A stretch of 64,000 nt of DNA, from contig NZ_BJHV01000001.1 of the NCBI RefSeq assembly GCF_005405925.1, positions 6,138,001-6,202,000 on the forward strand, written 5' to 3'. Position 1 is the stretch's first letter. Every line of letters starts with the position of its first letter. The DNA is from Streptomyces antimycoticus (GTDB lineage: Bacteria; Actinomycetota; Actinomycetes; Streptomycetales; Streptomycetaceae). The position numbers were made by a program, and so were the translations under genes. Of the stretch, positions 1 to 64,000 are shown piece after piece. The notes under the pieces are model-generated. The model did no database searches, was not told the DNA's origin, and saw nothing but the letters and a program-made list of their open reading frames with translations.

Positions 1-1457
1 ACCTATGCGCACTGGATCGGCGGCTCGTGGCGGGATCCCGGGAACGGGCACTACCCCGTCATCAACCCCGCCACCGAGGAGACCGTCGGCCATGCCCCGA
101 GGCCGACCCGGCCGATGTGGACGCCGCCGTCCGGGCCGCCCGCGCCGCGTACGACGGCTGGTCGCGCACCGCCCCCCGGGAGCGCGCCGCCGTACTCGAC
201 AGGGTCGCCGATCTGCTCGCCGAGCACACCCCGGACCTGGTGCCCCTCGTCCAGGCGGAGACCGGGGCGACGCTGCGCGTCACCTCCTCCCTCCAGGTGC
301 CCCCGGCGATCGACCGCTTCCGCCGCTATGCGCGCGGCGCCCTCGAACCGGACACCGTGCCGCTCGCCCCGCTGCCCATGGCCGCCACCCCGCTGGCGCC
401 CGGCGGGCTGATCGGAGCGGCAGCGGTCCGCCGTCCTCTCGGTGTCGTCGCCTGCATCACCTCCTACAACTTTCCTCTCACGAACCTCGCGGGCAAGGTC
501 GCCCCGGCCCTGGCCATGGGCAATACGGTCGTGGCCAAACCCGCACCGCAGGACCCGCTGTGCTGTCTGGAACTCGGCCCCCTGCTCAAGGAGGCCGGGC
601 TCCCGGACGGTGCCTTCAATGTCGTCACCGGCTCGCGCGCGGCCGCCGGCGAGGCGCTGGTCGCGCACCCCGGTGTCGACATGGTCAGCTTCACCGGATC
701 CACCGCCGTGGGTAAGAAGATCGCCGAATCCGCGGGGAGGTCGATGAAGCGCACCCTGATGGAACTGGGGGGCAAGGGCGCGGCCATCGTCCTGGGGGAC
801 GCCGACGAGCGAGCGATCGCGTCGGCGGTCGGGGCGGTCGGTTCGACCTTCTCCTTTCACAGCGGACAGATCTGCACGGCGCCGACCCGTGTGCTCGTCC
901 ATCGATCGCTGTACGAGAAGGTCATCGCCGCACTCACACACTACGCAGAGTCACTGAAGATCGGGGACCCTGTGGATAACTCCACGATCGTCGGTCCGTT
1001 GATCTCCGCCGCGCAGCGCGATCGCGTCGAGGCGTATGTCTCCGGAGCCCGTGACCAGGGCGCCCGGATCGTCGTGGGCGGCGAACGCCCCGCCCACAAG
1101 CCAGGCTTCTACGTCGCCCCCACCCTCATCGCCGACGCCGACCCCGCGATGACCGTCGCGCGGGAGGAGCTGTTCGGACCGGTCGTCGTGGCCCTGCCCT
1201 TCGACGACGAGGACGAGGCGGTGCGGATCGCCGACGCCACCCCCTACGGCCTCTACGACTATGTCTTCAGCGCCGACCCGGGCCGCGCCTGGACCCTCGC
1301 GGCCCGTCTGCGCAGCGGAAACGTCGGCATCAACACCGCCCAGCGCCACCCCGAGACGCCGTTCGGCGGGTTCAAGGAAAGCGGAGTCGGCCGCGACGGC
1401 GGCTCGTTCGGTCTGCACGCGTACAGCGAACTCCAGTCGCTGGTCTGGGTCTCCTGA
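1..1457 (+). CDS. NAD(P)-dependent aldehyde dehydrogenase, 5' end outside window, apparent frameshift near base 99
   Basis: Oxidises an aldehyde to its acid. The ALDH fold is clear: the cofactor-binding stretch ITSYNFPLTN, the catalytic glutamate in MELGGKG, the nucleophilic cysteine in SGQICTAPT, and a C-terminal TPFGGFKESG segment. The normal N-terminus (YAHWIGGSWRDPG, then VINPATEETVG) is read from base 1 in another frame. It joins the main frame only if one G is restored at CCCCGAG (97-101), so the gene probably enters from upstream and carries a one-base deletion that is likely a sequence error. The stop is 21 bases before the alcohol dehydrogenase start, so the two may be co-transcribed as an alcohol-to-acid module. 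Substrate unknown. Confidence 0.85.
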   Translation, partial: LCALDRRLVAGSRERALPRHQPRHRGDRRPCPEADPADVDAAVRAARAAYDGWSRTAPRERAAVLDRVADLLAEHTPDLVPLVQAETGATLRVTSSLQVPPAIDRFRRYARGALEPDTVPLAPLPMAATPLAPGGLIGAAAVRRPLGVVACITSYNFPLTNLAGKVAPALAMGNTVVAKPAPQDPLCCLELGPLLKEAGLPDGAFNVVTGSRAAAGEALVAHPGVDMVSFTGSTAVGKKIAESAGRSMKRTLMELGGKGAAIVLGDADERAIASAVGAVGSTFSFHSGQICTAPTRVLVHRSLYEKVIAALTHYAESLKIGDPVDNSTIVGPLISAAQRDRVEAYVSGARDQGARIVVGGERPAHKPGFYVAPTLIADADPAMTVAREELFGPVVVALPFDDEDEAVRIADATPYGLYDYVFSADPGRAWTLAARLRSGNVGINTAQRHPETPFGGFKESGVGRDGGSFGLHAYSELQSLVWVS

Positions 1458-1478
1458 GGCACCGGAAGGGTGATGAGG

Positions 1479-2528
1479 ATGAGAGGCGTCATCTTCGACG
1501 GCACGGCGCCGCGCGTGGTCGAGGACCTGGAGGTGCGCGATCCCGGCCCCGGCGAGGTGCTGGTGCGCATCGCCGCCGCGGGGCTCTGCCACAGCGATCT
1601 GTCGGTCATCGACGGCACCATCCCCTTCCCCCTCCCCGTCGTCCTCGGCCACGAGGGCGCGGGCGTGGTCGAGGAGATCGGGCCGGGCGTCACCCATGTC
1701 GCTCCCGGCGATCATGTGGCGCTGTCCACCCTCGCCAACTGCGGGACCTGCGCCGACTGTGCCCGGGGCCGCCCCACCATGTGCCGCGCGGCGATCGGCC
1801 GGCCGACCCGGCCCTTCCGCCGTGGCGACGAGCGGCTGTACAACTTCGCCTCGAACTCCGCCTTCGCCGAGCGCGCCCTCGTCACCGCCGTCCAGGTGGT
1901 GCGGATCCCCGAGGAGATCCCGCTCGTCTCCGCCGCCCTCATCGGCTGTGCTGTCCTGACCGGCGTCGGCGCCGTGCTCAATCGTGCCAAGGTGGACCGC
2001 GGTGAGTCGGTCGTCGTCATCGGCAGCGGCGGTATCGGGCTCAATGTGCTGCAAGGGGCCCGGATCGCCGGGGCGTTCCCCGTCGTCGCCGTCGACTCCA
2101 ACCCCGCCAAGGAGCCGCTGGCCCGGCGCTTCGGCGCGACCCACTTCGTGCCCGCCGCCGACGCCGTACGGGAGATCCTGCCGACCGGCGCGGACCACGC
2201 CTTCGAATGCGTCGGCTCGACCGGGCTCATCCGTCAGGCCGTCGATCTGCTCGACCGGCACGGCCAGGCGGTGCTGCTCGGCGTGCCACCCGCCGACGCC
2301 GAGGCGGCCTTCCGCGTCTCCTCCATGTATCTGGACAAGTCCATCCTGGGCTGCCGCTACGGCTCCTCACGGCCGCAAGCCGATATCGCCCTGTACGCCG
2401 ATCTCTACCGGCAGGGGTTGCTGCTGCTGGACGAACTGGTCAGCAGGACCTACCCGTTGGAGGACTTCGCCAAGGCCGCCGACGACGCCCACCACGGCCG
2501 GGTGGCGCGCGCCGTGCTCACCTTCTGA
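1479..2528 (+). CDS. Zinc-dependent medium-chain alcohol dehydrogenase
   Basis: MDR-family alcohol dehydrogenase, about 349 aa, expected to interconvert an alcohol and an aldehyde with NAD(P). The catalytic zinc cysteine is in AGLCHSD near residue 37, followed by GHEGAGVVE. The structural zinc cluster is C-x2-C-x2-C-x7-C (NCGTCADCARGRPTMC). The Rossmann motif is VIGSGGIGLNVLQGA. ATG 1479 is preferred because GGAAGG (1464-1469) then sits 9 bases upstream; GTG 1470 and ATG 1473 are in-frame alternatives. It follows the aldehyde dehydrogenase on the same strand and probably supplies its aldehyde. The class resembles broad-range class III-like dehydrogenases, and the substrate is not deducible. 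Confidence 0.88.
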   Translation: MRGVIFDGTAPRVVEDLEVRDPGPGEVLVRIAAAGLCHSDLSVIDGTIPFPLPVVLGHEGAGVVEEIGPGVTHVAPGDHVALSTLANCGTCADCARGRPTMCRAAIGRPTRPFRRGDERLYNFASNSAFAERALVTAVQVVRIPEEIPLVSAALIGCAVLTGVGAVLNRAKVDRGESVVVIGSGGIGLNVLQGARIAGAFPVVAVDSNPAKEPLARRFGATHFVPAADAVREILPTGADHAFECVGSTGLIRQAVDLLDRHGQAVLLGVPPADAEAAFRVSSMYLDKSILGCRYGSSRPQADIALYADLYRQGLLLLDELVSRTYPLEDFAKAADDAHHGRVARAVLTF

Positions 2529-2627
2529 CAGGCTCCGACCTGCCTACGGTCTGCCTACCGTCCGGGTCCGGTCCGCCTTCGGCCCGCCTCCGGTCCGCAT
2601 CTGGCCCGCCTCCGGTGCCCCTGACCG

Positions 2628-3650
2628 TCAGCGTACGGCTTCGCGGTCGTCGGCCTCGGCGCCCGCGCGGAAGGTGCGGCGGTAGGCGGTCGGGCTGACG
2701 CCCACGGCCGCCTGGAAGTGCTGGCGCAGGGACGCGGGGGAGCCGAAACCCGCCTCGCGCGCCACCTGGTCCACCGACAGATCGGTGTCCTCCAGGAGAT
2801 GACGGGACCGCTCCACCCGCTGCCGGGTCAGCCACTGGCCCGGGCTGACGCCGACCTCCTCGCGGAAGCGGCGGGTGAACGTCCGCACGCTCATCGACTC
2901 CTGGGCGGCCAGCTCCCTCAGCGAGATGGGCCGGTCCAGCCGGCCGAGCGCCCAGGCGCGCGCCGTCGTCGTGGTGGCCTGCTGGGGCTCGGGCAGCGGG
3001 CGCGGGATGTACTGGGCCTGGCCGCCGTCGCGATGGGGCGGCACCAGACTGTGCCGGGCGACGTCGTTGGCGACGGCCGTGCCGTGGTCGCGCCGCACCA
3101 GATGCAGACACAGGTCGATCCCCGAGGCGACACCGGCCGAGGTGAGCACATCGCCGTCGTCCACGAACAGCACATTCGGATCGACTTTGATCGTCGGGAA
3201 GAGCCGCTGGAATTGGCCGACGCTGGCCCAATGGGTGGTGGCCGGTCGGCCGTCGAGAAGGCCGGCGGCGGCGAGTACGAACGAACCGGTGCAGATGGAC
3301 ACCCAGCGTGCGTCCGGCCGGGCATGGGCGAGCGCGGAGGCGAGCGGCTCGGTCATCCGGCCCTCCTCGCGGACCGGGCCGAGTGCGTACGAGGCGGGCA
3401 CCAGGATGGTGTCGGCCTCGGCGAGGGCCTCCGGGCCGAGTTCCACGGCGATCGGGAAGTCGGCGTCCGTGGGCACCAGGCCGGGCTCGACGGTGCAGGT
3501 GACCACCTCATACAGCCGCCGGCCGTCGGCGGAGCGGGCCTTGCCGAAGATCCGGTACGGAATGCCCAGCTCGAAGGGGATCACACCGGGGAGGGCGAGG
3601 ACGACGACGCGATGGCGCCCGTTGGCGTTAGGGGCTGGGGATTGGGGCAC
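2628..3650 (-). CDS. GlxA-type AraC regulator (DJ-1/PfpI domain plus AraC HTH)
   Basis: Transcription factor of 340 aa. Residues about 12-190 form a DJ-1/PfpI amidase-like domain (VVVLALPGVIPFELGIP, then WVSICTGSFVLAAAGLLDG with the nucleophile-elbow cysteine). Residues about 225-325 hold a double AraC-type helix-turn-helix (SVRTFTRRFREEVG, then QVAREAGFGSPASLRQHFQ). GlxA regulators sense unknown small ligands through the first domain. The GTG start at 3650 has GGGAGG 6 bases upstream. It converges on the alcohol dehydrogenase gene and diverges from the MFS transporter gene 110 bases away, so it may control that transporter. Confidence 0.88.
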   Translation of the reverse strand: MPQSPAPNANGRHRVVVLALPGVIPFELGIPYRIFGKARSADGRRLYEVVTCTVEPGLVPTDADFPIAVELGPEALAEADTILVPASYALGPVREEGRMTEPLASALAHARPDARWVSICTGSFVLAAAGLLDGRPATTHWASVGQFQRLFPTIKVDPNVLFVDDGDVLTSAGVASGIDLCLHLVRRDHGTAVANDVARHSLVPPHRDGGQAQYIPRPLPEPQQATTTTARAWALGRLDRPISLRELAAQESMSVRTFTRRFREEVGVSPGQWLTRQRVERSRHLLEDTDLSVDQVAREAGFGSPASLRQHFQAAVGVSPTAYRRTFRAGAEADDREAVR

Positions 3651-3762
3651 TTCCGGCCTCCCGTCGTTCGGACATGGCCCCCAAAGGAGCTTGGCCCGAT
3701 CCTAGCGAATGCTGTCCCATGGGCCACTCGTCGTCGAGGAACCGCTGCTCAATGCTGGTCCG

Positions 3763-5097
3763 GTGACGCAGACAACCGAACTTTCCGGAGCTCCCGAACA
3801 GGACAAGCAGCCCGACCGGCCTCCGCGACGGGCCCTCCCGCGCCTTCCGCACCGCGCCTGGTCGGTCGCCGCCATCGCCTTCGTGACGATCATCGGCGCC
3901 GCCGGATTCGCCTCCCTGCCCGGTCTGCTCATCGATCCGCTCCACGACGAGTTCGGCTGGTCACGCGGCACGATCGGGTTCGCGGTCTCCGTCAACCTCG
4001 CCCTCTACGGGCTCACCGCCCCCTTCGCCGCCGCTCTGATGGATCGCTTCGGCATCCGTAAGGTCATCGCGGCCGCGCTCGCCGTCATCGCGACCGGTGG
4101 CGGCCTTACGGTCTTCATGACCGAGCCCTGGCAGCTCATCCTCTGCTGGGGCGTGCTGGTCGGCCTCGGCAGCGGCTCCATGGCGCTGGCCTTCGCCGCG
4201 ACCGTGACCAACCGGTGGTTCGTCGCCCAGCGCGGTCTGGTCACCGGCATCCTCACAGCGGGTGGGGCCTCCGGGCAGCTGATCTTTCTGCCGCTGCTCT
4301 CCTGGATCGTCGAACGGCACGACTGGCGGCCCGCCGCGATGACGGTCGCGATCGCCGCGCTGGCGATCGTCCCCCTCGTCTGGCTGCTGCTGCGCGACTA
4401 CCCCTCGGACGTGGGCCTCGCCCCGTACGGCGCCGACGGGCCGCCCGCCCCGCGGCCCGCAGCCCGGCGCGGCGCCGCCCGGCGGGCCGTCAAGGCCCTC
4501 ACCTCGGCCTCGCGTACCGGCACCTTCTGGCTGCTCGCGGGCACCTTCGCGATCTGCGGCGCCTCGACGAACGGCCTCGTCAAGACCCACTTCGTGCCCG
4601 CCGCGCACGACCACGGCATGCCGGTGACGGCCGCCGCGAGCCTGCTCGCCGTCATCGGCGTCTTCGACATCATCGGGACGGTGGCCTCCGGCTGGTTCAC
4701 CGACCGCTTCGACGCGCGACGGCTGCTGGCCATGTACTACGCGCTGCGGGGGCTCTCTCTGATGTTCCTGCCGATCTTGCTGGACGACGCGGTGCATCCG
4801 CCGATGATCTTCTTCATCGTCTTCTACGGTCTCGACTGGGTCGCCACCGTGCCGCCGACAATGGCGCTGTGCCGGGAGCAGTACGGGGAGGACAGCGCGA
4901 TCGTCTTCGGCTGGGTGCTCGCCTCCCACCAGGTGGGAGCCGGGGTCGTCGCTTTCGTGGGCGGTATGGCGCGGGACGCCTTCGGCTCGTACAACCTGGT
5001 CTGGTACGGCGCGGGAGCGCTGTGCGCGATCGCCGCGCTGATGTCACTGGTGATCCAGCGCGGCCCGAATGCGCAGGCCGCGGCGGCGACGGGATAG
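3763..5097 (+). CDS. MFS transporter, monocarboxylate/oxalate-formate-like
   Basis: Inner-membrane carrier of the major facilitator superfamily, about 444 aa with some 12 hydrophobic segments. The signature between TM2 and TM3 is MDRFGIRK, with WFTDRFDARR at the repeat in the second half. A hydrophilic loop with Arg/Ala-Pro repeats (APRPAARRGAARRAVK) separates the halves. Topology and motifs resemble carboxylate-exchanging MFS families, so a carboxylate substrate fits the catabolic surroundings. I start it at GTG 3763 (VTQTTELSG), where an AATGCT -10-like hexamer lies 7 bases upstream and would give a leaderless mRNA. ATG 3709 is the longer alternative, and neither has a good ribosome site. 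Confidence 0.82.
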   Translation: MTQTTELSGAPEQDKQPDRPPRRALPRLPHRAWSVAAIAFVTIIGAAGFASLPGLLIDPLHDEFGWSRGTIGFAVSVNLALYGLTAPFAAALMDRFGIRKVIAAALAVIATGGGLTVFMTEPWQLILCWGVLVGLGSGSMALAFAATVTNRWFVAQRGLVTGILTAGGASGQLIFLPLLSWIVERHDWRPAAMTVAIAALAIVPLVWLLLRDYPSDVGLAPYGADGPPAPRPAARRGAARRAVKALTSASRTGTFWLLAGTFAICGASTNGLVKTHFVPAAHDHGMPVTAAASLLAVIGVFDIIGTVASGWFTDRFDARRLLAMYYALRGLSLMFLPILLDDAVHPPMIFFIVFYGLDWVATVPPTMALCREQYGEDSAIVFGWVLASHQVGAGVVAFVGGMARDAFGSYNLVWYGAGALCAIAALMSLVIQRGPNAQAAAATG

Positions 5098-5127
5098 GGC
5101 CGCGCGGTCTCACGGGAGGATGCGCGG

Positions 5128-5189
5128 CCTTACGGGGGCCGCACGGCGCCTTACGGAGGCCGCACGGCGCCTTACGGGAGGCCGCTCGG
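5128..5189. repeat. Three tandem copies of a 21-bp CCTTACGG repeat
   Basis: Three near-identical units, each beginning CCTTACGG and continuing with a GGCCGCACGG-type half, start at 5128, 5149 and 5170. They fill the gap between the convergent MFS transporter and flavin reductase genes. The same word forms another array at 11561-11706. Confidence 0.8.
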
Positions 5190-5191
5190 GC

Positions 5192-5827
5192 TCACGGAAG
5201 CGGTGTGAACTCCCCGAAGGAGCCGCGGTGGAAGAGCAGCGGCCCCGATCGCGCCGCGGACTCGTCCGTTCCCAGGGCCCGGACGCGGCCCACCACGACC
5301 AGATGGTCGCCGCCTGTGTGCACGGTGTGGACCGCGCAGTCGATCCACGCCGGGACGTCCGCGAGACGCGGTGAGCCGGTGACGGGGGACGGTTCGTAGC
5401 GGACACCCGCGAATTTATCGGGGCGCCGGGAGCCGCTGAGCGCGAAGGCGCGGCACAGCTCGCCCTGGTGGGCGCCCAGGACATTGACGCAGAAGACGCC
5501 CGCGCGGGCGATGCGCGGCCAGGTCGTGGAGGTGCGGGCGACCATGAAGGCGACCAGCGGCGGGTCCAGGGACAGCGAGGCGAAGGACTGACAGGCGAAG
5601 CCGGTCGGGCCGGTCCCGTCGACGGTGGCGATCACGGTGACCCCGCTCGCGAAATGGCCCAGTACGCGGCGGAACTCGGCGGGGTCGACCGGGGGCCGCT
5701 CATCGTCGCGCACACAACGCAGCTCCGGCGGGGGCAGCGGGTCGACCGGTCGTACGGCGGCGGTCGGCGAGCCGACCGCCCGGAGGTAGCGGACGGCGGT
5801 GGCGGCCATACCGGCGTGTCCCATCAT
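5192..5827 (-). CDS. Flavin reductase-like (HpaC/HsaB-type) FMN-binding protein
   Basis: About 211 aa with the flavin_reduct split-barrel domain from residue ~50 (FRRVLGHFASGVTVIAT, then GFACQSFASLSLDPPLVAFM, FCVNVLG and a C-terminal GGDHLVVVGRV). Such proteins reduce FMN/FAD for a partner monooxygenase, as HsaB does for HsaA in steroid ring cleavage. Start ATG 5827 (or 5824) has GGGGGA about 8 bases upstream. It lies last in a minus-strand run after an enoyl-CoA hydratase and an NDP-forming acyl-CoA synthetase whose promoter region carries the CTGAC-N5-GTCAG dyads. No oxygenase partner is adjacent; the nearest flavoenzyme is at 9258-10412. Confidence 0.85.
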   Translation of the reverse strand: MMGHAGMAATAVRYLRAVGSPTAAVRPVDPLPPPELRCVRDDERPPVDPAEFRRVLGHFASGVTVIATVDGTGPTGFACQSFASLSLDPPLVAFMVARTSTTWPRIARAGVFCVNVLGAHQGELCRAFALSGSRRPDKFAGVRYEPSPVTGSPRLADVPAWIDCAVHTVHTGGDHLVVVGRVRALGTDESAARSGPLLFHRGSFGEFTPLP

Positions 5828-5919
5828 GGCCCGTCCCCCTTTCTTGGCTTGCCCGATGACTTCCTGGCTTTCCTGGCTCTTATGCAGGTTTTCTTGACTT
5901 GTGCGACGGCGTGGGTCTC

Positions 5920-6747
5920 TCAGCGGCCTCGGTACACGGGGGGCCGGCGCTCGATGAACGCGCTCACGCCCTCCTGAGCGTCGGCCGTGGTCATGTTGGT
6001 CTCCTGCGCCGCCGCCTCGGCGGCGAACGCGGCCGGGCGCCCCGACTCCAGGGAGGCGTTCACCAGCGCCTTGGTGAGAGCGAGGGCGCGGGTCGGGCCG
6101 GCCGCGAGGCGCTCGGCCCAGGCGCGTGCGGTCTTGGCCAGATCGTCGTCCGGGACGACCCGGTTGACCAGGCCCAGCCGCTCGGCCTCGGCGGCGGGCA
6201 GCGCGTCGCCGAAGAACATCAGCTCCTTCGCGCGCTGCGGGCCGGTCAGCCGGGGCAGGAGATACGCACCGCCCCCGTCGGGGACCAGACCGCGGCGGAT
6301 GAACACCTCGATGAAGACGGCGGATTCGGCGGCCAGCACCAGATCGCAGGCGAGGGCGAGATGGGCGCCGAGCCCGGCCGCGGTGCCGTTGACGGCGGCG
6401 ATCACCGGCTTCTCGCAGTCGAGGACGGCGGCGATGAGCCGCTGCGCTCCACCGCGGATCAGCCGGGCGACGTCGCCCGCGACGCGTTCCGCCGCGGCCG
6501 GTGCGCCGCGCAGATCCGCCCCCGCGCAGAAGCCCTTGCCGGTGGCGGTCAGCACGACGGCCCGGACGGCGGGGTCCGCGGAGGCGTGGTCCAGCAGCGA
6601 AATCAGGTGTTCTCGCTGGTCGGGGGTGATGGCGTTCATCGCGGCGGGGCGGTTGAGCGTGATCCACGAAACGCCGTTGTCAGTGGTGTGCCGTAGAACG
6701 GAGTCAAGCGCTTCTTCGGGGAGGGAGAGGTCATGGGAACGCTCCAT
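5920..6747 (-). CDS. Enoyl-CoA hydratase/isomerase family protein
   Basis: Crotonase-fold enzyme of 275 aa. The N-terminal strand WITLNRPAAMNAIT, the first oxyanion-hole segment CAGADLRG, and the second, NGTAAGLGAHLALACDLVLA, are typical; EVFIRRGLVPDGGGAYLLPRL follows. It should hydrate or isomerise an enoyl-CoA in beta-oxidation. The start lies 4 bases after the stop of the acyl-CoA synthetase gene, so translation is probably coupled. The catalytic acid positions are not certain by eye, so hydratase versus isomerase activity is open. Confidence 0.88.
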   Translation of the reverse strand: MERSHDLSLPEEALDSVLRHTTDNGVSWITLNRPAAMNAITPDQREHLISLLDHASADPAVRAVVLTATGKGFCAGADLRGAPAAAERVAGDVARLIRGGAQRLIAAVLDCEKPVIAAVNGTAAGLGAHLALACDLVLAAESAVFIEVFIRRGLVPDGGGAYLLPRLTGPQRAKELMFFGDALPAAEAERLGLVNRVVPDDDLAKTARAWAERLAAGPTRALALTKALVNASLESGRPAAFAAEAAAQETNMTTADAQEGVSAFIERRPPVYRGR

Positions 6748-6750
6748 CGG

Positions 6751-9000
6751 TCAGCGGCAGATCGCCAGCGCGTCCAGTGCCACGGCGCCTTGGCCGCGTT
6801 CCAGCACCATCAGCGGATTGACGTCGAGTTCGGCGAGGTGGTCCCCGAGCTCCAGGGCCATGCGCTGGACCCGCAACACGACCTCCACGAGCGCGTCCAC
6901 ATCGGCCGGGGGAGCGCCGCGCACACCGTCGAGGAGGGCGCGACCGCGCAGTTCGGCGAGCATCGCGCGCGCCTGGTCCTCGCCGAACGGGGGGACGCGC
7001 ACGGCGGCGTCACGGAACACCTCGACGAGCACGCCCCCTATACCCACGGTCACGGTCGGGCCGAAGAGGGAGTCGTGGCTCATGCCGACGACCATCTCCA
7101 CCCCGCGCTGGACCATCTGGCAGACCAGCACCCCGTCCAGCTCGACGCCTTCGCAGCGGGCGATGTCGGTGAGCTCCCGATAGGTGTCGCGGACCTGGCT
7201 GGCCGAGGTCAGCCCCAGCCGGACCAGCCCCAGCTCGGTCTTGTGGGCGAGCTGCGGCGCGGATGCCTTCATGACGACGGGATAGCCCACGAGCCCGGCG
7301 GCGCGGACGGCCGCCGCGGCGCTGGTCACCAGATGCTCGCGCGGCACCCGGATGCCGTACGCCCGCAGCAGCTGTTTCGCCGCGTGCTCGCTCAGGCGGC
7401 CTCCTGGGCGCAGCAGATCGCGCACCTTGCGCAGAGATGGGGACGGGGTGCGCGGGGCGTCGTCGAAGGGGGAGCGGTACGAGGCGGTGAAGCGGTGGTG
7501 CCCCAGATAGGCGCGCACGGCGGTGATGCAGTTGGCGAACGTACGGAAGGTGGCCACGCGCGAGGAGCCCAGCAGGGTGGTGCGATAGGCGTCCTCGGTG
7601 CCGACCGGCGAGCCCCACACCACGCACACCAGCTTGTCCGTCTGCTCCGCCGCCTCCACCAGATCCTGCGCCAGCTTGTCGCTCATGGGCGGAAAGGGGC
7701 CGGTGATCGGGCAGATCAGCACGCCCACGGCGGGATCGGCCAGGATAGCGTCGATGATCTTGCGGCCGCGCCAGTCGCCGACCGGGTGGCCGCCGTTGTC
7801 GACCGGGTTGGCGACGCTGAGATCGCCGGGTATCCACTGGTGGAGCTCGGTCTGTTTCTCGGTGGAGAGGGTGGGCAGGGTGAGGCCCGCCGCGGTGGCG
7901 AGGTCGGAGAAGTGGGCTCCGGTGCCCCCGGAGATCGAATACACCACGACGCCCTCGGCGAGCGGCGGGCGGGCGCGGGCGAGCAGCGCCGCGGTGTCCT
8001 GCAGCTCGTCCAGGCCGTCCACGCGGATCACGCCGAACTGCCGCATGGCCGCGTCCACCACCGCGTCCGAGCCGGTCAGCTTGCCGGTGTGGGAGGCGGC
8101 CGTGCGGGCGCCGGTCTCGGTGCGGCCGACCTTCACGGCGACGACGGGCACCTTGGCGCGGGCGGCCCGGTCGGCGGCGAGGAGGAAGCTGCGGCCGTCC
8201 TTCAGCCCCTCCGCGTACAGGGCGATGGCGCCGACCTCGGGCCGGGTGGCGAAGTAGGAGATGAAGTCGGCGGTCTCCAGATCGGCCTCATTGCCGGTCG
8301 GGGCCCAGTGGCTGAGCCGGATGCCGAGTTCCTGGAGGGTGAAGACCGGGCGGCCCTGGTGGCCTGACTGGGTGATGAGGGCGATGGCGGGCCCGTCGAG
8401 GTCGTCGCGGAACTTCTCGAAGGCGTTGAGATTGGTGTTGGGGCCGAGCAGCCGCAGCCCGGCGCCGCGGGCCGCGGCGGCCAGCCGGACCTGCGCGGCG
8501 GCGCCCTCGGGGCCGGTCTCGGCGAAGCCGGAGGCGAAGGCGACGGCGAACTTCACCTTGCTCCCGTCGAGTTGCTCGATGACCGGGAGCGGGTCACGGA
8601 CGAGGAGGACGGCGAGGTCGACGGATTCGGGCAGCGCGGCCACGGACGGTACGCACGGAATGCCGAAGACGGCGGGACGGGAGGGATGCACGGGGTGCAG
8701 CCGGGCGCCGACGCGTTCGGCCCAGGCCAGGAGCTGGCGGGTGATACCGGTGTTGGGGCGGCCGTCCGCGTCGGAGGCGCCGATGAGGGCCACCGACTCG
8801 GGATGGAAGAAGCGGTCCAGATCGGGGACGGCGGAGTGCAGCGGGCGCCCGCTGACGTCCACGTCCCCCGCGCCTTCGGCGGTGCCGTCCGCCGTCTCCC
8901 TGCTGGAGACGTGCACGGCGGGGCCGGGGGCCCGCCCGCAGGCGACGGCGCGGGCATGACGGGAGTTGGTGGTCAGGGTGCCGTAGGTCGATCCAAGCAT
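6751..9000 (-). CDS. NDP-forming acyl-CoA synthetase (CoA-binding plus ATP-grasp domains)
   Basis: About 749 aa. The N-terminal CoA-binding Rossmann domain (FFHPESVALIGASDADGRP) is followed by succinyl-CoA-synthetase-like domains (LLGPNTNLNAFE, VVYSISGGTGAHFSDLA) and a C-terminal ATP-grasp domain (GYPVVMKASAPQLAHKTELG). Family members make acyl-CoA thioesters with ADP release, or are protein-acetyltransferase-like; here the neighbours favour acyl activation. ATG 9000 is chosen; an in-frame GTG at 9081 would lie inside the operator region. AGGAG lies upstream on the minus strand with loose spacing. It heads the 9000-5192 operon, under CTGAC-N5-GTCAG sites at 9067 and 9107. Confidence 0.87.
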   Translation of the reverse strand: MLGSTYGTLTTNSRHARAVACGRAPGPAVHVSSRETADGTAEGAGDVDVSGRPLHSAVPDLDRFFHPESVALIGASDADGRPNTGITRQLLAWAERVGARLHPVHPSRPAVFGIPCVPSVAALPESVDLAVLLVRDPLPVIEQLDGSKVKFAVAFASGFAETGPEGAAAQVRLAAAARGAGLRLLGPNTNLNAFEKFRDDLDGPAIALITQSGHQGRPVFTLQELGIRLSHWAPTGNEADLETADFISYFATRPEVGAIALYAEGLKDGRSFLLAADRAARAKVPVVAVKVGRTETGARTAASHTGKLTGSDAVVDAAMRQFGVIRVDGLDELQDTAALLARARPPLAEGVVVYSISGGTGAHFSDLATAAGLTLPTLSTEKQTELHQWIPGDLSVANPVDNGGHPVGDWRGRKIIDAILADPAVGVLICPITGPFPPMSDKLAQDLVEAAEQTDKLVCVVWGSPVGTEDAYRTTLLGSSRVATFRTFANCITAVRAYLGHHRFTASYRSPFDDAPRTPSPSLRKVRDLLRPGGRLSEHAAKQLLRAYGIRVPREHLVTSAAAAVRAAGLVGYPVVMKASAPQLAHKTELGLVRLGLTSASQVRDTYRELTDIARCEGVELDGVLVCQMVQRGVEMVVGMSHDSLFGPTVTVGIGGVLVEVFRDAAVRVPPFGEDQARAMLAELRGRALLDGVRGAPPADVDALVEVVLRVQRMALELGDHLAELDVNPLMVLERGQGAVALDALAICR

Positions 9001-9066
9001 CGGTATCCGCCACTCCTGCTCGTTGGCCAATAACCGGGCAGGTGACCGGGTGGTTCGGCGGCAAAA

Positions 9067-9121
9067 CTGACGCCAAGTCACATTACCCAGTAGTCAGGTT
9101 ACTGAACTGACGGCCTGTCAG
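9067..9121 (-). promoter_or_regulatory. Paired CTGAC-N5-GTCAG operator sites upstream of the acyl-CoA synthetase operon
   Basis: CTGACGGCCTGTCAG (9107-9121) is a perfect-arm copy of the dyad. CTGACGCCAAGTCAC (9067-9081) has one arm mismatch, and a lone GTCAG half-site lies at 9093. The centres of the two full sites are 40 bp apart. They lie 67-121 bases upstream of ATG 9000 in the only gap before that operon. Confidence 0.75.
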
Positions 9122-9257
9122 GAATGCTCGGGGCGCGGGGAACACGCAGGGTGACGGGCGGGGCGGCGGAAATCGCTGCCGGCCGCGCACCCCCGGTGCG
9201 GTGCATGGTGTCGCGTTCGTGCCGCTGTCTGTGTTGGTGGTCTCGCCTGCTCCGCGG

Positions 9258-10412
9258 TCATGCCGTTGTGCGGGCCACCGTCTTGGCGATCTTCCGGGCG
9301 TCGATGGCCAGCTCGCGCAGCATCCCGCTGATCGGGTTCGTATAGCCCGTGAAGTGCAGTCCCGGGGCGGACTTCAGGGTCCGCCGACCGTGGGGGAGGG
9401 GGCGGCCACGGTCGTCGAGCACGCCCAGATGGCCGACCAGTTCCTCGAGGCCGCGCCGGTAGCCGGTCGCGGCGATCACCACCTCGGGGCTGATCCGCGA
9501 GCCGTCGGCGAGGACCACCTTGTCCAGGTCGAAGGAGTCGACCGCCGAGACCACCTCCACCCGCCCCGTCCGTACCGCGTCGACCAGCCCCACGTCCTGG
9601 ACCGGGATCGCGCCCTCGCGTACGCGGGTGTAGAGCCCGGTGTCGGGCCAGGGCAGACCGTGCTCGGTCAGGTCCGGCATGCTCAGCCGGCACATCGCCC
9701 GCGCCGCCCGGTCCACCGCGCGCCGCGGCAGCCTGCGCACCAGGATGCCCGTCGCCTGTGCGGGCCAGCCGGCCGTCGAGCGGCGCAGGATGTGCGGCAC
9801 GGTGCGGACCGCCAGCCGCACCCGGGCCGCGCCGCCCTCGATCAGGTCGACCGCGATCTCCGCGCCCGTGTTGCCGACGCCGACCACGAGCACGTCGCGG
9901 CCCTCGAAGGGGCGGGCGTTGCGGTAGTGGGCGGCGTGCAGCAGCTCACCGGTGTAGGCGGCGCGGCCCGGCCAGTCCGGCACCCGCGGGGTGTGGTTGA
10001 AGCCCGTCGCGACGACGGCCACGGGCGAGGACAGCGCACGGCCGCCCGTGGCACGGAGCACCCACTCCGTGTTGTCGGGCGACCGGTCGATGCGGGAGAC
10101 CTCGACCCCCGTGACGATCTCCAGCCGGTGGTGCTCGGTGTAGCGCTCCAGATAGCGCACCACGTCGTCGCGCCCGACCCAGCGCCCGTAGGACCGGGGG
10201 ATCGGCAGGCCGGGGAGCGCGGACAGCCGGCGCGTGGTGTGCAGATGCAGCCGGTCGTAGTGGTTGCGCCATGACGCGGCGACCGCCTCGGACTTCTCCA
10301 GGACGACGGCGCGGATCCCGCGGTGGCTGAGCGCGGCAGCGGCGGCGAGTCCGCCCGGTCCGCCGCCGATCACATAAACGGGTGAGGACTTCTCGGGGGA
10401 GCTGTCAGCCAT
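9258..10412 (-). CDS. FAD-dependent flavin-containing monooxygenase
   Basis: Two-dinucleotide-binding flavoprotein of 384 aa. The FAD motif is VIGGGPGGLAAAAAL at residues ~14-28, and the NAD(P)H motif is VVGVGNTGAEIAVDL near residue 170. ATGYRRG lies between the C-terminal blocks, and FTGYTNPISGML is near the end. The family hydroxylates or Baeyer-Villiger-oxidises lipophilic substrates, and includes YUC/FMO-type enzymes. No CTGAC dyad lies directly upstream. Instead TTTGAC/GTCAAA repeats sit at 10434-10468, so it may be regulated separately. The DoxX-like gene diverges from it. Confidence 0.87.
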   Translation of the reverse strand: MADSSPEKSSPVYVIGGGPGGLAAAAALSHRGIRAVVLEKSEAVAASWRNHYDRLHLHTTRRLSALPGLPIPRSYGRWVGRDDVVRYLERYTEHHRLEIVTGVEVSRIDRSPDNTEWVLRATGGRALSSPVAVVATGFNHTPRVPDWPGRAAYTGELLHAAHYRNARPFEGRDVLVVGVGNTGAEIAVDLIEGGAARVRLAVRTVPHILRRSTAGWPAQATGILVRRLPRRAVDRAARAMCRLSMPDLTEHGLPWPDTGLYTRVREGAIPVQDVGLVDAVRTGRVEVVSAVDSFDLDKVVLADGSRISPEVVIAATGYRRGLEELVGHLGVLDDRGRPLPHGRRTLKSAPGLHFTGYTNPISGMLRELAIDARKIAKTVARTTA

Positions 10413-10433
10413 GCGGGTGAGCGTAGCCGGGTA

Positions 10434-10468
10434 TTTGACGGGTTTCGGTCAAAGCGATCCGGTCAAAG
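10434..10468 (-). promoter_or_regulatory. TTTGAC-N8-GTCAAA inverted repeat with an extra GGTCAAAG copy
   Basis: TTTGAC (10434-10439) and GTCAAA (10448-10453) form a dyad. GGTCAAAG occurs twice, at 10447 and 10461, spaced 14 bp. The cluster is 22 bases upstream of the flavin monooxygenase start, a position suited to an operator or -35 region. No regulator is identified. Confidence 0.35.
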
Positions 10469-10603
10469 TGATTCCGAATGGGTTGCGGACGGGTCACGGC
10501 CGGTATCTGTCGGTCTGCCGTTCCGCCGGTCGCTGCTTCGGCGTCCCGCCGACTCCCGCTCTGCTGGTGCGACCCCTTGCGCGGGCCGCACCCGACCGTG
10601 AAA

Positions 10604-10618
10604 CTGACGTACCGTCAG
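10604..10618 (+). promoter_or_regulatory. CTGAC-N5-GTCAG operator upstream of DoxX/DUF35 genes
   Basis: CTGACGTACCGTCAG has both arms perfect and ends 29 bases before ATG 10648. Its centre contains TACCGT, a plausible -10 hexamer, so repressor and RNA polymerase would compete. Confidence 0.78.
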
Positions 10619-10647
10619 ATTCGCTGGGATGGGAGAGGTGGGGGACG

Positions 10648-11100
10648 ATGCGGACGATCGGGCTCAGCGGGGCCGAATGGCTCGCCGTACTGCGCATCGG
10701 ACTCGGCCTGTGGTGGCTCGAGAGCTGGCGGCACAAGAACAAGAAGGACTGGTTCGAGCGCGGCACCGGTATCGGCTGGGCGGTGGGCGTGGCCGACAAG
10801 CACCGCTGGGCGTTCGTCCGCAGCGGCTTCGGCGCGGTGGTCACGCCCCGTCCCAAGGTCATGGCGTACGTCGTCGTCTACGCCGAACTCGCCCTCGGCC
10901 TCGGTCTGACGCTCGGCTTTCTGACCCCCATCGCCCTGGTCGGCGCGATCGTGCTCAATCTGCTCTATTTCCTGCTCATGATCCACGACTGGGCGGAGCA
11001 GGGGCAGAACTCGATGATGGTGCTGATCTCCGTGGTCGGGTTCTTCGGCATGAGCTGGCAGACCTGGTCGCTCGACGAGTCATGGGGACTGTTCCTGTGA
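10648..11100 (+). CDS. DoxX-like integral membrane protein
   Basis: A 150-aa protein with about four hydrophobic segments (AVLRIGLGLWWLES, then VVVYAELALGLGLTLGFL, IALVGAIVLNLLYFLLMI and MVLISVVGFFGM), matching the small DoxX/DoxD-type membrane family. Molecular function in this family is poorly defined; some members work with quinone or thiol redox systems. ATG 10648 has GAGAGGTGGGGG just upstream; the longer in-frame ORF to 10411 is untypical sequence running through the operator. It overlaps the DUF35 gene by four bases (GTGA), so the two are translationally coupled. Confidence 0.8.
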   Translation: MRTIGLSGAEWLAVLRIGLGLWWLESWRHKNKKDWFERGTGIGWAVGVADKHRWAFVRSGFGAVVTPRPKVMAYVVVYAELALGLGLTLGFLTPIALVGAIVLNLLYFLLMIHDWAEQGQNSMMVLISVVGFFGMSWQTWSLDESWGLFL

Positions 11101-11540
11101 GCCCGGCGCCGCCCGCGGACGCCCCGCGCTTCGACCTGCCCGAGATCGACGCTTTCACCCGCCCCTACTGGGACGCCGCGGCCGAGGGCCGGTTGCTGAT
11201 CCGGCGGTGCGCCGACTGCGGCCGGGCTCATCACTACCCGCGCGAATTCTGCCCGTACTGCTGGAGCGAGGACGTCAGCTGGGAGCAGGCGAGCGGCGCC
11301 GCGACGCTCTACACCTGGTCTGTGGTGCACCGCAATGACCTGCCGCCATTCGGCGCCCGCGTCCCGTACACCGCCGCCGTGGCCGACCTCGACGAGGGGC
11401 CGCGGATGATGACCGAGCTCATCGAGGCCCCGGAGAGCGGCCCGCGCGTCGGGATGCGGCTCCGGGTGGCGTTCCGGTCAGCCGATGCCGTCGAGGGGGC
11501 CGCCCCGGCCGTTCCCGTCTTTCGGCCGCTGCTCGCCTAG
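11097..11540 (+). CDS. DUF35 (rubredoxin-like zinc ribbon plus OB-fold) acyl-CoA-associated protein
   Basis: About 147 aa. The zinc ribbon is C-x2-C-x10-C-x2-C (CADCGRAHHYPREFCPYC, residues ~35-52), followed by an OB-fold (ATLYTWSVVHRNDLPPF, PYTAAVADLDEGPRMM). DUF35 proteins typically pair with Ltp-type thiolases or aldolases or with MaoC-type hydratases in steroid side-chain catabolism. Start GTG 11097 overlaps the DoxX stop, with GGGGA about 9 bases upstream. The nearest Ltp (12522-13700) is on the opposite strand with its own operator copy and may be the partner. Confidence 0.85.
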   Translation: MSPAPPADAPRFDLPEIDAFTRPYWDAAAEGRLLIRRCADCGRAHHYPREFCPYCWSEDVSWEQASGAATLYTWSVVHRNDLPPFGARVPYTAAVADLDEGPRMMTELIEAPESGPRVGMRLRVAFRSADAVEGAAPAVPVFRPLLA

Positions 11541-11560
11541 CCCGCCGCTGCGCGTATGGC

Positions 11561-11706
11561 GTTACGGCGTCGCCGCCTTACGGTCGCATTGTTCAGCGGT
11601 GCACGCCTTACGGTCGCGTTCGCCTTCTCGTCGGACCCTTACGGCCGCCGCCTTACGGCCGCCGCCTTACGGCCGCCGCCATACGGCCGCACCGCTCCTA
11701 CGGCCA
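11561..11706. repeat. Array of TTACGG-centred repeats between convergent genes
   Basis: The 157-bp gap after the DUF35 stop holds TTACGG at about 11562, 11578, 11608, 11639, 11653 and 11667, then the variants ATACGG and CTACGG. The last clean copies are regular units of about 14-15 bp (CCTTACGGCCGCCG). The array runs into the 3' end of the PNPOx-family gene. Confidence 0.75.
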
Positions 11707-12393
11707 CAGCAGCTCCCGCCGCCAGCCGCCGCGCTCGCGGCGGTAGCGGAGCCTTACGTGCCGCCGCCGCGCCTCCTCCTGGTAGAACTCGACCTCGTCC
11801 GCCTCCAGGACGTACAGGGTCCAGGTGGGGGCGGTCGCGTCCGGTTCGCGTTCGGCCCGCTCGTACGCCGCCTCGAAGGCCCGTAGCAGCTCCTCGTACG
11901 AGCCGAGCACCTCGCTCTGCCGGCCGCTCCCGGCCAGGGCCGCCGCGAGCGCCGCGGGGGACCGGTCGCGCAGATCGGCCGCGCTCTCCTCCGGACCCGC
12001 CTCGCCGACCCGCCCGCTGACGCGAACCTGACGGCCCGCGCGCATCCAGTGGAACGCGAGCGAGGCGTACGGGTTCTCGGCCAGCTCCCGGCCCTTACGG
12101 CTGGTGCGATGGGTGCCGAAGTGCCAGCCGTGCTCATCGGCGTCGTGCAGCATCACCGTGCGCTGGGACGGGCGGCGGTCGGCGTCCGCGGTGGCCAAGG
12201 TCATGGTGTGCGGGCCGGGTTCCCCCGCCTCGGCGGCCTCCCGCAGCCACCGCCGGAAAAGCGGAAGCGGCGTGTCCGGGGCCGTGTCCGGGTCGAAGAC
12301 CGGCAGATCGCCCGCGTGGGGTACGCGCAGGCCGCGCAGCACTGCGCGGAATGCCTCGGCCTCATTCTGGTCATTACCCTGGTCATCGCTCAT
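11698..12393 (-). CDS. Pyridoxamine 5'-phosphate oxidase family protein (PdxH-like)
   Basis: A 231-aa FMN-binding split-barrel protein. Typical PdxH blocks are present: PLPLFRRWLREAAEAG, TMTLATADADRRPSQRTVML, HFGTHRTSRKGRELAENPYASLAFHW, then RQVRVSGRVG and a C-terminal RLRYRRERGGWRRELLWP resembling the PLP-site RLHDR region. True PdxH makes PLP, but many actinobacteria carry several paralogues of unclear role. It lies 128 bases downstream of the Ltp gene on the same strand and could share its operator-controlled transcript. Confidence 0.78.
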   Translation of the reverse strand: MSDDQGNDQNEAEAFRAVLRGLRVPHAGDLPVFDPDTAPDTPLPLFRRWLREAAEAGEPGPHTMTLATADADRRPSQRTVMLHDADEHGWHFGTHRTSRKGRELAENPYASLAFHWMRAGRQVRVSGRVGEAGPEESAADLRDRSPAALAAALAGSGRQSEVLGSYEELLRAFEAAYERAEREPDATAPTWTLYVLEADEVEFYQEEARRRHVRLRYRRERGGWRRELLWP

Positions 12394-12521
12394 CGGCTCC
12401 CCATCCGATCACCCGCGACCGGCCGGGGCAAGCGGGGGCGTACGTACGGCCGGGGCGGGCCGAACCGGGACCGGCGCGAGCCCGGCCGTCGGGCGGGTCC
12501 CGCGCCCCCGCGTGGGCCCGG

Positions 12522-13700
12522 TCAGCCGCGGCCCAGGACGACCGTGCCCGCTGAGCAGAACCAGCCCCCCGTGCCCGACGCCACGGCCAGCTCCGGCAGC
12601 CGTCCGCCCGCCTTGTGGACCTGTCGTTCCCCGGCCTCGCCGCGCAGCTGCCGTACCGCCTCGACCAGCAGGAACAGCCCGCGCATCCCCGGGTGGCAGG
12701 CGGAGAGGCCGCCGCCGTCGGTGTTCGTCGGCAGCTCGCCGTCCCGCGTCAGCCGCCCCTTCGCCGCGAACGCCCCGCCCTCGCCCTTGGCGCAGAAACC
12801 CAGGTCCTCGAGGGTCACCAGGGTCATATAGGTGAAGGCGTCATAGAGCTCGGCCACATCGATATCCGACGGCCGGACGCCCGCCCGGGCGAAGGCCGCC
12901 CGCCCCGAGGCGGCGGCCGGGGAGACCGTGAAGTCCTCCCATTCGGACATGGTGGTGTGCGAGACGGCCGTGCCCGAACCCAGCACCCACACGGGCGGTT
13001 TCGCCGTGTCCGGTACGTACTCCTCGGCCGCGAGCAGCACCGCGCAGCCGCCGTCCGAGCGGATGCAGCAGTGCAGTTTGGTGAAGGGGTCGGCGATCAT
13101 CGGGCCGCTCAAGACGTCATCGACCGTGATCGGTTCGCGAAACATCGCGTCCGGATTGTGCCCGGCATTGATACGCGCCTGAACGGCGATGTCCGCCAGC
13201 TGCTCGAGGGTGGTGCCGTACTCATGCATATGGCGGCGCGCGGCCATCGCGTACTTGGCGACCAACGTGTGCCCGTACGGGACCTCGAACTGCAGTGGTC
13301 CGCGCGCCCCGAAGGAGAGGTTCGCGGTGCGGCGGCCCGCGCGGATGTCGGCGCGGGCGGTGGAGCCGTAGACGAGCAGGACGGCGCGGGCGTGCCCGGC
13401 GGCGATCGCGTCCGCCGCGTGCGCCGCCATGACCTCCCAGGTGGAGCCGCCGACGGCCGTCGAGTCGGTCCAGGTCGGCCGCAGTCCCAGATACTCGGCC
13501 ACCTCGACCGGCGCGAGGGTGCCGAGCCCCGCCGAGGCGAAGCCGTCGACGACCGACCGGTCCAGACCGGAGTCGGCGAGGGCCCGGCGGGCGGCTTGGG
13601 CGTGGAGGGCGTAGGGGGTGGCCGTGTCGACGCGGCCGCAGTCGGAGAGGGAGACGCCGACGACGGCGACCTTACGGGCGCGCTGCGCTGCGGGCGACAT
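12522..13700 (-). CDS. Ltp/thiolase-like acyl-CoA lyase, nucleophilic Cys replaced
   Basis: Thiolase-fold protein of 392 aa of the lipid-transfer-protein (Ltp) type. Recognisable blocks are VVGVSLSDCGR, the region matching the thiolase nucleophile (VGGSTWEVMAAHA, Thr/Ser where thiolases have Cys), HMHEYGTTLEQLADIA, CIRSDGGCAVLLA, DIDVAELYDAFTYM and TDGGGLSACHPGMRG. Ltp2-type enzymes with DUF35 partners perform retro-aldol cleavage in steroid side chains, and loss of the Cys fits a lyase rather than a thiolase. The operator dyad lies 4 bases before the ATG, implying a leaderless transcript with -10 TACCGT inside the operator. Confidence 0.83.
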   Translation of the reverse strand: MSPAAQRARKVAVVGVSLSDCGRVDTATPYALHAQAARRALADSGLDRSVVDGFASAGLGTLAPVEVAEYLGLRPTWTDSTAVGGSTWEVMAAHAADAIAAGHARAVLLVYGSTARADIRAGRRTANLSFGARGPLQFEVPYGHTLVAKYAMAARRHMHEYGTTLEQLADIAVQARINAGHNPDAMFREPITVDDVLSGPMIADPFTKLHCCIRSDGGCAVLLAAEEYVPDTAKPPVWVLGSGTAVSHTTMSEWEDFTVSPAAASGRAAFARAGVRPSDIDVAELYDAFTYMTLVTLEDLGFCAKGEGGAFAAKGRLTRDGELPTNTDGGGLSACHPGMRGLFLLVEAVRQLRGEAGERQVHKAGGRLPELAVASGTGGWFCSAGTVVLGRG

Positions 13701-13704
13701 GAAT

Positions 13705-13719
13705 CTGACGGTACATCAG
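13705..13719 (-). promoter_or_regulatory. CTGAC-N5-(A)TCAG operator at the Ltp start
   Basis: CTGACGGTACATCAG has one arm mismatch and lies 4 bases upstream of ATG 13700. On the minus strand its centre reads TACCGT, 7 bases before the ATG, the spacing of a leaderless -10. Confidence 0.72.
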
Positions 13720-13880
13720 GTTTCTGGGGCGGAAGAGGGTGTGGAAGGTGATGGATGGAGGTGCATGGGGGTGCTGCGCGCGAGTATGCCCGGGGAAGGG
13801 GGTGGTCCGGACGCTCTCCCGTATGGCCGTGCTCGCGCCCCGAACACAGGCCCCGTCCGGACCACGCGTGAGGCGCCCGG

Positions 13881-14009
13881 CTACTGCAGGAACTGCCCCA
13901 CACAAGCGGCGATCGCCACCAGAAGGCTCAGCACTCCGATGATGACCTGCCACTTGTCAGGGCCGGTCCATCGGTCGTCGCTTGTCTCCTGCGTGCTCCG
14001 ATCGTCCAT
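13881..14009 (-). CDS. 42-aa single-span membrane peptide
   Basis: A small gene beginning ATG 14009 with AGGAGG 4 bases upstream. The acidic head (MDDRSTQETSDDRW) is followed by one transmembrane helix (WQVIIGVLSLLVAIAACVG) and ends FLQ. It resembles short actinobacterial membrane proteins of unknown role. A longer in-frame ORF to 14285 exists but is poor coding sequence and crosses the divergent acyl-CoA dehydrogenase promoter. The good ribosome site and clean hydrophobic segment are the only support. Confidence 0.55.
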   Translation of the reverse strand: MDDRSTQETSDDRWTGPDKWQVIIGVLSLLVAIAACVGQFLQ

Positions 14010-14162
14010 CACCCCTCCTCGCTCCTCCGACAGGCCCCGGAGGACAGGGCCACCGCCGGTCTGCGCTCCGGCGGAGCCAGTGGGGAGGAACATGGTGAGG
14101 TGTCGGCAGTTTAGCTGTGGAGCGCCGCGGAGGGGTGGGAAAGTCCGGAGCCCGTCCCTAGT

Positions 14163-14177
14163 ATGACGGTCCGTCAG
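14163..14177 (+). promoter_or_regulatory. (A)TGAC-N5-GTCAG operator upstream of the acyl-CoA dehydrogenase
   Basis: ATGACGGTCCGTCAG has one arm mismatch at the first base and ends 19 bases before ATG 14197. GGAGG (14183-14187) lies between operator and start. Confidence 0.74.
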
Positions 14178-14196
14178 AAAACGGAGGTGCTCGCCG

Positions 14197-15588
14197 ATGG
14201 ACGCCGCGTTCACCGAGGAACAGGACGAGATCCGCCGTACGCTGCGCACACTCCTGCGGGAGCGGTGCGGGCCGGACGAGGTCAAGGCAGCGGTCCAGAC
14301 CGCGCCCGGCTACGACGAGGCCCTGTGGCGACAGCTCGCCCGGACGCTCGGGCTGCCGGGCCTGGCCCTTCCGTCGGCCTACGGGGGCGTCGGCTGCGGA
14401 GTCGCCGAGCTGGCGCTGGCCTGTGAGGAGACGGGGCACGTGCTGCTGCCCTCGCCGCTCCTGGCCACCACTGTGTTCGCCGCGCCCCTGGTCGCCGCGG
14501 TGGGGACGGAGGCGCAGCGCGCCGAGCTGCTGCCGCGTATCGCGGAGGGCGCCCTTACGGCGGCGCTCGCGGTGCCGGGACGCGCGCTGCCGGAAGCGCT
14601 CGGGCTCGTTGGAGCGCGGGACGGCGCGTGGGCTGGTGGGGGGCGCGCGGGGGGTGTCCAGGCGCGCCCGGACAGCGGTGGCGGTGCGCGGTGGCGGCTG
14701 TACGGGCAGGTGGAGCAGGTGCTGGGCGGGCACAGCGCCGAACTGCTGCTCGTCGCCGCCCGCGCCGGGGGCTATACGCGCGGGCGGACACTGCTGTTCC
14801 TCGTCCCGGCGGGGGCGGACGGGCTGGTCCGCACCCGGCTCACCGCACTCGACGCGACGCGCCCGCAGGCCCGCATCGAGCTGCGGAACGTACCCGCCGA
14901 GCTGCTGGGGGTGGATGACGGCGGGAGCGGGAGCGGGGACGGGGTGGCGGAGGCGCTGGCGGCGGTGGGTACGGCGGCCGCGGCCGTGCTCGCCGCCGAG
15001 GCCGTGGGGGCGGCGGACGCGGCCCTCGCGCGGACGGTCGATTATGTACGGGCGCGTGAGCAGTTCGGCCGCCCGATCGGCTCGTTCCAGGCGGTCAAGC
15101 ATCGGCTGGCGGATGTGTACGTCGCGGTCCAGGCGGCCCGTTCGGCGGCCTACTACGCGGCTTGGGCCGCGTCCCAGGGCGGCGCGGAAGGCACGGACGC
15201 GGCCCCGGGCGGTGCGCAAGGCACGGACGCCGCGGTGGCGGGCGGGCTCGCGCTCGCGCAGGCGCTGGAGGCGCAGCGCATGGCCGCGGCCGAGGCGGTG
15301 CAGCTACATGGTGGCATCGGCTTCACCTGGGAGCATGAGGCGCATCTCTACTTCAAGCGGGCCGCCTCAGACGAGCTGCTCTTCGGCCCCGTCCACCGGC
15401 TGCGGGCCCGGGCCGCGGAACGGGAGGGACTCTTCGGCGCGACCGACCGCGCTCCTTACGGCGGCCATGACGGGCGCGGGGGAATGGTGGATACGGCGGG
15501 CGCGGGGGGAACGATGGGCCTGATAAGCGCGCTAGGCGTGATGGGCGTGATGGGCGTGACGGGCGTGACGGGCCACGGAAGGCGGTGA
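14197..15588 (+). CDS. Acyl-CoA dehydrogenase (FadE-type) with low-complexity C-terminal tail
   Basis: FAD enzyme of 463 aa that should introduce a double bond into an acyl-CoA. N-terminal helices (MDAAFTEEQDEIRRTLR), GLPGLALPSAYGGVG, the C-terminal REQFGRPIGSFQAVKHRLAD and VQLHGGIGFTWEHEAHLYFKRA are standard. By eye it looks like a FadE subunit used as a heteromer in steroid-type catabolism. The last ~55 residues are odd: a Gly-rich extension ending in a GVMGVMGVTGVTG run encoded by 9-bp repeats, and an internal duplicated GTDAA segment. The deazaflavin-dependent oxidoreductase starts 8 bases after the stop. Confidence 0.87.
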   Translation: MDAAFTEEQDEIRRTLRTLLRERCGPDEVKAAVQTAPGYDEALWRQLARTLGLPGLALPSAYGGVGCGVAELALACEETGHVLLPSPLLATTVFAAPLVAAVGTEAQRAELLPRIAEGALTAALAVPGRALPEALGLVGARDGAWAGGGRAGGVQARPDSGGGARWRLYGQVEQVLGGHSAELLLVAARAGGYTRGRTLLFLVPAGADGLVRTRLTALDATRPQARIELRNVPAELLGVDDGGSGSGDGVAEALAAVGTAAAAVLAAEAVGAADAALARTVDYVRAREQFGRPIGSFQAVKHRLADVYVAVQAARSAAYYAAWAASQGGAEGTDAAPGGAQGTDAAVAGGLALAQALEAQRMAAAEAVQLHGGIGFTWEHEAHLYFKRAASDELLFGPVHRLRARAAEREGLFGATDRAPYGGHDGRGGMVDTAGAGGTMGLISALGVMGVMGVTGVTGHGRR

Positions 15589-15595
15589 CGGTCTG

Positions 15596-16078
15596 ATGGC
15601 CGGTTACGGCGTGAAGCTGGTCCGAAAGGTGTCCTCGACCCGCGCCTTCGCCAAGGTCGCTCCCCATGTCATCCCCGCCTTCGACCGCACCGTCCACCGG
15701 CTGACCCGCGGCAAGGTGCTGCCGAGCGCGCGGATGCTGCCCGGCGTGATCCTTACCGCGCGCGGCGCGAGGTCGGGGCTTCCCCGCCGTACGCCGCTGG
15801 CCTGTATGCCGGAGGACGGCGGCACCTGGCTCCTGATCGGCAGCAACTTCGGCCGCCCGGGCCACCCGGCCTGGACCGGGAACCTCCTGAAGCACCCGGA
15901 AGCGGAGATCAGCTGGCGGGGCCGGGACATCGCCGTCCGGGCACGGCTGCTGGAGGGCGCCGAGCGCGAGGCGGCCTGGGCGGCGGCCCTCGCCTTCTGG
16001 CCGCCGTACGCGAGCTATCAGTCGCGGGTCGAGCGCGAGATCCGCCTCTTCCGCCTCCACCGCGCCGAGGAGCCCTGA
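15596..16078 (+). CDS. Nitroreductase-family deazaflavin (F420)-dependent oxidoreductase, Ddn-like
   Basis: A 160-aa split-barrel protein of the Ddn/Rv3547 family. The signature VILTARGARSGLPRRTPL and the block TWLLIGSNFGRPGHPAWTGNLLKHPEAEI are typical of F420H2-dependent quinone/nitro reductases. The preceding acyl-CoA dehydrogenase is 8 bases away and shares its operator. Together with the luciferase-like enzymes at 36-39 kb it ties this regulon to F420, whose precursor synthase FbiC is at 46370. The 3' end lies inside the first unit of a tandem repeat. Confidence 0.87.
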   Translation: MAGYGVKLVRKVSSTRAFAKVAPHVIPAFDRTVHRLTRGKVLPSARMLPGVILTARGARSGLPRRTPLACMPEDGGTWLLIGSNFGRPGHPAWTGNLLKHPEAEISWRGRDIAVRARLLEGAEREAAWAAALAFWPPYASYQSRVEREIRLFRLHRAEEP

Positions 16079-16273
16079 GCGGTCCGCGGGGCCTGTGGGG
16101 AGCGCTGAGCGGTCCGCGGGGCCTGTGGGGAGCGCTGAGCGGTCCGCGGGGCCTGTGGGGAGCGCTGAGCCGGTCCGCGGGGCCCGGGCGGGAGCGCTGA
16201 GCCGGTCCGCGGGGCCCGGGCGGGAGCGCTGAGCCGGTCCGCGGGGCCCGGGCGGGAGCGCTGAGCCGGTCCG
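16073..16273. repeat. 30/32-bp tandem repeat beginning in the last codons of the Ddn-like gene
   Basis: Three 30-bp units (16073, 16103, 16133) are followed by three 32-bp units (16163, 16195, 16227) and a partial one (16259-16273). Each starts CGCTGAGC (CCCTGAGC in the first) followed by GGTCCGCGGGGCC. The second set gains a C and a CCCGGGCGG variant. The Ddn-like stop codon TGA lies in unit one, so every unit carries the same TGA. Confidence 0.92.
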
Positions 16274-16342
16274 TCGACCGTCAGCCGGCCCCGGCCCTCC
16301 ATGGCCCTCCCATGGCCGCTAGCGCCCGGTGGGCGCAAAAAG

Positions 16343-16378
16343 GCCGCGGCGGATCACTCGGGAGTGATCCGCCGCGGC
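16343..16378. terminator. Perfect 17-bp stem-loop, bidirectional terminator
   Basis: GCCGCGGCGGATCACTC (16343-16359) pairs exactly with 16362-16378 across a GG loop. On the minus strand the stem is followed by CTTTTTGCGCC, a classical T-tract for the TetR transcript. It also ends readthrough from the Ddn-like gene. Confidence 0.85.
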
Positions 16379-16470
16379 GTGACAGGACGTGCGGGCTCGG
16401 CCAGGCGACCGGCATCGAGAGGCCGGCAGGGAGAGGCCGAGGAAAGGGGCAGGAGAAGGGTGCGGATTCG

Positions 16471-17118
16471 TTACTTCGGCGGTTTGCGCCCGGTGACGCC
16501 GAGGTGGACGAGCCAGGTCAGGCTCGGCCTGAGGTCGGCCTGCTTGACGCCCCAGCTCTGGAAGCCCTTCTGGTGCGCCGCGACCGCGGCCAGCATCGCG
16601 ACCAGCGAGCCCGCGATGGCCCCGGGGTTGAGGTCCTCGTCGATCCGGCCCTTGGCCTGCTGCTCCTTGACGGCGTCCGTAAGGGAGTTGGTGACGGAAT
16701 TGAGGATCTTCATGCGGATCTTGTAGAACCGCTTGTCGCCCTCGGCGGCGCCCAGGTCGACCACCCTCAGGATGGCGTCGTGTTTGCGCCAGAAGGAGAG
16801 AAACCCCTCGACCAGGTCCTCCGACGCCGCCGCGCCGGACTTGCCCGCCCATGAGCGGTCGGCGACCAGATCGGTTAGGTTCGCACCCTCCTTCGCCATC
16901 TCCTCGGCGAGCTCGAGGACGGCGCCCTCCACATCGGGGAAGTACTGGTAGAACGTCGCAGGCGAGGTCCCTGCCTTACGTGCGACATCGATGACCTTGA
17001 CGTCTCGATACGGGGATGTGTTGAGCATCTCGCCGAGGCAGTCGAGCAGCTTCTGCCGCGTCGCCTGCCCGCGACGACCGGCCACCCGCCCGTCGACTGT
17101 GCGTACTTGTCCTGTCAT
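16471..17118 (-). CDS. TetR-family regulator, candidate controller of the CTGAC regulon
   Basis: A 215-aa repressor-like protein. The N-terminal HTH reads ATRQKLLDCLGEMLNTSPY, then VKVIDVARKAGTSPATFYQYFPD. The ligand domain follows (FLSFWRKHDAILRVVDLGAAEGD, NPGAIAGSLVAMLAAVAAHQKGF). It sits between the first catabolic block and the afs genes; from memory a TetR gene occupies this place in S. coelicolor too. A CTGTC-N5-GTCAG dyad (17112-17126) overlaps its start codon, one base off the operator found at the catabolic units. Autoregulation and control of that regulon are therefore inferred, not shown. A perfect terminator follows. Confidence 0.88.
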   Translation of the reverse strand: MTGQVRTVDGRVAGRRGQATRQKLLDCLGEMLNTSPYRDVKVIDVARKAGTSPATFYQYFPDVEGAVLELAEEMAKEGANLTDLVADRSWAGKSGAAASEDLVEGFLSFWRKHDAILRVVDLGAAEGDKRFYKIRMKILNSVTNSLTDAVKEQQAKGRIDEDLNPGAIAGSLVAMLAAVAAHQKGFQSWGVKQADLRPSLTWLVHLGVTGRKPPK

Positions 17119-17126
17119 GCCGTCAG
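17112..17126 (-). promoter_or_regulatory. Possible autoregulatory CTG(T)C-N5-GTCAG operator over the TetR start
   Basis: CTGTCATGCCGTCAG differs from the regulon arms at one base and includes the CAT that is the TetR start codon on the minus strand. One-mismatch copies are expected about twice by chance in 64 kb, so location is the main support. Confidence 0.5.
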
Positions 17127-17289
17127 CTTACCGAGGGGTGATCGGAGCGCGATTCGGCTGCGTGCAAATGGGGTTAGGGCGAGATGAGAGGGTTTGTGAG
17201 TCTCGCTGAGCAGGCTGGAATGGCTGATTCCGACCCCTGTCCGCCGTCGTCAAGCCCTCAATCACCGCTCACCCACACGTGTGAATTGT

Positions 17290-17312
17290 GTTATCAACAG
17301 GCTGTGGATAAC
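17290..17312. promoter_or_regulatory. 23-bp palindrome made of two inverted DnaA-box-like sequences
   Basis: GTTATCAACAG and CTGTGGATAAC face each other around one G, with a single mismatch in 11 bp. TGTGGATAA is the complement of the classical DnaA box TTATCCACA. It lies in the 516-bp TetR-kbpA gap, which otherwise holds a degenerate repeat and no convincing gene. Confidence 0.5.
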
Positions 17313-17478
17313 AACGGTGGATGACGCGGTCGGATCCGTCGTGGCGCGAAAAGGATTGGCCAAATATTTCGAGTTCCGGGGCGAGCAGACCGGGCGATCC
17401 CCCGTTAGCGTGGCAAGTGAGGTAAACGAGCCAAGCAGCTCCAAACACGCGCCAAGCATCTCCAAACGGGCTGTGAGC

Positions 17479-17615
17479 AAGCTCCGAGGGCCGAGCCTCA
17501 GGACCAAGCTCCGAGGGCCGAGCCCCAGGACCAAGCCCCAGGACCAAGCCCCAGGGCCGAGCCCCAGGGCCAAGCTCCGAGACCGGCTCCGATGACCGAC
17601 TCCGAGGACCGAGGG
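17479..17615. repeat. Degenerate repeat upstream of kbpA-like gene
   Basis: Irregular reiterations of GAGCCCCAGGACCAAGC and CTCCGAGGGCC fill about 130 bp before the kbpA-like start. A 104-aa ORF (17281-17595) reads through them, but its Arg/Pro-rich repetitive product looks non-coding. Confidence 0.65.
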
Positions 17616-17634
17616 ACGCGAGAGGACCCGGGCC

Positions 17635-18420
17635 ATGGCGGCATTCGCGGAAGGCGTGCCCTGCTGGGCGGATGTGCTGCTGTCTGACCTCGCGGCGGGC
17701 CGGCGCTTCTACGGTGAGCTGTTCGGCTGGTCCTTTGAGGAGATCGCCACGGACTACGGCTCGTACACCCGTGCCCTCCTCGGCGGTAAGGAGGTCGCGG
17801 GGCTGGTCCCCAAGCCGGACGGCCGGATGCCCACCGTCTGGAACATCTACTTCGCCGCCCAGGACGCCGCCGCGACCGCCGCCCGGATCCGCGAGGCCGG
17901 TGGCCGGGTGATCACCCCGCCGGTGTGGATCGACCGGTTCTGCGTGATGGCGACGGCCGCCGACCCGGGTGGCGCCGTCTTCGGGATCTGGCAGGCGGGC
18001 AGCCACACCGGCTTCGGACGGCGCGGCGGGCCCGGTTCGTACGGCTGGACCGAGGTCCACACTCGTCAGCCGCGCGCCGTGGACGCCTTCTACCGGGCGG
18101 TCTTCGGATACGGGATGGAGCCCTCCGCCGAGGGCGCGTCGGCCGACCTGGTCCTGTGGACGCCGCGCGGAGAGCCCCCGGACCCCCGTCACGCGATCGG
18201 CGGACGCGTCGTGATCGGCGAGGAGTACCCGGCCGTTCTGCCCGCCCACTTCCTGACGTACTTTGTGGTGGCGGATTGCGATCGGACGCTGCGCACGGCC
18301 CACAGGCTGGGTGGGCGGGTTCTCAAGACCGCCGAAGATACGCCGTACGGGCGTTTCGCGGTTCTTGCGGACAATCAGGGCGCGGCCTTCGCCGTCATCG
18401 ACACCTCGACGGCAGGCTGA
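17635..18420 (+). CDS. kbpA: Two-domain VOC (glyoxalase-fold) protein, candidate AfsK-binding protein KbpA
   Basis: A 261-aa protein with two vicinal-oxygen-chelate modules: residues ~6-125 (PCWADVLLSDLAAGRRFYGELFGW, ending DPGGAVFGIWQ) and ~135-258 (YGWTEVHTRQPRAVDAFYRAVFGY, ending NQGAAFAVID). Start ATG 17635 has AGAGGA 8 bases upstream. It sits directly upstream of the AfsK kinase on the same strand. From memory, S. coelicolor kbpA, encoding a protein of about 250 aa that binds AfsK and restrains its autophosphorylation, occupies the same position. The gene name rests on position and size. An ordinary glyoxalase or dioxygenase role cannot be excluded. Confidence 0.72.
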   Translation: MAAFAEGVPCWADVLLSDLAAGRRFYGELFGWSFEEIATDYGSYTRALLGGKEVAGLVPKPDGRMPTVWNIYFAAQDAAATAARIREAGGRVITPPVWIDRFCVMATAADPGGAVFGIWQAGSHTGFGRRGGPGSYGWTEVHTRQPRAVDAFYRAVFGYGMEPSAEGASADLVLWTPRGEPPDPRHAIGGRVVIGEEYPAVLPAHFLTYFVVADCDRTLRTAHRLGGRVLKTAEDTPYGRFAVLADNQGAAFAVIDTSTAG

Positions 18421-18650
18421 ACCCCGGCCGGAGAACTGGGCGATACAGGCCTGAGGGCACTTAGATGATCCTCGGTCGAACCGGACGGTCCCCGGCTCCG
18501 TATCGCCCGATGACACGACGATTCGCCCCCGGGTTCGCAACCGCCGCCTTCGCCAGAGAGAATGCAGGATGCGTGCCGCCGGTTGGTTTGTCGGTGAGAC
18601 GCTGCACGGGGCTGTACTTTTTCAAGCCCCCACGGGGAGGTGGCAGGCAA

Positions 18651-21290
18651 GTGGTGGAGCAGCTGACGCAGCACGATCCGAGGCGGATCGGCCCTTTCGA
18701 GGTGCTCGGCCGTCTCGGCGCGGGCGGCATGGGGCTGGTCTATCTGGCCCGCTCGGCATCGGGCCGACGGGTCGCGATCAAGACGGTCCGGACCGAGCTC
18801 GCTGAGGACCAGCTGTTCCGTGTCCGGTTCACCCGTGAGGTGGAGGCGGCCCGTGCGGTCAGCGGCTTCTATACGGCCGCCGTCGTGGACGCCGATCCGC
18901 GCGCCGCGGTGCCATGGCTGGCCACGGCCTATGTGCCGGCGCCCTCCCTCGAGGAAATCGTCAACGAGTGCGGACCGATGCCGGCCCAGGCGGTGCGGTG
19001 GCTGGCGGCCGGGGTGGCCGAGGCGCTGCAGTCCATCCATGGCGCGGGCCTGGTCCACCGGGATCTGAAGCCGTCCAATGTGCTGGTCGTCGAGGACGGC
19101 CCGCGGGTGATCGACTTCGGTATCGCCTCCGGTGTTTCGAACACCCGGCTGACGATGACCAACGTCGCGGTCGGCACCCCCGCCTATATGTCCCCCGAGC
19201 AGGCGCGCGACTCACGCAGTGTGACGGGCGCGAGCGACATCTTCTCGCTCGGCTCGACCCTGACCTTCGCGGCCACCGGGCATGCGCCCTTCCACGGCGC
19301 CAACCCGGTGGAGACCGTGTTCATGCTGCTGCGCGAGGGCCCCGACCTGAACGGGCTGCCCGACGAGCTGCGGCCGCTCATCGAGTCGTGCATGCAGATG
19401 GAGCCCGAGCGGCGGCCGTCCCCGGCCGATCTGCAGTCCCAGCTCGCCCCGCATCTGTTCGCGTCCAACGCCGACGACAGCGGTACGGCCTCGGCCTGGC
19501 TGCCGCCCGGCGCCGTCGCGCTCATCGAGCGCAAGCGCAGCGGCCGCAACCAGGTGCGCGGCTCCACCCGGCCCGCGTCCGGAGGCGGCCGTCCCGGAGG
19601 CGCCGGGCACGCCGCGAACGACGGCAGCCGGCCGTCCGCGCCGCTTCCGCCGGAGCGTCCGCCCACGCCGCCACCCTCGTACGCCCCCGCCGCGGGAGGC
19701 CCCGCCGACGGCCATGGCGGCCGGCACGGCGCGGCCGCGGCCGGGCCCGCCGGTGCGGGCGGCTGGGAGCCCGTGGGCGTGGGCGATCCGCGCGGGGGCC
19801 TGCGCGCGCCGGAGGCCGCGAGCCCGCCGAGCGCGCTGGGCTCCATCGGGCCCGGGCGGCACGCCGCCCCGTCCGCCGCCGCCGCGCCCGCTCCGGCGCC
19901 CGCCGGGGCCGACGGATCGGTGCGGCTGCCCGGTTCGCAGGTGCCGATCGGCCCGGGGCTCCGGGCCGACCAGGGGCGGGATCCGCAGCCGCAGCACGGC
20001 ACCGGGCCCGCGACCGGCTGGGTGCGCCCGCCGGCCGGGGTGACTACCGGAGGGCTGAACGGAGGCGACGGCACGGCCGCCGTCCCGCCGCCGACCCACT
20101 CCCCGCCGGCCGAGCCGCCCGAGCCGCATGCCGGAGGAGCCGGGCACGGCCGCTGGCGCCCGTGGCGGTTCCGGATGTCCAACGACGTCTGGGGCACCCC
20201 GGCGGTGGCCGGCGATCTGCTGTATGTGACCTCGTTCGAGGTGCACGCGCTGGATGTGGCCACCGGCCGTCGCCAGTTCAAGACCCGCGACGTGGCGTGG
20301 GCCATGGCCGTGGAGAACGGCCGGATCCACGCCTCCGACGGCCCCACGCTGTACGCGCTGGACGCGGAGGACGGCGCCGAGCGCTGGCGGCTGTCGACCG
20401 ACGGCTGGGTCTACTCCCTCAAGGTCGACCGCGGCACGGTCGTCACCGGGACGCGCGGCGGTGGCGTCCAGGCGTGGGAGGCGGCCAACGGCGAGCTGCT
20501 GTGGGAGATGCAGGGCCTCCAGACCGACTTCGAGACGCCCGAGTCCGGCCCGGCCGTCCACGACGGCACGGTGTATGTGTGGGCGGACGCGCGGCTGCGC
20601 GCCCTGGAGGCGCGCACCGGCGCGGAGCGCTGGTCGTATCCGGTGGGCGACGCGGCCTCGTGCGGCGGTGTGCCGCTGCGTCTGCTGGCGGCCCCCGACG
20701 GGGTGGTCTACGTCTCGGCGGGGACGCGGGTGCTCGCGCTCGACGCCGCCCGCGGGGATGTGCGGTGGCGTTTCGAGGCGCCCGCCGTCTTCCTGTGCGC
20801 CCCCGCGTACGCGCCGGGGCCCGCGGTGACCGGCGGCGGCATCTACATCGCCGACTATCTGGGCACGGTGTACGCGCTGGACGCGGCGAACGGCCGCGAT
20901 CGCTGGCGTATCGCCACCGAGGCCCGGCAGTCGATCGAGCCGGTGCTGGTGGCCGACGGCTCGGTCCATCTGGGCAGCGGCAGCGCGCTCTACACGCTCG
21001 ACGCGGTCACCGGCACGCCCAAGTGGCGGTTCGCGGCGGGCGGCGAGGTCATCGGCTCGCCGGTGGTCGCCGACGGCCGGGTCCACTTCGGCTCGGCCGA
21101 CCACTGCCTCTACACGGTGGACGCGGCGGGCGGACAGCTGCGCTGGAAGCTGGCGACCGGCGGCGAGATCACCGGGTCCCCGGTGGCCGCCGGAGGTGTG
21201 GTGTACGCCTGCAGCAAGGACCGCTGCGTCTACGCGCTGGACGCGGTCAAGGGCACGGGCCAGTCCCGGCCGTCGGGCGGCCGGGCCTGA
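18651..21290 (+). CDS. afsK: Serine/threonine kinase AfsK with PQQ-type beta-propeller
   Basis: Hanks-type kinase of about 879 aa. Kinase domain ~1-265: glycine loop [17 protein letters not shown] lysine K44 in VAIKT, catalytic HRDLKPSN (D138), DFG (D155) and [11 protein letters not shown] long Pro/Gly/Ala linker follows, then from ~505 a PQQ-like propeller of repeated ALDAxxGxxRW blades. No transmembrane helix is visible, as in AfsK rather than PknB. AfsK phosphorylates AfsR, which then switches on afsS and secondary metabolism. GTG 18651 is chosen, with GGGGAGG 10 bases upstream; the ORF runs open to 18465. Its partners lie 6-10 kb away on the other strand. Confidence 0.9.
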
Positions 21291-21447
21291 CCGACCCCCA
21301 GCGGGGGCGCGGTGACGCGCCGGGGCGGCTGGTCGCGGGCTGTGTCCCTGACAATTCCTGCTACGGTTGCGGGCGTTCATCGACCTCCTGGGAGCCGGGA
21401 GGTCGATGGGTAACTCTCTGCGCGGTCTTCGGGGGACGGGGTCTGTG

Positions 21448-21993
21448 ATGCGGCGTGGTCTACGGCTGGCGGCCGTGCTCACCGTGGTGCTGGTGGCGCT
21501 GACCGGGTTCAAGGGGCGTGGCCATGGCCACGGGGGTGGCGGAGGCGGCTGTTCCAGCTCCTCCTCGCACCACTCGGGGTCGGGCTCGGGTTCCAGTTCC
21601 GGCTCCGGTGGTTACTCGGACTCCGACGACGAGAGCTCCACCACCGGTTCGGGCTCCGGCGGTTCCCGCTACCGCGACTACGATGATGACGACTACGGCG
21701 ACAGCGCGTCCAGCGGCACAACGCCCAACGCGCCCCAGGCGACCGTCGTCAGCTGCGCGGGCAAGGACAAGAGCGGCCATCCTGCGGCGACCGTGAAGGT
21801 GCGCAACCGCTCAGGTGCGGCCGACACCTACCTCGTCGACATGAGCTTCCAGGACCGGGACGGCTCGACCCTGACCACCGGGCGCGCCGATGTGCGGGTC
21901 CCCGCGGGGAAGTCGAGGACCGTACGGGTGCCGCTCGATGATCCCTCGGTGTCGGGAACCGTGGTGCGGTGCGAGGTCGTCTCCGTCCTCTGA
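21448..21993 (+). CDS. Secreted Ser/Gly-rich hypothetical protein
   Basis: A 181-aa protein. A signal sequence (MRRGLRLAAVLTVVLVALTG) is followed by a histidine/glycine patch, one cysteine (GGGGGGCSSSSS) and a long SGSGS/acidic linker (YRDYDDDDYGDS). A compact C-terminal domain of ~80 residues (ATVVSCAGKDKSGHPAATVKVRNRSG) looks like a small immunoglobulin-like fold with two cysteines. ATG 21448 is chosen; ATG 21406 with GGGAGG close by is possible. It lies after afsK on the same strand. It shares layout (signal, linker, beta domain with VRNRSG/LNLRNPE-type strand) with the next gene, so the two may be paralogues. Function unknown. Confidence 0.7.
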   Translation: MRRGLRLAAVLTVVLVALTGFKGRGHGHGGGGGGCSSSSSHHSGSGSGSSSGSGGYSDSDDESSTTGSGSGGSRYRDYDDDDYGDSASSGTTPNAPQATVVSCAGKDKSGHPAATVKVRNRSGAADTYLVDMSFQDRDGSTLTTGRADVRVPAGKSRTVRVPLDDPSVSGTVVRCEVVSVL

Positions 21994-22113
21994 GAGCCGG
22001 GCCAGGCGCGCTCGTAGGTGACTTTGGGGTAGCAAAGCCCGTTGCTAGGGTGGCGTGCACTTGTCAACCAGCCCTGACTGGCTTGAATGTGTCTTTTCAA
22101 CGGGGGTAATGCC

Positions 22114-22677
22114 ATGCAACGCCGCTCCATGCGGATATTCGCCGTCGCCCTGGTCGGGCTCATCGCGCTGACCGGGTGCGGAAAGAAGGGTCGAAGCCAC
22201 GACAGCGGCCTCGGCGGGTTCGTCTCGGGCGGGAGCGGCGGCGACAACCCGGCGTCCGGTCCCACCGACCTTCCCACCGGTCTGCCCACGGATCTGCCCA
22301 GCGGAGTCCCCTCCGACCTCGACGTGCCGTCGTACGGGGCCCCCTCGCCCTCCTACACCTACTCCGCGCCGCCCACCTACAACTCGGACGGCACGAACGA
22401 CATCACCGCCACCGGCTGCGACTACGACGAGTCGACCCACTCGTTCCAGTACACCCTCAACCTCAGGAACCCCGAGACGCAGTCCATGCACTACTCGATC
22501 ACCATCGAGTGGGAGAACCAGAGCGGCGGCAGCCTGCTGGGATCCGACTACAAGTCCGTCACCGTGGCGTCCGGCAGCAGCCAGACCCTCAGCGCCACCT
22601 CCTACCGCTACCTCACCGAGCAGACCTCCTTCACCTGCAAGGTCACCTCGGCGCTCAAATACCCGAGCTCCACCTGA
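22114..22677 (+). CDS. Lipoprotein with Pro/Ser linker and C-terminal beta domain
   Basis: A 187-aa predicted lipoprotein. Signal peptide with lipobox LIALTGC (Cys near residue 23), a repetitive TDLPTGLPTDLPSG linker, and a C-terminal domain (ITATGCDYDESTHSFQYTLN, HYSITIEWENQSGG, FTCKVTSAL) that looks like a conjugate-type beta sandwich with paired cysteines. ATG 22114 has GGGGG 8 bases upstream. It follows a similar secreted gene and ends at a stem-loop. Surface-exposed role unknown. Confidence 0.78.
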   Translation: MQRRSMRIFAVALVGLIALTGCGKKGRSHDSGLGGFVSGGSGGDNPASGPTDLPTGLPTDLPSGVPSDLDVPSYGAPSPSYTYSAPPTYNSDGTNDITATGCDYDESTHSFQYTLNLRNPETQSMHYSITIEWENQSGGSLLGSDYKSVTVASGSSQTLSATSYRYLTEQTSFTCKVTSALKYPSST

Positions 22678-22699
22678 GGCCCCGAGCCGATCCGGGGCC
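22678..22699. terminator. GC stem-loop between convergent genes
   Basis: GGCCCCG (22678-22684) pairs with CGGGGCC (22693-22699) over an 8-base loop. It lies directly after the lipoprotein stop and before the 3' end of the hydratase. There is no T-tract. Confidence 0.5.
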
Positions 22700-22706
22700 G
22701 GTGGGC

Positions 22707-23474
22707 TCACCGCGTACGGAAGCCGGGCGTACGGGCCGCGAAGAGCGCGGCCTGGCGCCCCGGCGGCAGATTGCCCAGCGCGATCAACTGAGGGGCCTGT
22801 GCGAGCGCCTGGGCCAGCGCCGCCTCCTTCGCCGCCCATAGCGCCCTTACGGTCCCCTGCACCGCCTCCGTCGGGTACGACGCGATAACCGACGCGGCGC
22901 GCATGGCCGCCGTAAGGGCCTCACCGGCCGGGACCACCTCGCTGGCCAGGCCCGTCTCATACGCCCGTCGGGCCGAGAGCCGCTCTGCGGTCCCCATCAG
23001 CGCCATCCGCGCGACCTCGCCCATCGGCATCCGCTGTGCCATATAGACGGCCTCGTAGGCGCTGACCATCCCATAGCTGGTGTGCGGATCGAAGAAGGCC
23101 GCCGTCTCGTCGGCGACGATGAACTCGGCCTCGCCCAGCAGATAGAACGCCCCGCCGCACGCCATCCCGGCCACCGCCGCGACCACCGGCTTCCACAGGT
23201 CATTCGCCTTGGGCCCGACGGTGCGCAGCGGATCGTCCATCGCGTAGGGCGACGGCGGCTGCGCGACCTCCACCGAGCGGTCGATGCCGGTGCTGAAGGC
23301 CCGGCCGCCCGCGCCGGTGAGGACGACGGCCCGGACCGCGTCATCGTGGCGGAAGCGCCGCCATATGGCCGTCAGTTCGCCGACCGTCTCCAGGTCGATG
23401 GCGTTGTGCCGCTCGGGCCGGTCGAGGGTGACGACCGCGACCCCGCTCTCCTCCACCCGGGTGCGGACCGTCAT
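22707..23474 (-). CDS. Enoyl-CoA hydratase/isomerase family protein
   Basis: Crotonase-fold protein, 255 aa. VVTLDRPERHNAID, the first oxyanion segment GRAFSTGIDRSV, and VAAVAGMACGGAFYLLGEAEFIVADETAAFFDPH are typical. The glutamate-type acids are not obvious by eye, so the exact reaction (hydratase, isomerase or retro-aldolase) is open. Its ATG (23474) overlaps the DUF35 stop by four bases. It is the last gene of the Ltp-DUF35-hydratase operon driven from the dyad at 25287. Confidence 0.86.
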   Translation of the reverse strand: MTVRTRVEESGVAVVTLDRPERHNAIDLETVGELTAIWRRFRHDDAVRAVVLTGAGGRAFSTGIDRSVEVAQPPSPYAMDDPLRTVGPKANDLWKPVVAAVAGMACGGAFYLLGEAEFIVADETAAFFDPHTSYGMVSAYEAVYMAQRMPMGEVARMALMGTAERLSARRAYETGLASEVVPAGEALTAAMRAASVIASYPTEAVQGTVRALWAAKEAALAQALAQAPQLIALGNLPPGRQAALFAARTPGFRTR

Positions 23475-24028
23475 GGCCGCTCCAGCAGCCAGCGCACCAC
23501 CGTGAGCCTGCCGTCCGTGGCGTGGAAGGCGGCCTTCACGGGCGCGCCGATACGGATCCGCTCCGGCGGGACCGAGTTCAGCGCGGCGTCCGCGGTGGCG
23601 ACCAGATTGCCCACCAGCCGGATGCGCGGGGCGTCCGCGAGCTCTACGAGGACGACGTTGTACGGCGCCTGCTCCGCGTAGGCGGGCAACAGCGGGGGAT
23701 GGGGCAGCACGTACGACCAGATCCGGCCACGGCCGCTCATCCTTTTCCACAGGCAGTCGAAGGACTGGCAGTGGGGGCAGCAGGGCCGCGGAGGGAAGCG
23801 CGGTTCGCCGCAGTCGGCGCAGCACTGGACGCGCAGTTCGCCGCGCGCCGCGTAGGCGAAGAAGGGTGACCCGTCCTCGTCGGGCACGGGCGCCAGCAGC
23901 CCGTCGGACCCCTCGCCTCCGCCGCTCGCGGCCGTCGTCGGGTCAGCCGTCGGGTCAGCCGGCGTGCCCGTCGTCGTGTCGGTCGTCGCGCCCGTTGTCG
24001 CGTCAGCCGTCGTGTCCGTCTGTGTCAT
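23471..24028 (-). CDS. DUF35 zinc-ribbon/OB-fold protein
   Basis: About 185 aa. A Thr/Asp/Ala low-complexity N-terminus (TTADATTGATTDTTTG) precedes the zinc ribbon C-x2-C-x10-C-x2-C (CADCGEPRFPPRPCCPHC) and the OB-fold (GRIWSYVLPHPPLLPAY, PYNVVLVEL). It overlaps or abuts both neighbours: Ltp upstream and hydratase downstream. Adjacent Ltp and DUF35 genes are the hallmark of Ltp2-DUF35 aldolase or thiolase complexes in steroid side-chain degradation. ATG 24028 is chosen; TTG 24040 would overlap the Ltp stop. Confidence 0.87.
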   Translation of the reverse strand: MTQTDTTADATTGATTDTTTGTPADPTADPTTAASGGGEGSDGLLAPVPDEDGSPFFAYAARGELRVQCCADCGEPRFPPRPCCPHCQSFDCLWKRMSGRGRIWSYVLPHPPLLPAYAEQAPYNVVLVELADAPRIRLVGNLVATADAALNSVPPERIRIGAPVKAAFHATDGRLTVVRWLLERP

Positions 24029-24036
24029 GGCGTTGG

Positions 24037-25254
24037 TCAACTCCTCAGCAGCAGGGCGGATGTGGGAACCCCTTCACCCGCCGTGACCAGGCAGGTCGTG
24101 GCGCCGGGGACCTGGGCGGTGCCGGTGCCGCGCAGCTGTCTGACCCCCTCGGTGATCAGGTTGAAGCCATGGACGTACGCCTCGCTGAGGCCGCCCCCGC
24201 CGGTGTTGAGCGGCAGCCGTCCGCCGATCTCCAGTGCGCCCCCCTCGGTGAAGGCGGCGCCCTCGCCGCGGGCGCAGAAGCCGTAGCCCTCCAGGGAGAG
24301 CGGGATCAGCGGGGTGAACGCGTCGTAGATCTGCGCGACATCCACATCCTGCGGCCCGAAGTCTGCGGTTTCCCACAGTCGGCGGGCGGCGGTCCAGGAG
24401 GGGCCGGTGAGCGGGTCGTCGTTCCAGTAGTTGACCATCCCGTGGTGCTGGGCGGGCAGCCCCTGGGCGGCGGAGTGGACGTACACCGGCCGTTGCCGGC
24501 AGTCGCGCGCCCGCTCGGCCGACACCACCACACAGGCCAGCGCGCCATCGGTCTCCAGGCAGTTGTCGAAGAGGCAGAGGGGCTCGCTGATCCACCGCGC
24601 GGTCATATACATCTCGCGGGTCAGCGGGCGGTCGTACATGATCGCGGCGGGGTTCTGATTGGCCCGGTTGCGGCAGGCCAGCGCCACATTGAAGAAGTGA
24701 TCGCGGGTCGCGCCGTACTCATGCATATAGCGCCGGGCCAGCAGTCCGATCTCATCGGCCGGACGCAGCAGTCCGTACGGCCGGGTCCACTGGGCCGGGG
24801 TGGGCAGCTGCGCCCGGGTGTTGGTCCAGGGGCGCGGCCCGCTGCCGCGTTTGCGCGACCGCCAGGCCACCCCGACGCTCGCCTGTCCGGTGGCGACCGC
24901 GGCGGCCAGATGTGCGACGGTCGCACAGGAACCGCCGCCCCCGTAGCCGACCTTGCTGAAGAAGGTCACCTCCCCGGCGCCGATGGCCTTGGCGACCTCG
25001 ACCTCGTCGGTCTCCTCCATGGTGTACGAGGCGAAGGCGTCCACCTCGGACGGGGCGATACCGGCGTCGTCGAGCGCGGCCAGGATCGCCCGGCAGGCCA
25101 GGGTCTTCTCGGATTCGGGGAGGCGTTTGGCGAAGGGGGTCTGTCCGATGCCCGCTATCGCCGTCGCGTCCTTCAAGGCCGCCCCCGCCGTCGGCCCCGT
25201 CGCCCCCGCCGTGCTCCTCGTCGCCCCCATGGCCGCCTCCGTGGTCGCGTTCAC
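24037..25254 (-). CDS. Ltp-type thiolase/acetyl-CoA acetyltransferase-like protein with Cys
   Basis: A 405-aa thiolase-fold protein. An Ala/Thr-rich leader of ~28 residues precedes IAGIGQTPFAKRLPES. The nucleophile region is VGYGGGGSCATVAHLA, retaining Cys, unlike the paralogue at 12522. Later blocks are ARRYMHEYGATRDHF, LETDGALACVVV, DVDVAQIYDAFTPL and TGGGGLSEAYVHGFN. It starts 32 bases from the operator dyad shared with the divergent FadD gene and is followed by its DUF35 partner. Chain-shortening of a branched or cyclic acyl-CoA is the likely job. Confidence 0.87.
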   Translation of the reverse strand: MNATTEAAMGATRSTAGATGPTAGAALKDATAIAGIGQTPFAKRLPESEKTLACRAILAALDDAGIAPSEVDAFASYTMEETDEVEVAKAIGAGEVTFFSKVGYGGGGSCATVAHLAAAVATGQASVGVAWRSRKRGSGPRPWTNTRAQLPTPAQWTRPYGLLRPADEIGLLARRYMHEYGATRDHFFNVALACRNRANQNPAAIMYDRPLTREMYMTARWISEPLCLFDNCLETDGALACVVVSAERARDCRQRPVYVHSAAQGLPAQHHGMVNYWNDDPLTGPSWTAARRLWETADFGPQDVDVAQIYDAFTPLIPLSLEGYGFCARGEGAAFTEGGALEIGGRLPLNTGGGGLSEAYVHGFNLITEGVRQLRGTGTAQVPGATTCLVTAGEGVPTSALLLRS

Positions 25255-25286
25255 CGGTGCTGACAGCGGGGAAGGCTACCGCTAAT

Positions 25287-25301
25287 CTGACGGGTAGTCA
25301 G
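25287..25301. promoter_or_regulatory. CTGAC-N5-GTCAG operator between divergent Ltp and FadD genes
   Basis: CTGACGGGTAGTCAG has perfect arms. It lies 32 bases from the Ltp start (25254) and 45 bases from the FadD start (25347), so one site can control both directions. Confidence 0.78.
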
Positions 25302-25346
25302 CTAGTGGGGTCGTCCGTCCCGGGTTCCGGGGAGGGGAGCGGTCCG

Positions 25347-26956
25347 ATGCAACGGATGGCACAGGGGAGCACCGTCCCGGCCCTGATCCGGGCGGCGGTC
25401 GAGCGGTACGGCCCCGCCGAGGCCGTGGTCGAGGGCCGCGCCCGGATCTCGTACGCCGAGCTCGGCGCCCGGATCGAACGGGCCGCGGCCGCGTGCGTCG
25501 CCTCGGGCCTCGAACCGGGCGACCGCGCCGCGATCTGGGCGCCCAACACCACCGACTGGGTCGTGGCGGCGCTCGGCGCGGTCACCGCGGGGGGCGTGCT
25601 GGTCCCGGTCAACACCCGCTTCAAGGGCGCCGAGGCGGCGTATGTGCTGCGCCGCACCCGGGCCTCGCACCTGTTCATCACCGGCACCTTCCTCGGCACC
25701 TCGTATGTGGCGTCGCTGCGCCGGGCGGCGGGGGAGGGGCGGGCCACGGCCCCCTGCCGCGCCTGCCCTACCTGCGGGAGGTGGTCGTCCTCGCCGACAA
25801 CGGCCCGGAGGACTTCCGCACCTGGAAGGAGTTCCTGGCGCTGGGCGACGCCGTATCACCGGCGGAGGTCCGGTCCCGGGCGGAGGCGGTGCGCCCCACG
25901 GACCCCTCCGACATCACCTTCACCTCCGGCACCACCGGCCGGCCCAAGGGTGTGGTGACCACGCACTTCCAGACCGTGCGCGTCTTCGACACCTGGAGCG
26001 AGATCACGGGGCTGGCGGCGGGCGATCGCTATCTGATCGTGAACCCGTTCTTCCACACCTTCGGCTACAAGGCGGGCATCATCGCCTGTCTGAGCCGCGG
26101 CGCCACGATGGTGCCGCAGCCGGTCTTCAGCGTGGAGACCGCCCTGGCCAACATCGCCGCCGAGCGCATCACCGTCCTCCCCGGCCCGCCCACCCTCCAC
26201 CAGTCGCTCCTCGACCATCCGTCCCGCGCCGGCCATGACCTGTCCACGCTGCGCCTGGTCGTCACCGGCGCCGCCGTGGTCCCGCTGGAGCTGGTGGAAC
26301 GGCTGCGCTCGGAGCTCGGGGTCGCCACCGTCCTGACGGCGTACGGCCTGACGGAGGCGTCGGGCACCGTCACGATGTGCCGCCGTGGCGATCCGCCCGA
26401 GGTCATCGCGGGCACGGCGGGCCGCGCGATTCCGGACACCGAGGTCAAGATCGCCCATCCCACCGGGCGTGAACTCGCGCCGGGGCGGCCGGGCGAGGTC
26501 TGGGTCCGCGGCTACCACATCACCCCCGGCTACTTCGAGGATCCGATCGCCACGTCCCGCACCATCACCCCCGACGGCTGGCTGCGGACCGGCGATGTCG
26601 GGGTGATGGACGAGCAGGGCAATCTGCGCATCACCGACCGCATCAAGGACATGTTCATCGTCGGCGGCTTCAACGCCTATCCCGCCGAAATCGAGCGACT
26701 CATCGCCCGCCACCCCGATGTGGCCGACGTCGCCGTCGTCGGCATCCCGGACGCGCGCCTGGGCGAGGTGGCCGAGGCGTACGTGGTCCGCCGTCCGGAC
26801 TCGACGCTGACGGCGGACGATCTGATCGCCTGGTCGCGCCGGGAGATGGCCAACTACAAGGTGCCGCGACAGGTGGTGTTCCTGGCCGAGCTGCCGCGCA
26901 ACGCCAGCGGCAAGGTCCTCAAGGCCGAGCTGCGGGCGGGCCGGTCAGTCTCGTAA
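25347..26956 (+). CDS. FadD-type fatty acyl-CoA ligase, apparent frameshift near 25750
   Basis: ANL-superfamily AMP-forming ligase. Reading restored, it is about 536 aa: RISYAELGARIERAA at the N-terminus, the P-loop-like TSGTTGRPKG, FHTFGYKAG, YGLTEASGTV, GWLRTGDVG and the C-terminal catalytic Lys in PRNASGKVLKAE. ATG 25347 has GGGGAG 7 bases upstream. The N-terminal 135 codons lie in one frame and the rest in another. Restoring one C to the run CCCCC (25750-25754) joins ATAP to LPRLPYLREVV. This is probably a sequence error. Divergent from Ltp-DUF35-hydratase under a shared operator, so it likely activates their acid substrate. Confidence 0.85.
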
Positions 26957-27000
26957 GACCCCCAGCCGCCGCCGAAGGCGTGCGCGGGCGGGGCATCACC

Positions 27001-27030
27001 AAGGGGCCGGGCATGTTCGCCCGGCCCCTT
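27001..27030. terminator. 12-bp perfect stem-loop between FadD and the small secreted gene
   Basis: AAGGGGCCGGGC pairs with GCCCGGCCCCTT over a six-base loop. Flanking A and T residues make it usable in both directions. Confidence 0.75.
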
Positions 27031-27057
27031 CGGCCTGCGTAAGTCGTCTCGCCGCGC

Positions 27058-27255
27058 CTACTGCGGGCTGGTGGGGGCATGGCCCTCGCCCTGCGGGGCC
27101 GGGGCGGCGGCAGTGGCGTATTCGCTACTGTCCACGCCGACGATAGGGGTGTGACTATCGCTTGCAGCTGCGAATGCGGCTGTCTGGCTTGTGGCTCCGA
27201 CCGCGGCACCTATAGCGATAATCAAGGTCGCAATGCCCTTTGTGGCACGAGTCAT
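27058..27255 (-). CDS. 65-aa secreted peptide ending in an AfsS-like motif
   Basis: ATG 27255 has GGAGG with a 7-base spacer, an excellent start. Residues 1-30 are a signal peptide (KGIATLIIAIGAAVGATSQT, likely cut after AFA-A). The mature part of ~35 residues begins SDSHTPIVGVDSSEY and ends PQGEGHAPTSPQ. That ending matches the GEGHTPAPPQ repeat of the AfsS-like protein encoded 250 bases upstream on the same strand. The two genes have separate terminators. A secreted relative of an AfsS-type cytoplasmic protein is unexpected; signal peptide or surface roles are possible but unproven. Confidence 0.75.
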   Translation of the reverse strand: MTRATKGIATLIIAIGAAVGATSQTAAFAAASDSHTPIVGVDSSEYATAAAPAPQGEGHAPTSPQ

Positions 27256-27418
27256 TCCGGTTCCTCCGATACGGGGGGTGATTATCTATTTTGTACTGCA
27301 AATTAACAAAGAGGGGTACGTGTGTTCGGCCATCTGGCCGGAACTGGTCGAAGCTTGGCGGAAAGGGGGCCCGCCCGGTGGTGCGCGGAGCCGATCGTCC
27401 GGAGGGCGCCCGCACAGA

Positions 27419-27465
27419 GGGGCCGACGCCGATGACGTCCCCTCCGCGTCATCGACATCGGCCCC
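27419..27465 (-). terminator. 19-bp stem-loop downstream of the afsS-like gene
   Basis: GGGGCCGACGCCGATGACG (27419-27437) pairs with 27447-27465 at 17 of 19 positions over a 9-base loop, starting 40 bases after the afsS-like stop. No strong T-tract. Confidence 0.65.
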
Positions 27466-27504
27466 GCGGTTACCTGGTGGATACGAACGACGTTCCGTGG
27501 TGGC

Positions 27505-27867
27505 CTACTGGGGTGCCGAGGGAGTGTGGCCCTCGCCCTCGGCGCTCAGCTGCGGCGGCGCCGGGGTGTGACCCTCGCCCTTGGTGCTGAGCTGCGGAGG
27601 CGCGGGCGTGTGCCCCTCCCCCTGCGTGCTGAGCTGCGGCGGCGCCGGGGTGTGACCCTCGTCCATGGTGCTGAGCTGCGGAGGCGCGGGCGTGTGCCCC
27701 TCCCCCTGCGTGCTCAGCTGCGGCGGGGCGGGCGTGTGGCCTTCGCCCTGGGTGACCGCCTGCGGCGGCGCCGGCGTGTGGCCCTCGTCCTGAGGAGTGA
27801 GGGTCGCCGGGTCGGCCTCCAGTGGCCGGTAGGTGTCGGACTGGGGCTTCTTGTCCGTGCTTGTCAC
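27505..27867 (-). CDS. afsS: AfsS-like protein with seven GEGHTPAPPQ repeats
   Basis: About 120 aa. GTG 27867 has GGAG 6 bases upstream, giving VTSTDKKPQSDTY at the N-terminus. From residue ~24 it is almost entirely seven 14-residue repeats with core T-Q-(G/D)-E-G-H-T-P-A-P-P-Q; the last is degenerate (GHTPSAPQ). No membrane segment or signal. AfsS of S. coelicolor is, from memory, a ~63-residue protein with imperfect His-x-Pro-Ala-Pro-Pro repeats, activated by AfsR. Repeat type, position just downstream of afsR on the same strand and the upstream direct-repeat box support the assignment. The extra repeats double the usual length. Confidence 0.78.
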   Translation of the reverse strand: MTSTDKKPQSDTYRPLEADPATLTPQDEGHTPAPPQAVTQGEGHTPAPPQLSTQGEGHTPAPPQLSTMDEGHTPAPPQLSTQGEGHTPAPPQLSTKGEGHTPAPPQLSAEGEGHTPSAPQ

Positions 27868-28025
27868 GATCAACTCCATCGGATGCTCTGGTCGGTAGAG
27901 GCCCGTTGACACCCGCCCGGCGACTCCCCCGTGGGTCGCCGGACAGGTGTCTCAAAAGGGCCGCCCACCTTACGGTGTGACCTCGCAACCGACCCGTCTG
28001 CCCCCCGCGGGGACGGGTCGACCGG

Positions 28026-28063
28026 TACTAAGACTCCCGGACGGCGATAAACGATTGATGAAC
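28026..28063 (-). promoter_or_regulatory. 11-bp direct-repeat box (PhoP/AfsR-type) and -10 of the afsS-like gene
   Basis: On the minus strand GTTCATCAATC (28063-28053) is followed directly by GTTTATCGCCG (28052-28042), two 11-bp direct repeats like Streptomyces PHO-box or SARP half-sites. TTAGTA (28031-28026) 10 bases further may be the -10. In S. coelicolor both AfsR and PhoP bind the afsS promoter. Confidence 0.6.
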
Positions 28064-28081
28064 GGTCGGCGGGACGCGCGG

Positions 28082-31006
28082 TTATGCCGCGGTCGCGGGG
28101 GCCAGAAGCCCCCGGACGTCCTCTGCCTCCGGTGCTCCCAGCCGCTCGTGAATCGACAGCGCCTCACGCCAGCAGGCATCCGCGCGCTCGTTCTGGCCGA
28201 GCTCCAGCAGCGCCTTGCCGAGCAGCGTCAGCACGATGGCCCGGCGCCACTCGCCCCCGATGCCCCGCAGGGCGAGGGCCTGTTCGGCGTGGGTGGCGGC
28301 CTCCGCCGGGCGCCCGATGGACAGATGCGCCTCGGCCATCCGCTGGTGGGTCATGCCCTCCCAGAGCGGCTGGCGGTGCTCACGGAAGAGGCCGAGGGCC
28401 TCGGTGAGCTGCTCCAGCGCGTGGGTCAGGCTTCCGGACCCGGTCAGGGCGATACCCAGCGCGTACTTGCCGTTGGCCAGGCGCAGGGTGCGCCCCAGGC
28501 TTCCGTAGATCCGCACGCCCTGCCGGGCCAGGTCCACGGCGCTGTCGATCCGGCCCATCTCCACATACGCGCGGGACAGGTTGCACAGCGCGCTGGCCTC
28601 GCCGGGCTGGTCGTCCACGGCCCGGTAGGCGTCGATGGCACGGAGGAAATGCCGCTCCGCGTCGTCCCAGCGGGTGCGGCTGAGGTGCGCGATGATGCCG
28701 CGCTCGGTGAGGGCGCGCCCCATGGTCACGTGGTCCTCGACCGTGGAGCCCAGGGCCAGGGCGCGCTCCGCCTCCGCGTCGGCCTCCTCCAGCCGGCCGG
28801 TGAGGTTGTGCACCTTGGCCAGGCAGGTGCGGGCCCGGCCCTCGGCCCGGGTGTCGCCGACGGTGTGTGCCGTCTCGCTGACGACGCGGGCGACGGCCTC
28901 GTAGCGCGGGGCGTTGGCACCGGATTCGGCCAGGTCCATGGCGGCGAGCAGCAGATCCGCCGCCCGGCCCAGGGTGGTGCCCGAGGCGGCCTGCTGGGCG
29001 CAGGCCAGCAGGCAGTCCGCCTCGGTGAACAGCCAGTCCAAGGCGGCGCCCTGATGCGGGAAGACCAGGCCGGGGTGGTCGGCGGGGGCCAGGTGGTCGC
29101 CCAGCCGGTCGCCCGGCCGCTCCATGGCGTACACCCGTGCCGCCGTGGCGAGGTAGAAGCTCAGCAGCCGGGAGAGCGCCGCCTCGCGTTCCGTGGCCGA
29201 CTGGTGCCGCTCCGCGCGGTCACGCGCGTAGAGCCGTACGAGGTCGTGGAAGCGGTAGCGGCCGGGCGCCGCGGACTCCAGCAGGGAGGCGTCGACCAGG
29301 GACTCCAGGAGTTCCTCGGCGTCGAAGGTGTCCAGTTGCAGGACGACGGCCGCCGCGGCGAGCGAGATGTCGGGGCCGTCCGCGAGCCCCAGCAACCGGA
29401 ACGCCCGGGCCTGCGGCGGCTCCAGCTGGCCGTAGCCCAGCTCGAAGGTGGCCCGCACGGCGAGGTCGCCGGCCCGCAGCTCGTCCAGCCGCCGGCGCTG
29501 GTTGGCGAGCTTGCGCGCCAGCGTGGAGACGGTCCAGGTGCGGCGCGAGGCCAGCCGGGAGGCGGCGATCCGGATGGCCAGCGGCAGGAAGCCGCAGGCC
29601 GCCACCACGTCCATGGCCGCGTCGCGCTCGGAGCTGACCCGCTCCGCGCCCACGATGCGGGTGAAGAGGACCAGCGCCTCATCGGGGCTCATCACATCCA
29701 GGTCGACCAGGTGGGCGCCCTCCAGGTCGACCATCCGGGTCCGGCTGGTGATCAGCGCGGCGCAGCCCGGCGTACCGGGCAGCAGCGGCCTGACCTGTGC
29801 CGCGTCGCGTGCGTTGTCGAGCAGCGTGAGCACCCGGCGGCCGTCCAGCATCGAGCGGTAGAGCGCGGCCCGCTCGTGGACGCCCTCGGGGATCGCGCTG
29901 TCCGGGGCGCCGAGGGCGCGCAGGAAGGCGCCCAGGATCGCGTTGGGCTCCGCGGGCACCGGACCGGCGCCCTGGAGGTCGACGTAGAGCTGGCCGTCGG
30001 GGAAGTGGGCGCGGGCCGCGTGGGCGACGTGCACGGCGAGCGTCGTCTTGCCGACCCCACCGATTCCGGCCACGGCTGACACAGCCATGACACGCCCCTC
30101 GGCGGTGGCGAGCTCATCGCTCAGCTCCTCGACGAAGGCGACCCGGCCGGTGAAGTCCGCGACCGTCGCGGGCAGCTGGGCCGGCCTCACGAAGCTGGGC
30201 CCGGCGTGCGTGCGGTCGTCCACCGGGCTCGCCAGCTCGGCATCCGCCTGCAGAATGCGCTGATGCAGCTCGGACAGCTCCGGGCAGGGGTCCACGCCGA
30301 GATCCTCGGCGAGCAGCCGCCGGGTGTCGTTGTACACCGCCAGGGCCTCGGCCTGCCGGCCGCTGCGGTAGAGCGCCAGCATCAGCAGCTCGCGCAGCCG
30401 CTCCCGGAGCGGATGGGCGGCGGTCAGCGCGGTGAGCTCGGAGACCACCTCGGTGTGGTGGCCCAGTTCCAGGTCGAGATCGAGCCTGGTCTCGGTGAGC
30501 ACGAGCTGCCACTCCGACAGCCGGGCGCGCTGCGTCGTGGCGTAGGGCCCCGACAGCCCGGCCAGGGCCTCACCGTCCCAGAGGTCCAGCGCCCGGCCGA
30601 TGAGCTCATGGGCGCGCAGCCGGTCGCCCGAGTGCCGGGCCTTCTCCGCCTCCGTCGCCAGGCTCTCGGCCACATCGATGTCCAGGGCCCCGAGGCCCAC
30701 TTGGACCGCGTAGCCGCCCGATTCGCTGACCAGGATGTCCGAATGCGGGGCGAACGCCTTGCGCAGCCTGGAGGCGTAGGTGCGCAGCGCCGCGATCGCG
30801 GCGTCCGGCGGATCGTCGCCCCACAGGGCGTCGACGAGTTCGGGGGCGGTGGCGGTGCGCCCGCCGCGCAGCAACAGAGCGGCGAGCAGGGCTCTTTGCT
30901 GCGGTGATCCGGTGCTCAGCTGTTCCTCGCCCCGAAAGGCCCGTACCGGTCCGAGCACGGTGAAGCGCAAGGACTGCTCCTGCGCCCGCTCCTTCTCGCC
31001 GGCCAT
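28082..31006 (-). CDS. afsR: AfsR: SARP, NB-ARC and TPR transcriptional activator
   Basis: A 974-aa regulator. Residues ~12-105 form the OmpR-like winged helix of SARPs (LRFTVLGPVRAFRG, LWGDDPPDAAIAALRTYASRLRKA). About 110-265 is the bacterial activation domain (ALDLWDGEALAGL, LRERLRELLMLALYRSGRQAEALAVYNDTRRLL). The NB-ARC ATPase has P-loop GIGGVGKTT with K320, LLDNARDAAQVRPLLPG and ITSRTRM. From ~690 TPR helices run to the end. AfsK phosphorylation stimulates its DNA binding and ATPase, driving afsS. ATG 31006 has GGGGGA 5 bases upstream. Promoter elements at 31039-31074 are shared with the tandem paralogue. Confidence 0.92.
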   Translation of the reverse strand: MAGEKERAQEQSLRFTVLGPVRAFRGEEQLSTGSPQQRALLAALLLRGGRTATAPELVDALWGDDPPDAAIAALRTYASRLRKAFAPHSDILVSESGGYAVQVGLGALDIDVAESLATEAEKARHSGDRLRAHELIGRALDLWDGEALAGLSGPYATTQRARLSEWQLVLTETRLDLDLELGHHTEVVSELTALTAAHPLRERLRELLMLALYRSGRQAEALAVYNDTRRLLAEDLGVDPCPELSELHQRILQADAELASPVDDRTHAGPSFVRPAQLPATVADFTGRVAFVEELSDELATAEGRVMAVSAVAGIGGVGKTTLAVHVAHAARAHFPDGQLYVDLQGAGPVPAEPNAILGAFLRALGAPDSAIPEGVHERAALYRSMLDGRRVLTLLDNARDAAQVRPLLPGTPGCAALITSRTRMVDLEGAHLVDLDVMSPDEALVLFTRIVGAERVSSERDAAMDVVAACGFLPLAIRIAASRLASRRTWTVSTLARKLANQRRRLDELRAGDLAVRATFELGYGQLEPPQARAFRLLGLADGPDISLAAAAVVLQLDTFDAEELLESLVDASLLESAAPGRYRFHDLVRLYARDRAERHQSATEREAALSRLLSFYLATAARVYAMERPGDRLGDHLAPADHPGLVFPHQGAALDWLFTEADCLLACAQQAASGTTLGRAADLLLAAMDLAESGANAPRYEAVARVVSETAHTVGDTRAEGRARTCLAKVHNLTGRLEEADAEAERALALGSTVEDHVTMGRALTERGIIAHLSRTRWDDAERHFLRAIDAYRAVDDQPGEASALCNLSRAYVEMGRIDSAVDLARQGVRIYGSLGRTLRLANGKYALGIALTGSGSLTHALEQLTEALGLFREHRQPLWEGMTHQRMAEAHLSIGRPAEAATHAEQALALRGIGGEWRRAIVLTLLGKALLELGQNERADACWREALSIHERLGAPEAEDVRGLLAPATAA

Positions 31007-31038
31007 GGTCTCCCCCTGCCTCCGCTCCCAGTTGCACG

Positions 31039-31074
31039 GGCCAGTTTGCCTTGCCGATACCCCTTACGTCAGTA
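31039..31074 (-). promoter_or_regulatory. afsR promoter element shared with the paralogue
   Basis: On the minus strand TACTGACGTA (31074-31065) carries a TGACGT -35-like hexamer. A 17-bp spacer leads to CAAACT (-10-like), then GGCC, 33 bases before ATG 31006. The paralogue has the same two blocks with identical spacing at 33627-33662. Confidence 0.6.
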
Positions 31075-31134
31075 GGGGCCGGACCTCTCCACAAGGCCCG
31101 CCCGACTTCGAGACCTCCGTTTGCCGACGGATCG

Positions 31135-33595
31135 TCAGTTCCAGGGCCCGCTTTCGGACACCGGGGGGCCGACTCCGAAGGGGTCCCGATGGCCGGGATT
31201 CGGATCTGCGGCCGCCGGGAGGTCCGGTGCCGAGGTCGCCAGCAGTTGGCGCACCTCCTCGGGCTCGGGTGAGCCCAGCCGCTCGCGAAGGGCCTGTGCC
31301 TGGCTCCAGTACTCCTGGGCCCGGCTTCGCTGTCCGGCCGCCATCAGGGCCTTCGACAGAACGGTGAGAAAGGAGAAGCGTCGCCACTCGCCGCCGAGTC
31401 CGCCCAGGGCGAGGGACTGTTCGGCGTGCGTCACCGCCTTGGTGGGGCGATGTGCTGCCAGATGCATTTCGGCCAGCCGGAAATGTGCCATGCCTTCCCA
31501 CAGCGGCTGACGGGCTTCGCGGAACAGGTCGAGCGCCTCGGTGAGGTGAACGGCCGCCTCTTCCAGTCGGTGGGCACGCGTCAGCGCGATGCCGAGGGTG
31601 TACATCCCGTTGGCGAGCCGTAAGGGGGCGCCGAGCCTGCGGTAGATGGCGAGCCCCTGCTCGGCCAGTTCCACCCCGCTCCGGGTGCGGCCCCGGCTCA
31701 CATGGAGCCGGGAGAGGTTGGCCAGGGCGCTCGCCTCGCCGGCCTCGTTGGCATCGGCGCGGAACGCCTCGAGGGCCTGTCCGAGGAACCGCTCCGCGTC
31801 GTCGTACCGCCCCAGCCCGTTGGTGACGATGCCGAGCTGATTGGAGGCGCGGCTGGCGATCACCGGATCCTCGCCGTCCAGTTCCAGGGCGAGGCGAAGC
31901 TCGCGCTCGGCCTGGGCGTACCGGCCCGTGAAGCTGTACAGATGCCCCAGCGCCGAGCGGGCGCGGGCCTCGGTACGGGAGTCCCCGGCCGCGTGGGCCG
32001 CGTCGCCGGCCGCCCGCGCCACCGTTTCGTACTGCCGCGGCCGGGCCCCGGACTCGGCGAGGTCCAGCGCGCCCAGCAGCAGATCCCCGGCGCGGCGGCG
32101 GGTGGTCTCCCCGGTGCACCTGGGCACGCAGTCGAGCAGGCAGTCGCCCTCCGCGAAGAGCCAGTCCAGGGCGGCCTTCGAGGTCTCGAAGCGCAGCCCG
32201 GGATGGCCGGTGGGCTCCAGGTGCTCGACCATGCGATCCCCGGGCCGCTCCATGGCGTACACCCGCGCCGCCGTGGCGAGGTAGAAGTCCAGCAGCCGCG
32301 ACAGCGCCTCCTCGCGCTCCGCCGCCGCCTGCGACTCCCGCTCGGCGCAGGACCGCGCGTAGAGCCGTACGAGGTCGTGGAAGCGGTAGCGCCCCGGTAC
32401 GGCGGACTCCAGCAGCGAGATGTCCACGAGGGAGGTGAGGAGCCGGGCGGTCTCCTCGATGTCGAGGCCGAGCACCGCGCCCGCGGCCGGCAGGGAGATG
32501 TCCGGGCCGCCGACCAGGCCGAGCAGCCGGAAGGCGCGGGCCTGGGCCGGGTCGAGCTGTCCATAGCCGAGCCCGAAGGTCGCCTTGACCGCCAGATCCC
32601 CGGCCCGCAGCTCGTCCAGCCGCCGCCGCTCATCGGCGAGTTTGCGGGCGAGAACGGAGACGGTCCAGGTGCGGCGGGAGGCGAGCCGGCAGGCCGCGAT
32701 GCGGATGGCGAGCGGGAGGTAGGAGCAGGACGCCACCACCTCCATGACCGCCGCGCGCTCGACCATCGCCCGCTCCTCGCCCACGATCAGCGCGAAGAGG
32801 GCGAACGCCTCGGTCGGGCTCATCGCGTCCAGGTCGACCAGGTGGGCGCGGTCCAGGTCGGCCATATGGGCGCGGCTGGTGATCAGCGCCACGCACTCCG
32901 GTGCGCCCTCGCCCGGGAGCAGCGGCCGGACCTGGGCGGCGTCGCGGGCGTTGTCCAGCAGGACGAGGACCCGGCGGCCTTCGAGAGTGGCGCGGTAGAG
33001 CGCGGCGCGCTCCTCGGTGCCGTCCGGGATGGCGGCGTCGGGGGTGCCGAGCGAGCGCAGGAAGGCGCCGAGCACGGTTTCGGGGTCGGCGGGGAGGAGC
33101 CCGCACCGCCGAGGTCGATGTAGAGCTGGCCGTCGGGGAAGTGGTGGCGGGCGGTGTGGGCGAGATGGACGGCCAGGGCGGTCTTGCCGATGCCTCCGAT
33201 GCCGGCGATGGCGATGGCGGCCGGCCGGTCGGAGGGGGCGCCAGCCGGTCGTTCAGCTCTCGTACGAGGTCCTCGCGGCCGGTGAAGTCGGCCACCGCCG
33301 CGGGCAGTTGCGCGGGGCGGACGGCGGTGGTGACGGCGGCCAGGGGGCGTTGCGGGCGGCCCACGGCGGTGGGCCGGGAGAACGCGGCGGCGGGCTGTGG
33401 GGCGGCGTGCGGACGGAGCCCGGGGACGACATCGGCGCGGTAGCCGCTCTCCCACTCCAGCTCGATCCGTGTCCGGTCGAGGGCGGGGTCAGGGTCCTCG
33501 CCGAGGGCGAGGTTCGCCTCGTCACCGCGCCACGACCCGTCCGGTACGGATCCGGTGGAACCTATCCGCCGCCCCAGGCGCTCGTCGCCGACCAT
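31135..33595 (-). pseudogene. AfsR paralogue lacking the SARP domain, two apparent frameshifts
   Basis: Tandem relative of afsR. Three frames are needed. ATG 33595 gives ~120 residues to ELNDRLA, including RTRIELEWESGYRADVV, which matches only a fragment of the AfsR activation domain. One frame then carries the P-loop (GIGGIGKTALAVHLAH), and a long frame (from 33075) the rest of NB-ARC and the TPRs up to AFLRSLGTPDAAIPDG onwards, clearly like AfsR. The frames join if one C is restored at runs 33234-33238 and 33091-33094, giving ~820 aa. Even so the winged-helix DNA-binding domain and most of the activation domain are missing. It may be decaying, or an NB-ARC/TPR partner of AfsR. Confidence 0.8.
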
Positions 33596-33626
33596 GGTGC
33601 CCCCCGCACACGCTTCCTCGCTGTAT

Positions 33627-33662
33627 GGCCAGTCTGCCGTGCCCGTGGGCCGTACGTCAGTA
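33627..33662 (-). promoter_or_regulatory. Promoter of the AfsR paralogue, same layout as afsR
   Basis: Minus strand TACTGACGTA (33662-33653), a 17-bp spacer from TGACGT to CAGACT, then GGCC (ending 33627), 32 bases before ATG 33595. Spacing between the two conserved blocks equals that at afsR. Confidence 0.6.
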
Positions 33663-33717
33663 AAGAGTGCGACGTGTCCGTGGCATCGCCCGAACCTCGT
33701 GGGAGGCGTCCAGTGAG

Positions 33718-33732
33718 CTGACGATCCGTCAG
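33718..33732 (+). promoter_or_regulatory. CTGAC-N5-GTCAG operator upstream of the amidohydrolase
   Basis: CTGACGATCCGTCAG has perfect arms and ends 20 bases before ATG 33753. TACCGT (33741-33746) then lies 6 bases before the ATG, and no ribosome site is visible, suggesting a leaderless mRNA. Confidence 0.78.
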
Positions 33733-33752
33733 ATCGGCGCTACCGTGCAGTC

Positions 33753-34982
33753 ATGGAGAGCTTCCCGAAGATAATCTCGGTGGACGACCACACGGTTGAG
33801 CCCCCTCACGTCTGGCGGGACCGCCTCCCGTCGAAGTACCGCGACACCGGGCCGCGCATCGTCCGGGCGCCGCTGAAGGAGATGACCTTCATCGGCGGCC
33901 GGTTCGCCCCGAAGATGGGCGCGCCCGGGGACGACGGGCCGCTCGCGGACTGGTGGGTGTACGAGGAGCTGCACCGGCCGCTGACCCGGCTGGACACCGC
34001 CGTCGGATACGACCGGGACGAGGTCAGGCTCGAGGCCATCACCTATGAGCAGATGCGGCCCGGCTCCTTCTCGGTGCCGGACCGGCTGGCGGACATGGAC
34101 GTCAACCACGTCCAGTCGGCGCTCTGCTTCCCGACCTTCCCCCGCTTCTGCGGGCAGACCTTCACCGAGGCCGCCGACCGCGAGCTGGGGCTGCTCGGGG
34201 TCCGGGCGTACAACGACTGGATGGTGGAGGAGTGGTGCGGCCCCGAGGCCCGGGGCCGGCTGATCCCGCTGATCATCGTCCCGCTGTGGGACGCCGAGCT
34301 GGCCGCCGCCGAGGTGCGGCGGAACGCGGCGCGCGGGGTGCGGGCCGTCTGCTTCTCGGAGATCCCGCCGAACCTCGGGCTGCCGTCGATCCACACCGAC
34401 GACTGGGACCCCTTCCTCGCCGCATGCGACGAGACCGGCACGGTCATCGCGATGCACATCGGCTCCTCCTCCCGGATGCCCTCGACCTCCGCGGACGCGC
34501 CCCCCGCGGTCGGCTCCACCATCACCTTCGCCAACTGCTGCTTCTCGATGGTCGACTGGCTGATGAGCGGGAAGTTCGAGCGCTTCCCGAACCTCAAGGT
34601 GATGTACGCGGAGGGCCAGATCGGCTGGATCCCCTACATCCTCGAGCGCGCCGATGTGGTGTGGGAGGAGAACCGGGGCTGGGGCGGAGTGGCCGACAAG
34701 GTGCTGCGCCCGCCGTCCGAGCTGTTCGCGGAGCATGTGTACGGATGCTTCTTCGACGACGCCTTCGGGCTGCGCAACCTCGACGCGATCGGGGTCGGCA
34801 ACGTCCTGTACGAGACGGACTATCCGCACTCCGACTCCACCTGGCCCAAGTCGCGCGAGGTCGGCGAGGCGCAGATGGGGCATCTGGCGCCGGACGTCGT
34901 GGAGCGGATCGTGCGCGGCAACGCGATCGAGCTGCTGGGGCTCACGGCGGACGGGCTCTGGGAGGGGGCGCCGGGGGTGTAG
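33753..34982 (+). CDS. Amidohydrolase-superfamily (TIM-barrel, metal-dependent) protein
   Basis: A 409-aa protein of the decarboxylase-like amidohydrolase group. VDDHTVEPPHVW holds an Asp-His in place of the usual HxH metal pair. MHIGSSSRMP provides the barrel histidine, and YETDYPHSDSTWP contains the metal-site Asp and His. Proteins like this are repeatedly found beside luciferase-like F420 oxidoreductases in mycobacterial catabolic regions; the reaction is usually hydrolysis of a C-C or C-N bond or decarboxylation. Probably leaderless under the CTGAC dyad. Confidence 0.85.
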   Translation: MESFPKIISVDDHTVEPPHVWRDRLPSKYRDTGPRIVRAPLKEMTFIGGRFAPKMGAPGDDGPLADWWVYEELHRPLTRLDTAVGYDRDEVRLEAITYEQMRPGSFSVPDRLADMDVNHVQSALCFPTFPRFCGQTFTEAADRELGLLGVRAYNDWMVEEWCGPEARGRLIPLIIVPLWDAELAAAEVRRNAARGVRAVCFSEIPPNLGLPSIHTDDWDPFLAACDETGTVIAMHIGSSSRMPSTSADAPPAVGSTITFANCCFSMVDWLMSGKFERFPNLKVMYAEGQIGWIPYILERADVVWEENRGWGGVADKVLRPPSELFAEHVYGCFFDDAFGLRNLDAIGVGNVLYETDYPHSDSTWPKSREVGEAQMGHLAPDVVERIVRGNAIELLGLTADGLWEGAPGV

Positions 34983-35122
34983 CCCCGGGCCGCCAGGCTT
35001 CCGTGGCGCCTTGGTCACGGAGGAGCAAGAAAGCGGTCACTGCCGGTCAATGACATCCTCCGGGCTCTCCGGCAGGCTGTGGGGCACATCGGCCCTCCCC
35101 CTCCCAGCGCCGTCACCCACCC

Positions 35123-36172
35123 CTACGAAGTGACAGGGGCCGTGGGTGGTGCGGAGGGCCGGGAGTCCGTGCGCACCGGGCGCCGCGGGGTTGCGCCCGG
35201 CGCGCGGGACACCAGTGCCAGGCGGCGGTAGTCGCTGGGCGGCATGCCGTACGCGGCGCGGAAGGCGCGGCTGAAGACGGCGGGGTGGGCGAAGCCCCAG
35301 CGGGCGGCGAGTTCGTGGATGGGGACGGTGTGCAGGCCCGGGTCGGTGAGGTCGCGCCGGACGCGGTCCAGCCGCTGCTGCCGGATCCATGCGGAGACCG
35401 TGGTGTCGCGGGCGCGGAAGAGGCGGTGCAGATAGCCGACGGAGATGTGGTGCGCGGCGGCGATGGTGGCCGGTGACAGCCGCGGGTCGGACAGGTTCCG
35501 CTGGATGAAGCTCTGCACCCGTAAGGCCAGGGTGTGCCGGTGGGTCTCGGGCGGCAGGGCGTCGTCGGCCTCGACGGCCTGGGCGAGCAGCGCCGCCGCC
35601 AGGTCGATCAGTACGGTCCCCAGCCGCGGCCCGTCGGAGGGACCGTAGGAGCTGCGGTCCGCGGCCAGCCGGGCGAGGAACCCGGTCAGCAGGGCGCCGA
35701 CGCCGTCGCGCGCCGGGATGGGCCGGGCGAGCAGCCGGTCGATCCTGTCGTGCGGGACCGGGATCAGGGCCTTGGGGATCTCCAGACCCACGCCTCCGGG
35801 AGGGCCGCCGAAGGCCAGGCAGTCGAAGGGGCGTGAGGTGTCGACGACATAGAGCCCCTGCGCGCTGTGCGCGGCCTCCTGGCGGGACTGGGAGACCTGG
35901 AGGTTTCCCTCCAGGATGAACGAGAAGTGGTACAGCTCGGGGTCGGACTGCCGGATGAGCTTGGGGGTGCGCCGGAAGTTCATCTCACGAAATTTGGTGG
36001 GCCATACGGAGGCGGCGCCGAAGTCGAGGATGCGCACCTCTCCCCGGAAGTCACGGGTGTGGTCGCTGCTCATCTCCATCGGCGCCATGAGTTGTGCCAT
36101 CTGCTCACGCCAGAAGTCGAACCGATCCGCTCTGGGCAGATCCTCGCAGCGGAAGACCGTCTCGATCATCAC
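35123..36172 (-). CDS. AraC-family regulator with cupin-like ligand-binding domain
   Basis: A 349-aa protein. Residues ~10-190 resemble the AraC-like ligand-binding domain (RADRFDFWREQMAQLMAPMEM, FSFILEGNLQVSQ). Residues ~215-325 are the double HTH (RLSPATIAAAHHISVGYLHRLFR, then IHELAARWGFAHPAVFSRAFRAAYG). A basic, Pro-rich tail follows. It lies between the amidohydrolase and the divergent luciferase-like operon and could activate either. The divergent gene carries its own CTGAC dyad, so two regulators may converge there. Confidence 0.88.
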   Translation of the reverse strand: MMIETVFRCEDLPRADRFDFWREQMAQLMAPMEMSSDHTRDFRGEVRILDFGAASVWPTKFREMNFRRTPKLIRQSDPELYHFSFILEGNLQVSQSRQEAAHSAQGLYVVDTSRPFDCLAFGGPPGGVGLEIPKALIPVPHDRIDRLLARPIPARDGVGALLTGFLARLAADRSSYGPSDGPRLGTVLIDLAAALLAQAVEADDALPPETHRHTLALRVQSFIQRNLSDPRLSPATIAAAHHISVGYLHRLFRARDTTVSAWIRQQRLDRVRRDLTDPGLHTVPIHELAARWGFAHPAVFSRAFRAAYGMPPSDYRRLALVSRAPGATPRRPVRTDSRPSAPPTAPVTS

Positions 36173-36307
36173 GTGCCCCTCTGTGTGCCCCTTGCTGTGC
36201 CCCCCGTGGTGGCCCCTGAGCGGGGCGGCGGGCGATGGGCCCGAGGTCCGAACGTCCGTACGCTAGCAGGGCCTCGCAACGCGGGACGAGACCGCCGTAC
36301 CCCTTGT

Positions 36308-36322
36308 CTGATGGACCGTCAG
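36308..36322 (+). promoter_or_regulatory. CTGA(T)-N5-GTCAG operator upstream of LLM/SDR operon
   Basis: CTGATGGACCGTCAG has one arm mismatch. It lies 59 bases before the preferred start 36382 and 8 bases before the alternative ATG 36331. Confidence 0.72.
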
Positions 36323-36381
36323 ATATCACTATGGCCGACGTCCGATACGACGATGGCGGTCCACCGACGAGGAGGCCCGGC

Positions 36382-37329
36382 ATGCGCGTCCTGCCCCGGG
36401 GCCGGTTGAGCTACGGCATGCAGCTGCCCGTCCAGTCGCAGTCCACCCTGTACGCCGAGCCGTGGGAGGCGGCGGCCGGCCCGGCCGAGCTGCTCGCGGT
36501 CGCCCGCGCCGCCGACCGGCTCGGCTTCGCCTACCTCGCGGTCTGCGACCATGTCGCGATCCCGCGGCGGCTGGCCGCCGCGATGGGCACCGTCTGGTAC
36601 GACCCGGTGGCCACCCTCGGCTGGCTCGCCGCGGCCACCGAGCGGGTGCGGCTGCTCAGCCATGTGGCGGTCGCCGCGCTGCGGCATCCGCTGCTGACCG
36701 CCAAGCAGTACGCGACGCTCGACCAGCTCTCCGGCGGCCGGCTGATCCTCGGGGTCGGGGCCGGGCATGTGCGGGAGGAGTTCGAGGCGCTCGGGGTGGA
36801 CTTCGCCCGGCGCGGGGCGCTGCTGGACGAGACGGTCGACGCGCTGAAGGCGGCGCTGGGGCCGGAGGAGTTCCCCGACTTCCGCGGGGAGCGGTTCGCC
36901 TTCAGCGGTCTGGGGCAGGCCCCGCGCCCCGTCCAGACGCCACGGCCCCCGCTGTGGATCGGCGGCTCCTCGCCCGCGGCGGTGCGCCGGGCGGCGATCC
37001 GGGGCGACGGCTGGCTGCCCCAGGGCGATCCACGGGACCGGCTGCCCGGCCAGATCGCCCGGCTGCGCGCGCTGCGGGACGAGGCGGGGATCGACGAGCC
37101 CGCCGAGATCGGCGCGATCACCGAGCCGCTGTACGTGGGCGAGCCCGGCTGGGGCGTGGGGCGCCGGACCCTGACCGGTGCGCCACAGCGGCTGGCCGAG
37201 AGCCTGCGCGCCTACGCCGCGATGGGGGTGGACCAGATCCAGGTGCGGTTCCGCTGCCGGGACCACACCGAACTGACCGACCAGATGGCGGCCTTCGCCG
37301 CCGATGTCGCTCCGCACCTCGATGACTAG
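36382..37329 (+). CDS. Luciferase-like monooxygenase family, F420-type oxidoreductase
   Basis: About 315 aa with the LLM TIM barrel: FAYLAVCDHVAIPRRLAAAMG, TERVRLLSHVAVAALRHPLLTAKQYATLDQLSGGRLILGVGAG, then PPLWIGGSSPAAVRRAA. Many actinobacterial members use F420 rather than FMN. ATG 36382 has GGAGG (36371-36375) 6 bases upstream; ATG 36331 would be near-leaderless. The SDR gene starts 10 bases after the stop, so the two are co-transcribed and may act in consecutive redox steps. Confidence 0.87.
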   Translation: MRVLPRGRLSYGMQLPVQSQSTLYAEPWEAAAGPAELLAVARAADRLGFAYLAVCDHVAIPRRLAAAMGTVWYDPVATLGWLAAATERVRLLSHVAVAALRHPLLTAKQYATLDQLSGGRLILGVGAGHVREEFEALGVDFARRGALLDETVDALKAALGPEEFPDFRGERFAFSGLGQAPRPVQTPRPPLWIGGSSPAAVRRAAIRGDGWLPQGDPRDRLPGQIARLRALRDEAGIDEPAEIGAITEPLYVGEPGWGVGRRTLTGAPQRLAESLRAYAAMGVDQIQVRFRCRDHTELTDQMAAFAADVAPHLDD

Positions 37330-37339
37330 GGAGAACGGA

Positions 37340-38122
37340 ATGGGCAAGCTGGACGGGCGGGTCGTCGTCATCACCGGGGCGGCGCGCGGACAAGGTGAGC
37401 ACGAGGCGCGGCTGTTCGTGGCGGAGGGCGCCCGGGTGGTCCTCTGCGACGTGCTGGACGAGCCGGGCGAGGCGCTGGCCAAGGAGCTGGGTGAGAGCGC
37501 CCGCTTCGTCCATCTGGACGTGGGCCGGGAGGACGACTGGAACGCCGCCGTCGAGGCCGCCAAGGACGCCTTCGGCGCGGTGGACGGCCTGGTCAACAAC
37601 GCCGGGATCCTCCGCTTCAACGAGCTGGTCAGCACCCCGCTCACCGAGTACCTGGAGGTGGTCCAGGTCAACCAGGTCGGGGCGTTCCTGGGGATGCGGA
37701 CCCTCGCGCCGGAGCTGGCGGCGGCGGGCGGCGGGACGATCGTGAACACCGCCTCGTACGTCGCCCTGTCCGGTATGGCCTTCCTGACCTCGTACGCCGC
37801 GACGAAGGCGGCGGTGGTGGGGATGACCCGGGTGGCCGCGATGGAGCTCGCGGACAAGGGCATCAGGGTCAACGCGATCTGCCCGGGCGCGATCGACACC
37901 CCCATGACCAACCCGGCCCAGCTCGACCCGGCCGCCGACGCCGCGGAGGCGTCGGCGGCGGTCGACGAGCTCTACCGCAAGCTGGTGCCGCTGGGCCGGA
38001 TCGGCCGCCCGGAGGAGGTGGCGCGGCTCGCGCTCTTCCTGTCGTCCGAGGACTCGTCGTATGTGACGGGCCAGCCGTTCGTCGTCGACGGCGGCTGGCT
38101 GACCGGCGTCTCGGTCTTCTAG
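37340..38122 (+). CDS. Short-chain dehydrogenase/reductase
   Basis: Classical SDR of 260 aa. The cofactor motif is TGAARGQG near residue 14, NNAG follows, and the active site is [21 protein letters not shown] (Ser, then Tyr-x3-Lys). The acidic residue in VVLCDVLD after beta-2 suggests NAD(H). GGGAG sits 6 bases before ATG 37340. Oxidation of a hydroxyl to a ketone, as in 3-hydroxysteroid-type dehydrogenases, fits the setting; substrate not known. Confidence 0.88.
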
Positions 38123-38192
38123 GACCCCTCCGGGTCCGGCGCGGCTTCGGCCCTTGACGGTCCCTGTCCGCGGTGCCAGAGTCAATCAAAAT

Positions 38193-38207
38193 CTGACGAT
38201 GCGTCAG
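38193..38207 (+). promoter_or_regulatory. CTGAC-N5-GTCAG operator upstream of the LLM/deacylase/SDR operon
   Basis: CTGACGATGCGTCAG has perfect arms and ends 28 bases before ATG 38236. Confidence 0.78.
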
Positions 38208-38235
38208 ATCGAGTCGTCTGAGGCGGTGAACCTCC

Positions 38236-39363
38236 ATGGAATTCGGACTCTTTGTGCAGGGATACGTCCCCGAAAGCCGACGCCGAACCGACCCCGAGGC
38301 CGAGCACCACGCGCTCGTCGAGGAGACCGAGTACGTCATCCAGGCCGACCTGTCCGGCTTCAAGTACGCATGGGCCTCCGAGCACCACTTCCTGGAGGAG
38401 TACTCCCACCTCTCCGCGAACGACGTCTACCTCGGCTATCTCGCCCACGCCACCGAGCGCATCCACCTGGGCTCCGGCATCTTCAACCCGCTGCCGCAGG
38501 TCAACCACCCGGTCAAGGTGGCCGAGAAGGTCGCGATGCTCGACCACCTCTCCGGCGGCCGGTTCGAGTTCGGCTCGGGCCGGGGCGCGGGCAGCCACGA
38601 GATCCTCGGCTTCCTCCCGGGGATCACCGACATGAACGCCACCAAGGAGATCTGGGAAGAGACGATCGCCGAGTTCCCCAAGATGTGGCTGCAGGACGAG
38701 TACCAGGGCTTCGCGGGCAAGCACTGGTCGCTGCCGCCGCGCAAGGTGCTGCCCAAGCCGTACGGGGGCTCCCACCCGGCGATGTGGTACGCGGCCGGAT
38801 CGCCGCCGTCGTACGCGATGGCCGGCAAGAAGGGCCTCGGCGTGCTCGGGTTCTCCATCCAGAAGGTCTCCGACATGGAGTGGGTCCTCGACTCCTACAA
38901 GAACGCGATCAAGGAGGCCGACCCGGTCGGCGGCTTCGTCAACGACAACGTGATGGTCACCTCCACCGCGATCTGCGCGGAGACCCACGCCAAGGCCGTG
39001 GAGATCGCGGTCGGCGGCGGGCTCAACTATCTGCAGTCGCTGCTCTTCCGCTACCACGACACCTTCCCCCGCCCCGACGGCATCCCTGAGTGGCCCGAGC
39101 TGCTGCCGGAGTACACCGAGGAGATCATCGAACTCCTCATCGCCGAGGAGCTGATGATCTGCGGCGACCCGGACGAGGTCTTCCGCCAGTGCAAGCGGTG
39201 GGAGCAGGCCGGGGCCGACCAGCTGTCGTTCGGGCTGCCGATCGGGATCGGCTACGAGGACACGATGAACACGGTCAAGCTCATCGGCGAGCACGTCATC
39301 CCGAAGATCGACACCGATCCGGTGCACCGCACGACCCGCTTCCGCCACGCCGAGACCCGGTAG
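38236..39363 (+). CDS. Luciferase-like monooxygenase family protein
   Basis: A 375-aa LLM-fold protein: EFGLFVQGYVPESR, YAWASEHHFLEEYSHLSANDVYLG, IHLGSGIFNPLPQVNHPVKVAEKVAMLDHLSGGRFEFGSGRGAGSHE. The SEHHFLEEY region places it nearer the alkanal/LuxA-like group than the paralogue at 36382. Whether FMN or F420 is used cannot be told by eye. The deacylase gene follows after 55 bases, then an SDR after 4, forming one operon under the dyad at 38193. Confidence 0.86.
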   Translation: MEFGLFVQGYVPESRRRTDPEAEHHALVEETEYVIQADLSGFKYAWASEHHFLEEYSHLSANDVYLGYLAHATERIHLGSGIFNPLPQVNHPVKVAEKVAMLDHLSGGRFEFGSGRGAGSHEILGFLPGITDMNATKEIWEETIAEFPKMWLQDEYQGFAGKHWSLPPRKVLPKPYGGSHPAMWYAAGSPPSYAMAGKKGLGVLGFSIQKVSDMEWVLDSYKNAIKEADPVGGFVNDNVMVTSTAICAETHAKAVEIAVGGGLNYLQSLLFRYHDTFPRPDGIPEWPELLPEYTEEIIELLIAEELMICGDPDEVFRQCKRWEQAGADQLSFGLPIGIGYEDTMNTVKLIGEHVIPKIDTDPVHRTTRFRHAETR

Positions 39364-39418
39364 CCGCGGACGCGCGAGCCGAGACCCAGCAGCCGCAGAC
39401 GCGAGAAGGGATCCACCC

Positions 39419-41161
39419 GTGCTCGACCACCTGATCAAGGGCGCCACCGTGGCGGACGGCACCGGCGCGCCCTCCTACGTCGCCGACGTCGGCATCCGGG
39501 ACGGCCGGATCGTGACCATCGGCGAGCCCGGGACCGTCACCGAACCGGCGCGGTCCGCCGAGGACGCCACCGGGCTCGTCCTCGCGCCCGGGTTCGTCGA
39601 CCCGCACACCCATTACGACGCCCAGCTCTTCTGGGATCCGTACGCCACCCCCTCCATGAACCACGGAGTGACCACGGTCGCGGGCGGCAACTGCGGTTTC
39701 ACCCTCGCCCCGCTCAACCCCGACCGGCCCGGCGACGCCGACTACACCCGGCGGATGATGAGCCGGGTCGAGGGCATGTCGCTGGTGGCGCTGGAGCAGG
39801 GCGCGCCCTGGAACTGGCACGGCTTCGGCGAGTACCTGGACGCGCTGGAGGGCCGGATCGCCGTCAACGCGGGCTTCATGGTGGGGCACTGCGCGCTGCG
39901 CCGCCATGTGATGGGCGAGGACGCGATCGGCGGAGAGCCCACGCCCGCGCAGCTGGAGGAGATGCTGCGGCTCTTCCACGAGGCGATGGACGCGGGGGCG
40001 TGGGGGCTGTCCACCACCCAGTCCTCGACCCACTCGGACGGGGACGGACAGCCGGTCGCCTCCCGTCACGCCAAACCCGAGGAGCTCCTGGCGCTCTCCC
40101 GGGCCGTCGGCGAACACGAGGGCACGCAGATCGAGGCGATCGTGGCGGGCTGTCTCGACCAGTTCGCCGACGAGGAGATCGACCTGCTCGTAGAGATGAG
40201 CGCGGCCGCCGGCCGCCCGCTCAACTGGAACGTGCTGACCATCGACGCGGCCGTCCCCGAGCGGGTGCCGCGCCAGCTCCAGGCCGGCGAACGGGCCCGT
40301 AAGGCGGGCGGCAGGATCGTCGCGCTCACCATGCCGATCCTCACCCCCATGAACATGTCGCTCGGTACCTTCTGCGCGCTGAACCTCATCCCGGGCTGGG
40401 GCGACATCCTGGGGCTGCCGATCCCGGAGCGGATCGCGAAGCTCCGCGACCCGGACGTGCGGGCGGAGATGCTGCGCCGCGCGAGCGGTCCCGAGGCCGG
40501 GGTCTTCCGCCGGCTCACCCACTTCGGGCGGTACGTCATCGGCGACACCTACAGCGCGGCCAATGCCGGGCTGACCGGCCGGGTCGTCCGCGACATCGCC
40601 GCCGAGCGCGGCCAGGAGGACTTCGCCGCACTGGTGGAGATCTGCGCCGCCGACGAGATGCGCACGGTGCTGTGGCCCATGCCGACCGACAACGACCCGG
40701 CGAGCTGGGACCTGCGCCGGCGCACTTGGGAACACGAGGACGTCATGCTGGGCGGCTCGGACGCGGGGGCCCATCTGGACCGGATGTGCGGCGCCCCGTA
40801 CACCACCCGGTTCATCGGGGACTGTCTGCGCGGCCGGAAGCTGGTCGGCCTGGAGCGGGCGGTGCGGATGCTGACGGACGATCCGGCGCGGCTGCTCGGG
40901 CTGCGCGAGCGCGGCCGGATCGCCGAGGGCTACCACGCCGACCTGGTCCTCTTCGACCCCGAGCGGATCGACGCGGGCCAGGCGCGGCTGGTGCACGACC
41001 TGCCGGGCGACAGCCCCCGGCTGGACTCGCGGGCGATGGGGATCGTGAGCGTCCGGGTCGGCGGGGTCGAGACCATCCGGAACGACGAGATCACCGGCGC
41101 GGTGCCGGGAAGGGTGCTGCGGTCGGGCCGGGACACGGAGACGGTGAGCACGAGGGGCTGA
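39419..41161 (+). CDS. N-acyl-D-amino-acid deacylase-like amidohydrolase
   Basis: A 580-aa metal-dependent hydrolase. The N-terminal beta domain precedes LVLAPGFVDPHTHYDAQLFWDP with the HxH metal pair, HGVTTVAGGNCGF, MVGHCALRRHVMG and GGSDAGAHLDRM with the last metal ligand. The C-terminal return reads RGRIAEGYHADLVLFDPE. The family acts on N-acyl-D-amino acids or other cyclic or linear amides; in catabolic clusters its substrate is usually unknown. Start GTG 39419 has GAAGGG 8 bases upstream. Middle gene of the LLM-deacylase-SDR operon. Confidence 0.87.
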   Translation: MLDHLIKGATVADGTGAPSYVADVGIRDGRIVTIGEPGTVTEPARSAEDATGLVLAPGFVDPHTHYDAQLFWDPYATPSMNHGVTTVAGGNCGFTLAPLNPDRPGDADYTRRMMSRVEGMSLVALEQGAPWNWHGFGEYLDALEGRIAVNAGFMVGHCALRRHVMGEDAIGGEPTPAQLEEMLRLFHEAMDAGAWGLSTTQSSTHSDGDGQPVASRHAKPEELLALSRAVGEHEGTQIEAIVAGCLDQFADEEIDLLVEMSAAAGRPLNWNVLTIDAAVPERVPRQLQAGERARKAGGRIVALTMPILTPMNMSLGTFCALNLIPGWGDILGLPIPERIAKLRDPDVRAEMLRRASGPEAGVFRRLTHFGRYVIGDTYSAANAGLTGRVVRDIAAERGQEDFAALVEICAADEMRTVLWPMPTDNDPASWDLRRRTWEHEDVMLGGSDAGAHLDRMCGAPYTTRFIGDCLRGRKLVGLERAVRMLTDDPARLLGLRERGRIAEGYHADLVLFDPERIDAGQARLVHDLPGDSPRLDSRAMGIVSVRVGGVETIRNDEITGAVPGRVLRSGRDTETVSTRG

Positions 41162-41165
41162 GCCG

Positions 41166-41909
41166 ATGGCACGCGCGGCCCTGATCACGGGCGCCTCACG
41201 CGGTATCGGCCTGGCGGTGGCGAAGGCGCTGCTGGCGGACGGTGCGGCGGTGTGCCTCACGGCGCGGGACCCTGAGGAACTGGCCGAGGCCGTATGCCAC
41301 CTCGGCCCGCGCGCCGTCGCCTGCCCCGGAGATGTGGCGGACCCGGCGCACCCGGAGGCGGCGGTGGCCCGCACCCTCGAGGAGTTCGGCCGCCTCGACA
41401 TCCTGGTCAACAACGCCGCCACCAACGCCCCGCTGGGCCCGCTGATGACGGTGGACCCGCTCGCCTGGCGCAGGGCCTTCACGGTCAATGTGGAGGCCCC
41501 GCTGCGGCTGACCCAGGCGGCCTGGCGGGCCTGGATGGGCGACCACGGCGGCGCGGTCGTCAACATCTGCACCGAGGGCACCCACGGCGTCGGCCCGGAC
41601 GTGGGCGCCTACGGCACCGCCAAGACCGCCCTCCTCCGCCTCACCCGCCAGCTCGCCGCCGAACTGGCCCCGTCGGTCCGCGTCAACGCCGTCTCCCCGG
41701 GCCTGGTCCGCACCGAGATGGCCCGCTTCGTCTGGGAGCCCGGCGAGCGGGAACTCGCCGCGGCGCTCCCGCTGGCCCGGATCGGCGAACCGGAGGACGT
41801 GGCGCGCGCGGTCCGCTGGCTGGTCTCGGACGAGGCGTCCTGGATCACCGGCGCGGACCTGGTGGTCGACGGCGGCCGCCGGGTCCGTGCGGCGCGGCCT
41901 ATCGGCTGA
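41166..41909 (+). CDS. Short-chain dehydrogenase/reductase
   Basis: Classical SDR of 247 aa: ITGASRGIG at residue ~8, LVNNAATNAPLG, and an active-site region VVNICTEGTHGVGPDVGAYGTAKTAL. The Ser expected in the catalytic triad appears as Thr/Glu around CTEGT, while Tyr-x3-Lys is present. This may alter or weaken the activity. C-terminal VDGGRRV is typical. It starts 4 bases after the deacylase stop, so is translationally coupled. Confidence 0.85.
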   Translation: MARAALITGASRGIGLAVAKALLADGAAVCLTARDPEELAEAVCHLGPRAVACPGDVADPAHPEAAVARTLEEFGRLDILVNNAATNAPLGPLMTVDPLAWRRAFTVNVEAPLRLTQAAWRAWMGDHGGAVVNICTEGTHGVGPDVGAYGTAKTALLRLTRQLAAELAPSVRVNAVSPGLVRTEMARFVWEPGERELAAALPLARIGEPEDVARAVRWLVSDEASWITGADLVVDGGRRVRAARPIG

Positions 41910-41945
41910 CGGGGCGGGGGAGGGGCCCTGTTCCTGGGCCGGGGT

Positions 41946-42596
41946 TCAGTCGTTCGCCGGTGGCGTCAGCCCGTGGCGGTGGAGGAAGGCATCGACGAGC
42001 CGGTCGGTGAACTCCTGGCCGACGGGTTCGTCGGTCATCAGCACCCGGTAGTAGACGGGGCCCGTGAGCTGGTCGGTCTCGGCCGTCAGGTCCAGGCCGG
42101 GCGGCAACTCCCCGCGCTCCATGGCCCGTTCCAGCGGAAGGCGGTCGCGGCGCCGCTGATCGTCGAGGTACCGGGACCGGAAGTCCCGGGCGAACGCCGG
42201 ATCGTGCTGCGCCTGCGCGACCAGGGCCTTGAAGACCGCGCCGGCGTCGGACGCGCTGAGGAACCCGGCCAGGTCGCCCAGATAGCTGCGCAGGTCCAGG
42301 GCGAGATCACCGCGGTCGCGCACGGGCAGGTCCTCGGCCACATCCTGGAGGAAGGCGTCCATGAGGACATCGGTCTTGGTGCTCCACCAGCGGTAGATCG
42401 TCTGCTTGGCGACCCCGGCCCGGGTGGCGATCCCCTCCATGGTGACGCCCGCGAAACCCTTCTCGGCCAGCAGATCGTCCGCCGCGTTCAGCACCGCCAG
42501 CCGGGCCTGTTCGCTGCGCCCGTGCCGGTTGCCGTGGTGGCGTGGTGCCGGTCGGTCGGTGCCGCTCGTCCCGGCAGTTTGTGTCGCGCGTGCCAT
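41946..42596 (-). CDS. TetR-family regulator divergent from a methyltransferase
   Basis: About 216 aa. The HTH is AVLNAADDLLAEKGFAGVTMEGIATRAGVAKQTIYRWWSTK, with the C-terminal TetR_C domain ending LVDAFLHRHGLTP. ATG 42596 (MARATQTAG) has GGGAGG 4 bases upstream; the ORF is open to 42626. A 30-bp imperfect palindrome lies in the gap to the divergent methyltransferase gene, so it likely represses itself and that gene. Its HTH and operator differ from those of the regulon described for 16471-17118. Confidence 0.88.
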   Translation of the reverse strand: MARATQTAGTSGTDRPAPRHHGNRHGRSEQARLAVLNAADDLLAEKGFAGVTMEGIATRAGVAKQTIYRWWSTKTDVLMDAFLQDVAEDLPVRDRGDLALDLRSYLGDLAGFLSASDAGAVFKALVAQAQHDPAFARDFRSRYLDDQRRRDRLPLERAMERGELPPGLDLTAETDQLTGPVYYRVLMTDEPVGQEFTDRLVDAFLHRHGLTPPAND

Positions 42597-42647
42597 CTCG
42601 CCTCCCCGAGATCTCAGGATAACCACCCTCCCCGGCTCTGTTTCTTC

Positions 42648-42677
42648 TAGACAAGACGCAACGTCGCGTCTACTCTA
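42648..42677. promoter_or_regulatory. 30-bp imperfect palindrome, probable operator of the adjacent TetR
   Basis: Left arm TAGACAAGACGCAAC matches the complement of the right arm at 12 of 15 positions. The inner AGACGC-N6-GCGTCT is perfect. It ends 6 bases before the methyltransferase start at 42684. Confidence 0.7.
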
Positions 42678-42683
42678 CGACTC

Positions 42684-43343
42684 ATGACAGTCACTCACAC
42701 GCTTGCCGACCCCCGGGTCGAGACCGCCCTCAGCCGGATGTTCGAGCTGGCCGAGCAGGACGAGACCGCCCAAGCGCAACTGCCCCCCGGCGCACTGGAA
42801 TCGTTGGCCCCGCAGGAGCTCGCCGACGCCGCGGCCGGGATCTACATGCCGATCTCCGCCGAGGGCGGGAAGCTGCTCTACAACCTGGTCCGTGCCATCC
42901 GCCCGGCCACGGTGGTCGAGTTCGGCATGTCCTTCGGGATCTCCACGCTCCATCTGGCCGCCGCCGTGCGGGACAACGGCACCGGGCGCGTCATCACCAC
43001 GGAGCTGAGCAAGGAGAAGATCGCCGCGGCCCGCCGCACCTTCGCCGAGACCGGGCTGGACGACGTGATCACCGTGCTGGAGGGGGACGCCCGGGAAACC
43101 CTCGCCGACCTCGATGGCTCCGTGGACCTTCTGCTGCTCGACGGCTGGAAGGACCTGTGCCTGCCCGTACTGCGGATGCTCGAACCGCGCCTGCGGCCCG
43201 GCACCCTCGTCGTGGCCGACGACATCGACCAGCTCGAGGGCCCGATGCGGCCGTATCTCGACTACGTACGCGACCCCGCGAACGGCTACCAGAACGTCTC
43301 CTTCCCCATCGAGGACGGCATGGAGATCAGCTGCCGCCTCTGA
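42684..43343 (+). CDS. Class I SAM-dependent methyltransferase (O-methyltransferase-like)
   Basis: A 219-aa protein with Rossmann methyltransferase motifs: VVEFGMSFGISTLHLAAAV (motif I), VITTELSKEKIAAARRTF, VLEGDARETL and VDLLLLDGWKDLCLPVLRML, then VVADDIDQL. The layout matches the catechol-O-methyltransferase-like group (Methyltransf_24/3). Directly controlled, by inference, by the divergent TetR through the palindrome 42648-42677. Such pairs often modify a phenolic or small antimicrobial substrate; the target is unknown. Confidence 0.85.
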   Translation: MTVTHTLADPRVETALSRMFELAEQDETAQAQLPPGALESLAPQELADAAAGIYMPISAEGGKLLYNLVRAIRPATVVEFGMSFGISTLHLAAAVRDNGTGRVITTELSKEKIAAARRTFAETGLDDVITVLEGDARETLADLDGSVDLLLLDGWKDLCLPVLRMLEPRLRPGTLVVADDIDQLEGPMRPYLDYVRDPANGYQNVSFPIEDGMEISCRL

Positions 43344-43383
43344 TCCGGGGGACCGGCCCGTCGGCCGGTGGGACATCACCGGC

Positions 43384-43451
43384 CGACCCTGAAGACCGGG
43401 CGACCCTGAAGACCGGGCGACCCCGAAGACCGGTCGACCCCGAAGACCGCC
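43384..43451. repeat. Four tandem 17-bp repeats
   Basis: Units CGACCCTGAAGACCGGG (twice) and CGACCCCGAAGACCGG(T/C) (twice) lie between the methyltransferase and the epimerase genes, starting 40 bases after the methyltransferase stop. Confidence 0.85.
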
Positions 43452-43524
43452 GGTGGCCCGCTCGGGCCGCCGTCACGATCCGTCCGCGCCAGGTCGTCGC
43501 GGACCTCTCCGAAAGAGCAGTGAC

Positions 43525-44421
43525 ATGCAGGTATTCATCACCGGAGCGACCGGCTGGATCGGCTCGGCCGTGGTCGACCACATGCTCGACGCCGGGCACG
43601 AGGTCACCGGCCTCGCCCGCTCGGACGCCTCCGCCGCCGCGCTCGAGGCCAAGGGTGCCCGGGTGCTCCGCGGCGACCTCGACGACCTCGACGGCATCCG
43701 CTCGGGCGCCGACGCCGCCGATGCCGTCGTCCACCTCGCCAACAAGCACGACTTCGCCAACCCGGCGGTGAGCAACCGGGCCGAGCGGGGCGCCGTCCAG
43801 ACCATCGGTGAGGCCCTCGCGGGCTCTCACCGGCCGTTCCTTATCGCCGCCGGCCTGGCCTCCCTCACCCCCGGCCGCGTGGCCACGGAGGAGGACCGCT
43901 CCCCGTTCCACGGCATCGATTCGATGCGCGCCGGCGGCGAGAACCTCGCGCTGGAGTTCGTGGAGCAGGGCGTCAACACGGTCGTGGTGCGCTTCGCCCC
44001 CACCGTGCACGGCGATGGGGACCAGGGATTCGTCGCCGGGCTGGTGGCGACGGCCCGCGCCAAGGGCGTCTCGGCCCATATCGAGGACGGGAGCAACCGC
44101 TGGGCGGCGATCCACCGCGGCGACGCCGGGCGCATCGTGCAACTCGCCCTCGACAAGCGGGCCCCGGCCGGCACCATCCTGCACGCCACGGCCGAGACCG
44201 GCATCCCGGCCCGCGACATCGCCGGGGCCATCGGGCGCGGACTGGGCCTGCCCGTCGTCTCCGTCCCGGCCGACGGCGCTGGTGAGCACTTCGGCTGGCT
44301 GAACAAGTTCTTCGGAGCGGACATGGCCGCGAGCAGTGACGCCACCCGCGCGCTGCTCGGCTGGGCACCCGGCGGCCGCACCCTCGCCGAGGACCTCGAC
44401 AGCGGCTGCTACTACCGCTGA
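43525..44421 (+). CDS. NAD(P)-dependent epimerase/dehydratase-like extended SDR
   Basis: A 298-aa protein. The N-terminal TGATGWIGSAVVDHML motif starts at residue ~7. GDLDDLDGIRSGADAADAVVHLAN marks the atypical extended SDR group. The canonical Tyr-x3-Lys is replaced around SPFHGIDSMRAGGE, so it belongs with NmrA-like or reductase-type members of uncertain catalysis. VVRFAPTVHGDGDQGFV and WAAIHRGDAGRIVQLAL resemble quinone- or sugar-linked reductases. ATG 43525 is chosen over the longer ORF at 43453 because MQVFITGATG is the usual N-terminus. Confidence 0.84.
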   Translation: MQVFITGATGWIGSAVVDHMLDAGHEVTGLARSDASAAALEAKGARVLRGDLDDLDGIRSGADAADAVVHLANKHDFANPAVSNRAERGAVQTIGEALAGSHRPFLIAAGLASLTPGRVATEEDRSPFHGIDSMRAGGENLALEFVEQGVNTVVVRFAPTVHGDGDQGFVAGLVATARAKGVSAHIEDGSNRWAAIHRGDAGRIVQLALDKRAPAGTILHATAETGIPARDIAGAIGRGLGLPVVSVPADGAGEHFGWLNKFFGADMAASSDATRALLGWAPGGRTLAEDLDSGCYYR

Positions 44422-44524
44422 CCGAGTGGCGGCGGACGGTGTGGCCGCCGGGTGCCCGGACGGCTCCGGCGGCCGGGAAGCCGTCAGCGCCCGCCGCAGC
44501 CGTCAGTGCTCGCGGGAAGCAGTG

Positions 44525-46045
44525 TCAGTGCTCGCCGAGCCAGATCGGGTTGGTCATCGCCGCCATCGGGCCCGGTACCCCCGACGCCCCGCCGTCCGCG
44601 GGGGCGTGGCGCACCTCGGCGCGCACATACGCCGCGTAGGACGCCGTCGTACGCCATTCGGCCGTGAGCGTCCCGGAGTCGGGGACCGCCGTCCCGTACA
44701 GCTGGCCCTGGTCGGTGATGAACCGCACCGAGCAGCCCGGGCCCACGCCGGAGACCTTCAGCCGGAGCGTCACCACCTCCGCGCCGCCGACCTTCAGGCG
44801 CTCGCCGATCCCGGCGTGCTGACCGCGCCCGCCGACCGCCTCGAAGGTGAGGTCGATCTTCGAGGACTCGGCGATCCAGCTCCGGCCGGCCCGGATGCCC
44901 TCCTGGAGGGCGGTGCGGGACAGGTCGTCGGCGAGCACCACCGTCTGCGGCAGGCCCACGACCTGGGGCTCGCGGTGGGCGTCGCTATGGCCGACGGCGG
45001 GCAGCCAGCGGCCCTGGCCCCGGGAGGCGGCGACCAGGGTGTTGTCCCACTCGGAGATCGTGACCTCGTCGTCCGGGGTGAAGTCCGCGTTCCACACCTC
45101 GACCGCGTCGGCCTCGTTGAAGCCGAACTTCCAGTTGCAGCCGACACAGGTGCCATGCGGATGGGCCGGGATCACCAGGCCGCCGGCCTGGCGGACCTTG
45201 CGGGCGAACTGGCCGAAGCGGTTGTCCCGGGCGCGGTAGCGCCAGTCGATGAAGATGCCCGGGTCGGTGCCGAGGGCGACCACATGGCCGTTGCGCGTGG
45301 TGATCTCCTCACCGGTGAGGATCAGCAGGTCATCGCCCCACAGACCCTCGAACGCGGCATGCGCCGAGGTGGTGTTGTGCTCGGTGGTGGTGATGAAGTC
45401 CAGCCCCGCGGCACGGGCGGCGGCGACCAGCTCGGCCGGGGTGCGCTTGCCGTCGGAGTGCACGGTGTGCAGATGCGAGTCGCCGCGGTACCAGGCGCGG
45501 CCCCGGCCCTTCGCCCGCTGCGGCGGATAAACCGGCGTGCGGGGGGTGCCGGGCGCGCCGTACCGCAGCGTGACGGTGACCGTGTAGTCCAGGCCCTGGG
45601 GGGCGACCGTGTACGGCCCCAGCACGACATGCCAGGTGCCCGCCTTCACCGGCCCCGCCAGATAGCCGGGCGTCGCCTCCTCGGCGCTGATGGCGAACTC
45701 CGTACGGGCCCCGCCGGACCAGCCGCGGAAGCCGCGCCCGCCCAGCTCCGTGCCGCGCTCGTCGAAGATGCCGATGTCGCAGGCGTTCCCCTGCGTGCCG
45801 GCCGGGACGGTCGGCTTGTCGTAGGTGTACGACACGGCGATCTCGCGCACCCCGCGCGGCACCTCGACGGGCACGTAGACGAAGTCCGGCGCGCCGGTGG
45901 GCAGATGGCCGCTGAGGGTCTTCGTCTGCTCAGGGTCGTCGGCCGGGCCTGCCGCGTCCGCCTGGGTGAAGGTCATGGGATCGAGTGTCAGCACACCCGC
46001 CGCGCCCGCAAGCGCGGAGAGCCGGAGTACATCGCGTCGCTGCAT
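44525..46045 (-). CDS. Tat-exported CehA/McbA-type PHP metallohydrolase
   Basis: A 506-aa protein. The Tat signal is MQRRDVLRLSALAGAAGVL, followed by a beta-sandwich domain (~45-195). The PHP domain is marked by GDSHLHTVHSDGKRTPAEL, FITTTEHNT, ILTGEEITTRNGHVVALG, VIPAHPHG, and a distal GHSDAHRE. CehA/McbA members hydrolyse carbamate or other esters, or phosphodiesters; several are exported. ATG 46045 has GGGGGG 6 bases upstream; the ORF extends to 46258 without sensible coding. Diverges from fbiC across 324 bases that hold a TGTGGATAA (46127-46135) and the fbiC promoter, nothing else recognisable. Confidence 0.85.
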   Translation of the reverse strand: MQRRDVLRLSALAGAAGVLTLDPMTFTQADAAGPADDPEQTKTLSGHLPTGAPDFVYVPVEVPRGVREIAVSYTYDKPTVPAGTQGNACDIGIFDERGTELGGRGFRGWSGGARTEFAISAEEATPGYLAGPVKAGTWHVVLGPYTVAPQGLDYTVTVTLRYGAPGTPRTPVYPPQRAKGRGRAWYRGDSHLHTVHSDGKRTPAELVAAARAAGLDFITTTEHNTTSAHAAFEGLWGDDLLILTGEEITTRNGHVVALGTDPGIFIDWRYRARDNRFGQFARKVRQAGGLVIPAHPHGTCVGCNWKFGFNEADAVEVWNADFTPDDEVTISEWDNTLVAASRGQGRWLPAVGHSDAHREPQVVGLPQTVVLADDLSRTALQEGIRAGRSWIAESSKIDLTFEAVGGRGQHAGIGERLKVGGAEVVTLRLKVSGVGPGCSVRFITDQGQLYGTAVPDSGTLTAEWRTTASYAAYVRAEVRHAPADGGASGVPGPMAAMTNPIWLGEH

Positions 46046-46357
46046 GAGAGACCCCCCAGAGTCGAGAGTGCCGTCCGACACCCGCGTGACACCGTTGTAC
46101 GCGTGGGTGACACGCGCGGAAAGCCCTGTGGATAACTCCATGGCGACGAGGGAACGTACATCCCTCGCGCCCGTCCCGCCCCTCGCGCGCCGCGGCCCCC
46201 GCCGCGCCAAGTCCCGTCCGGGCAGCGGACGTCGGCACCCGCCGCGTGTAGCCCGCACGTTTCACGGTGTCCTATTCCCGCCCACGGCCCGCGGCAGCCG
46301 TGATCAGACCCACAAAACCGCAGGCCCGGCCCGTCTGGCGGTGTCACACACCGCTCG

Positions 46358-46363
46358 TATGCT
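46358..46363 (+). promoter_or_regulatory. Probable -10 of a leaderless fbiC transcript
   Basis: TATGCT ends 6 bases before ATG 46370. GGAGG touches the ATG, too close to act as a ribosome site, so translation from a leaderless mRNA is likely. Confidence 0.5.
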
Positions 46364-46369
46364 CGGAGG

Positions 46370-48982
46370 ATGACCACGAGCGCGCAGGGAAACGAACCGG
46401 CTGGCCCGACTGGCTCCGCCGCCCCCACAGCCAACGCGATGCGCCGTGCGCTCAAGCGCGCCCGCGACGGCGTGGCGCTGGACACCGCCGAGGCGGCGGT
46501 GCTGCTCCAGGCGAGCGGTGACGATCTGAAGGATCTGATGGCCTCCGCCGCCAAGGTCCGCGACGCGGGCCTGGAGGCGGCCGGCCGCCCCGGGGTCATC
46601 ACCTACTCGCGCAGCGTCTTCATCCCGCTCACCCGGCTGTGCCGGGACAAGTGTCACTACTGCACCTTCGCGACCGTGCCCGGCAAGCTGCGCCGCGCGG
46701 GCCACGGGATGTTCATGTCGCCCGACGAGGTCCTGGCCATCGCCCGCCGGGGCGCCGAAATGGGCTGCAAGGAAGCGCTGATCACCCTCGGCGACCGCCC
46801 CGAGGACCGCTGGCCCGAGGCGCGTGCATGGCTCGAGGCCGAGGGGTACGACGACACCATCGCGTATGTACGCGCCATGGCGATCCGCATCCTGGAGGAG
46901 ACCGGCCTCCTGCCCCACCTCAACCCCGGCGCGATGACCTGGACCGACTTCCAGCGGCTCAAGCCGGTCGCCCCCTCCATGGGCATGATGCTGGAGACCA
47001 CCGCCGAGCGGCTGTGGAGCGAGCCCGGCGGCCCCCACTACGGCTCGCCCGACAAGGAACCGGCGGTGCGGCTGCGCGTTCTGGAGGACGCCGGGCGCAG
47101 CTCCGTCCCGTTCACCAGCGGGCTGCTGATCGGGATCGGCGAGACACCGCAGGAGCGGGCGGAGTCGCTGTTCGCGCTGCGCCGCGTCTCCCGCTCGTAC
47201 CACGGCATCCAGGAAGTCATCATCCAGAACTTCCGCGCCAAACCGGACACCGCGATGCGGGGGATGCCGGACGCGGAGCTGGACGACCTGGTGGCGACCG
47301 TCGCCGTCGCGCGACACATCCTGGGCCCGTCCGCCTGCATCCAGGCCCCGCCCAACCTGGTCGACGCGGAGTACGAGCAGCTCATCGGCGCCGGTATCGA
47401 CGACTGGGGTGGCGTCTCCCCGCTCACCCCGGACCACGTCAACCCCGAGCGCCCCTGGCCCCAGGTGGACGAGCTGGCCGAGCGCTCCGCCGCCGCCAGC
47501 TTCAGCCTGCGCGAACGGCTCGCGGTCTACCCCGAGTACATCCAGCGCGGCGAGCCCTGGCTGGACCCCCGGCTGCTGCCGCATGTGACCGCCCTCGCCG
47601 ACCCCGCGACCGGCCTGGCCCGCGAGGACGCGACCCCCACCGGGCTGCCCTGGCAGGAGCCGGACGAGGCGTTCAGCGCCTCCGGCCGCACCGATCTGCA
47701 CCACACCATCGACACCGAGGGCCGCACCGGTGACCGCCGTAAGGACTTCGACGAGGTCTATGGCGACTGGGAGGCGCTGCGCGAGGCCGCGGCCCCCGGG
47801 ATGGTCCCCTCCCGCATCGACGGCGACGTCAAGGCCGCGCTCGCCCAGGCCGCCGACGATCCGACCAAGCTGACCGACCCCGAGGCGCTGGCCCTGTTCC
47901 ACGCCGACGGCCCGGCGCTCGACGCCCTGTGCCGCATCGCCGACGATCTGCGCCGGGCGGCGGTCGGCGACGACGTCACCTACATCGTCACCCGGAACAT
48001 CAACTTCACCAATGTCTGCTACACCGGCTGCCGCTTCTGCGCCTTCGCCCAGCGCCGTACGGACGCCGACGCCTACACCCTCTCCCTGGACCAGGTCGCC
48101 GACCGCGCCCAGCAGGCGTGGGACGTGGGCGCGGTGGAGGTCTGCATGCAGGGCGGCATCCATCCCGACCTGCCCGGCACCGCGTACTTCGACATCGCCC
48201 GCGCCGTCAAGGAGCGCGTGCCCGGGATGCATGTCCACGCCTTCTCCCCGATGGAGGTCGTCAACGGGGCGACCCGCACCGGGATGTCCATCCGCGAATG
48301 GCTGACGGCGGCGCGCGAGGCGGGCCTGGACACCATCCCCGGCACGGCGGCCGAGATCCTGGACGACGAGGTGCGCTGGGTCCTCACCAAGGGCAAGCTG
48401 CCGACGGCCACCTGGGTCGAGGTCGTCAAGACGGCGCATGAGCTGGGCGTCCGGTCCTCGTCCACGATGATGTACGGCCATGTGGACCAGCCCCGCCACT
48501 GGCTGGCCCATCTGCGGCTGCTCGCCGAGATCCAGCAGGAGACGGGCGGTTTCACCGAATTCGTCACTCTCCCCTTCATCCACACCAACGCCCCCGTCTA
48601 CCTCGCCGGTATCGCCCGCCCCGGCCCCACCAGCCGCGACAACCGCGCCGTCACGGCCATGGCGCGGATCCTGCTCCACCCCCATATCCCCAACATCCAG
48701 ACGAGCTGGGTGAAGCTGGGCGCGGAGGGCGCCGCCGAGATGCTCCGCTCCGGCGCCAACGACCTGGGCGGCACCCTTATGGAGGAGACCATCTCCCGCA
48801 TGGCGGGCTCCTCCTACGGCTCCTACCGCTCCGTCCAGGACCTGGTGGCCATCGCCGAGCTGACCGGACGCCCCGCCCGGCCCCGCACCACCACCTACGG
48901 TCCCGTCCCCGAGGAGCGCCAGGCGGCGGCCCTCGCCTCGGACGGCCATCTGCCGGAGCTGCTCCCGGTGCTGGGGGACTGA
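46370..48982 (+). CDS. fbiC: FO synthase FbiC (fused CofG/CofH radical SAM enzyme)
   Basis: An 870-aa bifunctional enzyme making FO (7,8-didemethyl-8-hydroxy-5-deazariboflavin), the chromophore of coenzyme F420, from a tyrosine and a ribityl-uracil precursor. Two radical SAM halves are evident: the CofG-like half with CRDKCHYC (C91, C95, C98) and the CofH-like half with CYTGCRFC (C550, C554, C557). [17 protein letters not shown] and [17 protein letters not shown] are typical of each. The fusion is standard in actinobacteria. It supplies the cofactor that the Ddn-like and LLM enzymes in this window probably use. No CTGAC dyad is at its start, so it is not part of that regulon. Confidence 0.96.
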
Positions 48983-49072
48983 GCCCGGCGCACGGCCGGA
49001 CTGAGCCAGGCTCAGGGTTCGCGGGCGCGCCGCGCGGATACGCTGCCATGGGAAGCGGGGGAAGGGGCACCC

Positions 49073-52000
49073 ATGGCAGCGCAGCGTCCGACGATTCGGG
49101 AGCTGATCCGGCAGCGGCGCCGGTTCGTGGGGCGGCGGCAGGAGCTGGCCGCGTTCCGGGAGAACTTCGCGGTGCCGCCCGAGGACGCCGCGCACCACTT
49201 CCTGTTCCATGTGCGCGGCGACGCCGGGGTGGGCAAGACGACGCTGCTGCGGCAGTTGGAGAACACCGCGCGGGAACACCGGGCGCTCACCGCCTCCGTG
49301 GACGAGTCGGTGAACAGCGTCCCCGAGGTGATGGCGGCCATCAGCGCCCAGTTCGCCCACCAGGGCCACCCGCTGAAGTCCTTCGACAAGCTGCTGGCCA
49401 CCTACCGGCAGCGGCGCCACGAGGCCGATTCGGCGGCGCAGCAGCCCGCGCCGCAGCCTTCGGAGGAGGCGGCGGGCGAGCCCCGGCCGTCGGCGTCCAG
49501 CGCGTTCGCCGCCCGGGCGGGGCTGATCGGGCTCGGCATGGTGCCGGGCGTCGGGGCGTTGGCCGGGGCGGCGGAACCGGACCGGGTCGCCCAGGCCGCC
49601 GACCGCGCGCGGGCCAAGCTCAGCGCCCGCCTCCGCAGCCATGACGACGTGGACCTGGTGATGTCGCCGCTGGACGCCCTCACCCCCGCGTTCCTGAAGG
49701 ACGTGGGCGAGGTGGCCGCGTCCGTGCCCTGGATGGCGTGGTTCTTCGACACCTATGAGCGCACCGGTCCGCTGCTCGACCTGTGGCTGCGCGATGTGAT
49801 GTTCGAGGGCCGCTACGGCTCGCTCCCGGCCAACGCCGTGGTGACGCTGGCCGGACAGGGCACGCTCGCCCCGCGCTGCTGGGCCGACTACGCCGACCTC
49901 GTCGCCGACCTCCCCCTCGTCCCCTTCACCGAGACGGAGGCCCGGCAGCTCCTGACCGCCAAGGGCGTGGTCGACGAGCAGGTGGTCGAGGTCGTCCTGA
50001 GGCTCACCGGAGGGCTGCCCGTGCTGGTGTCCATGCTGGCCGAGGCCCGGCCCACCACCCCCGAGGCCGTGGGCGACCCCTCCGGCACCGCCGTCGAGCG
50101 CTTCCTGAAGTGGGTGAGCGACGAGACCCACCGCTCGGCCGCCCTGGCCGCGGCCCTGCCCCGGAGCCTGGACGAGGACGTCTTCGCGGCCGCGGTGGAG
50201 GACGAGGCGGCCGACCTCTACGGCTGGCTGCGCTCGCTCCCGTTCGTGGCGGACGGCTCCGGCCGCTGCGGCTACCACCAGGTCGTCCGTACGGCCATGT
50301 TGCGGCTCCAGCGGAACCAGTCCCCGCAGGCGTGGCGCGCCCGTCACCTCCGGCTGGCCGAGGCGTTCGCGCGCTGGCAGCGGCAGATCGAGGAGACGCT
50401 GGAGGGCGACGAGAAGTGGGAGCACGAGCGGTGGCTGGACTATCGGCTCGAGGAGGCTTACCACCGGCTGTGCGCGACTCCGGAGGAAGCCCTGCGCGAG
50501 GAGCTGCGCGCGTATGTGTGCGCGTATATCGACTACACATCGCCGTCGTGGGACCACCGCTGGAGGCGGACGCTCGTGGAGGCGGGCCGGGATTCCGGCA
50601 GCGGGTCGGTGGTGGCCTGGGGTGACCGGCTTCTCGCGGAGTCCACGAGGAGCGACCTGGTCGACAATGTGACGCGGCTGCTGGATGAGGTCGGGGCGGA
50701 CGAGCGGGCCATGTCCATGGCGCTCGGGCTCCGCGGCATGGTCCGCGCGGACATGAACGAGCTGGAAGGGGCTCTGGCGGACGCGGAGCGAGCGCTGGAG
50801 CTGGACGCCGACTGTGTGCGTGCTCTTGCCGCCCGGGGGAGTGTGCACCTCGACAGGGACCTTTACGAGCAGGCGCTGGAGAGCTTCGACCGCGCCGTGA
50901 CACTGGATCCCGACTTCCCCTGGCCGCTCGCCCGGCGCGGCGAGACGTATCGCCTTCTCGGACGGTACGAGGAAAGCCTGGCGGACCTCGATCGCTCCTT
51001 CGACCTGCACGAGAGCGCATGGACCGTGGGGACCCGCGCTCAGGTCCACCACGCCATGGAGGACTACGAGAAAGCGCTGGCGGATTTCGGGCGGGCGGTG
51101 GAGATCACTCCCGAATGGTCCTGGATCTACGCGGAGCGGGCCAGGACCTACCGCTTTCTGGGGCGGCACGAGGAGGCGCTCGCGGACTGTGACCGGGCCC
51201 TCGAACTCGGTGCCGACTACGCCGCGTTCGGGCGCGTCCACGCCCTCCGCAACCTGGAGCGTTATGAGGAGGCGATCGAGGCGGCCGACCGGTGCCTGGC
51301 GTCCCACCCCGAGGACCAGGCCGTGCTCGCCGAGCGTGGCGAGGCATACCGGATGATGGACCGCTTCCAGGAGGCGCTCGCGGACTTCGGCCGGGCCATC
51401 GAGATCGAGCCGTCGTATGTGTTCGCGCTGGTCTGTCGAGGGCAGACGCATGAGCACATCGGTCTGCTCGGCGAAGCCCTGGCGGAATTCGATGCCGCCG
51501 CCTCCGCCTCTCCCGACAACGCGTGGGCGCTCGCGAACCGGGGTGCCCTGCGGCTGCGCCTGGGCGACGGCGAGGCCGCCCTCGCCGATCTGGACCGGGC
51601 GCTCGGGCTCCGCCCCGACAGCCTGCTCGCGCTGGAGGCCAGGGCCAGGTGCCACCGCCTGGCGGGCCGGTACGCCGAGGCCGCCACGGACATCGAACGG
51701 GCGGCGGCGCTGGACGGCCAGGACCTCGACATCGCCTTCGAGCACGCGATGCTGGTGAGCCGCACGGCCGGTCTCATCGAGGCGCGCGGGTTGTGGACCG
51801 CCTTCGAAGCGCTCCTGGAGGAGCACGACAGCCAATGGGACGCACAGGCCCGGGCCGCCGCCCCGATCATCAGCAGGGCCGCCCTCGGGGACGGGGCCGG
51901 GGCGGCGCGTCTCGTGGCGGAGCTGCCCGCCACCCGGCCGTACTGGCAGATCGTCGACATCGCCATCCGCTCCCTGGACGAGCTCGCCCGGATACCCGGG

Positions 52001-52087
52001 GCGGATCCCGCCCTGCTCGCCACCCTCCGCGCCCCGCTCGCCGAGCTTCGCGCGGCCCTGGAACCCGGCCCGGCGGCGCTCGGATAA
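49073..52087 (+). CDS. STAND-like P-loop NTPase with C-terminal TPR array
   Basis: A 1004-aa cytoplasmic protein. VGRRQELAAFRENF leads into a P-loop GDAGVGKTT (K55). A predicted Walker B/sensor region follows around ASVPWMAWFFDTYERTG and VTLAGQGTL, then a winged-helix-like segment. From ~545 to ~960 there are some ten tetratricopeptide units of the form ADxxRALELDPxxxxALAxRG. STAND proteins with TPRs serve as molecular switches in regulation, secondary metabolism or phage defence; no effector domain is recognisable here. GGGGAAGGGG precedes ATG 49073. The ADP-ribosylglycohydrolase gene follows after 182 bases. Confidence 0.82.
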   Translation: MAAQRPTIRELIRQRRRFVGRRQELAAFRENFAVPPEDAAHHFLFHVRGDAGVGKTTLLRQLENTAREHRALTASVDESVNSVPEVMAAISAQFAHQGHPLKSFDKLLATYRQRRHEADSAAQQPAPQPSEEAAGEPRPSASSAFAARAGLIGLGMVPGVGALAGAAEPDRVAQAADRARAKLSARLRSHDDVDLVMSPLDALTPAFLKDVGEVAASVPWMAWFFDTYERTGPLLDLWLRDVMFEGRYGSLPANAVVTLAGQGTLAPRCWADYADLVADLPLVPFTETEARQLLTAKGVVDEQVVEVVLRLTGGLPVLVSMLAEARPTTPEAVGDPSGTAVERFLKWVSDETHRSAALAAALPRSLDEDVFAAAVEDEAADLYGWLRSLPFVADGSGRCGYHQVVRTAMLRLQRNQSPQAWRARHLRLAEAFARWQRQIEETLEGDEKWEHERWLDYRLEEAYHRLCATPEEALREELRAYVCAYIDYTSPSWDHRWRRTLVEAGRDSGSGSVVAWGDRLLAESTRSDLVDNVTRLLDEVGADERAMSMALGLRGMVRADMNELEGALADAERALELDADCVRALAARGSVHLDRDLYEQALESFDRAVTLDPDFPWPLARRGETYRLLGRYEESLADLDRSFDLHESAWTVGTRAQVHHAMEDYEKALADFGRAVEITPEWSWIYAERARTYRFLGRHEEALADCDRALELGADYAAFGRVHALRNLERYEEAIEAADRCLASHPEDQAVLAERGEAYRMMDRFQEALADFGRAIEIEPSYVFALVCRGQTHEHIGLLGEALAEFDAAASASPDNAWALANRGALRLRLGDGEAALADLDRALGLRPDSLLALEARARCHRLAGRYAEAATDIERAAALDGQDLDIAFEHAMLVSRTAGLIEARGLWTAFEALLEEHDSQWDAQARAAAPIISRAALGDGAGAARLVAELPATRPYWQIVDIAIRSLDELARIPGADPALLATLRAPLAELRAALEPGPAALG

Positions 52088-52269
52088 GAGCCCGGAACGC
52101 ATACGACATTCGGTGAGGGAATTCGCATTTTCGGAATGCGTCCATCCGTCGTCTTCCCGGTGATGACGCCTTCACAATCCTCGGCGGCCAAGAGGCGATC
52201 ATTCGGTGTCCATTACAGTTCAAAGACAGTCCAGGGCCATTCACGCAGCGAAGAAAAGAGGCATAGGTC

Positions 52270-53393
52270 GTGACCGCAACCGCCAGCGCAGCGACCGGCG
52301 TATGGGGCCGCGCCGAACAGCAGGACTTCCGCAGCCGGGTGCGCGGCTGTCTGCTCGGCGGGGCCATCGGGGACGCGCTGGGGGCGGCCGTCGAGTTCGC
52401 CTCGCTGGACGAGATCAGGGCGGCGCACGGAGCCGAGGGCGTGACGGACTTCCTGCCCGCCTATGGCGGCCGCGGACGGGTCACCGACGACACCCAGATG
52501 ACCCTGTTCACGGTGGACGGGCTGATACGGGCGCAGGTGCGCCGCGACACGGGCGCCTGGCATCCGCCCACCGACATCCACTCCGCACACCGCCGCTGGT
52601 ACTCCACCCAGCGCGACTGGGGCCCCGATGAGCGCCGTAAGGACGCCGGCTGGCTGGCCCGGGAGGAGTGGCTGTACGCCCAGCGCTCCCCGGGCCGGGC
52701 CTGTATCACCGCGCTCGCCGACGAGACCATGGGCACCCTGGAGGCGCCCAAGAACCCCGACTCCAAGGGATGCGGCGCCGTGATGCGCTCCGCCCCCTTC
52801 GGACTGCTGGTGGGCTGGGAGCCGCAGCTGGTCTTCCAGTTGGCCATCGAGTGCGCGGCCCAGACCCACGGCCACCCCACCGGCTATCTCGCGGCCGGTG
52901 CCTTCGCCCTCATCGTGCATGGCCTCGCGCGCGGCGAGGCGCTGGACGGAGCCGTCCAGCGCGCCCTCGCCCATCTGGCCACCCGCCCCGGCCACGAGGA
53001 GACCACCAACGCGCTGCGGTACGCGCTCGGCGCCGTACGGCAGGGCCTGCCGACCCCGAGCGCGTCGCATCCCTGGGCCAGGGCTGGACCGGTGAGGAGG
53101 CCCTGGCGATGGGCCTGTACTGCGCGCTGGTCGCCGAGGACGTCCGCCATGGGCTGCTGCTCGCGGTCAACCACGGCGGGGACAGCGACTCCACGGCGGC
53201 CATCTGCGGCAATCTGCTGGGCGCGCTGCACGGCGAGACGGCGCTGCCGCCCGCCTGGCTGGCGGAGGTCGAGGGGCGCGGCACGATCCTGGAGCTGGCC
53301 GACGACTTCGCCATGGAGATGACCCAGGGTCCCGCGCTCCACGGCCCGGGCAGCTCCTCCCCGGCCTGGCTCACCCGCTACCCGCGCGCGTAG
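52270..53393 (+). CDS. ADP-ribosylglycohydrolase (DraG-type), apparent frameshift near 53058
   Basis: Removes ADP-ribose from proteins or small molecules. The two-Mg site residues are visible: GGAIGDALGAAVEF, TDDTQM and, in the second frame, GDSDSTAAICGN. Reading restored, the protein is about 374 aa. The first frame (from GTG 52270) runs to GLPTP; the second picks up ERVASLGQGWTG if one G is added in ACCCCGAG (53053-53060), the same context as the aldehyde dehydrogenase lesion. The 3' end overlaps the convergent mannosyltransferase gene by 16 bases. Expected to reverse a mono-ADP-ribosyl mark. Confidence 0.85.
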
Positions 53394-54802
53394 ATCCGCT
53401 CCGGCCGCCGCCGCGCCGCATCCGGACCGGCGGCGGCCAACTGCCGCCCTACGGTCCCGCTCCCCTCCCATGGACGCCTTACGGCGCGCAGGGTCAGATA
53501 CGCGGCCACCCCCAGGAAGGCGATGCCGACCAGCGGATAGACGGCGGTGAGGAGCATCTGGGCGGGGTTCTGGTGGAGTTCCACCCGGGTCGGCCTGCTG
53601 TGGGGCGCGTACCAGACCATGAAGGAACAGAACAGCAGCCCGGTCATCACCGTCCAGGCCGTCCAGCCCGCCGTGCGCCGCCGCACCGCCTCCACCGCGA
53701 GCAGCAGGACCATCGGGACGGCCCACACCCAGTGGTGCGACCAGGAGACCGGGCTGACCATGAGGGCGGTCACCGCACAGGTCAGGGCGGCCCAGGCGCG
53801 GGCGTTCGGCAGCCGGCTGTCGTCGGTGAGCTGGGCCGCGACCGCCGTGGCCAGGCCCACACAGCCCACCAGCGCGGCCGCCATGAGCCACCACATGCCG
53901 GGGTCGGGGGTGTGCAGGATACGGGCGAGCGCGCCCTTGAGGTTCTGGTTGCCCGCGCCCTCCACATCGCCGGGGCGGTCGGTCGCGAAGAGGACCTCGG
54001 TCCAGAAGCGCCGGGAGTCATGCGGCAGCGCCAGGGCCGAGAACGCGACCGTAAGGGCGAAGGCGGCGGTCGCGACGCCCGTGCGCCGCAGATGGTCGTT
54101 CCAGAAGCGCCGCCGCGGCAGTCGGCTGCCGGGCTCGCCTCCCCCCCGGGCCGCCCCGGCCGCCCACAGCCGACGGAGGCCGAGGAGTAGCCCGGCGAGC
54201 CCCAGGAAGACCACGAAGAGCCCCGGGGTCAGCTTGATCCCGGTGGCGATGCCCGTCCCGACCCCGGCCCAGCGGTGGCCCGCCCGGCGGGTCAGATCCC
54301 ACAGCACCAGCGCCGTGACCAGCGGATTGATCTGCCCGTAGCGCAGGGTCGTCCAGACCGGCTCACACCACACCGCGACAGCGGCCAGGGCCAGGACGGC
54401 GGCCGGTCGCGGCACCCGGGCGGGCAGATCGATCAGCCGCAGCGACAGATGGGCCACGGCGACCATCAGGCCGAGGTTGACGGCCGTCCCGAAGGTCCGC
54501 AGGAGGCCCGTGCCCATCACGGTCAGCGGGGTGAAGACCAGCGCCGCGAACGGCGGATAGGTATTGGGGAGATTGTGCTGAGTCGCCCGCATGTCATACA
54601 GATCCTGGGCATCGCGTACGGTCCATCCCTCGGCGCGATAGACCAGCAGATCGACCATCGACACCTGGGCGGCCCGCTGCGCGATCCAGAACCCGGTGAA
54701 GGAGAGCAGGCAGAAGACCGCCGCGCACAGTACCGGCCGGCGCGGTACGAAGGCGCGGGCCCGGTGGATCCGGGAGTCGGTGATCGTCTGTGTGGCGGTC
54801 AC
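53378..54802 (-). CDS. GT87-type polyprenyl-phosphate-mannose mannosyltransferase (membrane)
   Basis: About 474 aa with around ten transmembrane helices. The first cytoplasmic-exit block VDLLVYRAEGWTVRDAQDLYD with acidic catalytic-type residues and NTYPPFAALVFTPLTVMG, followed by RYGQINPLVTALVLWDL and TGIKLTPGLFVVF, are typical of the DUF2029/GT87 alpha-mannosyltransferases using polyprenyl-phosphate mannose (lipoarabinomannan- or glycan-building). GTG 54802 has GGAG 5 bases upstream; the longer ORF to 55162 is not convincing. Acts in the membrane with the sugar transferred on the outer face. Confidence 0.85.
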   Translation of the reverse strand: MTATQTITDSRIHRARAFVPRRPVLCAAVFCLLSFTGFWIAQRAAQVSMVDLLVYRAEGWTVRDAQDLYDMRATQHNLPNTYPPFAALVFTPLTVMGTGLLRTFGTAVNLGLMVAVAHLSLRLIDLPARVPRPAAVLALAAVAVWCEPVWTTLRYGQINPLVTALVLWDLTRRAGHRWAGVGTGIATGIKLTPGLFVVFLGLAGLLLGLRRLWAAGAARGGGEPGSRLPRRRFWNDHLRRTGVATAAFALTVAFSALALPHDSRRFWTEVLFATDRPGDVEGAGNQNLKGALARILHTPDPGMWWLMAAALVGCVGLATAVAAQLTDDSRLPNARAWAALTCAVTALMVSPVSWSHHWVWAVPMVLLLAVEAVRRRTAGWTAWTVMTGLLFCSFMVWYAPHSRPTRVELHQNPAQMLLTAVYPLVGIAFLGVAAYLTLRAVRRPWEGSGTVGRQLAAAGPDAARRRPERIYARG

Positions 54803-55097
54803 GGGGGCTCCAGAGGTCCCTGGGACCGCGACTCGGTCGGGGCGGGTCGACGAGTCGGGTCCGGGGGTGGTGCGGTCGGGGGCGGTTGGCTCGGACGGCC
54901 GTCCATCGTACGTTCCGGATGTGGACGGCAGGTAGAGGAGAGATTGCCTGGACAGCGTGGATCTCCCGATCGTCACCCCTGCATCACGTTCCACTTCCGC
55001 CCGGCCGCCGGGGATGGGCCGACCGTAAGGCGGCCGTCCCCCGGGGCTGTCGGCCGTAAGACGCCCGCCCCGGGACCGTCCGCCGTAAGGTGGGCCG

Positions 55098-55733
55098 GTG
55101 CCAGCCTCAACCGCCGTCATACGTGATGCGACCCACACCGACCTGGGCGCCATCGCCGCCATCTTCAGCCATTACGTCACCGAGACCGTGGTCACCTTCG
55201 AAGAGGTCCCGCCCACCGTCGACGACTGGGGGCGGCGGCTGGCGGACCTGACGGAACGGGGGCTGCCGTTCCTGGTCGCCGAGGTCGCCGAGGTCGCCGA
55301 GGTCGCCGAGGTCGCCGAGGTCGCCGGTGACACCGGCCGTACGGTCCCCGGAAACACCCGCAGTACGGTCGCCGGATACGCCTACGCCGGGCCCTGGCGC
55401 CCCAAGCCCGCGTACCGCCACACCGCCGAGGACGCCATCTACCTCGCCCCCGGCCGGACCGGCGCGGGGCTCGGTGCCGCGCTGCTCGGCGCCCTGCTCA
55501 CCCGCTGCGCCGAGGCGGGCGTACGGCAGGTCGTCGCGGTCATCGCCGACTCCGGCAGCGACGCCTCGGCCGCCCTCCACCGGCGCTTCGGCTTCACCCC
55601 GGCGGGCACGCTGGCCGGTGTCGGCCGTATGCACGGACGCTGGATCGACACCCACCTCATGCAGTGCGATCTGAGCACCGGCACGGACCCGCAGACGGAA
55701 CCGGGCCGCCGGTCACCCCACGTCGGGAGGTGA
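55098..55733 (+). CDS. GNAT acetyltransferase, phosphinothricin-acetyltransferase-like
   Basis: A 211-aa acetyltransferase resembling Pat/Bar and YncA: AVIRDATHTDLGAIAAIFSHYVTETVVTFEEVPP, then YAYAGPWRPKPAYRHTAEDAIYLAPGRTGAGLGAALL (acetyl-CoA loop) and VGRMHGRWIDTHLMQCDL. Acetylates a small amine such as methionine sulfone or phosphinothricin analogues. Between beta-4-type strands the chain carries an AEVAEVAEVAEVAEVAG run from 9-bp repeats, so its length may vary among strains. Start GTG 55098 has no obvious ribosome site. Confidence 0.84.
   Translation: MPASTAVIRDATHTDLGAIAAIFSHYVTETVVTFEEVPPTVDDWGRRLADLTERGLPFLVAEVAEVAEVAEVAEVAGDTGRTVPGNTRSTVAGYAYAGPWRPKPAYRHTAEDAIYLAPGRTGAGLGAALLGALLTRCAEAGVRQVVAVIADSGSDASAALHRRFGFTPAGTLAGVGRMHGRWIDTHLMQCDLSTGTDPQTEPGRRSPHVGR
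55275..55326 (+). repeat. Five tandem 9-bp repeats GTCGCCGAG within the GNAT gene
   Basis: Units start at 55275 and run to 55319, plus a partial copy. They encode Val-Ala-Glu triplets (VAEVAEVAE). Confidence 0.9.
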
Positions 55734-55745
55734 CCGGCGGCCCGG
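55701..55745. terminator. Perfect 17-bp stem-loop overlapping the GNAT 3' end
   Basis: CCGGGCCGCCGGTCACC (55701-55717) pairs with 55729-55745 over an 11-base loop. The GNAT stop codon lies inside the right arm. It separates the GNAT from the convergent symporter gene. Confidence 0.8.
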
Positions 55746-55769
55746 ATCGTGGCCGCCGCGCGGAGGGCG

Positions 55770-57341
55770 TCAGTCCGTGGCGCCCGCGACCGACTTCTGG
55801 CCGGCCGCGCCCTGCTCGGGCTCCGACAGTGCGGCACTCGCTGAACCCGGCCCGTCGTCATCCGAGTTGAGCGAGGCGAGGATGGCATCGCGCTCCGGTG
55901 TGTCCTCCGGCTTGATGTAGCCGACGACGATGAAGAGCACGAGCGAGACCGCGAGCGGGATGGAGATCTGGTACTCCAGGTTCACGCCTCCGTCGATCGC
56001 GTCGTTGATCGGGTAGTTGACCAGGTAGAAGGCGACCAGCCCGAGCGCCCAGCTGACCAGCGCCGCCGTCGGCCCCGACTTGCGGAAGGCGCGCAGCATG
56101 CCCAGCATCAGCGGGATCGCGATCGGCCCCATCAGCCCGGCGACCCACTTGATCACCACAGTGATGATGTCGCCGAAGAAGTCCGAGTTGACCTGGGTGG
56201 CGATGGCCATGGACAGGGCGAGGAAGAGCAGCGTGGTGTACCGGGCGGCGAGCAGCCCGGTGCGGGAGGACCATTCCCGGACGGACTTGAAGATCGCGGG
56301 CATGATGTCCCGCGTCACCACCGCCGCGATCGCGTTGGCGTCCGAGGAGCACATCGCCATGGTGTGCGAGAAGAAGCCGACGATCACCAGCCCCAGCAGA
56401 CCGTGCGGCAGCAGATGCTCGGCCATCTGGGCGTAGGAGTCAGCGGGCTTGTCCGTCTTGATGATCAGAGGCGCGACCCACATGGGGAAGAACAGGACCA
56501 GCGGCCACACGAACCACAGGACGGCCGACAGGCGGGCCGAACGCTTGGCGGAGTGGGCGCTGTCGGTCGCCATGTAGCGCTGCGCCTGGTTCCACATACC
56601 GCCGTTGTACTCGAAGGTCTTGATGAAGAGGTAGGCCAGCAGGAAGATCAAGGTGTACGGGCCGACGGTCGGCTCGTGGTGGCTGTCGGGGAGGTCGTCC
56701 CAGACGGTCCAGAAGGTGGAGAAGCCGTCCAGCTCATTGAGCACCGCGATCAGCATCGCGATGCCCGCGATGAACTGGATGATGAACTGGCCGAGTTCGG
56801 TGAGCGCGTCGGCCCACAGTCCGCCCACCGTGCAGTAGATGGCGGTGACCACGCCCGTGATCAGGATGCCCTGGTTGAGCGAGACGCCGGTGAAGATGGA
56901 CAACAGGGTGGCGATGGCCGCCCACTTGGCACCCACGTCGACGATCTTCAACAGCACCCCGGACCAGGCCAGCGCCTGCTGGGTGGGGAGGTTGTAGCGG
57001 TTCTTCAGGTATTCGAGCGGTGAGGCCACCTTCAGCTTGCTGCGCACCCGGTTGAGGCGCGGAGCGAAGAGGTTGGCGCCGATCGCGATGCCGATGGCGA
57101 TCGGGAAGGACCAGGTGACATAGGAAGTGATGCCGTATTGGTAGGCGATGGCCGCGTATCCCGTGAACATCACCGCGCTGTAGCCGGACATGTGGTGCGA
57201 GATGCCGGACAGCCACCAGGGCATCTTGCCGCCGGCCGTGAAGAAGTCGCTGACGTTGTCCACACGCTTGTGCGACCAGAGGCCGATGCCGACCATGACA
57301 CCGAAGTAGCCGATCAGTACAACCCAGTCGAGACTGTTCAT
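55770..57341 (-). CDS. Sodium:solute symporter family transporter
   Basis: A 523-aa SSS-family protein with about 13 hydrophobic helices: SLDWVVLIGYFGVMVGIGLW, VSDFFTAGGKMPWWLSGISHHMSGYSAVMF with the sodium-site residues, KWAAIATLLSIFTGV and FFSHTMAMCSSDANAIAAVVTRD. The GGKMPWW and HHMSGYSA blocks place it with the sugar/myo-inositol and related SglT-like branch. Cytoplasmic tail is acidic and Ser-rich. It starts next to a 313-base AT-richer gap with a dyad. Substrate not determinable. Confidence 0.86.
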   Translation of the reverse strand: MNSLDWVVLIGYFGVMVGIGLWSHKRVDNVSDFFTAGGKMPWWLSGISHHMSGYSAVMFTGYAAIAYQYGITSYVTWSFPIAIGIAIGANLFAPRLNRVRSKLKVASPLEYLKNRYNLPTQQALAWSGVLLKIVDVGAKWAAIATLLSIFTGVSLNQGILITGVVTAIYCTVGGLWADALTELGQFIIQFIAGIAMLIAVLNELDGFSTFWTVWDDLPDSHHEPTVGPYTLIFLLAYLFIKTFEYNGGMWNQAQRYMATDSAHSAKRSARLSAVLWFVWPLVLFFPMWVAPLIIKTDKPADSYAQMAEHLLPHGLLGLVIVGFFSHTMAMCSSDANAIAAVVTRDIMPAIFKSVREWSSRTGLLAARYTTLLFLALSMAIATQVNSDFFGDIITVVIKWVAGLMGPIAIPLMLGMLRAFRKSGPTAALVSWALGLVAFYLVNYPINDAIDGGVNLEYQISIPLAVSLVLFIVVGYIKPEDTPERDAILASLNSDDDGPGSASAALSEPEQGAAGQKSVAGATD

Positions 57342-57499
57342 GTCCCCTCCAGGGGTCCGCCATATGAACGGGAGCGCACTTCGCCGCGACGTTCGTCATG
57401 GGCGGTTCCCCCGAGCGGGAGCGGGGTACTTCCGGGATTGAACCGCTCGTTCGGGTGACCGGTCAAGGGTTCTAAGGGTCACGAGTGTGAACACAGATC

Positions 57500-57526
57500 A
57501 GAAAGAAGAACGAATTTACTCTTTCT
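57500..57526. promoter_or_regulatory. AGAAAGA-N13-TCTTTCT dyad in the 313-base symporter-SDR gap
   Basis: Arms 57500-57506 and 57520-57526 are perfect 7-bp complements enclosing an AT-rich core (AACGAATTTAC). The gap 57342-57654 otherwise shows no gene. It may be an operator for the symporter or act in the SDR 3' region. Confidence 0.4.
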
Positions 57527-57654
57527 TGACCTGACGGGGCGTTGTCGTTCGCATGCTCGTGAACCCACGATGAGCGGGCACTTCGTCAGACGCACGCCCA
57601 CCGATCGATGGGTCGTACGGGAGCGGGATCCCGAAAGGCCGGACAGGAGTCGCG

Positions 57655-58437
57655 CTAACGCATCAGCTCACCGGCGTTCACCAGCAGCGACTGTCCGGTG
57701 ATCGCCCGGGCCCGGTCGGAGGCCAGGAACACCGCGGCCTCCGCCACATCCCCGTCCGTCGCCAGCTCGGGCAGGGCCATCGCGTCCGTGAGCCGGGCCA
57801 GCACCTCGGCCTCGCTCACCCCTTCGGTCTGTGCCGTGAAGGCCACATACGCGCGCACCGGCGGCCCCCACATCCAGCCGGGCTGCACGGTGTTGACCCG
57901 TATCCGGTGCGGACCCAGCTCGCGCGCGAGCGCGTACATGGTGGAGGTCAGCGCGCCCTTGGAGGCGGCGTACGCGGTCTGGCGCACCTTGGTGGGGGCG
58001 GCGGAGGACGACTGGGTGCCGATCAGCACGACCGAGCCGCCGTTCCGTTTGAGCGCGGGCAGGCAGGCGCGGGTCATCCGCAGCGTCCCGAAGAGATTGA
58101 TGTCCACCACCCGGGCCCAGGACGTGAAGTCGGCGTCCTCCAGTCCGCCGAAGTGGCTGTCCAGCGCGGCCACATGGACGACGGCGTCGATCCGGCCGAA
58201 GCGGTCCAGGGCGAGCGCGGCGAGGGCCTCGCACTGCTCCTCGTCCGCGATATCGGTCGGCCGCCAGGCGGTGCGCTCACCGCCCGGATCGACCTCCTCC
58301 GCCACCTTCGGCAGCCGCTCCTCGGTCCGCGCCCCCATCGCCACCCGCGCCCCGTCCCGGACGCACGCGGCCACCACCCGGGCCCCCAGCCCGGGCCCCA
58401 CCCCGGAGACGACGACGGTCTTGCCCTGCAGCGGCAT
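57655..58437 (-). CDS. Short-chain dehydrogenase/reductase
   Basis: Classical SDR of 260 aa: VVSGVGPGLGARVVAACV at residue ~8, VVHVAALDSHFGG in place of NNAG, the active-site block VLIGTQSSSAAPTKVRQTAYAASKGAL (Ser, Tyr-x3-Lys) and PGWMWGPPVRAY. ARTEERL after beta-2 suggests NADP(H). Diverges from the unknown gene at 58622; both starts have their own CTGAC dyads (58455 and 58593), so the pair belongs to the regulon of the 9-41 kb genes even though 20 kb away. Confidence 0.87.
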   Translation of the reverse strand: MPLQGKTVVVSGVGPGLGARVVAACVRDGARVAMGARTEERLPKVAEEVDPGGERTAWRPTDIADEEQCEALAALALDRFGRIDAVVHVAALDSHFGGLEDADFTSWARVVDINLFGTLRMTRACLPALKRNGGSVVLIGTQSSSAAPTKVRQTAYAASKGALTSTMYALARELGPHRIRVNTVQPGWMWGPPVRAYVAFTAQTEGVSEAEVLARLTDAMALPELATDGDVAEAAVFLASDRARAITGQSLLVNAGELMR

Positions 58438-58454
58438 GGCGGCACCTCCCGTGT

Positions 58455-58469
58455 CTGGCGTCGCGTCAG
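58455..58469 (-). promoter_or_regulatory. CTG(G)C-N5-GTCAG operator upstream of the SDR
   Basis: CTGGCGTCGCGTCAG has one arm mismatch and lies 17 bases before ATG 58437. The spacer GTCGC equals that of the partner site at 58593. Confidence 0.7.
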
Positions 58470-58592
58470 GTTAGGGGTGCGGCCCTCAGATGGCCAGAGT
58501 GCGGCAGCGGTCCGGCTCCGGCGGAAGGCCACTCCCGGCCGTGCGGCCGCCGTCCGATTCCGCGCACTTGATACCGGCAGCCCCCTCCCCAA

Positions 58593-58607
58593 CTGACGTC
58601 GCGTCAG
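58593..58607 (+). promoter_or_regulatory. CTGAC-N5-GTCAG operator upstream of the 58622 gene
   Basis: CTGACGTCGCGTCAG has perfect arms and ends 14 bases before ATG 58622. TAAACC then lies 7 bases before the ATG, and GGGGG almost touches it, so the mRNA is probably leaderless. Confidence 0.78.
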
Positions 58608-58621
58608 CTAAACCTGGGGGC

Positions 58622-59449
58622 ATGACAAGCGACGCGTACGCGGAACTGGCCTCCGTCGGCCCGTACGGAGTGCGCCCGGGGCATGCCCTGATCACGATGG
58701 TCGAGCCGCATCCGGGCCATGAGTACGCCTACAACCGCTGGTACGAGGACGACCACTTCATCGCGGGCGCGATGGCCATGCCGTGGATCTACGCGGGCCG
58801 CCGCTGGGTCGCCACCCGTGAACTGCAACTGCTGCGCTATCCGGAGAAGTCGGCGATCGCCCAGCCGGTCACCGCCGGCTGCTACCTCTCGGTCTACTGG
58901 CTCACCGAGGGCCGCTACGCGGACCATATGCGGTGGACGGTCGGTATCAACAAGCGGCTGCTCCGGGACGGGCGGGTCTACCAGGACCGTACGCATGTCT
59001 TCACGGCCTTCCAGGACCACGAGGCCACCGTCTACCGGGACGGGGCCGCCGGTCCGCGCGACCACCACGCGCTGGACCACCCCTATGCCGGGCTGGCGCT
59101 GGAGGTGATCGAGACCGAGGGCCCGGAGCAGCGGGAGGAACTGCTCGCGTGGCTCCGATCCAGACATCTGCCGCGCCGGCTCGCGGGTTCGCCCGCCGCG
59201 ATGGTCACGGTCTTCCGGCCGACCCCGCTGCCCTCGGACCGGATGGCGTATGTGAAGCAGGTCGAGGGGGTCGACACCCGGCTGACCCTGCTCTGGTTCC
59301 TGCAGTCCGATCCGCGGGAATGCTGGGAGCGCTGTTTCACCGGTCTCGACGGCGAGGTGGCCGATGCCGGTCTCGGCCGGGTGGAATTCATGGCGCCGTT
59401 CATTCCGACGATTCCCGGTACAGACCAATACGTGGCAGAACTCCGCTGA
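58622..59449 (+). CDS. Uncharacterised protein, possible dimeric alpha/beta-barrel
   Basis: A 275-aa cytoplasmic protein I cannot place in a named family. Two halves look related: ALITMVEPHPGHEYAYNRWYEDDHF with a WYEDDHF block, and a later AMVTVFRPTPLPSDRMAYVKQVEG followed by TLLWFLQSDPRECWERCFTGL. The N-terminal strand plus NRWYEDDH resembles EthD/ABM-type ferredoxin-like folds that act on aromatic or steroid-like compounds. It is controlled by the regulon dyad. ATG 58622 is chosen, since longer in-frame starts run through the operator. Confidence 0.72.
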   Translation: MTSDAYAELASVGPYGVRPGHALITMVEPHPGHEYAYNRWYEDDHFIAGAMAMPWIYAGRRWVATRELQLLRYPEKSAIAQPVTAGCYLSVYWLTEGRYADHMRWTVGINKRLLRDGRVYQDRTHVFTAFQDHEATVYRDGAAGPRDHHALDHPYAGLALEVIETEGPEQREELLAWLRSRHLPRRLAGSPAAMVTVFRPTPLPSDRMAYVKQVEGVDTRLTLLWFLQSDPRECWERCFTGLDGEVADAGLGRVEFMAPFIPTIPGTDQYVAELR

Positions 59450-59482
59450 AGCCGCGACACCGGAATGCGCCGGAAACGCCTA

Positions 59483-59522
59483 GAGCCCTCTCGGCAGGGA
59501 CGGCGACCGGTCGAGAGGGCTC
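59483..59522. terminator. 11-bp perfect stem-loop after the 58622 gene
   Basis: GAGCCCTCTCG (59483-59493) pairs with CGAGAGGGCTC (59512-59522) across an 18-base loop, between the plus-strand unknown gene and the minus-strand DUF397 gene. Confidence 0.7.
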
Positions 59523-59582
59523 GGGTACAGGCTTGCGGCCCTGCGCCGCCGACCGCGCTACCGCGGCCGGGTGTCAGGTAAA

Positions 59583-59792
59583 TCAGCCGAGGTCGAAGGC
59601 GCCACGGCTGACGTCGGACACAAAGGCCGACCACGATGCGGGGGCGAAGCTGAGCGTCGGTCCCTGGGGGTCCTTGGAATCGCGCACGGCGATCTCGCTG
59701 GTGACCGGGGAGGAGATTTCCACGCAAGCGCCGTTTCCGGCCGAGTACGAGGATTTCACCCACATGCTCGTCTTTCCCTGCTGAATGGACAC
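59583..59792 (-). CDS. DUF397 small protein, partner of the upstream HTH regulator
   Basis: A 69-aa DUF397 protein. WVKSSYSAGNGACVEISSP and VRDSKDPQGPTLSFAPASWSAFV are the family signature. GTG 59792 has GGAG 5-6 bases upstream; ATG 59765 is an alternative. DUF397 genes commonly lie beside HTH/DUF5753 regulators of the WhiJ/BldB-linked type that set developmental and antibiotic timing. The HTH gene is 193 bases upstream on the same strand. Confidence 0.85.
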   Translation of the reverse strand: MSIQQGKTSMWVKSSYSAGNGACVEISSPVTSEIAVRDSKDPQGPTLSFAPASWSAFVSDVSRGAFDLG

Positions 59793-59985
59793 GATTGCTC
59801 CGATGCTTTTTGTTGATGAGACCCGCCCCCGTTTGGAGGCGTCACCGACGTTACTCGGCAACATCGTCTGGAAAGCGGGCCATTCACTCGACCGGATGGC
59901 ATATTCCCGTGGCCCCTTCCGCAGCACGGTGCGGAGGTGTATCTTCCGCCCCTCATCTCTCGCACCGGAGCGTTCCCGTCCCCCG

Positions 59986-60879
59986 TCAGTCCGCCAGGGC
60001 GGCCTCGCCGTCCTCCTGGTGCCGGCGGGCGTGTTCCTGGGCCATCTCGGTGATGAACTGGCGGCTCTGATCCGCGTTCAGCGCCTGGGCCCGCAGATGC
60101 TCGTACATCATGCTGTAGCTCTGCACATCGCTGAGCTTCTCCAGATACAGGTCGCTGGTCACGCCCTCGAGATAGACGACGCTGGTGTCCGACTCGTCCG
60201 AGAACTCCAGGATGGTGAACTGCCCGCTCATCCCCGGATGCGACCCCATGTCGAACGGAAGCGCCTGGACCGTCACATGGGGCTCGTGGCTCATCCGGAC
60301 CAGATAGTCGAGCTGATCGCTCATGATCTTCGAGTTGCCGACCACCCGGCGCATCGCCGCCTCGTCCACGACCGCCCAAAGCCGCAGCGGGGCCAGCGGA
60401 TCGGTGATCCGCTCCTGGCGCCTGAGCCGGACCTGGACCCGCTGGGCGATCTGGTCCTGCGGGGCCTCCGGGAGGGCGCCGCTGATCACCGCCTCCGCGT
60501 AGTCCGGTGTCTGCAAGAGGCCGGGGAGCACCTGGGGTTCATAGACCCGCAGGGACGCCGCATCCGTCTCGAAACCGATGTAGACGCTGTACGGCACATC
60601 GCCGAAGGCGTTCCACCAACCCTGCTGGCGCGACTCCTTCGCCATTTGCATCAGGGAATCGACCAGCGCCTTGTCCTCCACCTTGTAGGTGCGGCACAGG
60701 TCGCGCACATCGCGCTGGCTGATGCTGCGGCGCCCGTTCTCCAGTCGGCTGATCTTCGACTGGGAGACCATCAGCTCCTCTGCCACCTCCTCCGCCGTCA
60801 TGCCCTTCTCCTGGCGGAGTCTGCGCAGCTCCTGGCCCAACCGGCGTCGCCGGACAGTGGGGCCGACGTTCGATGTCAC
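59986..60879 (-). CDS. XRE-type HTH regulator with DUF5753 (WhiJ-like)
   Basis: About 297 aa. The N-terminal Cro/CI helix-turn-helix (LGQELRRLRQEKGMTAEEVAEELMVSQSKISRLENGRR) is followed by the DUF5753 domain (YEPQVLPGLLQTPDYAEAVI, RLWAVVDEAAMRRVVG, VTVQALPFDMGSHPGMSGQFTIL). GTG 60879 (VTSNVGPTVRRRR) has GGAGG 10 bases upstream. Pairs with the DUF397 gene downstream. Such systems regulate sporulation or antibiotic production in streptomycetes; the target here is unknown. Confidence 0.88.
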   Translation of the reverse strand: MTSNVGPTVRRRRLGQELRRLRQEKGMTAEEVAEELMVSQSKISRLENGRRSISQRDVRDLCRTYKVEDKALVDSLMQMAKESRQQGWWNAFGDVPYSVYIGFETDAASLRVYEPQVLPGLLQTPDYAEAVISGALPEAPQDQIAQRVQVRLRRQERITDPLAPLRLWAVVDEAAMRRVVGNSKIMSDQLDYLVRMSHEPHVTVQALPFDMGSHPGMSGQFTILEFSDESDTSVVYLEGVTSDLYLEKLSDVQSYSMMYEHLRAQALNADQSRQFITEMAQEHARRHQEDGEAALAD

Positions 60880-60999
60880 AGGACGTGCACCTCCGGCTTC
60901 GTACTGCTGATTTCTGCTGTTCAGCAGCCTGCCACTACCGGACGGGGGCGCGCTGGGAAATGGCCGCACAAAGGCGGCCGCACCACGGTGGACGAACGC

Positions 61000-61058
61000 G
61001 CGCGCGGGGCGGTGGGACGGCCGGTCGTCCAAAACGGCCGTCCCACCACCCCGCGCGC
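61000..61058. terminator. 24-bp stem-loop in the HTH-GPP34 gap
   Basis: Arms 61000-61023 and 61035-61058 pair at 23 of 24 positions around an 11-base loop ending AAAA. The 379-base gap 60880-61258 shows no gene; the structure lies 200 bases after the GPP34 stop and 120 bases before the HTH start. Confidence 0.6.
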
Positions 61059-61258
61059 TTCAGCGGCTCCCGAACCGGGTCAGTGGGGACTGCGGTGCGG
61101 TCGGTGGAGCGTGAGTGGTGCTCGGTGCCGCCCGGAGCCGGACGGTGGCGCTCCGCCCCGGACGGTGCCGGGAACGGTCTCCGCCGCCCCGCTGACGGGC
61201 TGCTGGTGCGTTCGACGGGCGGTTGTACGTGGTGGTGCGGTAGTGCCCCGAAGGGGCC

Positions 61259-62008
61259 TCAGCGCGCTCCGACGCGGGCCATGCTCCCGCGGCGGGACGG
61301 CTGGGCCGGAACGCCGGCCGCGGGCTCCGCCGCGGCGCCTGTTCCCGCCTGTCGGCCCGGGGCCGGTGCGCGCCGTGGCTGCGCCGCGACACCGTTCTGC
61401 ACGTCCATCACGGCGTGCGCCACGAGACCGCCCATCGGGTCGTGCCGGATCAGATCCCGGAGCCTGGAGCGCGAGGAGCGCCCCTCGTTCCCGGGGTACA
61501 GATGCTTGCCGAGCCCGACCGCGTGGGCCAGGGCGGCGAGCGCGGCGGTCCGCGGGTCCGGCGGTACGCCGGTGCGGATCGCGCTGTCCAACCGGGTCCT
61601 GATCTCCCGGCTGATCGCCGTGTCCGTCGCCTGGTAGCGCGTCGTCGGCAGTACGCCACACATCTGGCCGGCCACGGCATGCACCATGCCGCAACGCTCC
61701 AGGTGCGTGAGGTACGTCTGGCGCAGCCCCAGCCGGGGCCCGCCGATCCAGTGGACAGCGCGCACCGGGCTGCCGCGTCGGCGCAGCAACTCCAATGCGG
61801 AGTCCAGAGTCGGATCTCCGGTCGGCCGTGGCAGCACCACGGCGATACGATCCCCGTCAGGGGCTATCCGTCCGGCCAGGGCCAGCTCCACTAGCTGTGC
61901 CCCGGCAAGACCCAGGTCGAGCGACTGCGGCTGCGCCGTGGTACCCGTGGTCGGGTCCAAAGCGAGCAGCAGAAGCTCCTCCGGAATTGTTCTGCGGCTC
62001 CTGCCCAT
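61259..62008 (-). CDS. GPP34 (Golgi phosphoprotein 3-like) family protein
   Basis: A 249-aa protein with the GPP34 layout: IPEELLLLALDP, then GLAGAQLVELALAGRI and LDSALELLRRRGSPVRAVHWI. Eukaryotic GOLPH3 binds phosphoinositide membranes; bacterial roles are unknown, with links to membrane or lantibiotic-related regulation suggested. C-terminal 25 residues are Ala/Pro-rich. GGGGAGG lies about 6 bases before ATG 62008. It is divergent from the D-Ala-D-Ala carboxypeptidase gene. Confidence 0.8.
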   Translation of the reverse strand: MGRSRRTIPEELLLLALDPTTGTTAQPQSLDLGLAGAQLVELALAGRIAPDGDRIAVVLPRPTGDPTLDSALELLRRRGSPVRAVHWIGGPRLGLRQTYLTHLERCGMVHAVAGQMCGVLPTTRYQATDTAISREIRTRLDSAIRTGVPPDPRTAALAALAHAVGLGKHLYPGNEGRSSRSRLRDLIRHDPMGGLVAHAVMDVQNGVAAQPRRAPAPGRQAGTGAAAEPAAGVPAQPSRRGSMARVGAR

Positions 62009-62263
62009 CCATGCCTCCCCGCGTGGATGAATGACAGGGTGACCCCTCTCACATTGGTCTGTCGAGAGTGCCTGGGGGGTTTGGGTGGGAACCAGTAGGT
62101 ATGTCTTTCTCGTCTAGCGAGTGGGCGGGCACCTGAGGACGCTCTCCGGCTGTGGCGTTGCGCTATCGCATGCCGGACACACAGGACACTGGTAGAGCTT
62201 GGGCTGCGGGACGTGACGCCACGGGGCGTAGGGCGTCCCGCGACACATATCGAGGAGGCATCG

Positions 62264-64000
62264 GTGGCGGGCGAGTCCCCCGGCAGGTCGGATCAGCAGA
62301 AGTCGTCGGGGGAGACGGCTAGGGGAGAAAGCGATCCGCGGCTCGCGATCTCGCGCGAAGCGGAGGCGGCCCAGGGCTCGACGGCGGTCGCCGTCGTGTC
62401 CGACGACCTCCGGTCGGGTTCCGGTGAGCCGCAGTCGGCTTCCGGCGATCCCGATGTGACCTCCGAGGCGGCCTCCGGGACGAGGGCCGAAGCGGAGGCT
62501 GAAGCGGAACCGAAGGCACCGGCTGCCGACGGGGACGACGCAAAGGTTTCTGGCGTTCGCGATGGTGAACGGGGCGAAGGTTCCGGGACGTCGGAGGCGA
62601 AGGACGAGCCGGAGGCGCATTCCGGTGCGTCGGACGAATCACCCAAGGGGGAGGCGCCCGAGGCGGACGTGGAGCCGGAAGCGGACGCGGATGACGCGGA
62701 TGACGCGGAGGGTGCCGGTGGCGCCGACGCCGACGTAGAGGCTGACGGTGCCTCCGAGGCCGAAGCCGATGTCGATGCCGAGACCGAGGCGGATGAGGGC
62801 GGCGGCGAGTCGTCGGAGCCGTCGGTTGATCAGCGCACGGCCGTCTTCCGTGCGGTGACGCCGAAGGCGGACGGCGACGCGAAGGCTGAGGATGCCTCCG
62901 AAGCTGAGGTGGACGAGGACGGCGGCGAGTCGTCGGAGTCGTCCGTGGATCAGCGGACCGCCGTCTTCCGTACGGTCAAGCCCAAGTCGGGCGCCGACGT
63001 GACGGCTGAAGACGCGTCCGAGGCCGAAGCCGCGACCGAGGGTGGCGAGGACGGCGACGAGCTGTCGAAGCCGTCGGTTGATCAGCGCACGGCCGTCTTC
63101 CGTACGGTGAAGCCCAAGGCGGACGGCGACGCCAAGGCTGAGGACAAGGGCAAGGACAAGGACAAGAAGGAGACGGTCAAGGAGGAGGAGGCCGAGAAGG
63201 ACGAGCCCAAGGGCGCGTCCGAGAAGGCCGCCGCCTCCGATGTGGACGACGACGCCTCCGACAAGCCGGTCGACCGCCCGACGGCCGCCTTCGGCGTGCT
63301 CCCGGAGAAGCCCGGAAAGGGCGGCAAGAAGGGCGTCGACCAGCCGACCACCGCCTTCAAGGCGGTCAGCCCCCGTCGGCTGACAAGAAGACGTCCGAGA
63401 AGGCGTCCGAGGCCAAGGCGCCGGAGGCCAAGCCGTCCGACGCCAAGAGCTCCGAGAAGGCGCGAGGCAAGAAGCCCGCCGCCGAGTCGGACAACGAGCG
63501 GACCAGCAAGTTCGTACCGCTGCGGTCCCCCGACGACCCGGCCCCGTCGAAGCCCTCCACCGCGCCCGCCGCGTCCGCCGCGCCGTCGGCCCCCGCCGCC
63601 CCGCCGACCGGCGTGCCCGAGGCCGAGCGGACCAAGCAGCAGCCGCTGCCGCCGGTGACCTCGGACGGCAAGCAGCCCGCGCCGCTCGATCTGCTGGCGC
63701 AGCTGACCAACACGCCGCCCAAGCCCGAGACCCCGATGCGGACGGCGGTCCGCCGGGTCAAGATCTGGACGCCGCTGGCCGCGCTGCTCGTGATCATCCT
63801 GGGCGTCGTCCAGGCGCTGCGGCCGCTGCCGGAGCCGTCGCTGAAGCTCACCGCCGACTCCTCCTACCGCTTCGGCGGCGGCGAGCTGTCCCTGCCGTGG
63901 CCCGACCAGGGGCAGTCGGCCGCGGAGGTCGAGGGCGTGGGCAGCCTGGGCACCTCCGGAGATCAGAAGCCCGTGCCGATCGCCAGCGTCACCAAGGTCA
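62264..64000 (+). CDS. D-alanyl-D-alanine carboxypeptidase with long acidic cytoplasmic tail (3' end outside window)
   Basis: Penicillin-binding protein of the PBP5 type, type II membrane topology. GTG 62264 has GGAGG 5 bases upstream. Residues 1-~480 are acidic, low-complexity and disordered, with five copies of a D-(Q/R)-(R/P)-T-(A/T)-(V/A)-F motif. A transmembrane helix (IWTPLAALLVIILGVVQAL) follows. The extracellular domain then starts (SYRFGGGELSLPWPDQGQSA), and the SxxK active site SVTK is at 63985-63996 before the window ends. The reading frame needs one C restored at the run 63370-63374. The domain should trim D-Ala from peptidoglycan stems. Confidence 0.85.

Follow-up and report, generated by a model that had tools for sequence, protein, structure and literature searches.

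Several TetR-family repressors of acyl-CoA and related catabolic pathways provide the closest described parallels to the locus analysed here. The KstR2 regulon comprises FadD3 and the degradation of HIP-CoA, and our candidate targets likewise include genes for a FadD3-like ligase, thiolase-fold proteins and acyl-CoA dehydrogenase; the KstR2 operator is presumably unlike the dyad described below. The mycobacterial repressor KstR (Rv3574) is described in excerpts of PMC1995591 as an autoregulated TetR dimer with lipid catabolic targets, whose short palindromic operator, TnnAACnnGTTnnA, overlaps the −10 region and recurs at 16 dispersed sites in one species and 31 in another. In the available portions of their reports, MftR and BkaR are actinobacterial TetR repressors linked to acyl-CoA or keto-acid metabolism, and their operators (T-N2-GGCA-N5-TGCC-N2-A and GTTA(N)T(N4)A(N)TAAC, respectively) are unlike the dyad. 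Excerpts likewise describe SRTF1 of Nocardioides simplex, another steroid-responsive TetR whose motif they do not spell out (PMC7807495), and SAV3818, a TetR gene reported to stimulate antibiotics.

The window, which is the whole stretch of 64,000 nucleotides from Streptomyces antimycoticus that was analysed, carries six perfect copies of the inverted repeat CTGAC-N5-GTCAG, compared with 0.054 expected from base composition (probability of at least six approximately 3e-11). A sequence-only reading of this DNA had reported these six together with five one-mismatch copies, and had placed the chance expectation near 0.06. All 11 copies are present, the recomputed expectation is close to that figure, and two further one-mismatch copies, at 17112 and 31124, were missing from its list. 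Among 5-N5-5 inverted repeats occurring at least three times in the window, CTGAC shows the largest excess. The fuller form of the dyad is CTGACG-N3-CGTCAG with AT-rich flanks, extending to approximately WATCTGACG-N3-CGTCAGATW, and both centres and flanks vary among copies. One-mismatch copies are weak evidence on their own because the seven in the window compare with a genome-wide rate of approximately 2.6 per 64 kb (493 places minus 40 perfect copies, in 11.17 Mb). When up to two mismatches are allowed, the window holds 35 copies, no more than the 36.8 expected. Our own gene calls, which make 80% of the window coding, place each of the six perfect copies between genes. These calls come from a codon-usage caller that leaves some starts uncertain, and the starts of the TetR, the first LLM gene and the ligase were reset to earlier ATGs read from the sequence.

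Most copies precede genes with a likely role in catabolism. An acyl-CoA synthetase gene of the ATP-grasp/Succ_CoA_lig type (6751..9000, minus strand) has a one-mismatch copy (9067..9081) and a perfect copy (9107..9121, by motif scan and gene calls) upstream, and G161 carries two perfect ones at its orthologous promoter. The perfect copy at 10604..10618 lies 29 bp before a DoxX-like gene that is accompanied by a ChsH2-type Zn-ribbon/OB-fold gene (10648..11540, plus strand), and this site is present in all five cluster-bearing relatives compared. A thiolase-like protein (12522..13700, minus strand) is preceded by a one-mismatch copy (13705..13719), a second promoter site that is also found in G161 and G352 and is absent from G128, G193 and G023. 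Genes for an acyl-CoA dehydrogenase and an F420H2-dependent quinone reductase (14197..16078, plus strand) follow an ATGACG-form copy (14163..14177) whose A variant is the same in five of five cluster-bearing relatives. Another perfect copy (25287..25301) overlaps TAATCT between the divergent genes for a lipid-transfer (thiolase-fold) protein (24037..25230, minus strand; NF005892 above its cut-off) and a FadD3-like acyl-CoA ligase (25347..26956, plus strand, start read from the sequence; 610 bits against a cut-off of 657). In this genome the ligase gene seems to be frameshifted near 25763-25775.

A perfect copy (33718..33732) is located 20 bp before an Amidohydro_2 enzyme gene (33753..34982, plus strand), and a one-mismatch copy (36308..36322) is 8 bp before the in-frame ATG, at 36331, of an F420-dependent LLM oxidoreductase gene (TIGR03619) followed by an SDR gene (36331..38122, plus strand). 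A second LLM oxidoreductase gene, grouped with Amidohydro_3 and SDR genes (38236..41909, plus strand), begins 28 bp after a perfect copy (38193..38207). Finally, a one-mismatch copy (58455..58469) lies 18 bp before an SDR gene (57655..58437, minus strand), and a perfect copy (58593..58607) lies 14 bp before the gene for a 275-aa protein without a Pfam or NCBIfam match (58622..59449, plus strand), BLAST relatives of which occur near sites in G374 and beside one site in G284. The sequence-only reading had placed all sites in catabolic promoters, which holds for most but is slightly too strong given the DoxX-like gene, the SDR gene and the gene lacking a family match. Its statement that most sites end 4-45 bases before a start codon is correct for eight of 11, the exceptions being 9067, 9107 and 25287, which are 57-107 bases from a minus-strand gene (25287 is also 45 bases from the divergent ligase ATG at 25347). 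Some copies do overlap TANNNT-like boxes, as it had noted. The copy at 31124..31138 overlaps the end of a TPR gene and none is listed before the afsR-like gene in eight relatives, and it is probably a chance occurrence.

Across the 11.17-Mb genome there are 40 perfect copies, compared with three of a reversed-pattern control and approximately 9.4 predicted by base composition. Relative to a background that is 24% non-coding, 26 of these 40 are intergenic (binomial P 4.6e-8). With the window left out, the figure is 20 of 34 (binomial P 1.5e-5). The genome-wide scan that the sequence-only reading had proposed thus finds the motif enriched between genes rather than equally common inside them. A stricter form, CTGACGNNNCGTCAG, is found 20 times, compared with one occurrence of its control and approximately 1.2 expected, and 15 of these copies are intergenic. 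Eight of the 15 scanned intergenic sites outside the window stand before genes that share no obvious theme. In 101 genomes of the genus, including this one, the mean is 13.3 motif copies versus 0.34 for the reversed control. This low control, the intergenic bias, the differing centres and flanks, and the excess of perfect copies in the window make it extremely improbable that the dyad merely reflects base composition or a repeat without regulatory function. In favour of that view are the chance-level counts when up to two mismatches are allowed, and one genome (G162) in which the three loci read share one context, so that its copies are probably a repeated element.

Amid the dyad copies lies a gene for a 215-aa TetR-family regulator with PF19352 and PF00440 domains (16471..17118, minus strand), which is very probably the protein that recognizes the dyad as its operator. 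The sequence-only reading named no regulator; this gene sits inside the same window. The protein has the TetR/AcrR build of an N-terminal TetR HTH and an all-helical C-terminal ligand domain, scores 237.4 bits for PF19352 (TetR_C_38) against a curated cut-off of 23.9, and is the only PF19352 match in the 11.2-Mb genome. Its length is 215 aa in all 120 relatives tabulated; a check of the lengths gave 215 aa for 113 and 237 for seven, these seven being gapped alignment rows. In an alignment of 24 proteins, of which eight resemble the window protein and 16 lie close to that of G374, AGTSPATFYQYF does not vary, nor does much of the N-terminal arm. SlmA, ScbR, FabR and SACE_7040 were rejected as identities since their NCBIfam equivalogs give 22-28 bits against cut-offs of 120-250.

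The one-mismatch copy at 17112..17126, CTGTCATGCCGTCAG, is a candidate autoregulatory operator. One of its arms is imperfect, it contains the TetR ATG (17118-17116, minus strand), and it overlaps a conserved TAAGCT. Among named homologous loci, the best 80 of 80 have a site at the TetR start codon, as do 11 of 12 unnamed loci of the same genus; in the remaining one (G246) the centre is longer by one base. In eight relatives examined over 40-60 kb, this site is always kept. Two of the genomes (G334 and G369) have no catabolic genes near the TetR, and their sites there are gone as well, while the TetR's own site remains. All 101 genomes of the genus have exactly one PF19352 match, and those lacking the marker amidohydrolase still contain 2-31 motif copies. 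Among six orthologous promoters, with sites chosen at no more than one mismatch, none of 72 arm columns varies, compared with 12 of 18 central columns. This choice partly fixes the five outer columns of each arm in advance, whereas the inner G and C are free of selection.

Three other regulators are also encoded among the sites, namely a second TetR (41946-42626), an AraC-type protein (35123-36169) and an AfsR-like SARP (28082-31006). That one of them binds the dyad is very unlikely from the distribution of genes and sites in the eight relatives, by which we rejected them as candidates. In the stretches from these relatives, five of which retain the sites, BLAST finds no match to either the second TetR or the AraC protein, whereas the AfsR-like gene is present in all eight, including those without the catabolic sites.

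The coupling between the dyad and the PF19352 TetR extends across the phylum. Among 396 actinobacterial genomes, the 27 that match PF19352 strongly average 8.6 motif copies and the 356 with no match average 0.27. Another 13 with weak matches of approximately 20-30 bits, treated as a group of their own, average 0.46 and behave like absence. At least five copies are found in 19 of 27 strong-match genomes and, outside the genus, in 10 of 15, compared with two of 356 without PF19352 (P 1.6e-14 for the latter comparison). For five of the 15 strong homologues outside the genus, a perfect site lies within the TetR locus (up to 3.4 kb). The named relatives of the distant homologues are Acidimicrobiales, and in most of these homologues the recognition helix and the motif are retained and the targets belong to related families (amidohydrolases, LLM oxidoreductases, acyl-CoA ligases and dehydrogenases).

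Distant regions were chosen from the sites among the matches listed, plus the TetR loci, and cover a part of all sites; their genes were labelled by BLAST alone. Of 35 perfect sites among the matches listed from six distant genomes, 27 have a related gene at most 200 bp downstream. Relatedness here is to any of 37 labelled proteins, 31 from the window and six encoded next to sites elsewhere, which include more than the targets. The count becomes 24 of 35, again among the matches listed, when aldehyde dehydrogenases and flavin reductase are excluded. Labelled genes make up 28 of 40 at sites versus 55 of 182 in the rest of the same loci (P 4e-6, among the matches listed).

The coupling has exceptions. 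Eight of the 27 strong-match genomes have fewer than five copies, and five of these, outside the genus, have 0-2 (G050, G016, G040, G102 and G313), with the recognition helix intact in G040 and in one G102 copy despite so few sites. The helix is altered in G284, G226 and G036, which have 5-11 copies. Nine genomes without a strong PF19352 match carry 3-7 copies, among them G139, G377, G064 and G121. Loci were read from the other five (15 of 24 sites); apart from the three G162 loci, the 12 sites comprise eight intergenic and four genic ones (by a weak local gene model), with mostly GC-rich flanks.

By synteny and by its single copy in 101 of 101 genus genomes, the PF19352 TetR is probably the orthologue of SCO4421, an orphan beside afsK. 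In the excerpts of PMC3878966, SCO4421 of S. coelicolor is a TetR gene close to afsK, resembling the order in the window (TetR, one gene, then a kinase with PQQ repeats), and no operator or regulon is given for it there. The same source describes lower SCO4421 expression in a whiA mutant, activity in spores and a deletion without phenotype. These observations, together with retention of the TetR gene where nearby catabolic genes are lost, could fit a TetR that acts on the dyad mainly as an activator or dual regulator, for example by coupling catabolism to development beside afsK. We consider this improbable because the start-proximal position of most sites, some over TANNNT-like boxes, is that of a repressor, and autoregulation through the start codon agrees with repression.

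With high confidence, our best reading is instead that the PF19352 protein is an autoregulated EthR-fold TetR repressor of a dispersed regulon for acyl-CoA- and F420-dependent catabolism. The regulon of repressor-type operators suggested by the sequence-only reading is in this respect supported by intergenic placement, closeness of the sites to the starts that follow them, arms that stay constant across orthologous promoters while the centres drift, and phylogenetic coupling to one TetR family. EthR of Mycobacterium tuberculosis is the closest fold, at approximately 20% identity and with the sequence match confined to the HTH region. The TetR resembles KstR in being an apparently autoregulated TetR with a short palindrome and dispersed lipid or acyl-CoA catabolic targets. 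The two operators read differently, and the target enzymes are not the same. In the comparison with solved structures, 3mnl, which we take to be that of KstR, has a chain matching the window TetR only at E 0.56. We favour a protein that would work like KstR yet is not KstR. The claim that the regulon is undescribed stands within the open-licence literature, where searches by operator sequence, gene name and topic gave no match and, as to the regulator, found only SCO4421 (PMC3878966).

We propose that a TetR dimer would occupy sites lying on or next to the promoter, a short way before the target starts, and so block RNA polymerase, and would repress its own gene through the site containing its start codon. 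A pathway metabolite bound to the C-terminal domain, for which a CoA thioester or the corresponding free acid is the likeliest candidate, would release the TetR and thereby induce the acyl-CoA ligases, dehydrogenases, thiolase/OB-fold proteins, amidohydrolases and F420-dependent oxidoreductases.

More tentatively, this might be an ancient regulon common to Streptomyces and distant actinobacterial lineages, serving an undescribed F420- and acyl-CoA-dependent degradation. The TetR would then be fixed beside afsK-like, afsR-like and fbiC-like genes, with a probably leaderless transcript whose start codon lies within the operator. Since it is retained even where the neighbouring pathway has been lost, it might have a second, universal role linking catabolism to development or antibiotic control. 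A TetR found once per genome in 101 genomes of the genus gains a likely operator and a list of targets that extend to other lineages of the phylum. Its function can now be tested with one protein and one DNA probe, and several enzyme families of unclear role are grouped into one probable pathway.

The dyad CTGAC-N5-GTCAG, which the sequence-only reading had placed at the starts of catabolic units, is confirmed: all copies were found at the positions claimed, and two further one-mismatch copies were added within the window. Six perfect copies, with both arms exact, are seen in the window versus 0.054 expected, which is far beyond chance, and the excess for the arm CTGAC is unmatched by any other arm seen at least three times there. 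By our own gene calls, all six are intergenic. The whole genome carries 40 perfect copies, including 26 located between genes (20 of the 34 outside the window). One-mismatch copies in the window reach only ~2.7 times the genome background, and thus single copies of this type need backing from relatives. When the 13 window copies are read in both directions, the base next inside the arm is G in 22 of 26 half-sites, and the position two bases outward from the arm is occupied by A (5'-side reading) in 19 of 26. The genome contains 20 copies of the extended form CTGACGNNNCGTCAG versus 1.2 expected, with a single copy of the reversed-pattern control.

The site-bearing units are interspersed among genes for an AfsK-like kinase with PQQ repeats (18465-21290), an AfsR-like SARP (28082-31006) and an FbiC-like F420 synthesis protein (46439-48982), all three names being read from domains. 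These units encode an acyl-CoA synthetase, DoxX with an OB-fold protein, a thiolase, an acyl-CoA dehydrogenase with an F420 quinone reductase, and a lipid-transfer thiolase opposite a FadD3-like ligase. Other units supply two amidohydrolases and a pair of LLM oxidoreductases, as well as SDRs and a single protein that matches no family. The FadD3-like acyl-CoA ligase (25347-26956) is split by an apparent frameshift near 25763-25775 relative to its orthologue in G161, a related genome, and appears to reflect either gene decay or an error in sequencing.

Promoters were compared among five relatives that have retained the cluster (G161, G128, G193, G352 and G023). Sites recur in all five ahead of the genes for DoxX, acyl-CoA dehydrogenase, thiolase/ligase, amidohydrolase and the second LLM protein, and the site between the SDR and 275-aa genes is present in all four relatives whose fetched stretch covered that pair. 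Across six promoters, none of the 72 arm columns (12 per promoter) varies versus 12 of the 18 central columns (three per promoter), a comparison in which site selection partly favours fixed arms. The DoxX site shows no variation at all among the relatives compared. The acyl-CoA dehydrogenase site (14163-14177) starts with A rather than C, and this variant is also conserved in all five. In two other genomes (G334 and G369), the fetched stretch contains neither the cluster nor its sites and retains the TetR gene with its own site, and G171 is missing most of the cluster and has a few other motif copies.

This TetR gene, 16471-17118 (-), is the sole PF19352 match in the genome, and its product is 98% identical to the S. 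niphimycinicus homologue and 97% to that of S. violaceusniger. Its ATG falls within a variant site (17112-17126), in frame with the remaining gene. The resulting length of 215 amino acids is shared by all 120 relatives listed. Among the best 80 loci of relatives, the site is always present, 78 times with identical 15 bases, and is overlapped by a near-invariant TAAGCT ending six bases before the ATG, a spacing that would suit a leaderless transcript. The site also occurs at one mismatch in 11 of 12 further Streptomyces genomes; in G246, the arms are unchanged and the centre is one base longer. The imperfect arm of the variant site may owe its deviation to the protein-coding function of the same bases.

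The same 396 phylum genomes were searched for both PF19352 and the motif. Genomes with a strong PF19352 match (n=27, including our own) have a median of nine motif copies, with at least five in 19, whereas those without a match (n=356) have a mean of 0.27, with at least five in two. None of the 13 genomes with a weak match has five copies. Outside the genus, at least five copies are found in 10 of 15 genomes with a strong match versus the same 2 of 356 without. Three perfect copies with similar flanks in G162 (L253, L258 and L263) are probably a dispersed repeat and no part of a PF19352 regulon. Within Streptomyces, 101 genomes have one PF19352 match each and a motif mean of 13.3 versus 0.34 for the control. 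The median is 14.5 copies in the 76 genomes with a close amidohydrolase relative versus seven in the 25 without, although the latter have up to 31. The TetR gene is kept as a single copy in each of these 101 genomes, including those lacking nearby catabolic genes.

Elsewhere in the S. antimycoticus genome, flanking genes were scanned for 15 of the 20 intergenic sites outside the window (leaving out L030, L040, L046, L051 and L052), a scan of 20 proteins including one at a genic site. The catabolic theme is matched at seven of these 15 sites, with genes for an OB-fold protein (L022), a FAS1-dehydratase/OB fusion (L033), Amidohydro_2 (L034), an LLM protein (L027), a nitronate monooxygenase (L023), a polyketide-cyclase fold (L021) and, by association only, PorA (L026). 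The other eight are off theme, and some of these probably represent chance occurrences.

Among the best 120 relatives listed for the protein from the distant genome G374, named organisms include Acidimicrobiales, Iamia and Aquihabitans. Five of the 15 strong PF19352 loci beyond Streptomyces carry a perfect site in the ≤3.4 kb fetched. An alignment of 24 sequences, 16 of them closely related to each other, shows no change in the recognition segment AGTSPATFYQYF. This segment is altered in G050 and G016, genomes with few sites. However, it does not track site number exactly: the segment is retained in G040 and in one of the G102 copies despite one or two sites, and G284, G226 and G036 have altered segments yet 7, 11 and 5 sites, respectively. 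In six distant genomes, 27 of 35 perfect sites precede a gene whose product is related to one of the labelled proteins, or 24 of 35 if the count is restricted to families that have sites in front of them in the window, and therefore the target families are shared too, in addition to the DNA word. The 275-aa protein (58622-59449) has no Pfam or NCBIfam match. Genes for its BLAST relatives adjoin or lie close to copies of this putative operator in G284 and G374, and for this reason it may represent a new family of pathway enzymes.

Literature searches, covering open-licence papers, found no description of the operator or regulon. By synteny, the window TetR is taken as the probable orthologue of SCO4421, which excerpts of PMC3878966 describe as a TetR gene near afsK that is upregulated in development, less expressed in a whiA mutant and active in spores, and whose deletion produced no detected phenotype. 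From excerpts of PMC1995591, KstR is the best functional analogue, although its operator differs from the dyad. The suggestion that the dyad is the operator of a repressor regulon is supported by these sequence comparisons, and a regulator can now be proposed: the dyads are putative operators of a predicted repressor regulon under the TetR protein encoded at 16471-17118.
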